Shown in pieces: positions 1-38,356 of a DNA stretch of 38,356 nt. This DNA is from Alistipes sp. (GTDB taxonomy: Bacteria; Bacteroidota; Bacteroidia; Bacteroidales; Rikenellaceae). The notes below the pieces were generated by a model. It was given only the letters and a program-made list of their open reading frames with translations, did not search any database and was not told the origin of the DNA. How positions within the stretch are numbered: the first letter of the stretch is position 1; each line of letters starts with the position of its first letter. Position numbers and translations under genes: made by a program. The stretch is taken from the NCBI GenBank assembly GCA_017474235.1, contig JAFVIB010000022.1:1-38356 (forward strand). Direction: 5' to 3'.

Positions 1-339
1 CATACCCTTTACAGCCTCCTCTACAACAGCTGTCGGCTTACGGTTGAGCAGGTCCTCAGGAGTAGCGAAACGCTGACCACCCGGATAGCCGGTGTGACGA
101 ACATAGACCTTATCGGTCAACTTCTTGCCTGTAAGCTTCACCTTGTCCGCATTAACAACGATAACATAGTCACCGCAGTCAACATGTGGAGTGTAGCCAG
201 GCTTGTTTTTACCACACAGGATTTTTGCAACCTGTGAAGCCAAACGACCCAACACCTCATTTGTTGCATCGATTACCACCCACTCTTTGTTGGCGGTCGC
301 TGCATTCAACGAGATGGTTTTGTAGCTTAATGAATCCAT
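1..339 (-). CDS. rplM: 50S ribosomal protein L13 (partial, C-terminus beyond window)
   Basis: N-terminal 113 codons of ribosomal protein L13, a large-subunit protein that binds 23S rRNA early in assembly. Reading leftward from an ATG at 337-339, the protein starts MDSLSYKTISLNAATANKEW and continues through the conserved run VIDATNEVLGRLAS, the NKPGYTPHVDCGDYVIVVNA segment and the VRHTGYPGG stretch, all typical of L13. The reading frame runs off the left edge, so roughly the last quarter is missing; rpsI (S9) normally follows in the same operon but would lie outside the window. No Shine-Dalgarno is visible; an A/T-rich leader and a Bacteroidota-type promoter lie upstream. Identification is very secure. 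Confidence 0.95.
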   Translation of the reverse strand, partial: MDSLSYKTISLNAATANKEWVVIDATNEVLGRLASQVAKILCGKNKPGYTPHVDCGDYVIVVNADKVKLTGKKLTDKVYVRHTGYPGGQRFATPEDLLNRKPTAVVEEAVKGM

Positions 340-384
340 TTGTTGTTAATTAATACTTGTTGTTAATAATTTATAATCCAACCT

Positions 385-433
385 CGCACTTTGCGAGTGC
401 GCAAAGATACGACAATTTTCTGAAATACACAAC
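385..433 (-). promoter_or_regulatory. rplM promoter with 5' hairpin
   Basis: On the minus strand a TATCTTTG box (402-409) matches the Bacteroidota -7 consensus TAnnTTTG, with GTTG (430-433) 20 bp upstream at the -33 position. Directly downstream, CGCACT (385-390) and AGTGCG (396-401) form a 6-bp hairpin at or near the predicted transcript 5' end, followed by an A/T-rich leader of about 45 nt to the rplM ATG. Ribosomal-protein operons often carry autoregulatory leaders, so the hairpin could be part of one, but it is short and may be accidental. Confidence 0.6.
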
Positions 434-465
434 TTTTCGCGAAAAATTAAAATTTTTCATAAAAT

Positions 466-501
466 AGAAGAGGTCGTCTTAAATATTAGGCGACCTCTTC
501 T
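466..501 (-). terminator. Intrinsic terminator after the M23 peptidase gene
   Basis: AGAAGAGGTCG (466-476) is perfectly complementary to CGACCTCTTCT (491-501), an 11-bp stem with a 14-nt A/T-rich loop. On the minus strand it lies 19 bp beyond the stop codon of the M23 peptidase gene and is followed by a T-rich tract. It ends the yicC-to-M23 operon and shields the rplM promoter. Confidence 0.8.
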
Positions 502-519
502 ACTCAATATTTCTGCCAA

Positions 520-1509
520 CTATTTGACTCTCAGTACTCGACCAATTTGCAGTACGGTAGTCGATTTAATACCGTTCAGGCGGCATATTGCCGAAACTGT
601 TGTATGGTTACGCTTGGCTATCAGACCCAAATAGTCGCCCTTACGCACCTTGTAGTAGCGTTTCTCGGCAGAGAGAGCGGTCTCCTTCTTCTCGGCTGCA
701 TAACGCTCCTCCTCTGCATTAAAATCCTGCGAATATTTTGAATAGATACTGAAATATCCCTTCTTGAGCAAGAAGCAGTCACGGCGCAGTTCGCCCGTCT
801 TAAAGTTGATAAGACGCTCAGGGTCAAACGACTGTCCGTAGTAGCGAGTCTCAAAGTGAAGGTGCGGACCGGTACTTCTACCCGAATTACCACCAAGTGC
901 GATTGGCTGTCCGGCAACCACTCGGTCGCCCTCCTCTACAAGGCGTGCCGAGAGGTGACCGTGATATGTCTCAAGACCGTTATCGTGGCGAATAATAACA
1001 AGCGTTCCATAACCTGTATCTGTAGCCTTTGAGAAGCGTACTCGACCATCAAAAGCGGCACATATTGTATCGCCAACCTTGAGTGCAATATCAATACCGT
1101 TATGCGCTCTACGGTGGCGAATGCCGTAGCGTGAGGTTATGCGTCCGATATACGGATAGCGGAAATTCTTGAGAGAATCGACAAGGTTTATAGCCACGCT
1201 CTTTGGCAGTGAGTCGAGCTTCACGCCCTTATATGCCGAGATATTTGTCGTATCCCAAAACTTGCCATAGACAGTAGAGTCCTGCTCGATGGTTCTATTA
1301 TGAACATAACGCCAAGTGCCGTCGTTAAACAGGATAACCGACAGTGCCTGATTATCGGTTGCCAAAGTATCGACTACAATAGGCGACACGAGTGGCTCTA
1401 TGGCTGCGATTGTTGGCGGAGCCATAGCCACGGTATCTTTTACCGGCTCGGCAGCATACAGATTAAATGTTGCAACAAGTGCTACAACGGTAATAAAAAG
1501 TCTCTTCAT
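520..1509 (-). CDS. Secreted M23-family metallopeptidase with C-terminal LysM domain
   Basis: A 329-residue exported murein hydrolase. Residues 1-20 form a signal peptide (MKRLF, hydrophobic core, cleavage near NLYAA-EP). The catalytic LytM/M23 domain spans about 120-240: the Zn-binding H-x3-D motif appears as HNGID, with GHL and the signature GPHLHFE completing the site. A LysM-like peptidoglycan-binding module follows at about 284-329 (YYKVRKGDYLGLIAKR...NGI...LQIGRVLRV). Both Zn ligands are present, so it is probably an active endopeptidase rather than an EnvC-type activator. It is the last gene of the yicC-gmk-nadD-ddl-DUF3109 operon, 3 bp after DUF3109, which fits cell-wall turnover near ddl. 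Exact substrate bond is unknown. Confidence 0.9.
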   Translation of the reverse strand: MKRLFITVVALVATFNLYAAEPVKDTVAMAPPTIAAIEPLVSPIVVDTLATDNQALSVILFNDGTWRYVHNRTIEQDSTVYGKFWDTTNISAYKGVKLDSLPKSVAINLVDSLKNFRYPYIGRITSRYGIRHRRAHNGIDIALKVGDTICAAFDGRVRFSKATDTGYGTLVIIRHDNGLETYHGHLSARLVEEGDRVVAGQPIALGGNSGRSTGPHLHFETRYYGQSFDPERLINFKTGELRRDCFLLKKGYFSIYSKYSQDFNAEEERYAAEKKETALSAEKRYYKVRKGDYLGLIAKRNHTTVSAICRLNGIKSTTVLQIGRVLRVK

Positions 1510-1512
1510 ATC

Positions 1513-2091
1513 TTACTTACTATTTTTCAACAAATCCTCAGCACACTCTAACGCCTTATAGAACTCCTCGCCAAAGCGACGAATAATAGGCTCTTTGAGT
1601 GACTTATAGACAGGTATGCCCTGCTCTTTACCGAACTTACAAGCCGAAGAGCAGATACCCCAGCGGTGGTAATTAAGACCCACCGTACCATTTGAGAACT
1701 CCACAACGCGGATAGGATAGAGATGGCACGAGATAGGCTTCTTGAATGAGCATTTACCGGCACGATATGCCGCCTCGATAGCGCAGAGAGTTATCCCCTG
1801 CTCATTTACAAAGGTGTATGCACACTCACATCCATTGACAAGCGGAGTGGTATAGTCGCCATCAACATCGACAACCATAAAGCCCTGCTCCTCGACGGCT
1901 GCGATGCCCTCGGCTGTCATATATGGTTTATAATTCTCATACTCACTCTCGAGAATATCTACCTCCTCTATATCAAGCGGAGCCCCCGAGTCGCCATCAA
2001 TACAGCACTGCCCCTTACACGCTGTAATATCACAGCAGAAGTGCTCGGTCAGCAGGTCGGTACTGACAATTTTACCATCTATCTCTATCAT
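1513..2091 (-). CDS. DUF3109 family cysteine-rich protein
   Basis: A 192-residue cytosolic protein recognisable as DUF3109, a Bacteroidota-enriched family of unknown function. Cysteines cluster in an N-terminal block (CCDITACKGQCCID, residues 18-31), a central NGCECAYTF, a CAIEAAYRAGKCSFKKPISCHLYP segment split over about 100-125, and GICSSACKFG near 145. The spacing resembles YkgJ-like zinc- or iron-binding clusters, so metal binding is a reasonable inference but no activity is known. The ATG overlaps the ddl stop by 4 bp (ATGA), so it is translationally coupled to ddl. No signal peptide or membrane segment. Confidence 0.85.
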   Translation of the reverse strand: MIEIDGKIVSTDLLTEHFCCDITACKGQCCIDGDSGAPLDIEEVDILESEYENYKPYMTAEGIAAVEEQGFMVVDVDGDYTTPLVNGCECAYTFVNEQGITLCAIEAAYRAGKCSFKKPISCHLYPIRVVEFSNGTVGLNYHRWGICSSACKFGKEQGIPVYKSLKEPIIRRFGEEFYKALECAEDLLKNSK

Positions 2092-3089
2092 TTTGCACCA
2101 AATTGTTTAAGAGAGTCAGCTATCACAATATCATACAGCTCGCCAAGGGTCATTCCAGCCTCACGCACCTGCTTTGGTACAATACTGCCGCTACTCATAC
2201 CCGGGATAGAGTTTATCTCAATCATATAAGGCTCGCCGGCTGGTGTAACGATAAAGTCAATGCGGACAATACCGCTACAACGACAAGCACGATACGCCTC
2301 AAGGGTCATTCGGTTGAGTTTCTTTGCAATCTCGTCGCTGATAGGTGCCGGAGTAATTTCGTCTGACAAGCCCTCGGTATATTTCGCCTCAAAGTCAAAG
2401 AAGTCACGCTTTGAGACAATCTCGGTAATAGGCAGAAGAATCTCTCTATCCTCTGTAATCACCACGCCACAGCCCATCTCACGACCAACGATGCACTCCT
2501 CGATAAGCACCTCGTCGCTCTCTGCTGCCGCAGCGGCTACTGCTGCCTCAATCTGCTCGGCTGATGTAACCTTAGTCACACCAAAGCTGCTTCCACTTGC
2601 ATTTGGCTTAACAAAGAGTGGCAAGCCCAACTTGCTGACAATAGCCTCGGCATCAATCGTATCACCCTTGCAGATAAGCACCTCACGAGCGAGATTTATA
2701 CCCCTGCCTGCAACAGCGCGCTTAGTCGAAATCTTATCGAAAGTAATCGTCGAAGAGGTCTGTGAGCAAGATGAATATGGAATACCCATCATATCAAGAT
2801 AGCCCTGCAACTTACCATCCTCACCCGGTGTACCGTGGATAATAATGAGTGCATACTCAAACACCGTCTTCTCGCCTGCAACGGTAAGCGAAAAATCATT
2901 CTTATCCACCTCCCACTGAGAGCCATCGGCTGCTGTATAGGTCATATTACGATAGTGCAGGTCTATAACCTTCACATCATACTTCGAAGCATCAAGAGCC
3001 TCGGCTATCTGCTTTGCACTCGCTAAAGCAATCTCACGCTCAGAGGAGTTTCCGCCAGCAAGAAGTGCAACTTTAAGTCTATTACTCAT
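2088..3089 (-). CDS. ddl: D-alanine--D-alanine ligase
   Basis: A 333-residue ATP-grasp ligase joining two D-Ala for the peptidoglycan pentapeptide. Visible features: the N-terminal GGNSSEREIALASA motif (residues 12-25), IHGTPGEDGKLQGYLDMMGIP split over about 84-104, the ATP-grasp lysine loop LFVKPNASGSSFGV (about 159-172), IEECIVGREMGCGVV, and the Mg-binding RIDFIVTPAGEPYMIEINSIPGMS region near the C-terminus. Length is normal. The gene sits between nadD (overlapping by 1 bp) and DUF3109 (overlapping by 4 bp), inside one operon. Confidence 0.96.
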   Translation of the reverse strand: MSNRLKVALLAGGNSSEREIALASAKQIAEALDASKYDVKVIDLHYRNMTYTAADGSQWEVDKNDFSLTVAGEKTVFEYALIIIHGTPGEDGKLQGYLDMMGIPYSSCSQTSSTITFDKISTKRAVAGRGINLAREVLICKGDTIDAEAIVSKLGLPLFVKPNASGSSFGVTKVTSAEQIEAAVAAAAAESDEVLIEECIVGREMGCGVVITEDREILLPITEIVSKRDFFDFEAKYTEGLSDEITPAPISDEIAKKLNRMTLEAYRACRCSGIVRIDFIVTPAGEPYMIEINSIPGMSSGSIVPKQVREAGMTLGELYDIVIADSLKQFGAK

Positions 3090-3673
3090 TATCCGTAGAT
3101 CTTATTAAGTTTTATATAACTCTCCACCTCGGGAATAACCATCTCCGAGATATTACCGCCCTCGGCTATAGCCGTGCGGACATCGGTTGCCGAGTAGTCA
3201 AAGAGCGGTGCATCTGCAAGCACCGTTACCCTATCGGCAAACTTTTCGACCGCGTAGCTACGACGCGGATATACAAAAATCGGATAGCTCTCCAAAATCT
3301 GCTCATAGCTCTTCCAGCGGTCGAAACGCTCGACATTGTCAGCACCCATAAGCAGTGAAAACTCCATCTTATCGCCAAAATTCTCACTCAAAAACTTCAG
3401 CGTATCAATCGTATATGACGGGCGCGGAAGGGTAAACTCTACCGCCGACACCAATATCTTCTCCGGATATTTCGATGCCTGACAAGCCGCCTGACACATC
3501 TCATATCTCGAGAACTCGGCTGCAAGCTCATCCGACTGCTTATGCGGATTTTGAGGCGAGACAATCAGTATAACCTCATCTGCAATATTGCTCTCTACTG
3601 CATACTCCGCCAAAGCTATATGCCCACGGTGTACGGGATTAAAAGAGCCAAAATATAGCAATACTCGCTTCAT
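3089..3673 (-). CDS. nadD: Nicotinate-nucleotide adenylyltransferase
   Basis: A 194-residue nucleotidyltransferase that adenylates nicotinate mononucleotide in NAD synthesis. The N-terminal GSFNPVHRGHIALAEYA carries the GxFxPxHxGH nucleotidyltransferase signature; LLMGADNVERFDRWKSYEQI is the NadD substrate segment; FDYSATDVRTAIAEG is the C-terminal ISSTxIR-like motif, here with SATDVR. Length is normal. Its ATG overlaps the gmk stop codon (TAATG), a coupling repeated at several junctions of this operon. Confidence 0.95.
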   Translation of the reverse strand: MKRVLLYFGSFNPVHRGHIALAEYAVESNIADEVILIVSPQNPHKQSDELAAEFSRYEMCQAACQASKYPEKILVSAVEFTLPRPSYTIDTLKFLSENFGDKMEFSLLMGADNVERFDRWKSYEQILESYPIFVYPRRSYAVEKFADRVTVLADAPLFDYSATDVRTAIAEGGNISEMVIPEVESYIKLNKIYG

Positions 3674-4236
3674 TACTCGGCAATAAAGTTATCTATAATC
3701 TCACAAGTTGCCGCAACAGCCTGCTCCAAAATATCATTGACCACAATATGGTCAAACTCCGGTGCGCGCTCAATCTCCTGCCCTGCCTTGGCTACACGCT
3801 TGGCAATAACCTCCTCAGAATCTGTTCCTCTGCCAAAGAGTCGTCGCTCCAACTCCTCAACAGATGGCGGCATAATAAATATCGAGCAAGCCTTATCGCC
3901 AAATATCTTCTTGAGGTTTATACCACCCACAACATCGACATCAAAAACAATCACATTGCCCTTGCTCCAAATTCTATCAACCTCACTGCGCAGTGTTCCG
4001 TAGTGCGTTCCGGCATAGACAGCCTCCCACTCCACAAAAGCATCTGCCTCTATACGGCGCAGAAACTCCTCCTCGGTAAGGAAGTAGTAGTCCACTCCGT
4101 CACGCTCGGCTCCTCTCGGAGCGCGAGAAGTTGCAGAGATAGAGAACTCAAACTGCGGATATTTCTCCAACAACTTGTGTACGATAGTTGTCTTACCCGA
4201 CCCGCTCGGAGCTGAGAATATGATTACTTTCTCCAT
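3673..4236 (-). CDS. gmk: Guanylate kinase
   Basis: A 187-residue kinase converting GMP and ATP to GDP and ADP. The P-loop APSGSGKTTIVHKLL lies at residues 9-23, followed by the GMP-binding segment SATSRAPRGAERDGVDYYFL and FVEWEAVYAGTHYGT. Family length is about 185-205, so it is complete. It is second in the yicC-gmk-nadD order common in Bacteroidota, but here a 127-bp palindromic repeat occupies the yicC-gmk gap. I find no TAnnTTTG box directly upstream of gmk, so it probably depends on the yicC promoter and the repeat would be transcribed within the operon mRNA. Confidence 0.96.
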   Translation of the reverse strand: MEKVIIFSAPSGSGKTTIVHKLLEKYPQFEFSISATSRAPRGAERDGVDYYFLTEEEFLRRIEADAFVEWEAVYAGTHYGTLRSEVDRIWSKGNVIVFDVDVVGGINLKKIFGDKACSIFIMPPSVEELERRLFGRGTDSEEVIAKRVAKAGQEIERAPEFDHIVVNDILEQAVAATCEIIDNFIAE

Positions 4237-4268
4237 TTTATCTGTAGTTATTAGTCTGTTATTTGGGT

Positions 4269-4395
4269 AATTTATTGTCAGAGTTGTGTATTTACAACGC
4301 TCGGCGTTTTTCGAGGCGATGGGACATACTAAAGGTATTTCCCATTGTCGAGAAAAAGGTTAGCGGTAGTAAATGCGCCACTATCACAATAAATT
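4269..4395 (+). repeat. Dispersed palindromic element, copy A
   Basis: Outer arms AATTTATTGTC (4269-4279) and CACAATAAATT (4385-4395) pair except for one C-C. The inner element has a conserved ACAACGCTCGGC on the left and GGTTAGCGG on the right flanking a long stem TTTTTCGAGGCGATGGGA / TCCCATTGTCGAGAAAAA with apex CATAC-TAAA-GGTAT. The right arm encodes the last codons and the TGA stop of yicC, with a second in-frame stop TAG next to it. It lies inside the presumed yicC-gmk transcription unit. Confidence 0.85.
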
Positions 4396-5256
4396 GAGGA
4401 CCTGCTCCTTAATCTTCTCTAACTCGTCTTTCATCTTAACCACCAATACCTGAATATCGTGGTTATTTGCCTTTGAGCCGGTGGTATTAATTTCGCGACC
4501 CATCTCCTGCGCAATAAATCCGAGCTTACGACCTGCCAAAGGTTCTGTAGCAGCCACCTCGCGGAAATATTTGCAGTGGGCAGCAAGGCGAACCTTCTCC
4601 TCGGTAATGTCGAGTTTCTCGATATAGAATATCATCTCCTGCTCAAGGCGATTTTCATCTACCTCAATGCCAATCTTTGCAATACCCTCACGAATACGCT
4701 CACGCACAGCATCTGCGCGGGCTGTCTCAAACGGAGTGATAGCATCACGGCACTGCTCGATAATCTCTACCCTCTTAATCAGGTCTGCAATCAATATCTC
4801 GCCCTCCTGCACACGGAACGCATCAAGACGCTCTGCTGCAACATTCACCGCCTCAACTATCGCCTTTAACTCCTCATCAGAGACACTCTCGCTCTCGGTT
4901 GAAAGGACATTAGGCATACGCAACACTGCCGGCACGATAGCGTCAAAAGCGGCATCGATACCCGAGTAGCTGAGCGCATCTGTCACCTGATGCAGATAGG
5001 CACGGAAAATATCGTTATTTATCACGCCACCGGTCTGTACAGCCTCACTCTCAAATGTGATAAGCACATCAACCTTACCACGCACAAGAGCCTTAGCCAC
5101 AGCACTTCTCACCTCTGCCTCGGCAGCACGATATGCAAGCGGCAACTTGACAGACAAATCCAACTGCTTGGAATTAAGCGAGCGAATCTCTGCTGTAAAC
5201 TTCTTATTACCCACCTTGACCTCGGCTTTACCGAAGCCCGTCATAGATTTTTGCAT
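4384..5256 (-). CDS. yicC: YicC family endoribonuclease
   Basis: A 290-residue YicC-family protein; members have been described as endoribonucleases, and the gene is a habitual neighbour of gmk. The N-terminus MQKSMTGFGKAEV and the LNSKQLDLSVKLP segment belong to the YicC-N domain (1-155); the C-terminal DUF1732 domain is seen in IEKLDITEEKVRLAAHCKYF, GRKLGFIAQEMGREINT and the QVLNLL end. The ATG at 5254-5256 is preceded by a TACCTTTG -7 box. Oddity: the last codons (AAT TTA TTG) and the TGA lie within the terminal arm of palindromic repeat A, so the extreme C-terminus is shared with the repeat. Confidence 0.93.
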   Translation of the reverse strand: MQKSMTGFGKAEVKVGNKKFTAEIRSLNSKQLDLSVKLPLAYRAAEAEVRSAVAKALVRGKVDVLITFESEAVQTGGVINNDIFRAYLHQVTDALSYSGIDAAFDAIVPAVLRMPNVLSTESESVSDEELKAIVEAVNVAAERLDAFRVQEGEILIADLIKRVEIIEQCRDAITPFETARADAVRERIREGIAKIGIEVDENRLEQEMIFYIEKLDITEEKVRLAAHCKYFREVAATEPLAGRKLGFIAQEMGREINTTGSKANNHDIQVLVVKMKDELEKIKEQVLNLL

Positions 5257-5275
5257 AGTCTAAAAATTAATGGCA

Positions 5276-5307
5276 CAAAGGTAATAAAAAAATCTTGCGG
5301 GTGCAAG
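5276..5307 (-). promoter_or_regulatory. yicC operon promoter
   Basis: TACCTTTG on the minus strand (5276-5283) matches the Bacteroidota -7 box; CTTG (5304-5307) sits 20 bp further upstream in the -33 position. The -33 half lies inside the hairpin terminator of the preceding operon, so terminator and promoter overlap. It is 20 bp from the yicC start codon, giving a very short leader. Confidence 0.6.
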
Positions 5308-5314
5308 ATTTTTT
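5287..5314 (-). terminator. Perfect 12-bp hairpin terminator, probably bidirectional
   Basis: AAAAAATCTTGC (5287-5298) and GCAAGATTTTTT (5303-5314) are perfectly complementary around a 4-nt GGGT loop, with T tracts available on both strands. On the minus strand it follows the serC-serA-DUF1015 operon after repeat B. It overlaps the -33 region of the yicC promoter. Confidence 0.75.
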
Positions 5315-5391
5315 GTCTGATGCAGCAAAGAGAAAAGAGTAGAGAGTGTAAGCAGTGAATTTAAGAGATTCAGAGATTAGAGTACCTACCT

Positions 5392-5520
5392 ATTTTATCG
5401 TCAAAATGAGGCAGTTATGGTGCATCGTAAAAAAATAGCAGTCGCGGATAGTACTAAAGCATACAACCGTGACTGCTATTTAAGGGATGTGCAGCAGATG
5501 CCGCATTTTCACAATAAAAT
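5392..5520 (+). repeat. Dispersed palindromic element, copy B
   Basis: Outer arms ATTTTATCGTC (5392-5402) and CACAATAAAAT (5510-5520) pair apart from the family C-C mismatch and one C-A, which would be a G-U wobble in minus-strand RNA. The inner stem AAATAGCAGTCGCGG / CCGTGACTGCTATTT has an almost unrelated primary sequence compared with the other copies, yet keeps the apex GGATAGTACTAAA and the G-T pair. The CGCTCGGC flank is diverged. The right end contributes the first base of the DUF1015 stop triplet. Confidence 0.82.
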
Positions 5521-6755
5521 TAGAACTTGTGGATTACTACACCCGAGCGCAACTTCGGCTCAAACCAAGTAGTCTTCGGCGGCATAATATTACCGGTGTC
5601 GGCGATATCTATCAATTGGCGCATAGAGACAGGATAGAGGGCAAAAGCGACCTTCATCTCGCCACTATCTACACGGCGTTTAAGCTCGCCAAGACCGCGA
5701 ATACCGCCAACAAAGTCGATACGCTTTGAGGTACGCAGGTCTGTGATACCCAAAATCTTATCAAGGACAAGATTTGAGAGTACGGTAACATCGAGCACAC
5801 CAATAGGGTCATTATCATCGTAAGTACCCTCTTTAGCGGTAAGGCTATACCAAGTGCCGGCGAGGTACATTGAGAAGTTGTGCAGAGAAGATGGAGTATA
5901 TATCTCGGCACCGAGCTTCTCGACAGTAAAATCTGTCTCCAAAGCAGAGAGGAACTGCTCCTCAGTAAGTCCATTAAGATCCTTGACTACGCGGTTATAG
6001 TCGATAATGCGCAGGTGTGACTCAGGGAATGTTACAGCGAGGAAGTAGCAATACTCCTCCTCTCCGGTATGGTTAGGATTATTAGCCTTACACTCTGCAC
6101 CTACACGCGCAGCAGCTGCCGTACGGTGGTGACCATCGGCAACATAGAGTGCAGGGATTGTTGCAAAAATCTCTGTGATACGACGGCAAGTAGCCTGGTC
6201 GTCAATAACCCACAACTTATGACCGAATGTATCGGCAGCGGTAAAGTCATACTCCGCAGGCTTTGAAACCGCCTCGGCAACGATGGCGTCTATCTCTGAA
6301 TTATCCGGATAGGCAAAGAACACAGGCTCGATATTGGCACTCTGATTACGCACATGAATCATACGATCCTCCTCCTTATCGGGGCGAGTAAGCTCGTGCT
6401 TCTTGATAGCACCCGACAGGTAGTCCTCAAAGTGGCAGCACATAACAAGACCATACTGCGTTCTGCCGTTCATTGTCTGGGCATAGACATAGTAGCACTC
6501 CTTATTATCCTGAACAAGCCAACCGCGCTCTTGCCAGAGCTTAAAGTTCTCGACAGCCTTCTGATATACCTCCGCAGAGTGTTCGTCTGCGATAGGGTCA
6601 AAGTCTATCTCGGGCTTGATAATGTGGAGCAGAGAGCGTTCTGTAGCCTCAGCTTTTGCCTCGACAGAGTTCAGAACATCATAGGGGCGCGATGCCACCT
6701 CAGCGGCATACTGCTTTGGAGGGCGGACGCCCTGAAAAGGTTTAATGCGTACCAT
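5520..6755 (-). CDS. DUF1015 family protein in the serine operon
   Basis: A 411-residue DUF1015 protein, a family of unknown biochemical role that recurrently sits beside serA/serC. Recognisable segments: the N-terminal FQGVRPPKQYAAEVASRPYD, the YVYAQTMNGRTQYGLV strand, the conserved histidine motif YVADGHHRTAAAARV (about residues 226-240), and the C-terminal VSMRQLIDIADTGNIMPPKT segment, where the P-P-K-T/S-T end is family-typical. It starts 2 bp after the serA stop. The paired histidines suggest metal or phosphate chemistry, but that is inference. Its stop codon abuts the arm of repeat B. Confidence 0.88.
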   Translation of the reverse strand: MVRIKPFQGVRPPKQYAAEVASRPYDVLNSVEAKAEATERSLLHIIKPEIDFDPIADEHSAEVYQKAVENFKLWQERGWLVQDNKECYYVYAQTMNGRTQYGLVMCCHFEDYLSGAIKKHELTRPDKEEDRMIHVRNQSANIEPVFFAYPDNSEIDAIVAEAVSKPAEYDFTAADTFGHKLWVIDDQATCRRITEIFATIPALYVADGHHRTAAAARVGAECKANNPNHTGEEEYCYFLAVTFPESHLRIIDYNRVVKDLNGLTEEQFLSALETDFTVEKLGAEIYTPSSLHNFSMYLAGTWYSLTAKEGTYDDNDPIGVLDVTVLSNLVLDKILGITDLRTSKRIDFVGGIRGLGELKRRVDSGEMKVAFALYPVSMRQLIDIADTGNIMPPKTTWFEPKLRSGVVIHKF

Positions 6756-6757
6756 AA

Positions 6758-7756
6758 CTATCTATTTACCTGAAATTTGGTATTTCCTGTCTCAAAGAAA
6801 TCTACAATCTGTCGTGCAGCAGCAAGACCGGCATTGATATTTGCCTCGGCAGTCTCTGCGCCCATTTTCTTCGGCGTTGCAAATACGCGCTTACCGAACT
6901 GTTCGTTCATCTGGCAGCAACACTCAGGAGCAACATCGCTCACATACTTAAGGTCCTCACGCTCGGAGAGTGCCTTGCAGAGTCCCGCCTCGTCAATAAC
7001 CTCCTTACGGGCAGTATTGACAAGCGTTGCACCCTTAGGCATAGAGGTCAGCAGCTCGTAGCCGATAGAGCCCTTAGTCTGTGGTGTTGCAGGGATATGA
7101 AGCGAGAGGAAGTCGGCACGGCGATACAGCTCCTCCATAGACTCAACTCTCTCCACGCCATCGCACTCAAATACAGAGCAGTCGCTGACAAACGGGTCGT
7201 ATGCAATAACATTCATACCCAAAGCCTTACCCTTACAGCCCACAAGGCGACCCACATTACCGTAAGCGTGAATAGCGAGGGTCTTACCCTTAATTTCGCC
7301 ACCTGTGCCCGGGGTAAAGCAGTTGCGCGACATAAATATCATCATCGCAATAGCCAACTCAGCCACAGCGTTTGAGTTCTGACCCGGAGTATTCATCACA
7401 ACGACCCCACGAGCCTTAGCATCGCAGCAGTCCACATTGTCATAACCTGCACCGGCACGAACAACAATCTTGAGGTTTGGTGCAGCAGCAAGCACATCGC
7501 AAGTGATTTTATCACTACGCACAATCAGTGCATCGACATCTGCCACAGCATCCAGAAGCTGGGTCTTATCTGTATATTTCTCGAGGCGAACAACAGTATG
7601 ACCTGCGCCCTCTAGTATCTCTACCATACCATCTACCGCAGCCTTAGCAAACGGTTTCTCTGTTGCAATAAGAACTTTCATACCCTTTACAAATGATGTG
7701 AAATATAGTGCTTTCTCCTCTTTTTTCTCGAATGTATATGGAACTATAGTCGCCAT
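6758..7756 (-). CDS. serA: D-3-phosphoglycerate dehydrogenase
   Basis: A D-2-hydroxyacid dehydrogenase for the first step of serine synthesis, short form without ACT domain. The substrate domain starts MKVLIATEKPFAKAAVDGM; the Rossmann region shows HAYGNVGRLVGCKGKALGM, a variant of GxGxxG with Ala-Tyr-Gly; the family motif ...LVNTARKEVIDEAGL carries the usual NTxR region; the catalytic His appears replaced or shifted in the SDVAPECC segment, as in Bacteroidota forms. The reading frame gives 332 residues from 7756, but the family usually begins at the internal ATG at 7679-7681 (307 residues). The upstream ATG lies only 3 bp after serC, so either start is possible and I prefer neither strongly. 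Operon: serC-serA-DUF1015. Confidence 0.9.
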   Translation of the reverse strand: MATIVPYTFEKKEEKALYFTSFVKGMKVLIATEKPFAKAAVDGMVEILEGAGHTVVRLEKYTDKTQLLDAVADVDALIVRSDKITCDVLAAAPNLKIVVRAGAGYDNVDCCDAKARGVVVMNTPGQNSNAVAELAIAMMIFMSRNCFTPGTGGEIKGKTLAIHAYGNVGRLVGCKGKALGMNVIAYDPFVSDCSVFECDGVERVESMEELYRRADFLSLHIPATPQTKGSIGYELLTSMPKGATLVNTARKEVIDEAGLCKALSEREDLKYVSDVAPECCCQMNEQFGKRVFATPKKMGAETAEANINAGLAAARQIVDFFETGNTKFQVNR

Positions 7757-7759
7757 AGC

Positions 7760-8830
7760 CTACTTATGCAATTGTTCAAACTCCTGCATACAAGCCACAA
7801 GTGCCTCAACAGACTCCTTTGGCAGTGCATTGTAGCACGAAGCACGGAAACCTCCTACAAGGCGGTGACCCTTGATGCCGACCATACCGCGCTCGGTAGC
7901 AAACTTGAGGAAGTCCGCAGCAAGCTCCTCCTTACCCTCTGCCATAACAAAGCAGATATTCATCAGTGAGCGGTCTGGCTGATCGACTGTCGGACGGAAG
8001 AGAGAGTTGCGCTCAATCTCATCATAGAGAATCTGAGCCTTCTCAAGATTAATCTTATACATAGCCTCCAAACCACCGATAGACTTAATCCACTTAAGGG
8101 TCTCGTTCATCACAAAGATTGGGAATACAGGAGGGGTATTGAACATTGAGTTATTCTCCACATGGGTATTCACATTGACCATAGTAGGCAGTGGACGAAC
8201 AACCTTCTGCAACATATCGTCACGGATAATTACGAATGAGACACCCGCAGGAGCCAAATTCTTCTGCGCACCACCATAGATAACTGCATACTTTGACACA
8301 TCAATAGGTCGGCTCAGAATATCTGAACTCATATCTGCAATAACCGGAACAGGAGAGTCGATATCGCTCTTATACTCTGTACCGTAGATGGTATTGTTTG
8401 TACAGATATAGAGGTAATCAATATCTGTCGGAATCTCAAAGTTCTTAGGGATATAGCAGAAGTTTCTATCCTCAGAAGATGCCACAACCTCCACCTCGCC
8501 GTAGAGCTTTGCCTCCTTGATAGCCTTCTTTGTCCAAACGCCTGTATTTACATAACCCGCCTTCTTGCCCAAAAAGTTTGCAGGGATATGGAAGAATTGT
8601 GTACTTGCACCACCACCTACGAAGTAGATATGGTAGTTCTCCGGAATATTAAGCAACTCGCGCATAAGTGCCTGTGCAGAGTTAAGCACATCTTCAAAAT
8701 CCTTCGTTCTGTGAGAGATAGAGAGAATCGAAAGACCTGTACCGTTAAAGTCAAGAATTGCTTTTGCTGCATTCTGATAGGCTACATCCGGAAGAATGGA
8801 TGGACCAGCGCTGAAATTATGCTTTTTCAT
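7760..8830 (-). CDS. serC: 3-phosphoserine aminotransferase
   Basis: A 356-residue PLP-dependent class V aminotransferase acting on phosphohydroxypyruvate in serine synthesis (and on the related step in pyridoxal phosphate synthesis). The start [15 protein letters not shown] is the family N-terminus; [17 protein letters not shown] binds the cofactor phosphate; [12 protein letters not shown] contains the PLP lysine; the end has [12 protein letters not shown] choose the ATG at 8828-8830: the longer frame would begin at a TTG that lies inside the -7 box of the promoter. It leads the serC-serA-DUF1015 operon, 3 bp or 78 bp before serA depending on the serA start. Confidence 0.95.
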
Positions 8831-8854
8831 AACAATTAAGAATTTTTGTTCATA

Positions 8855-8886
8855 CAAATATAACTAACCTTTTATAAATATCCAAA
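8855..8886 (-). promoter_or_regulatory. serC operon promoter
   Basis: Minus strand TTTG (8883-8886), 20-bp spacer, TATATTTG (8855-8862): an exact match to the Bacteroidota sigma-factor consensus TTTG-N19-21-TAnnTTTG. It lies 24 bp from the serC ATG and immediately after the stop codon of the upstream sulfatase gene. Its position argues that the serC start is at 8830, not further upstream. Confidence 0.8.
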
Positions 8887-8892
8887 TTTTTC

Positions 8893-10539
8893 TTACAATT
8901 TATCAGGCATCGGAACAACCTCTCCTGTTGTTCGATAGCTCGGCATCGGAGAGTTCCACTTGCGCAGGGTCTCTGACAGCTCTACTGCAAGCTCTTTAAC
9001 CCTCTCCGGATACTTTGCAGCCAAGTCGTGCTGCTCGCCAATATCCTCACGAAGATTGTACAGCTCCAATTTACCGGTGCGCATACGATAGACCAACTTC
9101 CAATCGCCCTTGCGCACTGCACTGAGAAAATCAATATCCTCCAAATCGTAAGGCTTCCACTGGTGCGGATAGTGGAACACGAGCGCGCGCTCAGGGTCGA
9201 TACCTGACACCTCCTGCGGAACAACAAAGGAGTTGGCACTCTTTTGGTCTGTAATCTGACCCTTCTTAGCCGCCTTTGCTGCAAGTTTTGAACCCTTTGT
9301 GACAAGATTTACAAGGCTCTTGCCATCTACACTCTGAACAACATCGTAACGCTTAATGCCCGCCATTTGCAGAATTGTCGGGAACAAGTCCTCACAAATC
9401 ACAGGGGTATTTACCCTTGTATCAGGGGCAACCTTTCCGCTCCACTTAACCATCAGCGGAACACGGATACCGCCCTCATAGACAGAGCCTTTACCATTTC
9501 GCAGCGGCAGATTGTGCATAAAGCGTACACCACCCTTTGCCTTATTCTCGGCATTACCGCCATTGTCGGTCATAAAGATAATGATTGTATCATCTGCAAC
9601 GCCCTTTGCCTCCAAATAGTCAAGCAAATCACCCAAGCTCTTATCCACTCCCTCAACCATTGAGGCATAGCGAGCCTGACCCTCATCCATTCCGGCATCA
9701 AGATACCTCTGCACAAAGCGAGAATCGCGCTGAATTGGCGTATGGGTTGCATAGTGAGCAAAATAGAGGTAGAACGGCAGGTCATTCTCAACCGGATAGT
9801 CAAGAGTTTTAAGTGCCTCACGGGTCAGTGCCTCGGTAAGATGTATGCCCGTGCCGTAGTACTCCGTCATATTCTGCACGGCAAGGTAGTTCCACAGCTG
9901 CGGAGTATTACCATAGTTATCCTCACTCTGATAGCTACGCGGCATACCTGCAACATTTCCCGACACATTGACATTATAACCCATATTGTATGGGCTTGCT
10001 CCCGGAGTTCCGGCACTTGCCCAATGCGCCTTGCCCACATGAATTGTATAGTAACCCGCATCTCTGAGCAGCTGTGGCAGAGGTGTAGCATAGAGCGTAC
10101 TCTCAACGCCCTCTACCGGACTCATACCGTTAATATTCCACTCCGGACGCGAGAAACGACCGCTCATATCATTATTGACACCACTCTGCATCATAGCCAC
10201 AGCACCACCCGTAGCATCACTCGGAGTATCGCGCGTAGTTGATGTCCAATTTGTGATATGCGAATGAGCCGCATTTACACCCGTAATAAGCGAAGTTCTG
10301 GTCGGTGTAGATACAGGACAGGCATAGGCATTTGTCAGCATAACGCCCTGACTTGCAAGACGCTGCATATTAGGCGTATTGTAACGCATATTATTCGGAT
10401 AGACCTCCTCGCCATAGGCAACAGAGCTATCTACCCAGCCCATATCATCAACAATAAAAAATACGATATTCGGCTTCTCCGCAGCCAAAGCCACTGACGG
10501 CGCAAGCAGAGAGAGACCGGTAAGATGTTTGAGTTTCAT
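8893..10539 (-). CDS. Exported serine-type sulfatase (family S1)
   Basis: A 548-residue arylsulfatase-fold hydrolase of sulfate esters. An N-terminal signal peptide (MKLKHLTGLSLLAPSVALAA) precedes NIVFFIVDDMGWVDSS, where the DD pair binds Ca. The active-site motif is S77-T-P-T-R81 within CPVSTPTRTSLITG: serine where many sulfatases have cysteine, so maturation to formylglycine needs an anaerobic radical-SAM maturase, and one is encoded at 36708-37925. GKAHWASAG supplies the catalytic K/H and FMTDNGGNAENK the second DN metal pair; a C-terminal subdomain begins about 430. The gene is monocistronic with its own -7 box (TACCTTTG, 10574-10581). Natural substrate unknown; mucin or dietary sulfated glycans are plausible. 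Confidence 0.93.
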   Translation of the reverse strand: MKLKHLTGLSLLAPSVALAAEKPNIVFFIVDDMGWVDSSVAYGEEVYPNNMRYNTPNMQRLASQGVMLTNAYACPVSTPTRTSLITGVNAAHSHITNWTSTTRDTPSDATGGAVAMMQSGVNNDMSGRFSRPEWNINGMSPVEGVESTLYATPLPQLLRDAGYYTIHVGKAHWASAGTPGASPYNMGYNVNVSGNVAGMPRSYQSEDNYGNTPQLWNYLAVQNMTEYYGTGIHLTEALTREALKTLDYPVENDLPFYLYFAHYATHTPIQRDSRFVQRYLDAGMDEGQARYASMVEGVDKSLGDLLDYLEAKGVADDTIIIFMTDNGGNAENKAKGGVRFMHNLPLRNGKGSVYEGGIRVPLMVKWSGKVAPDTRVNTPVICEDLFPTILQMAGIKRYDVVQSVDGKSLVNLVTKGSKLAAKAAKKGQITDQKSANSFVVPQEVSGIDPERALVFHYPHQWKPYDLEDIDFLSAVRKGDWKLVYRMRTGKLELYNLREDIGEQHDLAAKYPERVKELAVELSETLRKWNSPMPSYRTTGEVVPMPDKL

Positions 10540-10573
10540 AATTATCCGAATTTAAACAACTTCAACTTCTTAG

Positions 10574-10581
10574 CAAAGGTA
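10574..10581 (-). promoter_or_regulatory. -7 promoter box for the sulfatase gene at 8893-10539
   Basis: TACCTTTG on the minus strand, 34 bp upstream of the start codon, fits the Bacteroidota TAnnTTTG box. I see no good TTTG at the -33 spacing, so it may need an activator or be a weaker promoter. Confidence 0.5.
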
Positions 10582-10638
10582 ATAATTTTTTTTGAGGATT
10601 TGACCTAAAAAACGCAGATAACATTCTACCCAAACCCA

Positions 10639-11901
10639 CTATTTCATCTTGATAATGGCATAGATAGGATAGTGGTCAGAGACATAATCCACGCCGTACT
10701 TCTCATTTATAGTATGATACTCAACCACTTGCATAGACTTACTGCAATAGATATGGTCGATAATCTGAGATGTTTTTGCATAGTCGTTAAATGTACCTGC
10801 ATCGTCTGTATAACCCTCCGGAGCAGCGGTGCGGGTATTGTTCATTATCGCGTTAATCGGCTTGAACGCTTCGTGGTAGGACTCGATATTCATATCGCCA
10901 CCTAAAATAGCCGGATATGACGGATATTTGGCAATAAAGGCAGCCAACTGCTCAAGACCCTTAATGCGCGCCTCGATACCTTGATGGTCGAGGTGGGTAT
11001 TGATATAGAGGAAGGTCGTATTGGTAGCTTTATGTCTAAACACACCCCAAGTAGCCGTACGCCTGCACGCAGCATCCCAACCGTACGAACACCTATTAGG
11101 GGTCGGAGAGAGCCAAAATGTGCCGCCATCCAACTTCTCGAGCTTAGACCTGTTGTAGAGTATGCCCATAACCTCACCCGAGCCGGACTCGCCACCCGTT
11201 TCGCGGTTTAGCCCCCAACCGTCATACTCGCCCTTGAACTGCTCACGAAGATATATCCACTGCGAGGTATATTTCGCCTCCTGAAAGCCGATAATGCAAG
11301 GCTTTTGGTCCTTGATAAGTGCCACACACGCCTCCTTGCGGTTAGACCAATTGTTCGAAGCCTTGCTCTCCGAGGTCTCAACCCTCACATTGAAGCTCAT
11401 CACCTTTATCTCATCCTCTTTCGGAAACTTCTGCAACTTGATATTCTCTATATTCACTATCTTCTGTAGCGTAAACGGAATTTCGACAGATGATACCGTA
11501 TTGTTACCATCTGCAATAGTCACAACAGCCGTCGCAGTAGTCTGTGCTGCAAAGAAACTCTCCGGAAGATTACAGCACGATGCAGTTATCGAGATTTTTC
11601 CCATCTCTACGCTTGACCTGAAACTCTCTATCGGCAACTGCACAGTCTGACCATCACAAAGTGCCGCACAAGATATTGCCGACTCCCAACTCTTCGAGAG
11701 AGTTGTAATATACTCCTTTGGAGTAACCTCAAAAGCCAAAGTGACACGACTCTTATCTACGCCGTTGTCAATTTTAACCTCCGCACCATCCTCCTGCACA
11801 AAATCAATCGCCTGCAACGGGCTACTTACCGACGACTCCTCGCCACCCTTGCACGCTAACATCGTCAATAAAACGATAATAAGAGTTAATATTTTCCTCA
11901 C
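10639..11901 (-). CDS. Lipoprotein with endonuclease/exonuclease/phosphatase domain
   Basis: A 420-residue lipoprotein; the start MRKILTLIIVLLTMLACKGG has a lipobox ending at Cys17. Residues about 25-160 form a beta-rich, possibly Ig-like or BACON-like region. Residues about 165-420 are an EEP domain: MSFNVR (Asn), GFQEAKY (catalytic Glu/metal), NTHLDHQG (His), GGDMNIES (Asp/Asn) and VSDHYPI (Asp-His pair) are all in order, so it should be catalytically competent. Family members include secreted DNases, sphingomyelinases and phosphodiesterases; the substrate cannot be told from sequence. The first codon is GTG (11899-11901). Cell-surface or periplasmic anchoring is inferred from the lipobox. 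Confidence 0.88.
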   Translation of the reverse strand: MRKILTLIIVLLTMLACKGGEESSVSSPLQAIDFVQEDGAEVKIDNGVDKSRVTLAFEVTPKEYITTLSKSWESAISCAALCDGQTVQLPIESFRSSVEMGKISITASCCNLPESFFAAQTTATAVVTIADGNNTVSSVEIPFTLQKIVNIENIKLQKFPKEDEIKVMSFNVRVETSESKASNNWSNRKEACVALIKDQKPCIIGFQEAKYTSQWIYLREQFKGEYDGWGLNRETGGESGSGEVMGILYNRSKLEKLDGGTFWLSPTPNRCSYGWDAACRRTATWGVFRHKATNTTFLYINTHLDHQGIEARIKGLEQLAAFIAKYPSYPAILGGDMNIESYHEAFKPINAIMNNTRTAAPEGYTDDAGTFNDYAKTSQIIDHIYCSKSMQVVEYHTINEKYGVDYVSDHYPIYAIIKMK

Positions 11902-12222
11902 AGCTATCTGTTTTTGTTTAGAAACTGTTTAAATTTGTTTGCGTTTTTTTCAACAGTTTCTTATGTAGCAAATATAGTAATAAAAACTCTTAGTATAAAA
12001 CTCTCAGCATAAAAAATAGCAAAGGACTGCACACAAAGCACTACCCAATTTGGTGTCAGAGCGGGACAAATAAGTACTCTACTACTACAAAAAACAATTT
12101 GTTGTCAAAAGGTAGTAGTAGCAACGCTCGGCACTAAAAACAGCGATGGGCTGTACTAAACCGTACTGCCCATTGCTGATTTTTAGGGTTAGCGGCAGCT
12201 AATGCTGCCTTTTCACAACAAA
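11902..12222. other. 321-bp intergenic region: EEP-gene leader, degenerate half-repeat and repeat C
   Basis: Left part: the leader of the EEP lipoprotein gene with a 9-bp inverted repeat (11921-11929 with 11952-11960) and a TATATTTG -7 box on the minus strand (11969-11976). Middle: AATTTGGTGTCAGAGCGGG near 12050-12067 resembles the left arm of the palindromic family, 46 bp ahead of the intact repeat C arm. Right: repeat C. No gene is visible in it. Confidence 0.7.
11921..11960 (-). promoter_or_regulatory. Inverted repeat in leader of the EEP lipoprotein gene
   Basis: GAAACTGTT (11921-11929) and AACAGTTTC (11952-11960) are exact inverted repeats separated by 22 A/T-rich bases containing a T7 run. 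With the -7 box at 11969-11976 the structure would lie at the very 5' end of the mRNA, so it could affect initiation or stability. Function not known. Confidence 0.5.
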
Positions 12223-12224
12223 TT
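12096..12224 (+). repeat. Dispersed palindromic element, copy C
   Basis: Arms AATTTGTTGTC (12096-12106) and CACAACAAATT (12214-12224) pair except for the C-C. Compared with copy D the arm has changed ATCG to GTTG on both sides, that is, compensatory change. Inner flanks AACGCTCGGC and GTTAGCGGC; inner stem CTAAAAACAGCGATGGGC / GCCCATTGCTGATTTTTAG with one bulge; apex TGTACTAAACCGTACT. The right end overlaps the TAA stop of the rubrerythrin gene. Confidence 0.87.
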
Positions 12225-12774
12225 ATTTGAAGTAGCGGTTATAAAGACCCTCAAAACCCTTTCCGTGACGAGCCTCGTCCTTTGCCATCTCGTGAACGGT
12301 ATCGTGAACAGCGTCGAGGTTCTGCTCCTTTGCCATACGAGCGAGGCGGAATTTATCCTCACAAGCACCGCTCTCGGCGTTCATACGCTTGAAGAGGTTG
12401 GTCTTAGTATCCCAAACTACCTCACCGAGAAGCTCAGCGAACTTTGAAGCGTGCTCTGCCTCCTCCCAAGCGTAACGCTTGAAAGCCTCGGCAATCTCAG
12501 GATAACCCTCACGGTCTGCCTGACGGCTCATAGCAAGATACATACCTACCTCGGTACACTCGCCCATAAAGTGGTTCTTAAGACCCTCAAGAAGCTCAGG
12601 GCTTGAACCAAGACCATCACCGAGAACATGCTCGGTAACAAACTCGAGGTTACCGCTCTGCTCCTCAATCTCTACAAACTTATCTGAAGGTACTTTGCAA
12701 AGTGGGCAACGCTCAGGTGCCTCATTTCCCTCGTGAATATAACCGCATACTGTGCAACGAAATTTCTTAGCCAT
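12223..12774 (-). CDS. Reverse rubrerythrin (rubredoxin domain first)
   Basis: A 183-residue non-haem iron peroxidase for oxidative-stress defence. Domain order is reversed relative to classic rubrerythrin: the rubredoxin-type Fe(SCys)4 site is N-terminal (CTVC at 7-10, CPLC at 23-26), and the ferritin-like diiron four-helix domain follows (about 50-183) with iron-ligand motifs [20 protein letters not shown] and DEARHGKGF. Such proteins reduce hydrogen peroxide with electrons from NADH-linked reductases in anaerobes. It has its own well-formed promoter at 12822-12852. The stop codon is overlapped by repeat C. Confidence 0.93.
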
Positions 12775-12821
12775 AATCTTTAATATTTTTTAAGTTTTAC
12801 ATTTGTTCTGTTTTTCTACTG

Positions 12822-12852
12822 CAAAGATAAAAACTTTTTACAGAATATCAAA
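12822..12852 (-). promoter_or_regulatory. Rubrerythrin promoter
   Basis: Minus strand TTTG (12849-12852), 19-bp spacer, TATCTTTG (12822-12829): full Bacteroidota consensus, 47 bp from the ATG. I see no clear OxyR- or PerR-like operator, but the A/T-rich leader could hide one. Confidence 0.75.
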
Positions 12853-12880
12853 ATTCTTTTTTCTTATAAAACTATAAGTT

Positions 12881-13798
12881 TTAGCTATTAGAGAGCTGCA
12901 CAATAGTCTGCTCTATTTGCGGGATAGATGTAGAGTCTTTGACAAGCACCTTTTTATCTCGGTCGAGCAGGTATAGAGCGGGGATTGCTCGCAGGTCATA
13001 GGTACGGTTTTTCTCCACCTGACAGCCCCTGTCATAACCATTTATCCACTCCTTTGGCAGCGGATGAGCCTTCCAAAGAGCCAAATCCTGATCGGGATAG
13101 AGGGCAACGACCTTAAGCGTATTGGAGGCAATAAGCTCTGTAAGCAGAGCCGAGGACTCTATCTGCGCCTGAATATCGCGGCACATCGGGCAGCCCGGGT
13201 TATTTATATATATAAGTATAAGTTCAGCCTTAACGGAGTAGAGGTTTGAAGTGCGACCCGAGGCTGTGGTAAACTTAAAGTCGTTTGCCTTTTGCCAAAT
13301 TCGGTTTTGAGAAGCCAGAGCAAGGTCGTACTGCGGAGCGAGCTTCTCATACTCATCGTAGTATGGAGAGGCTATCTGCGCCTCAAGAACGGGGATATAG
13401 AGCTCGTCACTGCGCAGTGGCGAGTTGGGGTCGTGGAAAAACTTCTCTGACATAGCCACAAAGTAGTCGAGCATCTTGCGGGATGTAGAGGCGCGCTGCA
13501 TAAGTCTCTTTACAGGCTCGCCGTTATAAGGACCCACAAAGTTTGAGATATACTCGGCAAATACAAGAGCCATCTCGGCACTATCTACCCTCTCGATAAA
13601 GAGCGTATCGGAGAAGTCAAACTTATCCCAATAGTGTTCGACCATATAACTGAATTGATCCTCCGGCGATGCCTGCATAGGTGGCATCACACGGCGGAAA
13701 TGGGTCTTCTGTACACTCTTCTGCTCGTTATTATTGCTCTTTCGACCACCACAGCCGATAAGGAGTAATGGTAGTAGTATTAATATTATTTTTCTCAT
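12881..13798 (-). CDS. DUF5106-like lipoprotein with thioredoxin-like domain
   Basis: A 305-residue lipoprotein (MRKIILILLPLLLIGCGG, lipidated Cys16). Residues about 35-180 are helical and resemble the DUF5106 domain that precedes thioredoxin folds in Bacteroidota; residues about 185-305 look like a thioredoxin/AhpC-type domain with the redox motif C-P-M-C in LIYINNPGCPMCRDIQ and the cis-Pro region AIPALYLLDRDKKVL. It probably acts in envelope disulfide or peroxide chemistry; the partner is unknown. The gene begins right after the terminator of the TPR gene and just downstream of a possible TAAATTTG box (13831-13838). Confidence 0.8.
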   Translation of the reverse strand: MRKIILILLPLLLIGCGGRKSNNNEQKSVQKTHFRRVMPPMQASPEDQFSYMVEHYWDKFDFSDTLFIERVDSAEMALVFAEYISNFVGPYNGEPVKRLMQRASTSRKMLDYFVAMSEKFFHDPNSPLRSDELYIPVLEAQIASPYYDEYEKLAPQYDLALASQNRIWQKANDFKFTTASGRTSNLYSVKAELILIYINNPGCPMCRDIQAQIESSALLTELIASNTLKVVALYPDQDLALWKAHPLPKEWINGYDRGCQVEKNRTYDLRAIPALYLLDRDKKVLVKDSTSIPQIEQTIVQLSNS

Positions 13799-13805
13799 AG
13801 TTATA

Positions 13806-13831
13806 CAAAAAGAGCCTGACGATGCAGGCTC
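13806..13831 (-). terminator. Terminator after the TPR protein gene
   Basis: GAGCCTG (13812-13818) pairs with CAGGCTC (13825-13831) around a 6-nt loop. On the minus strand the stem is followed directly by TTTTTG, a classic intrinsic terminator, 28 bp beyond the TPR gene stop and 13 bp before the next start codon. Confidence 0.75.
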
Positions 13832-13859
13832 AAATTTACTACAAACAAAGGGTAGTTTA

Positions 13860-14837
13860 TTACTTCAAGTTCTCAAGCGCACCCTTAGCAGCCTCAACAC
13901 TATTACCGGCAGTAACCTTCTGGAGGTTAGCAACAGCCTTGTCCTTCAAAGCTGCATCCTTGTTACCACCTGCGTTGTACTTAGCATTGTAAGCAGCACC
14001 GATGATGAAATATACATCGCTCTTCTCCTCGTCAGTAGCCTGTGCAGCAGCAGCTGTCTCACCAAGCTCGATAACCTTATCGTACTCCTTCTTATTGTTA
14101 TAAGCCTGAAGACGAATCTTCTCTGCAAGAGCAGATGATGGGTCTGTAGCGAGCATTGAATCAGCCATAGCGATAATGCCATCCTGATCACCAGCCTGCT
14201 GGAGACGAGCAACCTCGTTGATAGTGTACATAGACATCTTCTCCTTAGCCTCTGCGATAGGCTCTGCATACTTTGTAGGGTTCATAGCGCAGATGTTGTT
14301 ACAAACATCCATACCCTTCTGATACTCACCGAGCTTGAAGTAGCTCTCCGCAAGGAAGAGTGCCATACCTGTATTACGAGAGTTTGCAGCATAGCCCTTC
14401 TCAAATACGGTAACAGCAGCAGCGTAGTCACCGGCATTGAAAGCCTCACCACCCTGAGCCTGATAAACCTTTGCAAGAATCTGATTGCTCTTCAACTTTG
14501 CAGTGTTGTCGCCCCAAAGCTCTGCCTTCTCAGCAGAAGTTGTCAGATACTTAACAGCCTCATCCCACTTCTTTGCACCTGCAGCGCGAGTACCGAGCAT
14601 ACGGTAGCAAGTAGGGATACTCTTCTTAGATGTTGCAACGAGGCTCAGAACATTACCATCCTCAGAGTCCTGACCACCCTTAACAACAGCCTCAAAGCCC
14701 TCAAGAGCAGCAGACCAATTCTTAGCCTGATAAGCAGCAACAGCGTCATTGTACTTTGCAGTTACCTCACTTGCACTCTGCGCTGAAACCATTGCAAAAG
14801 AGCAGAATGCGATAGCCATCAAAATAATTTTTTTCAT
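13860..14837 (-). CDS. Exported tetratricopeptide-repeat protein
   Basis: A 325-residue protein with a signal peptide (MKKIILMAIAFCSFAMVSAQ, cleavage after A-Q) and helical TPR-like repeats over nearly the whole mature chain: NDAVAAYQAKNWSAALEGFE, DEAVKYLTTSAEKAELWG, GEAFNAGDYAAAVTVFEKGY, FLAESYFKLGEYQKGMDVCN, YNNKKEYDKVIELGETAA and YNAKYNAGGNKDAALKDKAV. Probably a periplasmic scaffold; no partner is indicated by the neighbours. It has a consensus promoter that lies within the 3' end of tadA. Abundant lysine and alanine codons and the strong promoter suggest good expression, which is inference. Confidence 0.85.
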   Translation of the reverse strand: MKKIILMAIAFCSFAMVSAQSASEVTAKYNDAVAAYQAKNWSAALEGFEAVVKGGQDSEDGNVLSLVATSKKSIPTCYRMLGTRAAGAKKWDEAVKYLTTSAEKAELWGDNTAKLKSNQILAKVYQAQGGEAFNAGDYAAAVTVFEKGYAANSRNTGMALFLAESYFKLGEYQKGMDVCNNICAMNPTKYAEPIAEAKEKMSMYTINEVARLQQAGDQDGIIAMADSMLATDPSSALAEKIRLQAYNNKKEYDKVIELGETAAAAQATDEEKSDVYFIIGAAYNAKYNAGGNKDAALKDKAVANLQKVTAGNSVEAAKGALENLK

Positions 14838-14889
14838 AATCCTTTAGGTTATTTATCCGTTAATTTTTAATATTTTTCTCAACAGTCGG

Positions 14890-14921
14890 CAAAGGTAAGA
14901 CTTTTAACGCAACTTTGCAAA
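14890..14921 (-). promoter_or_regulatory. Promoter of the TPR protein gene
   Basis: Minus strand TTTG (14918-14921), 20-bp spacer, TACCTTTG (14890-14897), matching the Bacteroidota consensus. The -33 element is inside the last codons of tadA, so the TPR gene has its own promoter although it directly follows tadA. Leader about 45-50 nt. Confidence 0.78.
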
Positions 14922-15350
14922 AAAATCGGTCATAAGTTTCTCACACTCTGACTCAAGCACCCCTGAAACAACCTCTGTACGGGGGTGTAGAAGCACCTTC
15001 CCGAAGCGATTATAGCCCCTCTTTGGGTCGGATGCACCATATACAATCCTACTAATCTGACTCCACGCCAACGCTCCGGCACACATCACACACGGCTCGA
15101 CAGTCACATAAATAGTACAATCTTGCAGATATTTACCCCCCAAAGCCGAGGCTGCGGCAGTGATTGCCTGCATCTCTGCGTGTGCTGTGACATCGGTAAG
15201 AGTCTCGACCAAATTATGACCCCTGCCAACCACCCTGTCGCCTGCAACTATAACAGCTCCGACAGGTACTTCGTCACTATCAAACGCCTTTTGAGCCTCA
15301 ATTATTGCCAGACGCATATATTTTTCATCTCTTTGAAGCGAGTTTTCCAT
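14904..15350 (-). CDS. tadA: tRNA-specific adenosine deaminase
   Basis: A 148-residue CDA-fold zinc deaminase that makes inosine at the wobble position of tRNA-Arg(ACG). Zn and catalytic motifs are intact: HAEMQAI (His and the proton-shuttling Glu) and PCVMCAGAL (two Cys). The early RDEKYMRLAIIEAQKAF and VPVGAVIVAGDRVVGRGHN segments are TadA-typical, as is RIVYGASDPKRG. I use the ATG at 15348-15350; a GTG 9 bp upstream (15357-15359) would add three residues. Length matches TadA rather than guanine deaminase. It is divergent from aspS. Confidence 0.9.
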   Translation of the reverse strand: MENSLQRDEKYMRLAIIEAQKAFDSDEVPVGAVIVAGDRVVGRGHNLVETLTDVTAHAEMQAITAAASALGGKYLQDCTIYVTVEPCVMCAGALAWSQISRIVYGASDPKRGYNRFGKVLLHPRTEVVSGVLESECEKLMTDFFAKLR

Positions 15351-15388
15351 AATTTTCACTATCTTTGTGGGTTAGTTTTGCAAAGGTA
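15332..15388. promoter_or_regulatory. Divergent tadA / aspS promoter region
   Basis: Minus strand: TACCTTTG at 15381-15388 serves tadA. Plus strand: TATCTTTG at 15360-15367 serves aspS, with a TTTG at 15332-15335 (24-bp spacing, longer than usual). The two -7 boxes are 13 bp apart and on opposite strands, so the polymerases may interfere with each other. Confidence 0.55.
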
Positions 15389-15412
15389 ATAAATTTTTAC
15401 AAAAATATAACT

Positions 15413-17167
15413 ATGTATAGAAGTCACACTTGCGGAGAGTTAAGAGCCGCAAATATCAATCAGACCGTCACACTTGCCGGCTGGGTGCAGAAGGTGCGCA
15501 ACCTCGGTGCTATGGCGTTTATCGACCTTCGTGACCGTTACGGTATTACACAGATTGTTGTCGAGGAGGGTTCTAACGAGCAGACTAAGGCTGCCGCAGC
15601 ACGCTTGGGTCGTGAGTTTGTAATTCAGGTTACAGGTCGCGTAATCGAGCGCAGCAGCAAAAATCCTAAGATGGATACCGGAGATATTGAGGTGGTTGCA
15701 GAGAGCATCAACATCCTCACAGAGGCTGTTACCCCGCCGTTTACTATTGAGGAGAACTCTGACGGTGGCGATGATTTGAGAATGAAGTACCGCTATCTTG
15801 ACCTTCGTCGTCCGCCACTTCAGCGCAATATGATTCTGCGCCACAAGATGGCTCAGGAGATTCGCCGTTTCCTTGACAGCGAGGGTTTCCTTGAGATTGA
15901 GACCCCATACCTTATCAAATCAACTCCGGAGGGTGCGCGTGACTTTATTGTTCCAAGCCGTATGAACCCTAACCAGTTCTACGCGCTGCCACAGTCTCCA
16001 CAGACCCTTAAGCAGCTGCTTATGGTTGCCGGTTATGACCGTTACTTCCAGATTGTTCGCTGCTTCCGCGATGAGGACTTGAGAGCAGACCGCCAGCCTG
16101 AGTTTACACAGATTGACTGCGAGATGGCATTTGTTGAGCAGGAGGATGTACTCTCTATCTTCGAGCGTTGGGCAAAGCATATGTTCAAGAGTGTGCTTGG
16201 CGTCGAGTTTAACGAGCCACTGCGTCGTATGCCGTGGATTGAGGCTATGGAGAAGTATGGTTCCGATAAGCCTGATTTGCGTTTCGGAATGGAGTTTGCC
16301 GATATTACCGACCTTGCACACGGTCACAACTTCTCTGTCTTTGACGATGCTGAGTATGTTGTAGGTTTTGCTGCAACAGGTTGTGCAACATATACCCGCA
16401 AGCAGATTGATGCCCTGACAGAGTATGTAAAGCGTCCTCAGGTGGGTGCCAAGGGTCTTGTATGGATTCGCCTTGAGCAGGGTGGAAACATCAAGTCATC
16501 TATCGACAAGTTCTTTGATGCAGACTCTCTGCGTGCTATTGCAGAGCGTATGGGTGCAAAGGAGGGCGATTTGTGCCTTATCTTGTGCGGCAAGAAGTTC
16601 AAGGTCCTCACACAGCTCTGCGCACTGCGTCTTGAGGTTGGTCAGCAGCTGGGTCTGCGTGACCCTCAGAAGTTCGCGCCACTGTGGGTTATCGACTTCC
16701 CTATGTTTGAGTGGGATGAGGAGACAGAGCGTTTCTATGCTATGCACCATCCGTTCACATCTCCAAAGCCGGAGGATGTGGAGTATCTTGAAACCGATCC
16801 GGGTCGTGTTCGTGCAAATGCTTACGACTTTGTATGTAACGGTACAGAGTTGGGTGGCGGTAGTATCCGTATTCACGATGCACAGTTGCAGCAGACTATC
16901 TTCAAGTGTTTGGGCTTTACTCCGGAGCAGGCAGAGGCTCAGTTTGGCTTCCTTATCAACGCCTTCAAGTATGGAGCTCCACCACACGGAGGTCTTGCAT
17001 TCGGTTTTGACCGTCTCTGCTCACTCTTCGGTGGCTCGGAGTCTATTCGTGACTACATCGCCTTCCCTAAGAACAATGCAGGTCGCGATGTAATGCTCGA
17101 CGGACCTTCTGAGGTTGCACAGGAGCAGCTTGACGAACTGTATCTCTCGCTTGTAAAACCTGAGTAA
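15413..17167 (+). CDS. aspS: Aspartyl-tRNA synthetase
   Basis: A 584-residue class IIb synthetase. The N-terminal OB-fold anticodon domain ([11 protein letters not shown] ... [14 protein letters not shown] ... [14 protein letters not shown]) is followed by the catalytic domain with motif 2 ([18 protein letters not shown]) and the bacterial GAD insertion (about 285-410); motif 3 is [15 protein letters not shown]. The open frame extends upstream, but the ATG at 15413 begins the conserved N-terminus and gives the family's usual length. The GAD domain marks the bacterial type. Confidence 0.96.
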
Positions 17168-17190
17168 CAAGTAGTTGAATAACAAAGCAA

Positions 17191-17227
17191 GGGTGACTAA
17201 TTTTAGCTTTTAGTCACCCTCTTCTTT
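17191..17227 (+). terminator. aspS terminator
   Basis: GGGTGACTA (17191-17199) and TAGTCACCC (17211-17219) form a perfect 9-bp stem around an 11-nt loop, followed by a T/C-rich tract. It ends aspS 24 bp after the stop and lies 14 bp before the transporter start, so the next gene would need readthrough or a promoter I cannot see. Confidence 0.8.
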
Positions 17228-17233
17228 ACTATT

Positions 17234-17830
17234 ATGAGAAATTTTGTATCAATGTCTATTTTTGCAGGTCTGCTTATCGGCACGGGTGGGCTTGTATATC
17301 TGCGTGTTGGTGGTGTAGCCGGTGCTGTGCTATTTGCTTTTGGATTGCTATGTGTAGTGATGTGTGGTGCGCAACTCTTCACAGGTAAGGCGGGTTTTCT
17401 ACAATACAAGGAGTTTCCGCGACTTATGGCTATGATTGCACTCAATGCTGTAGGTTGTGCATTAGCTGCTGTTATTGCCTCTTATTGCAGTTCTGAGACG
17501 CTTGTGGCAAATCTCGACACAATTATCAATGCACGCCTCACTTCGCCTTGCCACAAAGTTCTTGTAACCTCCGTCGGTACGGGTATGATTATGACCCTTG
17601 CCGTCTATGGCGCACGACAGAAGCACTACCTGCCACTGCTATTTGGTGTTCCCGTATTTATTCTCTGCGGATTACCACACTGCGTAGCAGATGCTTTCTA
17701 CTACGCAGCGTCAATATTCTACAATCGCTTTGATTGGGCACTATTTATCCCGTGGATGTGGGCTATTGCAGGCAACTATATCGGCTGCAACATCCCCCGT
17801 TGGTTTATGGGAGAGGGTTTTGACAAATAA
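17234..17830 (+). CDS. Compact formate/nitrite transporter (FNT) family protein
   Basis: A 198-residue membrane protein with six predicted transmembrane helices, the FNT channel fold (FocA, NirC). Family marks: MCGAQLFTGKAG after helix 2, corresponding to the omega-loop region (E/QLFTGN-like), and GLPHCVADAFYYAAS in helix 5, corresponding to the conserved EHSVANMF histidine segment. It is clearly shorter than typical FNTs (about 260-285), lacking the long cytosolic N-terminal helix and C-terminal tail. Substrate could be formate, nitrite, hydrosulfide or another small anion. The last 26 bp overlap the 3' end of the GH97 gene on the other strand. The final NYIGCNIP replaces the family's NxxGG pattern. 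Confidence 0.8.
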   Translation: MRNFVSMSIFAGLLIGTGGLVYLRVGGVAGAVLFAFGLLCVVMCGAQLFTGKAGFLQYKEFPRLMAMIALNAVGCALAAVIASYCSSETLVANLDTIINARLTSPCHKVLVTSVGTGMIMTLAVYGARQKHYLPLLFGVPVFILCGLPHCVADAFYYAASIFYNRFDWALFIPWMWAIAGNYIGCNIPRWFMGEGFDK

Positions 17831-19790
17831 TCATAAATCCGCCACCCGACGCCATATCTACCGTCAGCACGCCATTTGAAGGCAGCGTGACGCTCTTGCG
17901 TATATAGTCAGAGGCTGCACCGTCGCTGTCACAGAATATCTCCACAGTGCTATTGGCAGCAATACCGAGCTGTGAAAGATTGACCTCGACAGTACGGGCA
18001 TTCCAATCGGTCATACCGCCAACATACCAAGTGTTATCCTTGCGACGGGCAGTTACGATATACTCCCCTATTTTACCGTCAAGCACCACACTCTCGTCCC
18101 ACACCGTCGGCACAGAGGCGATAAACTCGGCACACTCAACCTCACTACGATAGTGGCTCGGCGAGTCACAAAGCATAGAGAGTGGCGAGAAGAATACTGC
18201 GTATGCCGCCAACTGATGACAACGAGTACCCTGACTCATAGGTTTATTGTAGTTTGGACGATACTCCTCCCTCTTAGCATTGAGCATAGCACCCTGCGTA
18301 TAGTCTATCGGACCGGCAACCATACGGATAAACGGCATAGTGACATCATACTCCATCTGATCGACCTCCGGCTCTCTCCACTTCATCTGCTCAAGACCAA
18401 AGACCGCCTCAAAATTGACAACATTCGGATATGTTCTGTTAAGTCCCGTAGGCTTTGCGCATCCGTGGAAGTCTATCATCAGCTTATGGCGTGCGCAGAC
18501 CTCGGCAGCGCGATAGTAAAATTCATTCATCATCGCATCATCGCGGTCCATAAAGTCAATCTTAAAGCCCTTCACTCCCATAGCCGAATAGTGGCTGCAT
18601 ACACGCTCCATATCGTTATCAAAGGCATTGTAGCCCGCCCAAAGAATTATCCCGACACCCTTTGATGTCGCATAATCGACAATCGCCCTCATATCAATCT
18701 GCGGCACGATGTCAAACAGGTCGTTCTTATACTTTGTTGCCCAACCTTCATCCAAAATGACATACTCTACACCATACTCTGCCGCAAAGTCTATATAAGC
18801 CTTGTAGGTCCGGGTATCTATTCCCGCCTCGAAATCTACATCAGTAAGTCCCCAAGCGTTCCACCACTCCCAAGCAACCTTGCCCGGGGCAATCCACTCG
18901 GTACTTTCAACCCTGCAAGGCGATGCAAGGCGATAGACCATATCTGACGCCGCCAGCGTGCGCTCGTCGTCTGCAATCATAATTATACGCCACGGAAAGA
19001 GTGACGCCCCCTCGCACTTGGCAATATAGTTGTGGCGTGCAGTAACAATACCCTGCAACTTATTGTGTCCGCCAACCTCGACCTTCGACGGCATAGGGGC
19101 AAACTCTCCATCGAGGATATAATCCCCATCGACATTACTTATAAACATTCCCGGATAACCCTCAACATCACTCTCGGCAATGCAGACCTTTACCCCATCA
19201 ACATCTACCACAACGGGCGAGAAGGCAAGTCGAGCGGCATCTATCTGATTTATCGGAATATGGTTGTAACGATTCTCAAACGATGTGAAGTACCTGTCTC
19301 TCTTTGTTCCTGTAAGGTTGTTGTAGGCTATCCAGCAATGATACGGCTCGCCAAAATCGAATGCAGCAACCTCATTCTGAACAGTAAACGGCTCTGCAAA
19401 ATCTGTTGTAAATCGGTATGCCACACCATCATCATAGGCACGAAACTCTACTGCCGAATGGTCACGAAACTCAACCTTCAGGGCATTATAGCTATCCTCA
19501 ATAGTGCTTTTGAAGTACAACTGCGGCACAATGGTCTCATTGTGACTGTAACGCGACACACGACGCACCTTGCCACAGCCCAACATCTGCCCATCCTCAA
19601 GCCTCATAGCCACAGAAGATGGCTGAATGATAGTCTTACCGCCAAATGCCACCGAATAGGTCGTAGCATTGCCAACAGACACCGTTGCCGACACGCTGCC
19701 ATTTGGAGATGTCACAACATAACTCTTCTGCGCATAACAAGCCCCAAAAACGGCACACACAAACCCTAACAGAACAATCAATCTCTTCAT
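17805..19790 (-). CDS. Glycoside hydrolase family 97 (alpha-glycosidase)
   Basis: A 661-residue exported enzyme from the ATG at 19788-19790 (MKRLIVLLGFVCAVFGA, signal peptide ending at A-Q). N-terminal GH97 beta-sandwich about 22-265 (VTSPNGSVSATVSVG ... RAYDDGVAYRF), TIM-barrel about 270-560 (GKVAWEWWNAWG, VEYVILDEGW, GVKGFKIDFMDRDDAM, LMIDFHGCAKPTGLNRTYPN, NFEAVFGLEQMKW), C-terminal beta domain about 565-661. The KIDFMDRDD segment with Asp412 and the EAVFGLE segment resemble the retaining alpha-galactosidase branch more than inverting SusB; this is inference. The open frame extends 47 codons upstream, but those residues do not look like a leader. No susC/susD neighbour, so it is an orphan enzyme rather than part of a visible PUL. 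Confidence 0.9.
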   Translation of the reverse strand: MKRLIVLLGFVCAVFGACYAQKSYVVTSPNGSVSATVSVGNATTYSVAFGGKTIIQPSSVAMRLEDGQMLGCGKVRRVSRYSHNETIVPQLYFKSTIEDSYNALKVEFRDHSAVEFRAYDDGVAYRFTTDFAEPFTVQNEVAAFDFGEPYHCWIAYNNLTGTKRDRYFTSFENRYNHIPINQIDAARLAFSPVVVDVDGVKVCIAESDVEGYPGMFISNVDGDYILDGEFAPMPSKVEVGGHNKLQGIVTARHNYIAKCEGASLFPWRIIMIADDERTLAASDMVYRLASPCRVESTEWIAPGKVAWEWWNAWGLTDVDFEAGIDTRTYKAYIDFAAEYGVEYVILDEGWATKYKNDLFDIVPQIDMRAIVDYATSKGVGIILWAGYNAFDNDMERVCSHYSAMGVKGFKIDFMDRDDAMMNEFYYRAAEVCARHKLMIDFHGCAKPTGLNRTYPNVVNFEAVFGLEQMKWREPEVDQMEYDVTMPFIRMVAGPIDYTQGAMLNAKREEYRPNYNKPMSQGTRCHQLAAYAVFFSPLSMLCDSPSHYRSEVECAEFIASVPTVWDESVVLDGKIGEYIVTARRKDNTWYVGGMTDWNARTVEVNLSQLGIAANSTVEIFCDSDGAASDYIRKSVTLPSNGVLTVDMASGGGFMIICQNPLP

Positions 19791-19808
19791 AATCCACAAT
19801 TTTGAGTA

Positions 19809-19857
19809 CAAAGGTAGTAAATAAAAAACAATATTCCACATAATTTTTGTATATTTG
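19809..19857. promoter_or_regulatory. Divergent GH97 / rarA promoter boxes
   Basis: Minus strand TACCTTTG at 19809-19816 (19 bp from the GH97 ATG); plus strand TATATTTG at 19850-19857 (8 bp from the rarA ATG). Both match TAnnTTTG. Neither has a good TTTG at the -33 spacing. The rarA leader would be only a few nucleotides, suggesting near-leaderless translation. Confidence 0.55.
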
Positions 19858-19865
19858 CATCTGTT

Positions 19866-21140
19866 ATGGCAGCACCACTTGCAGAGAGGCTTCGACCTCA
19901 GAGGATTGATGAGTATATCGGGCAGAGTCATCTGGTCGGTAAGGGTGGTGTGTTCCGTCGCTTTATTGAGACCAAGAGCGTTCCGTCTTTTATACTTTGG
20001 GGTCCTCCGGGTGTGGGTAAGACCACGCTGGCGAGGATTGTTGCCACTGAGTTAGAGCGTCCTTTCTACACGCTCTCGGCGGTCACTTCGGGTGTAAAGG
20101 AGGTGCGCGAGGTTATCGAGGCGGCAAAGCGTCAGCAGTTTTTCAACTCAGCAACACCTCTACTCTTTATCGACGAGATTCACCGTTTCAACAAGTCTCA
20201 GCAGGATTCACTGCTCGGAGCAGTCGAGAAGGGCGAGATTGTGCTTATCGGTGCAACGACAGAAAATCCCTCTTTTGAGGTTATCACACCACTGCTCAGC
20301 CGCTGTCAGGTATATACTCTCAAGCCGATGGATGACAATCAGCTTGCGGAGCTGTTAGAGAGGGCTTTGACCACAGACGAGGAGCTGAAAAAGCGTGAGA
20401 TTACTGTCAATCAGACCGAGGCTCTCTTCCGCTTTGCCGGTGGAGATGCACGAAAATTGCTCAACATTCTCGACATACTGACAAGTGCCAGCGAGGGTGC
20501 TATAACGATAGACAACCAGACGGTAACAAATGCTCTGCAACAGAACATAGCCCTCTATGACAAGGATGGAGAGCAGCACTACGACACCATTTCGGCATTT
20601 ATCAAGTCTGTGCGTGGTTCAGACCCGAATGCGGCGATATACTACCTTGCCCGTATGCTTGCAGGTGGCGAGGAGCCGAGATTTATCGCCCGTAGGCTTG
20701 TAATTCTTGCATCAGAAGATATAGGTCTTGCAAATCCAAATGCGCTACTACTTGCCAATGCCTGCTTTGACACTGTACACAAGATTGGTATGCCGGAGGC
20801 GAGAATAACCCTTGCCGAGACGACGATATATCTTGCCACATCGCCAAAGAGCAACTCTGCCTATATGGCTATAAATGAGGCTCTTGCCTTTGTAAGCAAG
20901 GATACCACACTCCGACCCGTACCGCTCCATCTGCGCAATGCCGTAACAGGGCTTATGAAGAGCGAGGGATACGGAAAGGATTACAAATATGCTCACGACT
21001 TTGAGGGCGGGTTTGTGGAGCAGGAGTTTATGCCCGACACACTTAAAGGAAAAACATTCTACCACCCCAACACAACAAATCAGACAGAGCAGAAGATTGC
21101 CGCTCGAATAGAAGAGTTGTGGAAGGATAAATACAGATAG
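19866..21140 (+). CDS. rarA: Replication-associated recombination protein A (AAA+ ATPase)
   Basis: A 424-residue RarA/MgsA/Mgs1 ATPase that acts at stalled replication forks. Residues 1-28 (MAAPLAERLRPQRIDEYIGQ, then SHLVGKGG) are the family N-terminus. Walker A GPPGVGKT is at 46-53, Walker B LLFIDEIHRFNKSQQD at about 98-113, sensor 1 ATTENPSFEV, and arginine-finger/sensor 2 region FAGGDARKLLNILD. The C-terminal tetramerisation domain shows GSDPNAAIYYLARML, ASEDIGLANP and the end NHxT-like YHPNTTNQTEQ. Leads a rarA-esterase-yfcE unit (3-bp gap, then 1-bp overlap). Confidence 0.95.
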   Translation: MAAPLAERLRPQRIDEYIGQSHLVGKGGVFRRFIETKSVPSFILWGPPGVGKTTLARIVATELERPFYTLSAVTSGVKEVREVIEAAKRQQFFNSATPLLFIDEIHRFNKSQQDSLLGAVEKGEIVLIGATTENPSFEVITPLLSRCQVYTLKPMDDNQLAELLERALTTDEELKKREITVNQTEALFRFAGGDARKLLNILDILTSASEGAITIDNQTVTNALQQNIALYDKDGEQHYDTISAFIKSVRGSDPNAAIYYLARMLAGGEEPRFIARRLVILASEDIGLANPNALLLANACFDTVHKIGMPEARITLAETTIYLATSPKSNSAYMAINEALAFVSKDTTLRPVPLHLRNAVTGLMKSEGYGKDYKYAHDFEGGFVEQEFMPDTLKGKTFYHPNTTNQTEQKIAARIEELWKDKYR

Positions 21141-21143
21141 ATT

Positions 21144-22064
21144 ATGAAGAGATTTTTTATGCTTATAGCGGCTATTGCCGTAACCTTTTCAGTTGTAGCC
21201 GAGACTATTTTCTACGCCGAGCGTGATGGTGAGAAGCTCTATTTCGACCACTACCCTGCCGTAGGTGTTACAGGGAATGCTCCGTGTGTGATATTTGCCT
21301 TTGGAGGTGCTTTTGCCCGCGGAACAAGGGCTGACGAGGGCTATCTGCCATACTTCAAGGCTCTGACAGAGGCGGGATACAATGTTGTATCTATAGACTA
21401 TCGCAAGCACCTTGCAAAGGGTATTAATACCTCGGGTCTGAAGGGTGCTGTTGTGACGATGAAAAATGCCGTAGAGTATGCTGCCGAAGATATGCTCTCT
21501 GCAACAAAGGTGGTACTCGACAATGCCGAGCGTCTTGGCATTGACCCGACAAAGATTATCGCTTGTGGTTCAAGTGCAGGTGCGATAACGGCTCTGCAAG
21601 CGGAGAATATGATATGCAATGGCGATAAGCGTGCAGCAGAGCTTGGCGAGTTCAACTATGCCGGTGTGGTCAGCTTCGCTGGTGCTATATTCTCAGTATC
21701 GGGTAAACCAAAGTGGGACAAGACCCCTTGTCCGATGCTGCTCTTTCACGGCAATTCCGACAGCAATGTGCCTTACAACAAGGCTTCGGCTATGGGTGTG
21801 GGATTCTTCGGCTCGCAATTTATCTGCGAGCAACTTGAGAAGATGGATGTGCCATATTGGTTTTACGCTGCCAACTATCGCGACCACTCAATGGCTGGCG
21901 ACCCGATGTATGTCAATCTCCACGAGATATTCTCATTTATCGAGCGCGTGGTTGTGGGTGGCGAGCATCTGCAGATAACTCAGAGTGTTGATGACAAGAA
22001 GCACCCTAAGACAAAGACCAATTTCAGCGTAAAAGAGTATCTATCAACAAATTACAGCAAGTAG
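21144..22064 (+). CDS. Exported alpha/beta-hydrolase (carboxylesterase-like)
   Basis: A 306-residue alpha/beta-hydrolase with a signal peptide (MKRFFMLIAAIAVTFSVVA). The oxyanion segment is FAFGGAFARG, the nucleophile elbow GSSAGAITAL (Ser), the acid HGNSDSNVPYNKA (Asp) and the histidine RDHSMAGD, giving a complete triad. It resembles BD-FAE/lipase-3 type esterases that deacylate glycans or small esters. It starts 3 bp after rarA, an odd functional partner; operon membership may be fortuitous. Substrate unknown. Confidence 0.85.
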   Translation: MKRFFMLIAAIAVTFSVVAETIFYAERDGEKLYFDHYPAVGVTGNAPCVIFAFGGAFARGTRADEGYLPYFKALTEAGYNVVSIDYRKHLAKGINTSGLKGAVVTMKNAVEYAAEDMLSATKVVLDNAERLGIDPTKIIACGSSAGAITALQAENMICNGDKRAAELGEFNYAGVVSFAGAIFSVSGKPKWDKTPCPMLLFHGNSDSNVPYNKASAMGVGFFGSQFICEQLEKMDVPYWFYAANYRDHSMAGDPMYVNLHEIFSFIERVVVGGEHLQITQSVDDKKHPKTKTNFSVKEYLSTNYSK

Positions 22065-22573
22065 TGAAGCGTATAGGAGTAATTTCCGATACTCACGGCA
22101 CCTTTGACGATACGCTAAAGCTATTTCTCAAAGATGTCGATGAGATTTGGCACGCAGGCGATATCGGCAATATCGAGACCGCCGAGGCTATTGCAGCCTT
22201 TAAGCCACTCAAGGCTGTCTATGGCAATATCGACAACAGTTCGGTAAGATACCACTACGGGGAGTTTGCATATTTTAAGTGCGAGGAGGTTACGGTGTTG
22301 ATGACACATATTGGCGGCTACCCGCGCCACTATCAGCCCAAAGCCCTGCAAAAGATACAGAGTTGCCGACCTACAATATTTATAGCCGGACACTCTCATA
22401 TTCTCAAAGTTATCTACGACAAGGTCTATGATACGCTCCACATCAACCCCGGGGCTGCAGGGTGCTATGGCTTTCATAATGTCCGCACAGCAATACGATT
22501 TACAATCGACGGCAGTAATATCCGCGATATGGAGATTGGCAATTGGGAGCGAGATAAGAAAACAGCGTGGTAA
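22064..22573 (+). CDS. YfcE/MJ0936-family metallophosphoesterase
   Basis: A 169-residue calcineurin-like phosphodiesterase. All metal-ligand motifs are visible: GVISDTHGTFD (D, H), HAGDIG (D), VYGNIDNS (N), LMTHIGGY (H) and AGHSHILK (H, H), then HINPGAAG. Members hydrolyse model phosphodiesters; the natural substrate here is unknown. The start codon is GTG and overlaps the TAG of the esterase gene by one base. The TAA stop lies in the loop of a perfect palindromic terminator. Confidence 0.9.
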   Translation: MKRIGVISDTHGTFDDTLKLFLKDVDEIWHAGDIGNIETAEAIAAFKPLKAVYGNIDNSSVRYHYGEFAYFKCEEVTVLMTHIGGYPRHYQPKALQKIQSCRPTIFIAGHSHILKVIYDKVYDTLHINPGAAGCYGFHNVRTAIRFTIDGSNIRDMEIGNWERDKKTAW

Positions 22574-22586
22574 TTACCACGCTGTT
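22561..22586. terminator. 26-bp perfect palindrome, bidirectional terminator
   Basis: AACAGCGTGGTAA followed by TTACCACGCTGTT is a perfect palindrome. It lies between the convergent yfcE-like and mtnN genes, contains the yfcE-like TAA stop at its centre and has T-rich flanks on the plus strand. It serves both genes. Confidence 0.8.
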
Positions 22587-22592
22587 TTGCTG

Positions 22593-23195
22593 TTAGTTAT
22601 CCAATAAACTCTCTATCCTTGAGAGCAGTGGCGAAAAATCTGAATGGCTATCGGCAAATTCATCATACGACCACTCGTTATGTCCGCTCTGAGGGACATC
22701 CGAGATAAACTTCACTGCCAGAAGTGGCACTGCACCGGCATAGTCGCGCACAGCGATAGCTACTGCCATAATCTCCATATCGAAGATTGCGCTTTTGCAG
22801 TTAAATCGGGTCATAATATCTGTTGCGCTGGTGGCATTGATAAATGAGTCGCCGGTAAATACGGTAACAGAGTCTGTTCCTGCAAGGTTATAGGGGTCGG
22901 TAAGCTCCGGAATAAAGCCCTCGGGGACATCACAGTCGTGATAAAGAGCCATATTTGGGGCAACAACATCGCCCTGCTTAAAATCTAATGAGCCTGCGGC
23001 AAAACCGATAACGGCAACGGCATCAAACGGCTCTGAGGACCTTGCCACAGCCGTAGCCACGCCCGCAGCAGCACCTGCCTTACCGATACCTGAGCATATA
23101 AGGGTATAGTTGTGTTTTGTACTTTGTGCGGCATCGAGTGTAGCACGCATATACTTATACTCCCTGCCTGTTGGGGCAACTACTAAAACTCGCAT
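22593..23195 (-). CDS. mtnN: 5'-methylthioadenosine/S-adenosylhomocysteine nucleosidase
   Basis: A 200-residue nucleosidase of the PNP/UDP family that depurinates SAH (and MTA), producing the S-ribosylhomocysteine used by LuxS. Glu12 (in TGREYKY) aligns with the catalytic Glu12 of the E. coli enzyme; CSGIGKAGAA, YHDCDV, TGDSFI, FDMEIMAVA (Met-Glu ribose binding) and KFISDV (catalytic Asp) are present. Its start overlaps the luxS stop region by 13 bp. Futalosine hydrolase is a close relative and is the main alternative; linkage to luxS favours MTA/SAH nucleosidase. Confidence 0.85.
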   Translation of the reverse strand: MRVLVVAPTGREYKYMRATLDAAQSTKHNYTLICSGIGKAGAAAGVATAVARSSEPFDAVAVIGFAAGSLDFKQGDVVAPNMALYHDCDVPEGFIPELTDPYNLAGTDSVTVFTGDSFINATSATDIMTRFNCKSAIFDMEIMAVAIAVRDYAGAVPLLAVKFISDVPQSGHNEWSYDEFADSHSDFSPLLSRIESLLDN

Positions 23196-23653
23196 TGGCT
23201 CAATATTTTGATATAGTTATTCATTGCCTCATTTGTCCCCTCAACATCATAGAGATAAGGGTTTCCACACTGAATTTCGTTCAGACCGACAATATCGTCA
23301 GTTGTGGCAATAGGGAATACCTTATTATATACGCGCGTAAGAGCAGCAGCGATATCCTCAGCTGTAACGGTATTTACAGTCGAGAGGTAGAAGCCTGTCT
23401 GGCAGCCCATAGGACAGAAGCTCACAATTGCGCTACCAATCTGCTCGTCAAGGCGCAGGTAGTATGCCATAAGATGCTCAATAGTATGCACTGTACCGGC
23501 ACTGAGTGGCTTACGGTCCATAGGAGCGCAGAAACGCAAATCCCAAGAGAGAACCTTAACATCATCGTTGATAGTATATGTTGAGCGGAGGTATAGCCCC
23601 TCTCGCAATGTACGATGATCAACATCAAAAGATGAAACTACTGATTTCTTCAT
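23183..23653 (-). CDS. luxS: S-ribosylhomocysteine lyase (AI-2 synthase)
   Basis: A 156-residue metalloenzyme that splits S-ribosylhomocysteine into homocysteine and DPD, the AI-2 precursor. The metal site is complete: H56-T-I-E-H60 and Cys129 in IQCGNP; the catalytic Cys84 is in CPMGCQTGFY. DVDHRTLREGLYLR and WDLRFCAPMDR are family segments. It begins 2 bp after the riboflavin kinase gene and overlaps mtnN, so detoxification of SAH is encoded as a coupled two-enzyme cassette. Located downstream of an AI-2E-family transporter gene. Confidence 0.97.
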   Translation of the reverse strand: MKKSVVSSFDVDHRTLREGLYLRSTYTINDDVKVLSWDLRFCAPMDRKPLSAGTVHTIEHLMAYYLRLDEQIGSAIVSFCPMGCQTGFYLSTVNTVTAEDIAAALTRVYNKVFPIATTDDIVGLNEIQCGNPYLYDVEGTNEAMNNYIKILSQCEF

Positions 23654-23655
23654 AT

Positions 23656-24024
23656 CTATTTTACTTTTTCTTTACAATACTCCATATCGTGTTCAAGCTG
23701 TGCGCGCAACTCGGCAACAGAGGAGAACTTACGCTCATTGCGAATCTTCTCAAGCAGCTGCACACGCAGAACTTTACCATATAAATCGCCGTGAAAATCA
23801 AAGATATGGGTCTCAAGCCAACGACCCGTACCATCTACCGAAGGGCGAACACCGGCATTTGACATTGCCTGATACTCAACACCATCAACAGTAATAGTGG
23901 AACGATAGACACCATTCTCAATTTCGGTATGTCCCGAGATACTCATATTTGCCGTAGGAAACCCGAGCTTTCTGCCCAAGCGGTTTCCCGAAACAACCTC
24001 TGCCTCTACAACAACACCCTCCAT
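23656..24024 (-). CDS. Stand-alone riboflavin kinase domain protein
   Basis: A 122-residue protein equal to the C-terminal flavokinase domain of bacterial RibF. Visible: SGNRLGRKLGFPTANMS with the GFPTAN ATP/Mg motif, GVYRSTITVDG, MSNAGVRPSVDG and the catalytic-Glu segment ETHIFDFHGDLYGK. The N-terminal FMN adenylyltransferase domain (about 180 residues with a GxFDGxHxGH motif) is absent, and the ATG overlaps the upstream transporter stop, so the gene was not cut by a visible break. It should phosphorylate riboflavin to FMN but not make FAD. Whether a full RibF exists elsewhere cannot be seen here. Confidence 0.85.
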   Translation of the reverse strand: MEGVVVEAEVVSGNRLGRKLGFPTANMSISGHTEIENGVYRSTITVDGVEYQAMSNAGVRPSVDGTGRWLETHIFDFHGDLYGKVLRVQLLEKIRNERKFSSVAELRAQLEHDMEYCKEKVK

Positions 24025-25127
24025 TAGATATCTTTAGTCAGATTTTTAACAAGTGAATACTGCGAGAAGAACTCCTTGGCAAATACTCTGAGTACGGTAT
24101 ATGACGGTATTGCAAGCAGCATACCAACAATTCCGCCCGCAGAGCCGGCAAGAAGGATAACAATAAAGACCTCAAGCGGATGTGCATTGACCCTCTCAGA
24201 GTAGAGTGTCGGTTGCAACACGAAGTCATCAAGTCCCTTGACCGTAAGCAGTGTGCCGACAATAACAGCTATGGTATAGCCTATCGTACAACCGTCTATT
24301 GGCGAAACAATACCCACAAACATCGCAGCAATACCTCCCATAAGCGGTCCTGCATAAGGGATGACATTCATCACACCCATAATTACACCGATAAAGCAGG
24401 CATTCTCTGTATGCATACCAAAGGCTATGAGGGTTACAGAGATAACCACCATAAGAATCAGGCTCTCGGCAAACAAACCTGTAAAGTAACGCGACAGCAG
24501 CACTACAATCTTATCGAGAGCACGCTCTACATTATCCTTATATCGCTCCGGAAACAGTGCGCAGACCATCTTATAGAACAGTCCGTCCTCCTTAAGGAAG
24601 AAGAATGTGATAAACGACACCGAGAAGAACGCCACTGCCAAAGACATAGTAATATCTACTACAGACGAGAAGGCAGCATTGACCGTATCATAGTTAAGTA
24701 CCTTACGCAACCACCCCACAAGCACCTCAGAGAGCGACACAGACTCACTATTTACAATTGCCATCGACTCAAGATAGTGTTGTACACGCTCTAATGGTTG
24801 CTGTATATTATCAAGCACAGCCCTTAGGTCAAGCTCGGCAAGCGAAGAGACTTTACCCACGACAAGTGGCACAACAAGCAGGCAGAAGCTAATCAACACA
24901 ACCCACATCACCACCAGCGTCACAAGAGCCGCCAGCCAGCGTGGAGTCTGCACCTTACCTATCTTTATGCCCGACAGAATACGCACAACAGGTCGCCCGA
25001 TAATGGCAAGGACTGCCGAAATAAGGATATAGACAACCGTAGAGCGGAAGTACCACAACAGCGCACCCACCACGGCTATCAGCATCAAGCCGGCAACCCA
25101 ACGACCTATATTCTGCTTACTGCTCAT
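24024..25127 (-). CDS. AI-2E family (PerM/TqsA-type) membrane transporter
   Basis: A 367-residue polytopic inner-membrane protein of the AI-2E family. About eight hydrophobic segments are seen, beginning WVAGLMLIAVVGALLWYF; the family's conserved late region is present: GVIMGVMNVIPYAGPLMGG, DDFVLQPTLYSERVNAHPLEV and AIPSYTVLRVFAKEFF. TqsA of E. coli exports AI-2, but other family members move ions or other solutes. Presence two genes from luxS makes AI-2 export a fair hypothesis, not a demonstration. Its start overlaps psd by 11 bp and its stop overlaps the flavokinase start. Confidence 0.88.
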   Translation of the reverse strand: MSSKQNIGRWVAGLMLIAVVGALLWYFRSTVVYILISAVLAIIGRPVVRILSGIKIGKVQTPRWLAALVTLVVMWVVLISFCLLVVPLVVGKVSSLAELDLRAVLDNIQQPLERVQHYLESMAIVNSESVSLSEVLVGWLRKVLNYDTVNAAFSSVVDITMSLAVAFFSVSFITFFFLKEDGLFYKMVCALFPERYKDNVERALDKIVVLLSRYFTGLFAESLILMVVISVTLIAFGMHTENACFIGVIMGVMNVIPYAGPLMGGIAAMFVGIVSPIDGCTIGYTIAVIVGTLLTVKGLDDFVLQPTLYSERVNAHPLEVFIVILLAGSAGGIVGMLLAIPSYTVLRVFAKEFFSQYSLVKNLTKDI

Positions 25128-25824
25128 CTACACTATCATCTGCATCCTCAACACCAAAGTCGCCAATACGGGCAATCGGGGTGAGTGTACCAACTACGCG
25201 GTCACCAATCTCGACAAGTAACTCTGCATTCTCCGGAAGAAGAATATCAATGCGTGAGCCAAACTTGATAAAACCGCACTTATCGTTCTGATGTACCTCT
25301 TCATCAACCTTGACATAGCTCACAATACGGCGTGCAACGATACCTGCAATCTGACGGAAGAGCACCTCAACGCCCTTACGGGTCTCTACAACCGTTGTTG
25401 TACGCTCATTCTCTGTCGATGATTTAGGATGCCAAGCAACAAGAAAGCGACCCGGGTGGTACTTGAAATATTTAACAATACCTCCGACAGGGAACCAATT
25501 TATGTGGACATTTGTCACAGACATAAATATCGACACCTGAAGGCGTTTGCCGTGGAAGTACTCGTCATCCTCAACCACCTCAGTAACAACTACACGACCG
25601 TCGCAAGGCGAAAAGACCAAATCGACATCGTGAATCTTTATTCGGCGCGGCTCGCGGAAGAACGAGACGATAAAGAACCAAAACATCAGCAGCAAAGCTG
25701 TGATGACAAATATCAACCAGCTATGCTCATGAGCCTCTATCATATAATACACCAACGCCCAAACAGCTGCCAGGCAGACTCCCGACACTGCAATAATCTT
25801 ATAACCCTCTTTATTTATCTTCAT
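25117..25824 (-). CDS. psd: Phosphatidylserine decarboxylase proenzyme
   Basis: A 235-residue membrane-associated decarboxylase that makes phosphatidylethanolamine. Two N-terminal transmembrane helices (about 8-27 and 36-55) precede the PSD fold: FREPRRI, VFSPCDGRVV, SIFMSVTNVHINWFPVGG, YHPGRFLVAWHPKSS, and the self-cleavage site in GFIKFGSRID, where Ser190 after Gly189 would become the pyruvoyl group. This is the short PSD-A class. It follows cdsA by 4 bp, so CDP-diacylglycerol supply and PE formation are encoded together; pssA is not in the window. Confidence 0.93.
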   Translation of the reverse strand: MKINKEGYKIIAVSGVCLAAVWALVYYMIEAHEHSWLIFVITALLLMFWFFIVSFFREPRRIKIHDVDLVFSPCDGRVVVTEVVEDDEYFHGKRLQVSIFMSVTNVHINWFPVGGIVKYFKYHPGRFLVAWHPKSSTENERTTTVVETRKGVEVLFRQIAGIVARRIVSYVKVDEEVHQNDKCGFIKFGSRIDILLPENAELLVEIGDRVVGTLTPIARIGDFGVEDADDSVDEQ

Positions 25825-25828
25825 AGCA

Positions 25829-26686
25829 CTACATCAATATCAAATACAACAACGCATAGGGAGCAGAGATAAGAAGCGCATCAAAGCGGTCCAACACTCC
25901 TCCGTGACCCGGCATAATAGCCCCCGAATCCTTCACACCTGCACTACGCTTAAAGAGTGACTCTACAAAATCGCCCGCAACACCCGTAACGGCAATAACC
26001 GCTCCAAGACCTGCCCACAGAGCAACATTACCACCAAGCAGATGACCAAAGAGCGCACCAAAGCCCACCGCAGCGACAACTCCACCGACAAAGCCCTCCC
26101 AGCTCTTCTTTGGAGAGATACGCTCGCACATACGGTGACGACCCAAAGTGATGCCTGCAAGGTAGGCAAAGACATCGTTTGCCCAAATGATAAGGATGTA
26201 GCAGATTGCATACCACGGATTCCACTCGCCACCTGTACTGAGCATTTGCGGCACGGCAAGCATCAGCGTTGTAGGCACTGCCACATAGAACACACCTGCA
26301 AGCGTCACCGCCACATTGGCAATCGGGTGCTCCTCTTTGCGGAACAGCTCACAGACAAATACTGTAGGCACCGCCACAAGAGCATAGAGCATAGCCGCCA
26401 AAATAATATTCTCTGCAAGAGCGGAACGAGCTATGACTATCGAGTAGAAGATACTCGCGCCAAAGCCGTACAACACTACGGCAAGCACAGTTCCCATAAC
26501 TCGTTGCGGAACATATCCACAATGCTGACAGAGAGAGTAGAACTCCCACACGCCGACAACCACAATCACGGCAAGCAGAGCCATATAGCCCCACGGCGAG
26601 AGTAGTGTCGCCCCGAAGAGTATCGCTGCCAAAACCGCACCACTCAAGGTACGCACAGCGAGGTTTTTCAATTTATCTTTATTCAT
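25829..26686 (-). CDS. cdsA: Phosphatidate cytidylyltransferase
   Basis: A 285-residue integral membrane enzyme making CDP-diacylglycerol from phosphatidate and CTP. Seven or eight hydrophobic helices are seen. Family motifs: NDVFAYLAGITLGRHRM, ISPKKSWEGFVGG and the C-terminal signature KDSGAIMPGHGGVLDRFDAL that carries the catalytic Asp residues. Starts 23 bp after ftsH and ends 4 bp before psd in a single operon. Confidence 0.96.
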   Translation of the reverse strand: MNKDKLKNLAVRTLSGAVLAAILFGATLLSPWGYMALLAVIVVVGVWEFYSLCQHCGYVPQRVMGTVLAVVLYGFGASIFYSIVIARSALAENIILAAMLYALVAVPTVFVCELFRKEEHPIANVAVTLAGVFYVAVPTTLMLAVPQMLSTGGEWNPWYAICYILIIWANDVFAYLAGITLGRHRMCERISPKKSWEGFVGGVVAAVGFGALFGHLLGGNVALWAGLGAVIAVTGVAGDFVESLFKRSAGVKDSGAIMPGHGGVLDRFDALLISAPYALLYLILM

Positions 26687-26709
26687 AAGTTTTAGGTTAG
26701 TTTCTCTAT

Positions 26710-28668
26710 CTATGCATTTGTCGCTGTTGTATCAGGCTCTACTGTCGGCGTTGTACCCTCGCGCTTACCAAAGATACGCTCGACATCCTCTGTAAAGACA
26801 ACTTCACGCTCAAGCAACAACTCTGCAAGCTCTGTAAGACGCTCCTTATTGGCGAGGATAGTCTGCTCTGCCATTGCATAAGCCTCTCCGATAATACGAC
26901 GCACCTCGTCATCTATCTGCTGGGCTGTACGCTCTGAATATGGCTTGGTAAATGCCATATCACTCTGACCCGTAGAGTCGTAGTAGCTTATAGTACCCAC
27001 AGCCTCGCTCATACCGTAGTAGGCAACCATTGCATACACCTGTTTAGTAACTCGCTCAAGGTCGTTCAGCGCACCGGTAGAGAGGTGCCCGAAGAATATC
27101 TGCTCCGAGACTCTGCCGGCAAGAGTAGATGCAATCTCGTCCATCCACTGCTCCTTAGTAGTTATCTGTCGCTCCTCCGGAAGATACCACGCCGCACCGA
27201 GTGCCTTACCGCGCGGAATAATTGTAACCTTAATGAGCGGATTGGCATTCTTGAGCAACCAGCTTACCGTAGCGTGACCAGCCTCGTGGAAGGCTATTGT
27301 TCGCTTCTCAGATGGAGAGATTACCTTATTTTTCTTCTCAAGACCACCGATAATTCTATCTACCGCAGCGAGGAAGTCCTCCTTGCCCACAAATTTCTTA
27401 TTATGGCGTGCCGCAATAAGAGCAGCCTCATTGCAGACATTGGCAATATCTGCACCCGAGAAGCCCGGGGTCTGCTTGGCAAGGAACTCTCTATCCAAAT
27501 CGGGATCGAGCTTGAGCTTGCGCAGATGCACATCAAAAATCTGCTTGCGCTCGTGAATCTCAGGAAGACCGACCTCTATCTGACGGTCAAAACGACCGGC
27601 ACGCATAAGTGCCTTATCGAGAATATCGGCACGGTTTGTAGCTGCAAGGACAATAACCCCAGCATTGGTCTGGAAACCATCCATCTCTGTAAGGAGCTGA
27701 TTGAGTGTATTCTCACGCTCGTCGTTACCCGAGAAGCCTGCATTACGACCACGCGCACGACCTATAGCATCAATCTCGTCAATAAAGACGATGCACGGAG
27801 CCTTCTGCTTTGCCTGCTCGAAGAGGTCGCGCACACGCGATGCACCCACGCCCACGAACATCTCGACAAAGTCTGAACCCGAAATAGAGAGGAACGGAAC
27901 ATTAGCCTCGCCCGCAACAGCCTTAGCAAGCAGCGTCTTACCTGTTCCCGGAGGACCTACAAGCAGCGCACCCTTCGGAATCTTTGCTCCCAGCTCGCGG
28001 TACTTACCCGCATTTTTAAGGAAATCGACAATCTCCATAATCTCGACCTTCGCCTCCTCAAGACCCGCAACATCCTTAAATGTCACCTTACGATTAGGGT
28101 CATCCTGATCAAACTCCTGCGCACGAGCCTTACCAACATTCATTATTCCACCACCGGCAGCACCGCCACCGCTGCGACCGAAACCGCGCATAATGAATAT
28201 CCAAAAGACTACGAGGAATATCCACGGCAGCCAACCGAGAACTATATCGACCCAATCCTGACTATGATTGTTGTATGTCAGTTTCACAGCCTTCGGAGAG
28301 AGTACCACAGCCTTGTCAAAATCGCTGCGGAAGGTATCTACCGAGCCTATCTGAAACTTCAACTGATAACCCTGCTCGGGGAGGTATGCATAACGACTAT
28401 TCTCCTCGCTCTTCAGCTCTTTAACCGCCTCGGGGGTGAGGAAAACCAACGCCTCGTCACGATTGACAATCTCTATACGCTCAACCTTACCCTCTGCAAT
28501 CATCTGCTCGACACTGCTCCAGTCGCTCTCAACAGGCTCCTTTGCAGCCTCGCCAAAGAGGGAAAAACCTATTATGGCGATAAATACAGCCGTCCACAAC
28601 CACATCATATTTGGTCGCAGATAGCTATTCATATTCTTCTTGTTTTTTGTCTGTCTCTTCTTTGCCAT
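26710..28668 (-). CDS. ftsH: ATP-dependent zinc metalloprotease FtsH
   Basis: A 652-residue membrane-anchored AAA+ protease. Transmembrane helices about 22-40 and 141-161 flank a periplasmic domain of about 100 residues; a Gly-rich linker leads to the AAA module with Walker A GPPGTGKT (238-245), Walker B IVFIDEID (293-300) and the second region of homology [19 protein letters not shown] split over about 345-362. The peptidase motif is HEAGH at 461-465, with the third Zn ligand in the LNDLERVT region. Complete. It likely governs membrane protein quality and possibly lipid-enzyme levels, in keeping with cdsA and psd downstream. Confidence 0.97.
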
Positions 28669-28752
28669 AGTTTACACAATTTTATTTTAATGCAACGAAG
28701 ACTATACGCTCCAAATTGTATCAAATGCAAAAAAAGTGCTATTCAAAAAGTG

Positions 28753-29121
28753 CTAATCTATATCCTCATACTCCACCATCGGCGCATCAGCCCACAACTC
28801 CTCGAGCTTGTAGTAGTCGCGCAAATCGGTCTGGAAGATATGCACCACAACATCAATGTAGTCCATAGCTACCCACAGACCTGTCTGCTTACCCTCAACA
28901 CGCCAAGGATTCTCGCCGAGCTTCAGATATACAGCCTCCTCAACTGCATCGGCAATAGCCGACACCTGAGTTGTCGAATCGGCATTACAAACCACAAAGT
29001 GTGAACATATCGCACCGTCCATACCACTCAAGTCGAGCGATACAACGCCTTTACCCTTTTTATCTTGAATTGCCGCAGCAATTACCTCAATAAGTACCTT
29101 CTCGTCAATATTCTCTTTCAT
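28753..29121 (-). CDS. rsfS: Ribosomal silencing factor RsfS
   Basis: A 122-residue RsfS/Iojap-family protein that binds L14 and blocks subunit joining. Visible: VSLDLSGMDGAICSHFVVCNADSTTQV split over about 24-50, EGKQTGLWVAMDYIDVVVHIFQ and the end YYKLEELWADAP, all diagnostic. It leads the operon rsfS-ftsH-cdsA-psd and beyond, with its own promoter at 29152-29181. The rsfS-ftsH-cdsA order is common in Bacteroidota. Confidence 0.94.
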   Translation of the reverse strand: MKENIDEKVLIEVIAAAIQDKKGKGVVSLDLSGMDGAICSHFVVCNADSTTQVSAIADAVEEAVYLKLGENPWRVEGKQTGLWVAMDYIDVVVHIFQTDLRDYYKLEELWADAPMVEYEDID

Positions 29122-29151
29122 AAATAACGCTTATGTGATATTATAATCGTA

Positions 29152-29181
29152 CAAAGATAATGTTTTTTTGTTAAAAACAAA
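29152..29181 (-). promoter_or_regulatory. rsfS operon promoter
   Basis: Minus strand TTTG (29178-29181), 18-bp spacer, TATCTTTG (29152-29159), 30 bp from the rsfS ATG. Near-consensus Bacteroidota promoter for an operon that probably extends to mtnN. Confidence 0.7.
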
Positions 29182-29252
29182 AGAGATTTAAGTCCGGCTT
29201 GAAATTATTTTGATATAACAGACAAAAAGCGTCAACTGAAACGGATTAGGAA

Positions 29253-29347
29253 AGGAGATTAAGGATAAACACTAATTCCACTAAAATTCCGCTCATAGTT
29301 TGCACCATTTTATCGTCAGGATTTGCACTCCGTCACTGTCTTGCACC
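29253..29347 (+). repeat. Leader plus 41-bp tandem left-arm units preceding repeat D
   Basis: Resembles 37934-38034. The shared leader contains AAACACTAAT and CCACTAAAA-TCCGCTC. Then TTGCACCATTTTATCGTCAG occurs twice with a 41-bp period (29300 and 29341), the second copy being the left arm of repeat D. Between them lies the variant GCACTCCGTCACTGTC, related to ACTCCGCTCATAG in the other locus. Confidence 0.75.
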
Positions 29348-29474
29348 ATTTTATCGTCAGAGTGGCGTAGTTACAAGGCTCGGCTAAAAAGACAACGAAG
29401 GGCTGTACTGAGTGTACTGCCCTTTGTTGGATTTTTAGTTAGCCGATGGAAATGCGCCACTATCACGATAAAAT
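29348..29474 (+). repeat. Dispersed palindromic element, copy D
   Basis: Arms ATTTTATCGTC (29348-29358) and CACGATAAAAT (29464-29474) pair with the single conserved C-C. Inner stem CTAAAAAGACAACGAAGGGC / GCCCTTTGTTGGATTTTTAG carries a T-to-A change on the left matched on the right compared with copies C and G. Apex TGTACTGAGTGTACT. The right arm supplies the last three codons and TGA stop of the MATE gene, with an adjacent in-frame TAG. Confidence 0.88.
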
Positions 29475-30779
29475 AGTTTTTTGATAGACCTTTGCAAGCC
29501 TCCCCGACATAAAATACTGAGCTATCCCGCGCAATGCCATATAGGCTGTAAAGGCGAGCCAAAGTGCATTATTCCCGATAAATGGGTGAAGGGAGTAGTA
29601 GATAGCAAAATAGGCGACGGTAGAGAGAAGCATTGAGTTTCTAAGCACGCGGGTAAGAGTTGCTCCGACCATTATGCCGTCCATAAGAAATGGAAGTGCG
29701 GCGGCGAGAGGGATAGCTATAACCCAACCGATATATTGTCTTGCAACGGTCAGCATATCAATAAGTTGCGACTTATCGCCGAAAAACATCGAGAGTATAT
29801 CTTCCCACCAAACAACATAGATTGCGATACATATTGCAGCGGTACCCAAAGCCCACACCACGCAACGGCGTATGCAGAGTTGTAGCGACACTCTATCTCT
29901 TGCCCCGACAAATCTACCTGTAAGGGCTTCGGCAGCGTATGCAAAGCCGTCGTTCATATATGAGAAGAGGGTAAAGAGTTGCAGCAGCATAGTATTGACA
30001 GCCAGCACAATCTCACTCTCCATACGGGCAGAGGCTGCGGTAAAGAATGTATAGACGATAACGATGCAGAATGTGCGAATAATGATATCGCCATTGACCT
30101 TAAAAAACTCGCGCATAGCATCGAGCTGAAGTACTTGGCGAATATCGACCCTTTGGAGCGTTTTGCGGAAGAACAAGAGCAGCAGCACTATTGACAGTGT
30201 CATACCGCTCCACTGCGCCACCACAGAGGCGTATGCAATGCCCGTAATACCCATATCAAAACCAAAGACAAACCATAGACTGAGCAGCACATGGAGCACA
30301 TTGATAAATATAGATGTCACCATCGGTATCACGGCATTTTGCATACCCGTAAACCAGCCGTTTAGTCCGAAGAGCATAATTCCGGCAGGCACAGCCCAGA
30401 TGCGAGCATAGAAGTAGTCAGAGACCATCTGCGAGCCGTTCATCATCCAGAGCGACAGCTCCCCGAGCGGATACTGCAACACAAGCACCGCAAGACCCAA
30501 CACCGCCGAGAGAGCAACGGCACGAACAAGCATTGCCGTTGTGGTCGTAAAGTCCTCAGCACCAAAGGCTTGAGCAGTAAGACCGCTTGTTCCCATACGG
30601 ATAAACGAGCAGTTCCAATAGATAAAGTTGAATATCGACACACCGATAGCCAGCGCACCGATAGTTGCAGCACTATCTCCACAATGACCGGCGATGGCAG
30701 TAGAGAAGATACCCATCAACGGAACGGTAATATTCGAGATGATATTCGGTACGGCTATTCTGAAAATTTCTCTGTTCAT
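29463..30779 (-). CDS. MATE family efflux transporter
   Basis: A 438-residue, twelve-helix multidrug and toxin extrusion protein driven by Na or proton gradients. Repeats of the MATE halves can be seen: IFRIAVPNIISNITVPLMG at the N-terminus, GTSGLTAQAFGAED (residues about 63-76), the equivalent AYAAEALTGRFVGA segment in the second half, and FALGxD-like GFDMGITGIAYASVVAQW. Likely DinF-like branch. Oddity: the terminal ILS codons and TGA lie inside the arm of repeat D, so the native C-terminus may have been trimmed or replaced. Substrate unknown. Confidence 0.9.
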   Translation of the reverse strand: MNREIFRIAVPNIISNITVPLMGIFSTAIAGHCGDSAATIGALAIGVSIFNFIYWNCSFIRMGTSGLTAQAFGAEDFTTTTAMLVRAVALSAVLGLAVLVLQYPLGELSLWMMNGSQMVSDYFYARIWAVPAGIMLFGLNGWFTGMQNAVIPMVTSIFINVLHVLLSLWFVFGFDMGITGIAYASVVAQWSGMTLSIVLLLLFFRKTLQRVDIRQVLQLDAMREFFKVNGDIIIRTFCIVIVYTFFTAASARMESEIVLAVNTMLLQLFTLFSYMNDGFAYAAEALTGRFVGARDRVSLQLCIRRCVVWALGTAAICIAIYVVWWEDILSMFFGDKSQLIDMLTVARQYIGWVIAIPLAAALPFLMDGIMVGATLTRVLRNSMLLSTVAYFAIYYSLHPFIGNNALWLAFTAYMALRGIAQYFMSGRLAKVYQKTILS

Positions 30780-30783
30780 AGCG

Positions 30784-30830
30784 CAAAAGTAACTAAAATT
30801 TGGAAAAGAGAAACAAAATTTCTAATTTTG
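30784..30830. promoter_or_regulatory. Overlapping divergent promoters, MATE and BACON-like lipoprotein
   Basis: Minus strand: TACTTTTG at 30784-30791 with TTTG at 30814-30817 (22-bp spacer) for the MATE gene. Plus strand: TTTG at 30799-30802, 20-bp spacer, TAATTTTG at 30823-30830 for the lipoprotein, near-perfect consensus. The two promoters overlap, so occupancy of one probably excludes the other. Confidence 0.6.
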
Positions 30831-30852
30831 TGAAATTAGACACAGTTATATT

Positions 30853-31278
30853 ATGAGCAGACTCTTCAAACTATCGGTTGCAATAGTTGCAGTTACACTT
30901 TTTAGCGGTTGTGCAAAGATGGATGAACCCTCGGTATCATTCTCCGAGAGCAGCTATATGATACCTGCTACGGGTGGCGAGTTGATAATTCCTGTTCGCA
31001 GCACGGGCGTGGATGATGTACGCATAGAGTACAACGATATGTCAAATTGGGAGGTTGACAGCAATGGCGATATGATTCCCGTAGAGGGTTGGATGACCAT
31101 TGTCAAGGTTATAGACAACTATCAGACTACGCGCGAGCTTGCCGAGTGGATGTCGGGCATAGTTATAGATGTCAAGCCAAACAACAACAATTCTGAGCGT
31201 TCAGCGGTGATTGTCGTTAAGAGCTATACAGCCGAGAGCTCTCTTAGAATATCTCAACCCGCTTTATTAGTGAAATAG
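30853..31278 (+). CDS. BACON-like domain lipoprotein
   Basis: A 141-residue small lipoprotein: signal MSRLFKLSVAIVAVTLFSG with lipidated Cys20. The mature part (about 25-141) is a single beta-sandwich similar to BACON/Ig-like domains: VSFSESSYMIPATGGELIIPV at the front (an ATGG turn is typical), a W in SNWEVDS and the end SSLRISQPALLVK, matching the usual L-x-I-x-Q end. Such domains often bind mucin or carbohydrate, but here no enzyme is attached. It is a single-gene unit with its own strong promoter. Function unassigned. Confidence 0.75.
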   Translation: MSRLFKLSVAIVAVTLFSGCAKMDEPSVSFSESSYMIPATGGELIIPVRSTGVDDVRIEYNDMSNWEVDSNGDMIPVEGWMTIVKVIDNYQTTRELAEWMSGIVIDVKPNNNNSERSAVIVVKSYTAESSLRISQPALLVK

Positions 31279-31324
31279 ATAGTCTTTTTACCACATAGAG
31301 GGTGCTTGAATCGGTAAAAAAGAT

Positions 31325-31332
31325 TACCTTTG
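31325..31332 (+). promoter_or_regulatory. -7 box for the rluB operon
   Basis: TACCTTTG lies 18 bp before the rluB ATG. A TTG at 31306-31308 is 16 bp upstream, closer than the usual spacing. The rluB-hpt-queE-divIC genes would be transcribed from here. Confidence 0.5.
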
Positions 31333-31350
31333 CACCCAAAATAGAAAGTT

Positions 31351-32451
31351 ATGGCAAAGTTTAATACAGAGAACAGCTCTACATTGTCGCGTTTTGCAAA
31401 GGATAAGCGCGTACGCACTGCCGCACCAAAGCGAGCATCATACAACCCCCACTTCACAGACGATAACCGTCTGAAGGAGCAGTACAGCAGAGGCGAACAG
31501 AGTGAGCGCACACCTCGAGCCGAGCGCACCGAGCGTCCTGCACGCAGCAGCCGACCATTTGGCAGTAAGCCACAAGGTGGCAGCAAGCCTTTTGGCAGCA
31601 AACCGCAGGGTGGTAAGTCTTTCGGCAGCAAGACTCAGGGCAGCAAGCCATTTGGCAAGCGCAGTGAGGGTGGCTTTAAGAGCAAGCCACAGGGCGAGCG
31701 CAAGAGCTATCCGAAGTTCAATCCAAATAAGCAGACGGGCGAGATTCGTCTGAATCGTTATGTTGCACAGTCAGGTATCTGCTCTCGTCGTGAGGCTGAT
31801 GAACTGATTGCAGCAGGTCTTGTAAGCATCAACGGCACTATTGTCACAGAGCTCGGAACAAAGGTTAAGCCCGGGGATGATGTCCGCTTCAATGGCGAGC
31901 GTATTCAGGGCGAGCAGAAGGTCTATCTGATACTTAACAAGCCAAAGGGTTATGTGACAACTATCGAGGATGACCACGCAGCCAAGACCGTTATGGAGCT
32001 TGTTGCAGGTGCTTGCACAGAGCGTATCTACCCTGTTGGTCGCCTTGACAAGAACTCTCTCGGTCTGTTACTCTTTACAAACGATGGCGATATTACCCGC
32101 ACACTGACACATCCGTCACTCAAGAAGAAGAAGATTTACGAGGTTACACTCGACAGAGCCCTTACCCGTGCCGACTTCGACACCCTTGCCGAGGGTGTAA
32201 CGCTTGAGGATGGCGAGGCATACTTCGACGAAATTTCGTGGCTCAAGGATGACAAAAAGTCTGTCGGCGTAGAGATTCACTCGGGTCGCAACCGTATCGT
32301 GCGCCGTATGTTCGAGCACCTCGGTTATCAGGTCACAAAGCTCGACCGTGTATATTACGCAGGTCTTACAAAGAAAAATCTCAAGCGCGGAGCTTGGCGT
32401 TTCCTTACAGTTGATGAGGTAAATCGACTTAAGTCCGGTCGCTACGAATAA
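31351..32451 (+). CDS. 23S/16S rRNA pseudouridine synthase (RluB/RsuA family) with disordered N-terminus
   Basis: A 366-residue pseudouridine synthase. Residues 1-125 are a basic, low-complexity tail rich in G, S, K, P and Q with imperfect repeats of the form FGSKPQGG. An S4 RNA-binding domain follows (about 128-175, IRLNRYVAQSGICSRREADELI), then the RsuA-type catalytic domain with the catalytic-Asp motif PVGRLDKNSLGLLLFTNDG and the C-terminal GRNRIVRRMFEHLGYQVTKL. Long disordered tails are usual in Bacteroidota RluB-like proteins. The target nucleoside cannot be told by sequence alone; RluB (23S 2605) is the most common assignment. Confidence 0.9.
   Translation: MAKFNTENSSTLSRFAKDKRVRTAAPKRASYNPHFTDDNRLKEQYSRGEQSERTPRAERTERPARSSRPFGSKPQGGSKPFGSKPQGGKSFGSKTQGSKPFGKRSEGGFKSKPQGERKSYPKFNPNKQTGEIRLNRYVAQSGICSRREADELIAAGLVSINGTIVTELGTKVKPGDDVRFNGERIQGEQKVYLILNKPKGYVTTIEDDHAAKTVMELVAGACTERIYPVGRLDKNSLGLLLFTNDGDITRTLTHPSLKKKKIYEVTLDRALTRADFDTLAEGVTLEDGEAYFDEISWLKDDKKSVGVEIHSGRNRIVRRMFEHLGYQVTKLDRVYYAGLTKKNLKRGAWRFLTVDEVNRLKSGRYE
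31558..31703 (+). repeat. Imperfect tandem repeat coding for the rluB tail
   Basis: A degenerate unit of about 40 bp, GGCAGCAAGCC-like, recurs about four times and encodes (F)GSKPQGG-type motifs. It is coding, in frame, and may vary in copy number between strains. Confidence 0.6.
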
Positions 32452-32483
32452 CGCAAGGTATAACTGCAAAAACTAACCCTACA

Positions 32484-33029
32484 ATGGAGAAGATAAAACT
32501 TAATGACCGCACCTTCAAGGTGATGATTCCGGCAGAGCAGATTGATGCTGCCGTAACAAAAGTTGCACAGCGTCTGAACGAGGACTATGCAGATGCAAAA
32601 AAGCCACCAATTTTTGTAGGAGTACTCTGCGGTGCATTTATATTTTTGGCAGATGTTGTTCGTAAGGTAACCTTCGACAACGAGATTACATTCGTACAGG
32701 TGTCATCTTATCAGGGCATACAGAGTACAGGTAATATACAGCAGAAGCTCGGTATCGACTTCGATATTACCGATCGCGATATTATCCTTGTTGAGGATAT
32801 TGTCGAGACAGGTCACAGCATCGACTACCTTGCCCGTTACCTCCAATCGTTCAACCCTCGTAGCGTAGAGGTCTGCACACTCTTCTTCAAGCCGGAGAAG
32901 TATCTCTATGACCGCCCTATCAAGTATGTGGCAATGGAGATTGGTAACGAGTTTATTGCAGGTTACGGTCTTGACTACGATCAGGTAGGTCGCAATCTAA
33001 AGGATATTTATGTCGTTGATAATGAATAA
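32484..33029 (+). CDS. hpt: Hypoxanthine phosphoribosyltransferase
   Basis: A 181-residue type I phosphoribosyltransferase of purine salvage. The PRPP-binding motif IILVEDIVETGHSIDYL (usual EDIVDTGxT) is at residues about 97-113; FVGVLCGAFIFLADVVRKV is the PPi loop region and FFKPEKY the base-recognition Lys segment. Length normal. Starts 32 bp after rluB; its stop overlaps the queE start (ATGAATAA). Confidence 0.94.
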   Translation: MEKIKLNDRTFKVMIPAEQIDAAVTKVAQRLNEDYADAKKPPIFVGVLCGAFIFLADVVRKVTFDNEITFVQVSSYQGIQSTGNIQQKLGIDFDITDRDIILVEDIVETGHSIDYLARYLQSFNPRSVEVCTLFFKPEKYLYDRPIKYVAMEIGNEFIAGYGLDYDQVGRNLKDIYVVDNE

Positions 33030-33648
33030 TATAGAAGTTTTGCAAGGTGGAGAACTTCTACCCCTTGTCGAGGACTTCTACACCATTCAAGGTGAGGGTT
33101 TTCACACGGGCAAACCTGCATATTTCATCCGCCTTGGCGGTTGCGATGTGGGTTGCAAGTGGTGTGATGCCAAATATACTTGGAATCCGAAGTTATACCC
33201 TCCCACAAGCATAGATATTGTTATCAGCCGTGCTGTTGCTTGCAGTGCGCAGTCGATAGTCATCACGGGCGGAGAGCCGTTGCTCTACCCCCTTGAGCCA
33301 CTGACAACCCGTCTCAAGGCAGCAGGCTTGCAGATATTTCTTGAGACCTCGGGCAGCCACCCGTTCAGTGGCACTTTTGATTGGGTATGCCTCTCGCCAA
33401 AGCGCAAACAGCCACCTTTAGAGGAGGCTTTTGGGCGTGCAGACGAACTGAAGGTTATCATCGAGAGCGAGGATGATTTTGAGTGGGCTGAGAGCAATGC
33501 CGCAAAGGTCAGCAGCAGCTGTCTGCTCTTTTTGCAACCCGAATGGAGTCGCTCCGCAGAGATGATGGCGAGCATTGTCGAGTATGCCAAGGCTCATCCG
33601 AAGTGGAGCATATCCATACAGAGCCACAAGTTTATGCACATACCATAA
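33022..33648 (+). CDS. queE: 7-carboxy-7-deazaguanine synthase (radical SAM)
   Basis: A 208-residue radical SAM enzyme of queuosine biosynthesis. Y-T-I-Q-G-E-G-FHTGKPAYF is the N-terminal substrate motif and CDVGCKWCD is the Cx3Cx2C 4Fe-4S site of this clade. ITGGEPLLYPLEP binds SAM. The second ATG (33022) gives the family N-terminus; an ATG four codons upstream is also possible. Overlaps hpt by 8 bp and the septum-initiator gene by 3 bp. Together rluB, queE and hpt give an RNA-modification/purine flavour. Confidence 0.93.
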   Translation: MNNIEVLQGGELLPLVEDFYTIQGEGFHTGKPAYFIRLGGCDVGCKWCDAKYTWNPKLYPPTSIDIVISRAVACSAQSIVITGGEPLLYPLEPLTTRLKAAGLQIFLETSGSHPFSGTFDWVCLSPKRKQPPLEEAFGRADELKVIIESEDDFEWAESNAAKVSSSCLLFLQPEWSRSAEMMASIVEYAKAHPKWSISIQSHKFMHIP

Positions 33649-33962
33649 TGGCAAAAAAAATCAAGATAAAGGGGGCTGTAGGTAAGCTTTTTGAGGATGC
33701 GTCACTGCTTTTTTGGCGCATTCTCACTATCGTTGTCTCAATCTTAACACTCTTTATTATCGGCAAGTCGGTTGTGTCGATTATCAAGTCACAGCACCAT
33801 ATCAACCAACTTGAGCGTCAGCGCGACAGCTACCTTGAGAGCATCGAGGCGGATAGCATTATGCTTCATAATCTCAAAAACGACGACTACCTTGAGCAGT
33901 TTGCCCGCGAGCGATACAATATGCAGCGCAAGGGCGAGCGTATATATATTATGGAGAGGTAG
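33648..33962 (+). CDS. Septum formation initiator family protein (DivIC/FtsB-like)
   Basis: A 104-residue bitopic protein. The N-terminal basic segment MAKKIKIKGAVGKLF is followed by a transmembrane helix (about 23-43, LLFWRILTIVVSILTLFIIG), then a coiled coil (HHINQLERQRDSYLESIEAD) and the end DDYLEQFARERYNMQRKGE, where FARExYxM is diagnostic for DivIC/FtsB. It should bridge division proteins at the septum. The ATG overlaps the queE stop (TAATG). Ends the rluB operon. Confidence 0.9.
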   Translation: MAKKIKIKGAVGKLFEDASLLFWRILTIVVSILTLFIIGKSVVSIIKSQHHINQLERQRDSYLESIEADSIMLHNLKNDDYLEQFARERYNMQRKGERIYIMER

Positions 33963-34033
33963 TCCACTTCTTGTACTATTTTTATTGGCGCGAATAATTT
34001 TCCGACTGCACTCCGTCGCTATTATGCACTCAT

Positions 34034-34159
34034 TTTTATCGTCAAAATAGTGCAAATACCACGCTCGGCAGAAAATGATGACGATGGATAGTACTAAAGG
34101 TACAGCCATTGTCAGCATTTTATGTTAGCGGCAGCAGGTGCCGTATTTTCACAACAAAA
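34034..34159 (+). repeat. Dispersed palindromic element, copy E
   Basis: Arms TTTTATCGTC (34034-34043) and CACAACAAAA (34150-34159): two positions are A-C/C-A on the plus strand and would be G-U wobble pairs in minus-strand RNA, plus the C-C. Inner stem AGAAAATGATGACGATGG / CCATTGTCAGCATTTTAT; apex ATAGTACTAAAGGTACAG; flanks CACGCTCGGC and GTTAGCGGC. It lies between convergent divIC and rplT, next to the rplT terminator. A single upstream half-unit (GCACTCCGTCGCT, near 34007) precedes it. Confidence 0.86.
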
Positions 34160-34207
34160 CAAAAGGGACGAGTTGACACTCGCCCCTCACTTTTGCGACC
34201 GCAAAAG
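34159..34207 (-). terminator. rplT terminator, with second hairpin
   Basis: Two hairpins follow the rplT stop on the minus strand: CTTTTGC (34190-34196) with GCAAAAG (34201-34207), then GGGACGAGT (34165-34173) with ACTCGCCCC (34178-34186), the latter followed by TTTTGTTTTG. The second is a textbook intrinsic terminator. Confidence 0.8.
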
Positions 34208-34208
34208 G

Positions 34209-34553
34209 CTATTTAACTGCGTTTACAATTGCCTCGAATGCTTTCGGCTCGTTCATCGCCAGGTCAGCCATAACCTTACGGTTAAGAGCGATACCCTTAG
34301 CGTTTACTTTACCGATGAACTCCGAATAGGTCATACCGTAAGCACGGACTGCCGCATTGATACGGGTAATCCACAACGAACGGAATGTACGCTTCTTAAG
34401 GCGGCGGTGTGCGTATGCATACTGCAGACCCTTCTCGACAGTATTTTTGGCTACTGTCCAAACATTTCCCCTTGAACCAAAGTTACCTTTGGCAAGCTTC
34501 AAAACCTTTTTTCTTCTTGCGCGTGACGCAACAGCATTGACTGAACGTGGCAT
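34209..34553 (-). CDS. rplT: 50S ribosomal protein L20
   Basis: A 114-residue basic ribosomal protein that binds 23S rRNA early in assembly. The start [20 protein letters not shown] and the central [10 protein letters not shown]-type segment ([19 protein letters not shown]) with [19 protein letters not shown] are the L20 signature. Length normal. It follows rpmI by 104 bp in the canonical rpmI-rplT order. In other bacteria L20 represses its own operon by binding the leader. Confidence 0.97.
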
Positions 34554-34657
34554 AATTAAAAGTTTTTGATGAAGTTAACAGCGGTACGATTCTCTCGCAC
34601 TCTTTAGGGCTGTTTCACTCCGGTTAATAAAATAAATTTACTTTGCTCGGCTGCTAA

Positions 34658-34852
34658 TTATTTAACAAGCAGAGTCTTGATCTTAGCCTCATCGGCTGGT
34701 GAAACGATACCTGAATAGCAGAGGTTACGCTTCTGTTTCTTAGTCTTTTTGGTCAGGATGTGACTGTGATAAGCGTGCTTACGCTTAATCTTACCTGTGC
34801 CGGTGAAAGTAAAACGCTTCTTTGCAGCGGCATTAGTTTTCATTTTTGGCAT
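34658..34852 (-). CDS. rpmI: 50S ribosomal protein L35
   Basis: A 64-residue basic protein [18 protein letters not shown] with the [20 protein letters not shown] segment typical of L35. infC, which precedes rpmI in most Bacteroidota, is not upstream; the next 254 bp upstream hold a promoter and then a divergent sulfatase gene. A TATCTTTG box is at 34885-34892. Confidence 0.96.
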
Positions 34853-34884
34853 AATTGTAAAATATTTTAGTTAAACATAGCGTG

Positions 34885-34919
34885 CAAAGATACGACTTTT
34901 TTTGTTACCGCCAACCAAA
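34885..34919 (-). promoter_or_regulatory. rpmI-rplT promoter
   Basis: Minus strand TATCTTTG (34885-34892) with TTTG (34916-34919) 23 bp upstream, slightly longer than usual. It is 33 bp from the rpmI ATG, so rpmI-rplT are transcribed without an upstream infC. Confidence 0.6.
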
Positions 34920-35072
34920 GTTCCAAACTTTTTTCGCATTTTTGTCAAAATCAAACCTAAAACGGCTATCAAATTGACAAAATTGACCCGCATAACACTC
35001 CCTGTTACCACTCTGACCACACTCCTACTGAGAAATTCAAGGCAGATATTTCTCATAAACAACATTTTTTTC

Positions 35073-35080
35073 TATCTTTG
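35073..35080 (+). promoter_or_regulatory. -7 box of the sulfatase/maturase operon
   Basis: TATCTTTG, 26 bp before the sulfatase ATG. No clear TTTG at the -33 spacing. Between this box and the rpmI promoter lie about 150 bp where I see nothing else. Confidence 0.55.
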
Positions 35081-35106
35081 TAGCAATAAACCAAAACAGC
35101 AAAATA

Positions 35107-36708
35107 ATGAAACTAAACAAACTATCCAAGACAGCACTGTGCGTTGCCGTACCGACAGCAGCTGTAACACCTTTGGCTTTTACAAGCTGTAAATCTGCCG
35201 AGCAGAGGTCTGAAAGACCAAATATCATCTTTATCCTCATGGATGATGCCGGCTATGGCGACTTTGGATGCTATGGTCAGACTAAGACCGAAACTCCGAA
35301 TATCGACGCACTCGCAGAGAACGGCATCCGCTTTACAGATATGTACACCGCTGCCCCTGTATCCTCTCCGTCACGCGCCTGCCTGATTACAGGTCAGCAC
35401 ATGGGTAACTCGCAGATTCGTGAGAATGTCGAGGGTCGTGTCGAGGATGGTATTTGGAACTTCGATACCGTTGATGCTCACCCTGAGATTGAGGGACAGA
35501 TGGGTCTTAAGCCCGGAACACCGACTCTCGGAACTGTTATGCAGCAGGCAGGTTATGCTACAGGTATGGTCGGCAAATGGGGTATCGGCAGCCCTGTAGG
35601 CGGCTCTGCTCCGTGGGATATGGGCTTTGACTTCTACTACGGTTGCGTATGCCAACGCGTGGCTCACAACTACTACCCTGCCTATATGTGGAAAAATGGA
35701 GAGAAAGAGTATATCAACGACCCTGCAACCATTACCCACCCGGGCACAAAGCTCGACAAGGGCGCAGATCCTCTCGACCCAAAGAGCTATGATAAGTACA
35801 GCGAGGGCAAGAGATATGCTCCCGATGCAATGTACGACAATGTTGTCGAGTTTGTCCGCACCAATAAGGATAAGCCATTCTTCCTTATGTGGACCACTCC
35901 ATTCCCACACTCTCCACTTCAGGCACCAAAGGAGTGGGTAGAGAAGTATGTTGCAAAGTATGGCGACGAGGAGCCACTTGTGGGCGAGAACTGCGAGCTT
36001 AACGCCTGGCCTCACAACTACTACCCTTGCCGCTACCCACATGCAACATATTCTGCAATGATTTCATACTTCGACTATCAGGTCGGCGAGCTTGTTAAGG
36101 AGCTTAAGCGTCTTGGTATCTATGAAAATACAGTTATTATGTTCTCAAGCGACAACGGTCCGGCAAATAACGCCTCTTCTCCAACCGTTTGGATGGATAG
36201 CGCTGCGCCATATCGTTGTGGTAAGGGTTGGGGCAAGCGCACGCTGCACGAGGGCGGTATCCGTATGCCATTTATCGCTTCTTGGCCCGCAAAGATTAAG
36301 CAGGGGGTAGTGAGCGACCATATAGGTATCTTTGCCGATGTTATGCCGACAGTATGTGAACTTGCCGGTGTCGAGACTCCAAAGACCGACGGCGTATCGC
36401 TCGTGCCTATCCTCTCTGGCAACCCTGAGGCGCAGCAGGAGCACCCTTATCTCTATTGGGAGTACCCTGCAGCAGGTGGAATGATTGCTGTTCGCGAGGG
36501 CAATTGGAAGGGTCTTATCGAGGATGTGCATAACGGCAATCGTACAATGAAGCTCTTTGACCTCAGTACCCCGGGTAAGGATATCGAGTTTGACGATAAG
36601 GATATAGCTGCATCACACCCTGAGATTGTTGAGCGTATGTGGGGCTATATCGAGCAGAGCCACAACCTTGCCGAGTATGAGCCATTTAATGTAGATATAT
36701 CAAGATAA
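35107..36708 (+). CDS. Serine-type sulfatase, probable lipoprotein
   Basis: A 533-residue S1 sulfatase. Leader MKLNKLSKTALCVAV with a possible lipobox at Cys28 (FTSCKS). Metal site FILMDDAGYGDFGCYG; active-site motif S86-S-P-S-R90 in APVSSPSRACLITGQ, a serine type requiring oxidation to formylglycine; GMVGKWGIG carries the catalytic Lys, and MFSSDNGPANN the second metal pair. The region after 420 is the C-terminal subdomain (WEYPAAGGMIAVREGNWKG). It is translationally coupled to the maturase (TAATG). Resembles arylsulfatase A / N-acetylgalactosamine-6-sulfatase-like proteins, but substrate cannot be set. Confidence 0.93.
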   Translation: MKLNKLSKTALCVAVPTAAVTPLAFTSCKSAEQRSERPNIIFILMDDAGYGDFGCYGQTKTETPNIDALAENGIRFTDMYTAAPVSSPSRACLITGQHMGNSQIRENVEGRVEDGIWNFDTVDAHPEIEGQMGLKPGTPTLGTVMQQAGYATGMVGKWGIGSPVGGSAPWDMGFDFYYGCVCQRVAHNYYPAYMWKNGEKEYINDPATITHPGTKLDKGADPLDPKSYDKYSEGKRYAPDAMYDNVVEFVRTNKDKPFFLMWTTPFPHSPLQAPKEWVEKYVAKYGDEEPLVGENCELNAWPHNYYPCRYPHATYSAMISYFDYQVGELVKELKRLGIYENTVIMFSSDNGPANNASSPTVWMDSAAPYRCGKGWGKRTLHEGGIRMPFIASWPAKIKQGVVSDHIGIFADVMPTVCELAGVETPKTDGVSLVPILSGNPEAQQEHPYLYWEYPAAGGMIAVREGNWKGLIEDVHNGNRTMKLFDLSTPGKDIEFDDKDIAASHPEIVERMWGYIEQSHNLAEYEPFNVDISR

Positions 36709-37925
36709 TGCGCCGAAGCGTAGAGTTTAGTTACGAAGATATTGTCAAGCGCAATGAGCGACGCGGCTTTACCTCTATGGTTAAGCCCGTCGGCTCTTTA
36801 TGTAATATGCGCTGCAAATACTGCTACTACCTCGACAAAGCAGCTCTATACGACTACCGCCAACCGTTGATGAGCGATGAGCTGTTAGAGCGGTACATCC
36901 GAGCAAATATCGAGGGTAATAACTCGCCTGTCATAGCCTTTGCGTGGCACGGCGGAGAACCTTTGCTTGCAGGTAAGGAGTTTTTCCGCAAGGCTGTGGC
37001 GTTAGAACAGAAGTATGCCGAGGGTCGCACGGTCGAGAACTCTATTCAGACCAACGGACTGCTTCTTGATGACGAGTGGTGCGCCATTTTCCGCGATAAC
37101 AACTTCCTTGTCGGAGTATCTATCGATGGTCCTGAGCATATCCACGATGCTCACCGCGTAGATGCGGGAGGTCAGCCGACCTTCGCCCGTGTTATGAAGG
37201 GTATTGAGCGACTATATCGCAACCGCGTGGAGTATAACACACTGACAACCGTAAATATCCATAGCGAGGGTCGCGGTGCGGAGGTCTATAACTTTTTGCG
37301 AGGTATCAGCGTCTTTATGCAGTTTTTGCCCGTGGCAGAGCTGCTATGTGACGGCAGAATACAATCTCCGGAGGCTCAAAAGGCAGATATAGCACCGTGG
37401 TCAGTCAGTGCAAAGGGCTTCGGAGAGTTTATGTGCGATGTGTTCGATATATGGGTCAAGAAGGATGTCGGCAGACGATATGTACAACTCTTTGACGCCA
37501 CACTCGCCCTTATGGTCGGTGTGCAACCATCAGTCTGCTCACTCTGCGAGACCTGCGGTAGCGGACTTACGGTCGAACATAATGGCGATGTATATTGTTG
37601 CGACCACTTTGTCTATCCGGAGTATAAGATAGGAAATATCCATACCGACCGCCTTGCAGACCTTGCCTACTGCGACCGACAGTTTGAGTTTGGCGTAGCA
37701 AAACGCGCCCTGCTACCGCGAGAGTGTCGCCACTGTAAGTACTATAATCTCTGCCACGGAGAGTGCCCAAAGCACCGTTTTATTGATGATAATCGTGGCG
37801 AATATGGCAAAAACTACCTCTGCGAGGGGTATAAACACTTCTACGACCATACAGCACAGGCTATGGAGCGTATGAAAGAACTTATTCTTGCCGGCAAGCC
37901 CGCCGCAGATATTATGCAAGACTGA
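36708..37925 (+). CDS. Anaerobic sulfatase-maturating enzyme (radical SAM, SPASM)
   Basis: A 405-residue anSME that converts an active-site Ser or Cys of sulfatases to formylglycine without oxygen. The radical SAM cluster site is C32-x3-C36-x2-C39 (LCNMRCKYCYY). AFAWHGGEPLLAG, IQTNGLLLD and VGVSIDGPEHIHDAHR are family motifs. The SPASM domain has CSLCETCGSG, VYCCDHFVYPEYKIGNI and CRHCKYYNLCHGECPKHR, enough cysteines for two auxiliary 4Fe-4S clusters. It starts within the stop of the sulfatase gene and probably also matures the serine-type sulfatase at 8893-10539. A proximal non-coding region follows. Confidence 0.95.
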   Translation: MRRSVEFSYEDIVKRNERRGFTSMVKPVGSLCNMRCKYCYYLDKAALYDYRQPLMSDELLERYIRANIEGNNSPVIAFAWHGGEPLLAGKEFFRKAVALEQKYAEGRTVENSIQTNGLLLDDEWCAIFRDNNFLVGVSIDGPEHIHDAHRVDAGGQPTFARVMKGIERLYRNRVEYNTLTTVNIHSEGRGAEVYNFLRGISVFMQFLPVAELLCDGRIQSPEAQKADIAPWSVSAKGFGEFMCDVFDIWVKKDVGRRYVQLFDATLALMVGVQPSVCSLCETCGSGLTVEHNGDVYCCDHFVYPEYKIGNIHTDRLADLAYCDRQFEFGVAKRALLPRECRHCKYYNLCHGECPKHRFIDDNRGEYGKNYLCEGYKHFYDHTAQAMERMKELILAGKPAADIMQD

Positions 37926-37933
37926 TAGGGGGA

Positions 37934-38034
37934 GTAGGGACAAACACTAATCACCTTTAATCGCCACTAAAACTCCGCTCTCATTTTGCACCCATTTTAT
38001 CATCAGAGTTTGTACTCCGCTCATAGTTTGCACC
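37934..38034 (+). repeat. Leader plus 41-bp tandem left-arm unit preceding repeat F
   Basis: Second occurrence of the leader seen at 29253-29347: AAACACTAAT, then CCACTAAAACTCCGCTC, then TTGCACCCATTTTATCATCAG (one extra C and one C-to-T relative to the other units) and ACTCCGCTCATAGTTTGCACC joining to the repeat F left arm 41 bp later. Confidence 0.75.
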
Positions 38035-38231
38035 ATTTTATCGTCAGAGCGGGGTAGATAGCGCGTTATCACCACAAAATCTCCATTTGTGCTTAGAAGG
38101 GTGCAGATGCAACGCTCGATGAAAAATCCCAGCGATGGATAGTACAAGTAGTACAGCCATTGCTGGGACTTTTTATTAGCGGAAGCAGGTGCGCTCTTAT
38201 AAGCGCAAATGCCGCATTTTCACGATAAAAT
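38035..38231 (+). repeat. Dispersed palindromic element, copy F (enlarged)
   Basis: At 197 bp this copy is longer than the others. Arms ATTTTATCGTC (38035-38045) and CACGATAAAAT (38221-38231) pair apart from the C-C. Inner stem AAAAATCCCAGCGATGG / CCATTGCTGGGACTTTTT with one bulge; apex ATAGTACAAGTAGTACAG. A middle section absent elsewhere, CATTTGTGCTTA on the left and TAAGCGCAAATG on the right, also pairs, and about 35 bp of left sequence is unpaired. Confidence 0.78.
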
Positions 38232-38232
38232 C

Positions 38233-38356
38233 ATTTTGTTGTCAAAAGTGCGTAGTTACAACGCTCGGCGCGATTGGAGGCGATGGGCTGTACTAAGCGT
38301 ACTGCCCATTGCTGACATATCGCGTTAGCGGAAGTAAATGCGTACTTTTCACAACA
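38233..38356 (+). repeat. Dispersed palindromic element, copy G (cut by window edge)
   Basis: Left arm ATTTTGTTGTC (38233-38243); right arm CACAACA (38350-38356) is cut by the edge and should extend about four or five bases. This is the most regular copy: AAAAGTGCG / CGTACTTTT, AACGCTCGGC / GTTAGCGG, inner stem CGCGATTGGAGGCGATGGGC / GCCCATTGCTGACATATCGCG, apex TGTACTAAGCGTACT. Confidence 0.82.

What the first reader, a model, noticed from the sequence alone, without database searches (positions are those of the whole stretch)
4269..38356. A family of about 127-bp imperfect palindromes, seven copies, all in one orientation
Copies A-G (4269, 5392, 12096, 29348, 34034, 38035, 38233) share an outer stem, a short conserved flank (CGCTCGGC left, GTTAGCGG right) and a long inner stem with GTAC near the apex. 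Primary sequence of the stems differs strongly between copies, but pairing is kept: for example ATCG/CGAT in D becomes GTTG/CAAC in C, and GATGGGC/GCCCAT in C becomes GAAGGGC/GCCCTT in D. Compensatory change across dispersed copies indicates that structure matters, either for the element's own mobility (REP/MITE-like) or for an RNA function. No transposase is in the window and I cannot match it to a named element.
Basis: seen in the sequence. Interest (0 to 1): 0.82.

Follow-up and report, generated by a model that had tools for sequence, protein, structure and literature searches.

The report
Replication-oriented hairpin repeats at gene ends
The seven long hairpin-forming repeats belong to a large dispersed family, found in gut bacteria of the Alistipes group, that usually sits right behind the stop codons of genes and nearly always points the same way relative to chromosome copying, so it looks like a mobile DNA hairpin whose spread is tied to replication and whose moving enzyme is unknown.

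Summary
The window carries seven imperfect palindromes of ~127 bp plus a 46-nt remnant, all in one orientation. A covariance model finds about 115 places in the host's 1.97-Mb genome and 145 matches in a sister species (both lower bounds); of 150 genomes of the family 33 match, in 3 of 22 genera. Base-pair covariation is strong. Two facts change the picture. First, orientation is coherent along contigs (108 of 115; sister species 139 of 145) and follows GC skew even where most genes run the other way. Second, arrays abut stop codons of genes transcribed into them (60 of 81 within -15..+25 nt; 25 of 27 convergent pairs). One strand, antisense to the abutting gene and by skew the leading-strand template, folds better in 95 of 95 distinct copies (DNA energies), helped by conserved G.T pairs. 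The yicC-gmk gap holds an element in 3 of 21 genomes and none in 18. No Y1/RAYT transposase (0 of 26 genus genomes) and no integron integrase over cut-off (0 of 26) was found. Best reading: a non-autonomous, REP-like single-strand hairpin element with replication-linked polarity, mobilised in trans by an unknown enzyme.

The parts
4269..4395 (+). Copy A, between yicC (4384-5256 -) and gmk (3673-4236 -); its right arm supplies the yicC stop codon TGA
5392..5518 (+). Copy B, a variant subfamily (GCATCGT / GGGATGTG core), abutting the stop codon of the DUF1015 gene 5520-6755 (-)
12096..12224 (+). Copy C, touching the TAA stop of the rubrerythrin gene 12223-12774 (-)
29288..29347 (+). Units of ~41 bp holding the left end ATTTTATCGTCAG plus TTGCACC leader, upstream of copy D
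   Evidence: families D11-D13
29348..29475 (+). Copy D; its right arm supplies the stop codon of the MatE gene 29463-30779 (-)
34033..34160 (+). Copy E, beginning (mRNA sense) in the T-tract of the rplT terminator
34163..34188 (-). Intrinsic-terminator-like hairpin of rplT (34209-34553 -), directly before copy E in mRNA sense
38035..38080 (+). 46-nt remnant: left end joined to right end, inner part deleted
38084..38209 (+). Copy F
38210..38231 (+). Lone right-end fragment between F and G
   Evidence: (D3)
38233..38356 (+). Copy G, truncated by the contig end; identical sequence stands at the ends of contigs C25, C40 and C42 and inside C14, which probably caused the assembly break (inference)

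Best explanation
A non-autonomous mobile DNA element of the REP/REPIN-like sort. SHOWN: ~127-bp imperfect hairpin with conserved departures from pairing (a C.C mismatch at the inner end of the basal helix in 41 of 48 copies, an internal loop beside AACGCT, a bulged C in 48 of 48 followed by G.T pairs, a GTAC stem at the apex); about 115 places in this genome; strong covariation; preferred position at stop codons; orientation locked to GC skew; better folding of one strand (antisense to the abutting gene). By the usual rule that the G-rich strand is the leading strand, that strand is the leading-strand template and the abutting genes are leading-strand genes. INFERRED: the better-folding strand, when single-stranded or extruded, is recognised as a hairpin by a recombinase or nuclease acting in trans, which inserts it just behind gene ends or terminator T-tracts in a polarity set by the replication fork. 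New units can be added beside old ones, giving head-to-tail arrays, and deletion of inner hairpins leaves remnants. The enzyme is not identified.
For: Copies: 135 matches, 117 after removing overlapping opposite-strand matches, one 51-nt partial place still counted twice. Covariation; mismatch and bulge counts. Strand-specific wobble: GU at pair 35-98 in 47 of 48 and at 51-82 in 46 of 48; G.T 201 vs A.C 34 at Watson-Crick-flanked sites in 95 distinct copies, 113 vs 34 without the fixed CGA/GTT context; DNA-energy folding favours the + strand in 95 of 95, means -33.95 vs -27.69; RNA energies in 92 of 95. Orientation: 108 of 115 own copies agree with their contig majority, maximum 92 in 10,000 random draws; sister genome 139 of 145, maximum 109. 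GC3 skew averaged over genes of both strands agrees in 11 of 11 contig segments with >20 kb of ORF (with the same sign in + and - genes in all 11) and in 18 of 23 in all. On contig C35 elements flip between 50.8 and 65 kb; the GC3 skew of + genes is -0.043 and -0.134 in the two tiles to the left and +0.052 to +0.243 in the six tiles to the right. Gene ends. Filled versus empty site. Recent spread: four other copies 95-98% identical to D and five identical copies of the G type, some possibly counted twice.
Against: No mobilising gene found. No copy was seen in the act of moving: the 18 genomes without the element at yicC-gmk are diverged (yicC 57-67% identical in protein), so insertion edges and target duplications are not resolved. 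The three filled genomes carry very different elements there, so one old insertion that diverged is possible. Six of 145 and three to seven of 115 copies have the minority orientation. Five short contig segments disagree with skew. On C35 the - genes show no clear switch and raw skew is positive in only four of the six tiles to the right. In the sister genome contig C57 has almost no skew, and its + genes have the wrong sign. The better-folding strand lies on the leading-strand template, opposite to what IS608-type transposition on the lagging-strand template would favour. 21 of 81 arrays are not within -15..+25 nt of a stop codon of a gene read into them.
Confidence: 0.55

Rival explanations
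1. A 3'-UTR RNA element (mRNA 3'-end stabiliser, processing site or termination aid) kept at operon ends by selection; mobility is incidental.
For: 60 of 81 arrays lie within -15..+25 nt of the stop codon of a gene transcribed into them. Some downstream modules carry terminator-like hairpins (by eye). REPs are also thought to act as RNA at 3' ends (PMC3733652, abstract and section 15).
Against: The wobble pairs lie on the strand opposite to the mRNA; as mRNA the hairpin is weaker (RNA energies -49.75 vs -60.46, + strand better in 92 of 95). Orientation follows skew and not gene direction; in 27 convergent pairs the element abuts the sense-side gene in 25 and the other gene in 4. No U-tract follows the hairpin (sequence). 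No Rfam match in the window and only tRNAs in six further loci.
Confidence: 0.2
2. An attC-like site: a hairpin whose bottom strand is the substrate of a tyrosine recombinase, without gene cassettes.
For: Shared traits: palindrome behind stop codons, bottom strand folds better, that strand on the leading-strand template as in 25 of 30 sedentary integrons (PMC5371416, passages), head-to-tail arrays. Tyrosine recombinases that match the integrase model weakly occur in all 26 genomes searched.
Against: No integron integrase over cut-off in 26 genomes; the weak hits also occur where the element is absent. The recalled core sites RYYYAAC/GTTRRRY do not fit. Copies flank housekeeping genes kilobases apart, not cassettes.
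Confidence: 0.12
3. Mutationally maintained palindromes: replication template switching between arms keeps them complementary, strand-biased, without selection or dedicated mobility.
For: Template switching creates and repairs stems and yields compensatory changes (PMC8794818, abstract and opening). Orthologous B copies of two species keep long stems with different sequence.
Against: The C.C mismatch (41 of 48), bulged C (48 of 48) and fixed G.T pairs persist although arm homogenisation should erase them; it does not explain >100 copies placed mostly at stop codons, or the filled and empty sites.
Confidence: 0.08
4. A replication-polar chromosome signal (like KOPS or Chi, recalled) bound by a host protein, with copies retained only in the correct orientation.
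For: Polarity over contigs up to 402 kb and an orientation flip near a skew switch.
Against: Length, palindromic form, stop-codon preference, patchy distribution (33 of 150 family genomes) and near-identical copies suit a mobile element better; 11 of 24 other genus genomes have no match, so it is dispensable.
Confidence: 0.05

Closest known systems
REP / REPIN / BIME repeats with RAYT (TnpA-REP)
   Same: High-copy extragenic imperfect palindromes next to 3' ends, sometimes giving the stop codon (PMC3733652 section 15); compensatory hairpin changes noted in REPINs (PMC3116915 passages); tandem arrays
   Different: One hairpin of ~127 nt, no GTAG tag at an end and CGTC in only 21 of 48 copies, no Y1 transposase in 26 genus genomes, near-uniform replication polarity
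Integron attC sites (VCR type)
   Same: Palindrome of similar size (recalled) behind stop codons, bottom strand folds better, bottom strand on leading-strand template (PMC5371416 passages)
   Different: No integron integrase over cut-off, no cassettes, recalled core sites do not fit
MITEs, including BrickBuilt of Porphyromonas gingivalis (Bacteroidales)
   Same: Non-autonomous, intergenic, modular, structured (PMC4596501 and PMC10969869, passages)
   Different: No terminal repeats shared with a known IS were found, no consistent target duplication seen, orientation polar
IS200/IS605 single-strand transposons
   Same: Hairpins and replication-linked polarity (PMC6006769 passages)
   Different: No transposase; the well-folding strand is on the other template strand

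Membership tests
REP/RAYT repeats | Imperfect palindrome in many extragenic copies near gene 3' ends | tested here: met
REP/RAYT repeats | Unpaired GTAG or CGTC tag at one end of a 20-40 bp unit | tested here: not met
   Unit ~127 bp; no GTAG at an end; CGTC at the left arm in 21 of 48 copies, TGTC in 19, other in 8
REP/RAYT repeats | Cognate Y1 transposase gene in the genome | tested here: not met
   PF01797: 0 of 26 genus genomes, controls ring in 5 of 14; CGTC REPs also lack a dedicated transposase (PMC3733652 abstract)
IS200/IS605-derived MITE | Ends match an autonomous IS200/IS605 element in the genome | tested here: not met
   No transposase. Of 91 left-end hits 62 lie in known matches, 26 within 500 bases, 3 further away; of these three, C35:27158 was read, C41:94479 and C50:93807 were not
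Integron attC | Integron integrase of family TIGR02249 | tested here: not met
   0 of 26 genomes over cut-off, all 26 with weaker matches
Integron attC | Core sites RYYYAAC and GTTRRRY (recalled) | tested here: not met
   Conserved cores read CCGCTAAC and GAGCGTTG in the mRNA sense (by eye)
Integron attC | Bottom strand folds better than top strand | tested here: met
   95 of 95 distinct copies, DNA energies
DDE-type MITE | Target-site duplication of fixed length | tested here: inconclusive
   None seen by eye in flanks of 113 copies; no closely related empty site available
Intrinsic terminator | GC-rich hairpin followed directly by a U-tract | tested here: not met
   Hairpin ends ATAAAATGG in the mRNA sense of typical copies (by eye); the one scan hit inside a window copy is a 5-pair stem in copy C (12154-12140 -); copy E lies behind a separate terminator
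Known structured RNA families | Rfam match at gathering score | tested here: not met
   Window: 0; six further loci: tRNAs only

The most novel reading that the evidence does not exclude
A new class of single-strand hairpin mobile element: an attC-like but cassette-free site that an unidentified recombinase places at 3' ends of leading-strand genes across a whole chromosome, with the active strand held on the leading-strand template, so that nearly every copy records fork direction and the family marks origin and terminus by its orientation.
Probability: 0.22. Interest if true: 0.85.

Novelty: new variant of a known kind. Interest (0 to 1): 0.62.

Why it matters
Palindromic repeats are usually linked to RAYT transposases. 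Here a large family with near-identical, so probably recent, copies exists in genomes in which no such gene was found, with near-complete replication polarity and a one-strand folding signature. That makes the link between fork direction, single-stranded DNA and repeat insertion testable, and points to an unknown mobilising enzyme in common gut bacteria. The repeats also break assemblies and could help to orient contigs.

Tried and rejected
RAYT/IS200 partner: none. Integron integrase: none over cut-off. Transposase in the window: none among 38 ORFs scanned. Autonomous copy with matching ends: none seen; the isolated left-end hit at C35:27158 has no right-end match in its 20-kb tile; C41:94479 and C50:93807 were not read. 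Virus or other-taxon origin: 26 pattern hits in viral contigs and 14 in other bacteria or archaea look like chance, 0 of these 40 loci match the model; of the other 66 listed loci 65 match, all titled Alistipes or Rikenellaceae, and L088 (Bacteroidales bacterium) does not. Plasmids and annotated phages were not searched. Rfam: no family; weak hits in one locus are below gathering scores. Origin at dnaA: the skew of + genes stays negative to its right (no - genes there), so dnaA (C15:52984) does not seem to mark the switch. A Phage_integrase-family gene beside one copy (C7) lies next to prmA; weak integrase-model matches occur in all 26 genomes, so it was not taken as the partner. No transposase among 10 ORFs around copies on C7 and C42. 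Paper searches: no listed title or abstract start describes this family; eight papers were opened in part, none read whole.
Full report
OBSERVATION. The seven palindromes are there and point one way. Copy F is really a 46-nt remnant (38035-38080) followed by a full copy (38084-38209) and a lone right end (38210-38231); G is cut by the contig end. The model R1 (13 sequences) gives 135 matches in the host genome at E<=0.01, with 150 of 880 first-look candidates scored, so the count is a lower bound. Dropping overlapping opposite-strand matches leaves 117; one 51-nt partial place (C24:80174) is still in that number on both strands and was dropped afterwards, leaving 115. I fetched 113 of these with flanks; two on contig C49 were not fetched. 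The copies at the ends of contigs C4 and C40 (left flank only) and C25 and C42 (right flank only) are identical and may be two real copies counted twice. Head-to-tail arrays with ~126-131 bp periods occur, e.g. four units at C5:15950-16453 and five at C24:231084-231686.

STRUCTURE. In 48 distinct copies chosen among the better-scoring ones (36 own, 12 from other named genomes) 44 pairs are formed in 96.6% of 2112 cells; 29 pairs change on both sides; no shuffle of 500 reaches the observed values, and slid structures fall to 32-53% paired. Conserved departures from pairing persist: a C.C mismatch at the inner end of helix 1 (41 of 48), a bulged C (48 of 48), unpaired bases beside AACGCT, and G.T pairs at fixed positions (47 of 48 and 46 of 48). 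These G.T pairs lie on the + strand of the window. The complement carries A.C instead and folds worse in 95 of 95 distinct copies (bit score 60 or more) with DNA energies and 92 of 95 with RNA energies. Symmetric counting, which scores G.T and A.C alike, gives 481 vs 145 in all and 201 vs 34 at sites flanked by Watson-Crick pairs; without the single most frequent fixed context it is 113 vs 34. These counts are not independent events, because copies share ancestry.

POSITION. 113 copies form 83 arrays. In 69 of the 81 arrays with a neighbour on the right, that gene is transcribed toward the element, and in 60 its stop codon lies within -15..+25 nt, most often at +1 (22) or -10 (8); at -10 the element itself supplies the TGA in the cases read. 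Genes were called by a simple ORF rule; at least one call was wrong (copy E, where the real neighbour is rplT). Copy E starts in the T-tract of the rplT terminator; in the relative G006 rplT has a terminator-like hairpin (by eye) and no element. In 27 convergent pairs the sense-side gene is abutted in 25 and the other gene in 4. At the rubrerythrin stop codon another species (locus L061) also has an element. On the other side many copies carry a TTGCACC-like leader (43 of 113 within 12 nt), 41-bp partial units and further repeated hairpin modules.

REPLICATION POLARITY. Within contigs 108 of 115 copies agree in orientation, 112 of 115 if C35 is split at its switch; random orientation never exceeded 92 in 10,000 draws. 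Arrays counted once: 77 of 83, random maximum 68. The sister species G003: 139 of 145 (150 of 860 candidates scored), random maximum 109, with 29 of 29 copies alike on a 402-kb contig. Third-position GC skew averaged over genes of both strands has the predicted sign in 11 of 11 contig segments with more than 20 kb of ORF and in 18 of 23 overall; the five misfits (C1, C5, C25, C36, C40) have under 9 kb of ORF each. On C14, C15, C38 and C41 most sampled genes run the other way, yet the elements keep the leading-strand orientation. On C35 the orientation flips between 50.8 and 65 kb. The skew of + genes is negative in both tiles to the left and positive in all six to the right, but - genes show no clear switch and raw skew is positive in only four of those six. 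In G003 raw skew has the predicted sign in four of four contigs sampled but is near zero for C57, where + genes have the wrong sign, and - genes show little skew. That G-rich means leading strand is established knowledge, not tested here; an origin at C35:51-65 kb is an inference.

MOBILITY. At yicC-gmk, 3 of 21 genomes carry an element (G000, G003, G006, all different). The other 18 have no model match there: 15 have a gap of 6-22 nt and 3 have 65-128 nt of other DNA. At the MatE site G003 has no match and G006 has two; at rplT G006 has none; at the DUF1015 site G003 has a B-type copy and G006 a short remnant. Four copies are 95-98% identical to D. 13 of 24 other genus genomes have the family, from 1 to 85 matches, and none of 16 genomes of other families in the order. 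In 150 genomes of the family, own included, 33 have matches, in 3 of 22 genera (stricter filters, at most 23 candidates scored per genome). Named hits are Alistipes or Rikenellaceae MAGs, mostly from ruminant guts by their titles.

ENZYME. PF01797 was absent from 26 genus genomes, the integron integrase model was below cut-off in all 26, and no autonomous copy with these ends was seen. A transposase of another type, a tyrosine recombinase, or a host activity remains open.

INTERPRETATION. The element behaves like a REP/REPIN-type mobile hairpin, with an attC-like strand asymmetry and a replication polarity stronger than I know for REPs (recalled). It fails membership of the RAYT-REP and integron families. 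[quoted passage not shown] The evidence does not separate these two.

Noticed in passing
L277, L272, L273, L239 (flanks of C46, C40 and C24 copies): Further repeated hairpin modules lie beyond the palindromes, e.g. around CTCCCTTTTTCAAAGGGAGG, CCATCGTAGATGG and CTGCTTTTTCTCGAAAAAGCGGGCAG, forming mosaics of several repeat families behind gene ends.
   Followed up: partly
L343 and L340 (G007, G012), yicC-gmk gap: Two genomes without the element there carry a different palindrome-like insert (118-128 nt, runs like AAAGTGAAAGGT) at the same gene boundary, suggesting a hotspot.
   Followed up: no
L249 (G000:C24:231084-231686) and L229: An array subfamily with a different outer stem (ATTTTGAATTTTAGG) but the same core and orientation.
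   Followed up: no
L243, L251, L254, L262 (C24:107480, C25:11804, C29:20547, C35:268977): Copies whose outer stems share little sequence with the main family yet stand 1-2 nt from a stop codon.
   Followed up: no
L241, L245, L231 (left flanks of C24:88898, C24:134880, C15:33462): Junctions where half an element ends near its GTAC apex and continues as the TTGCACC leader, as if deletion had used short TTGC homology.
   Followed up: partly
G000:C15:52984: dnaA does not seem to lie at the GC-skew switch; the switch and the element flip lie on C35 at about 51-65 kb.
   Followed up: partly
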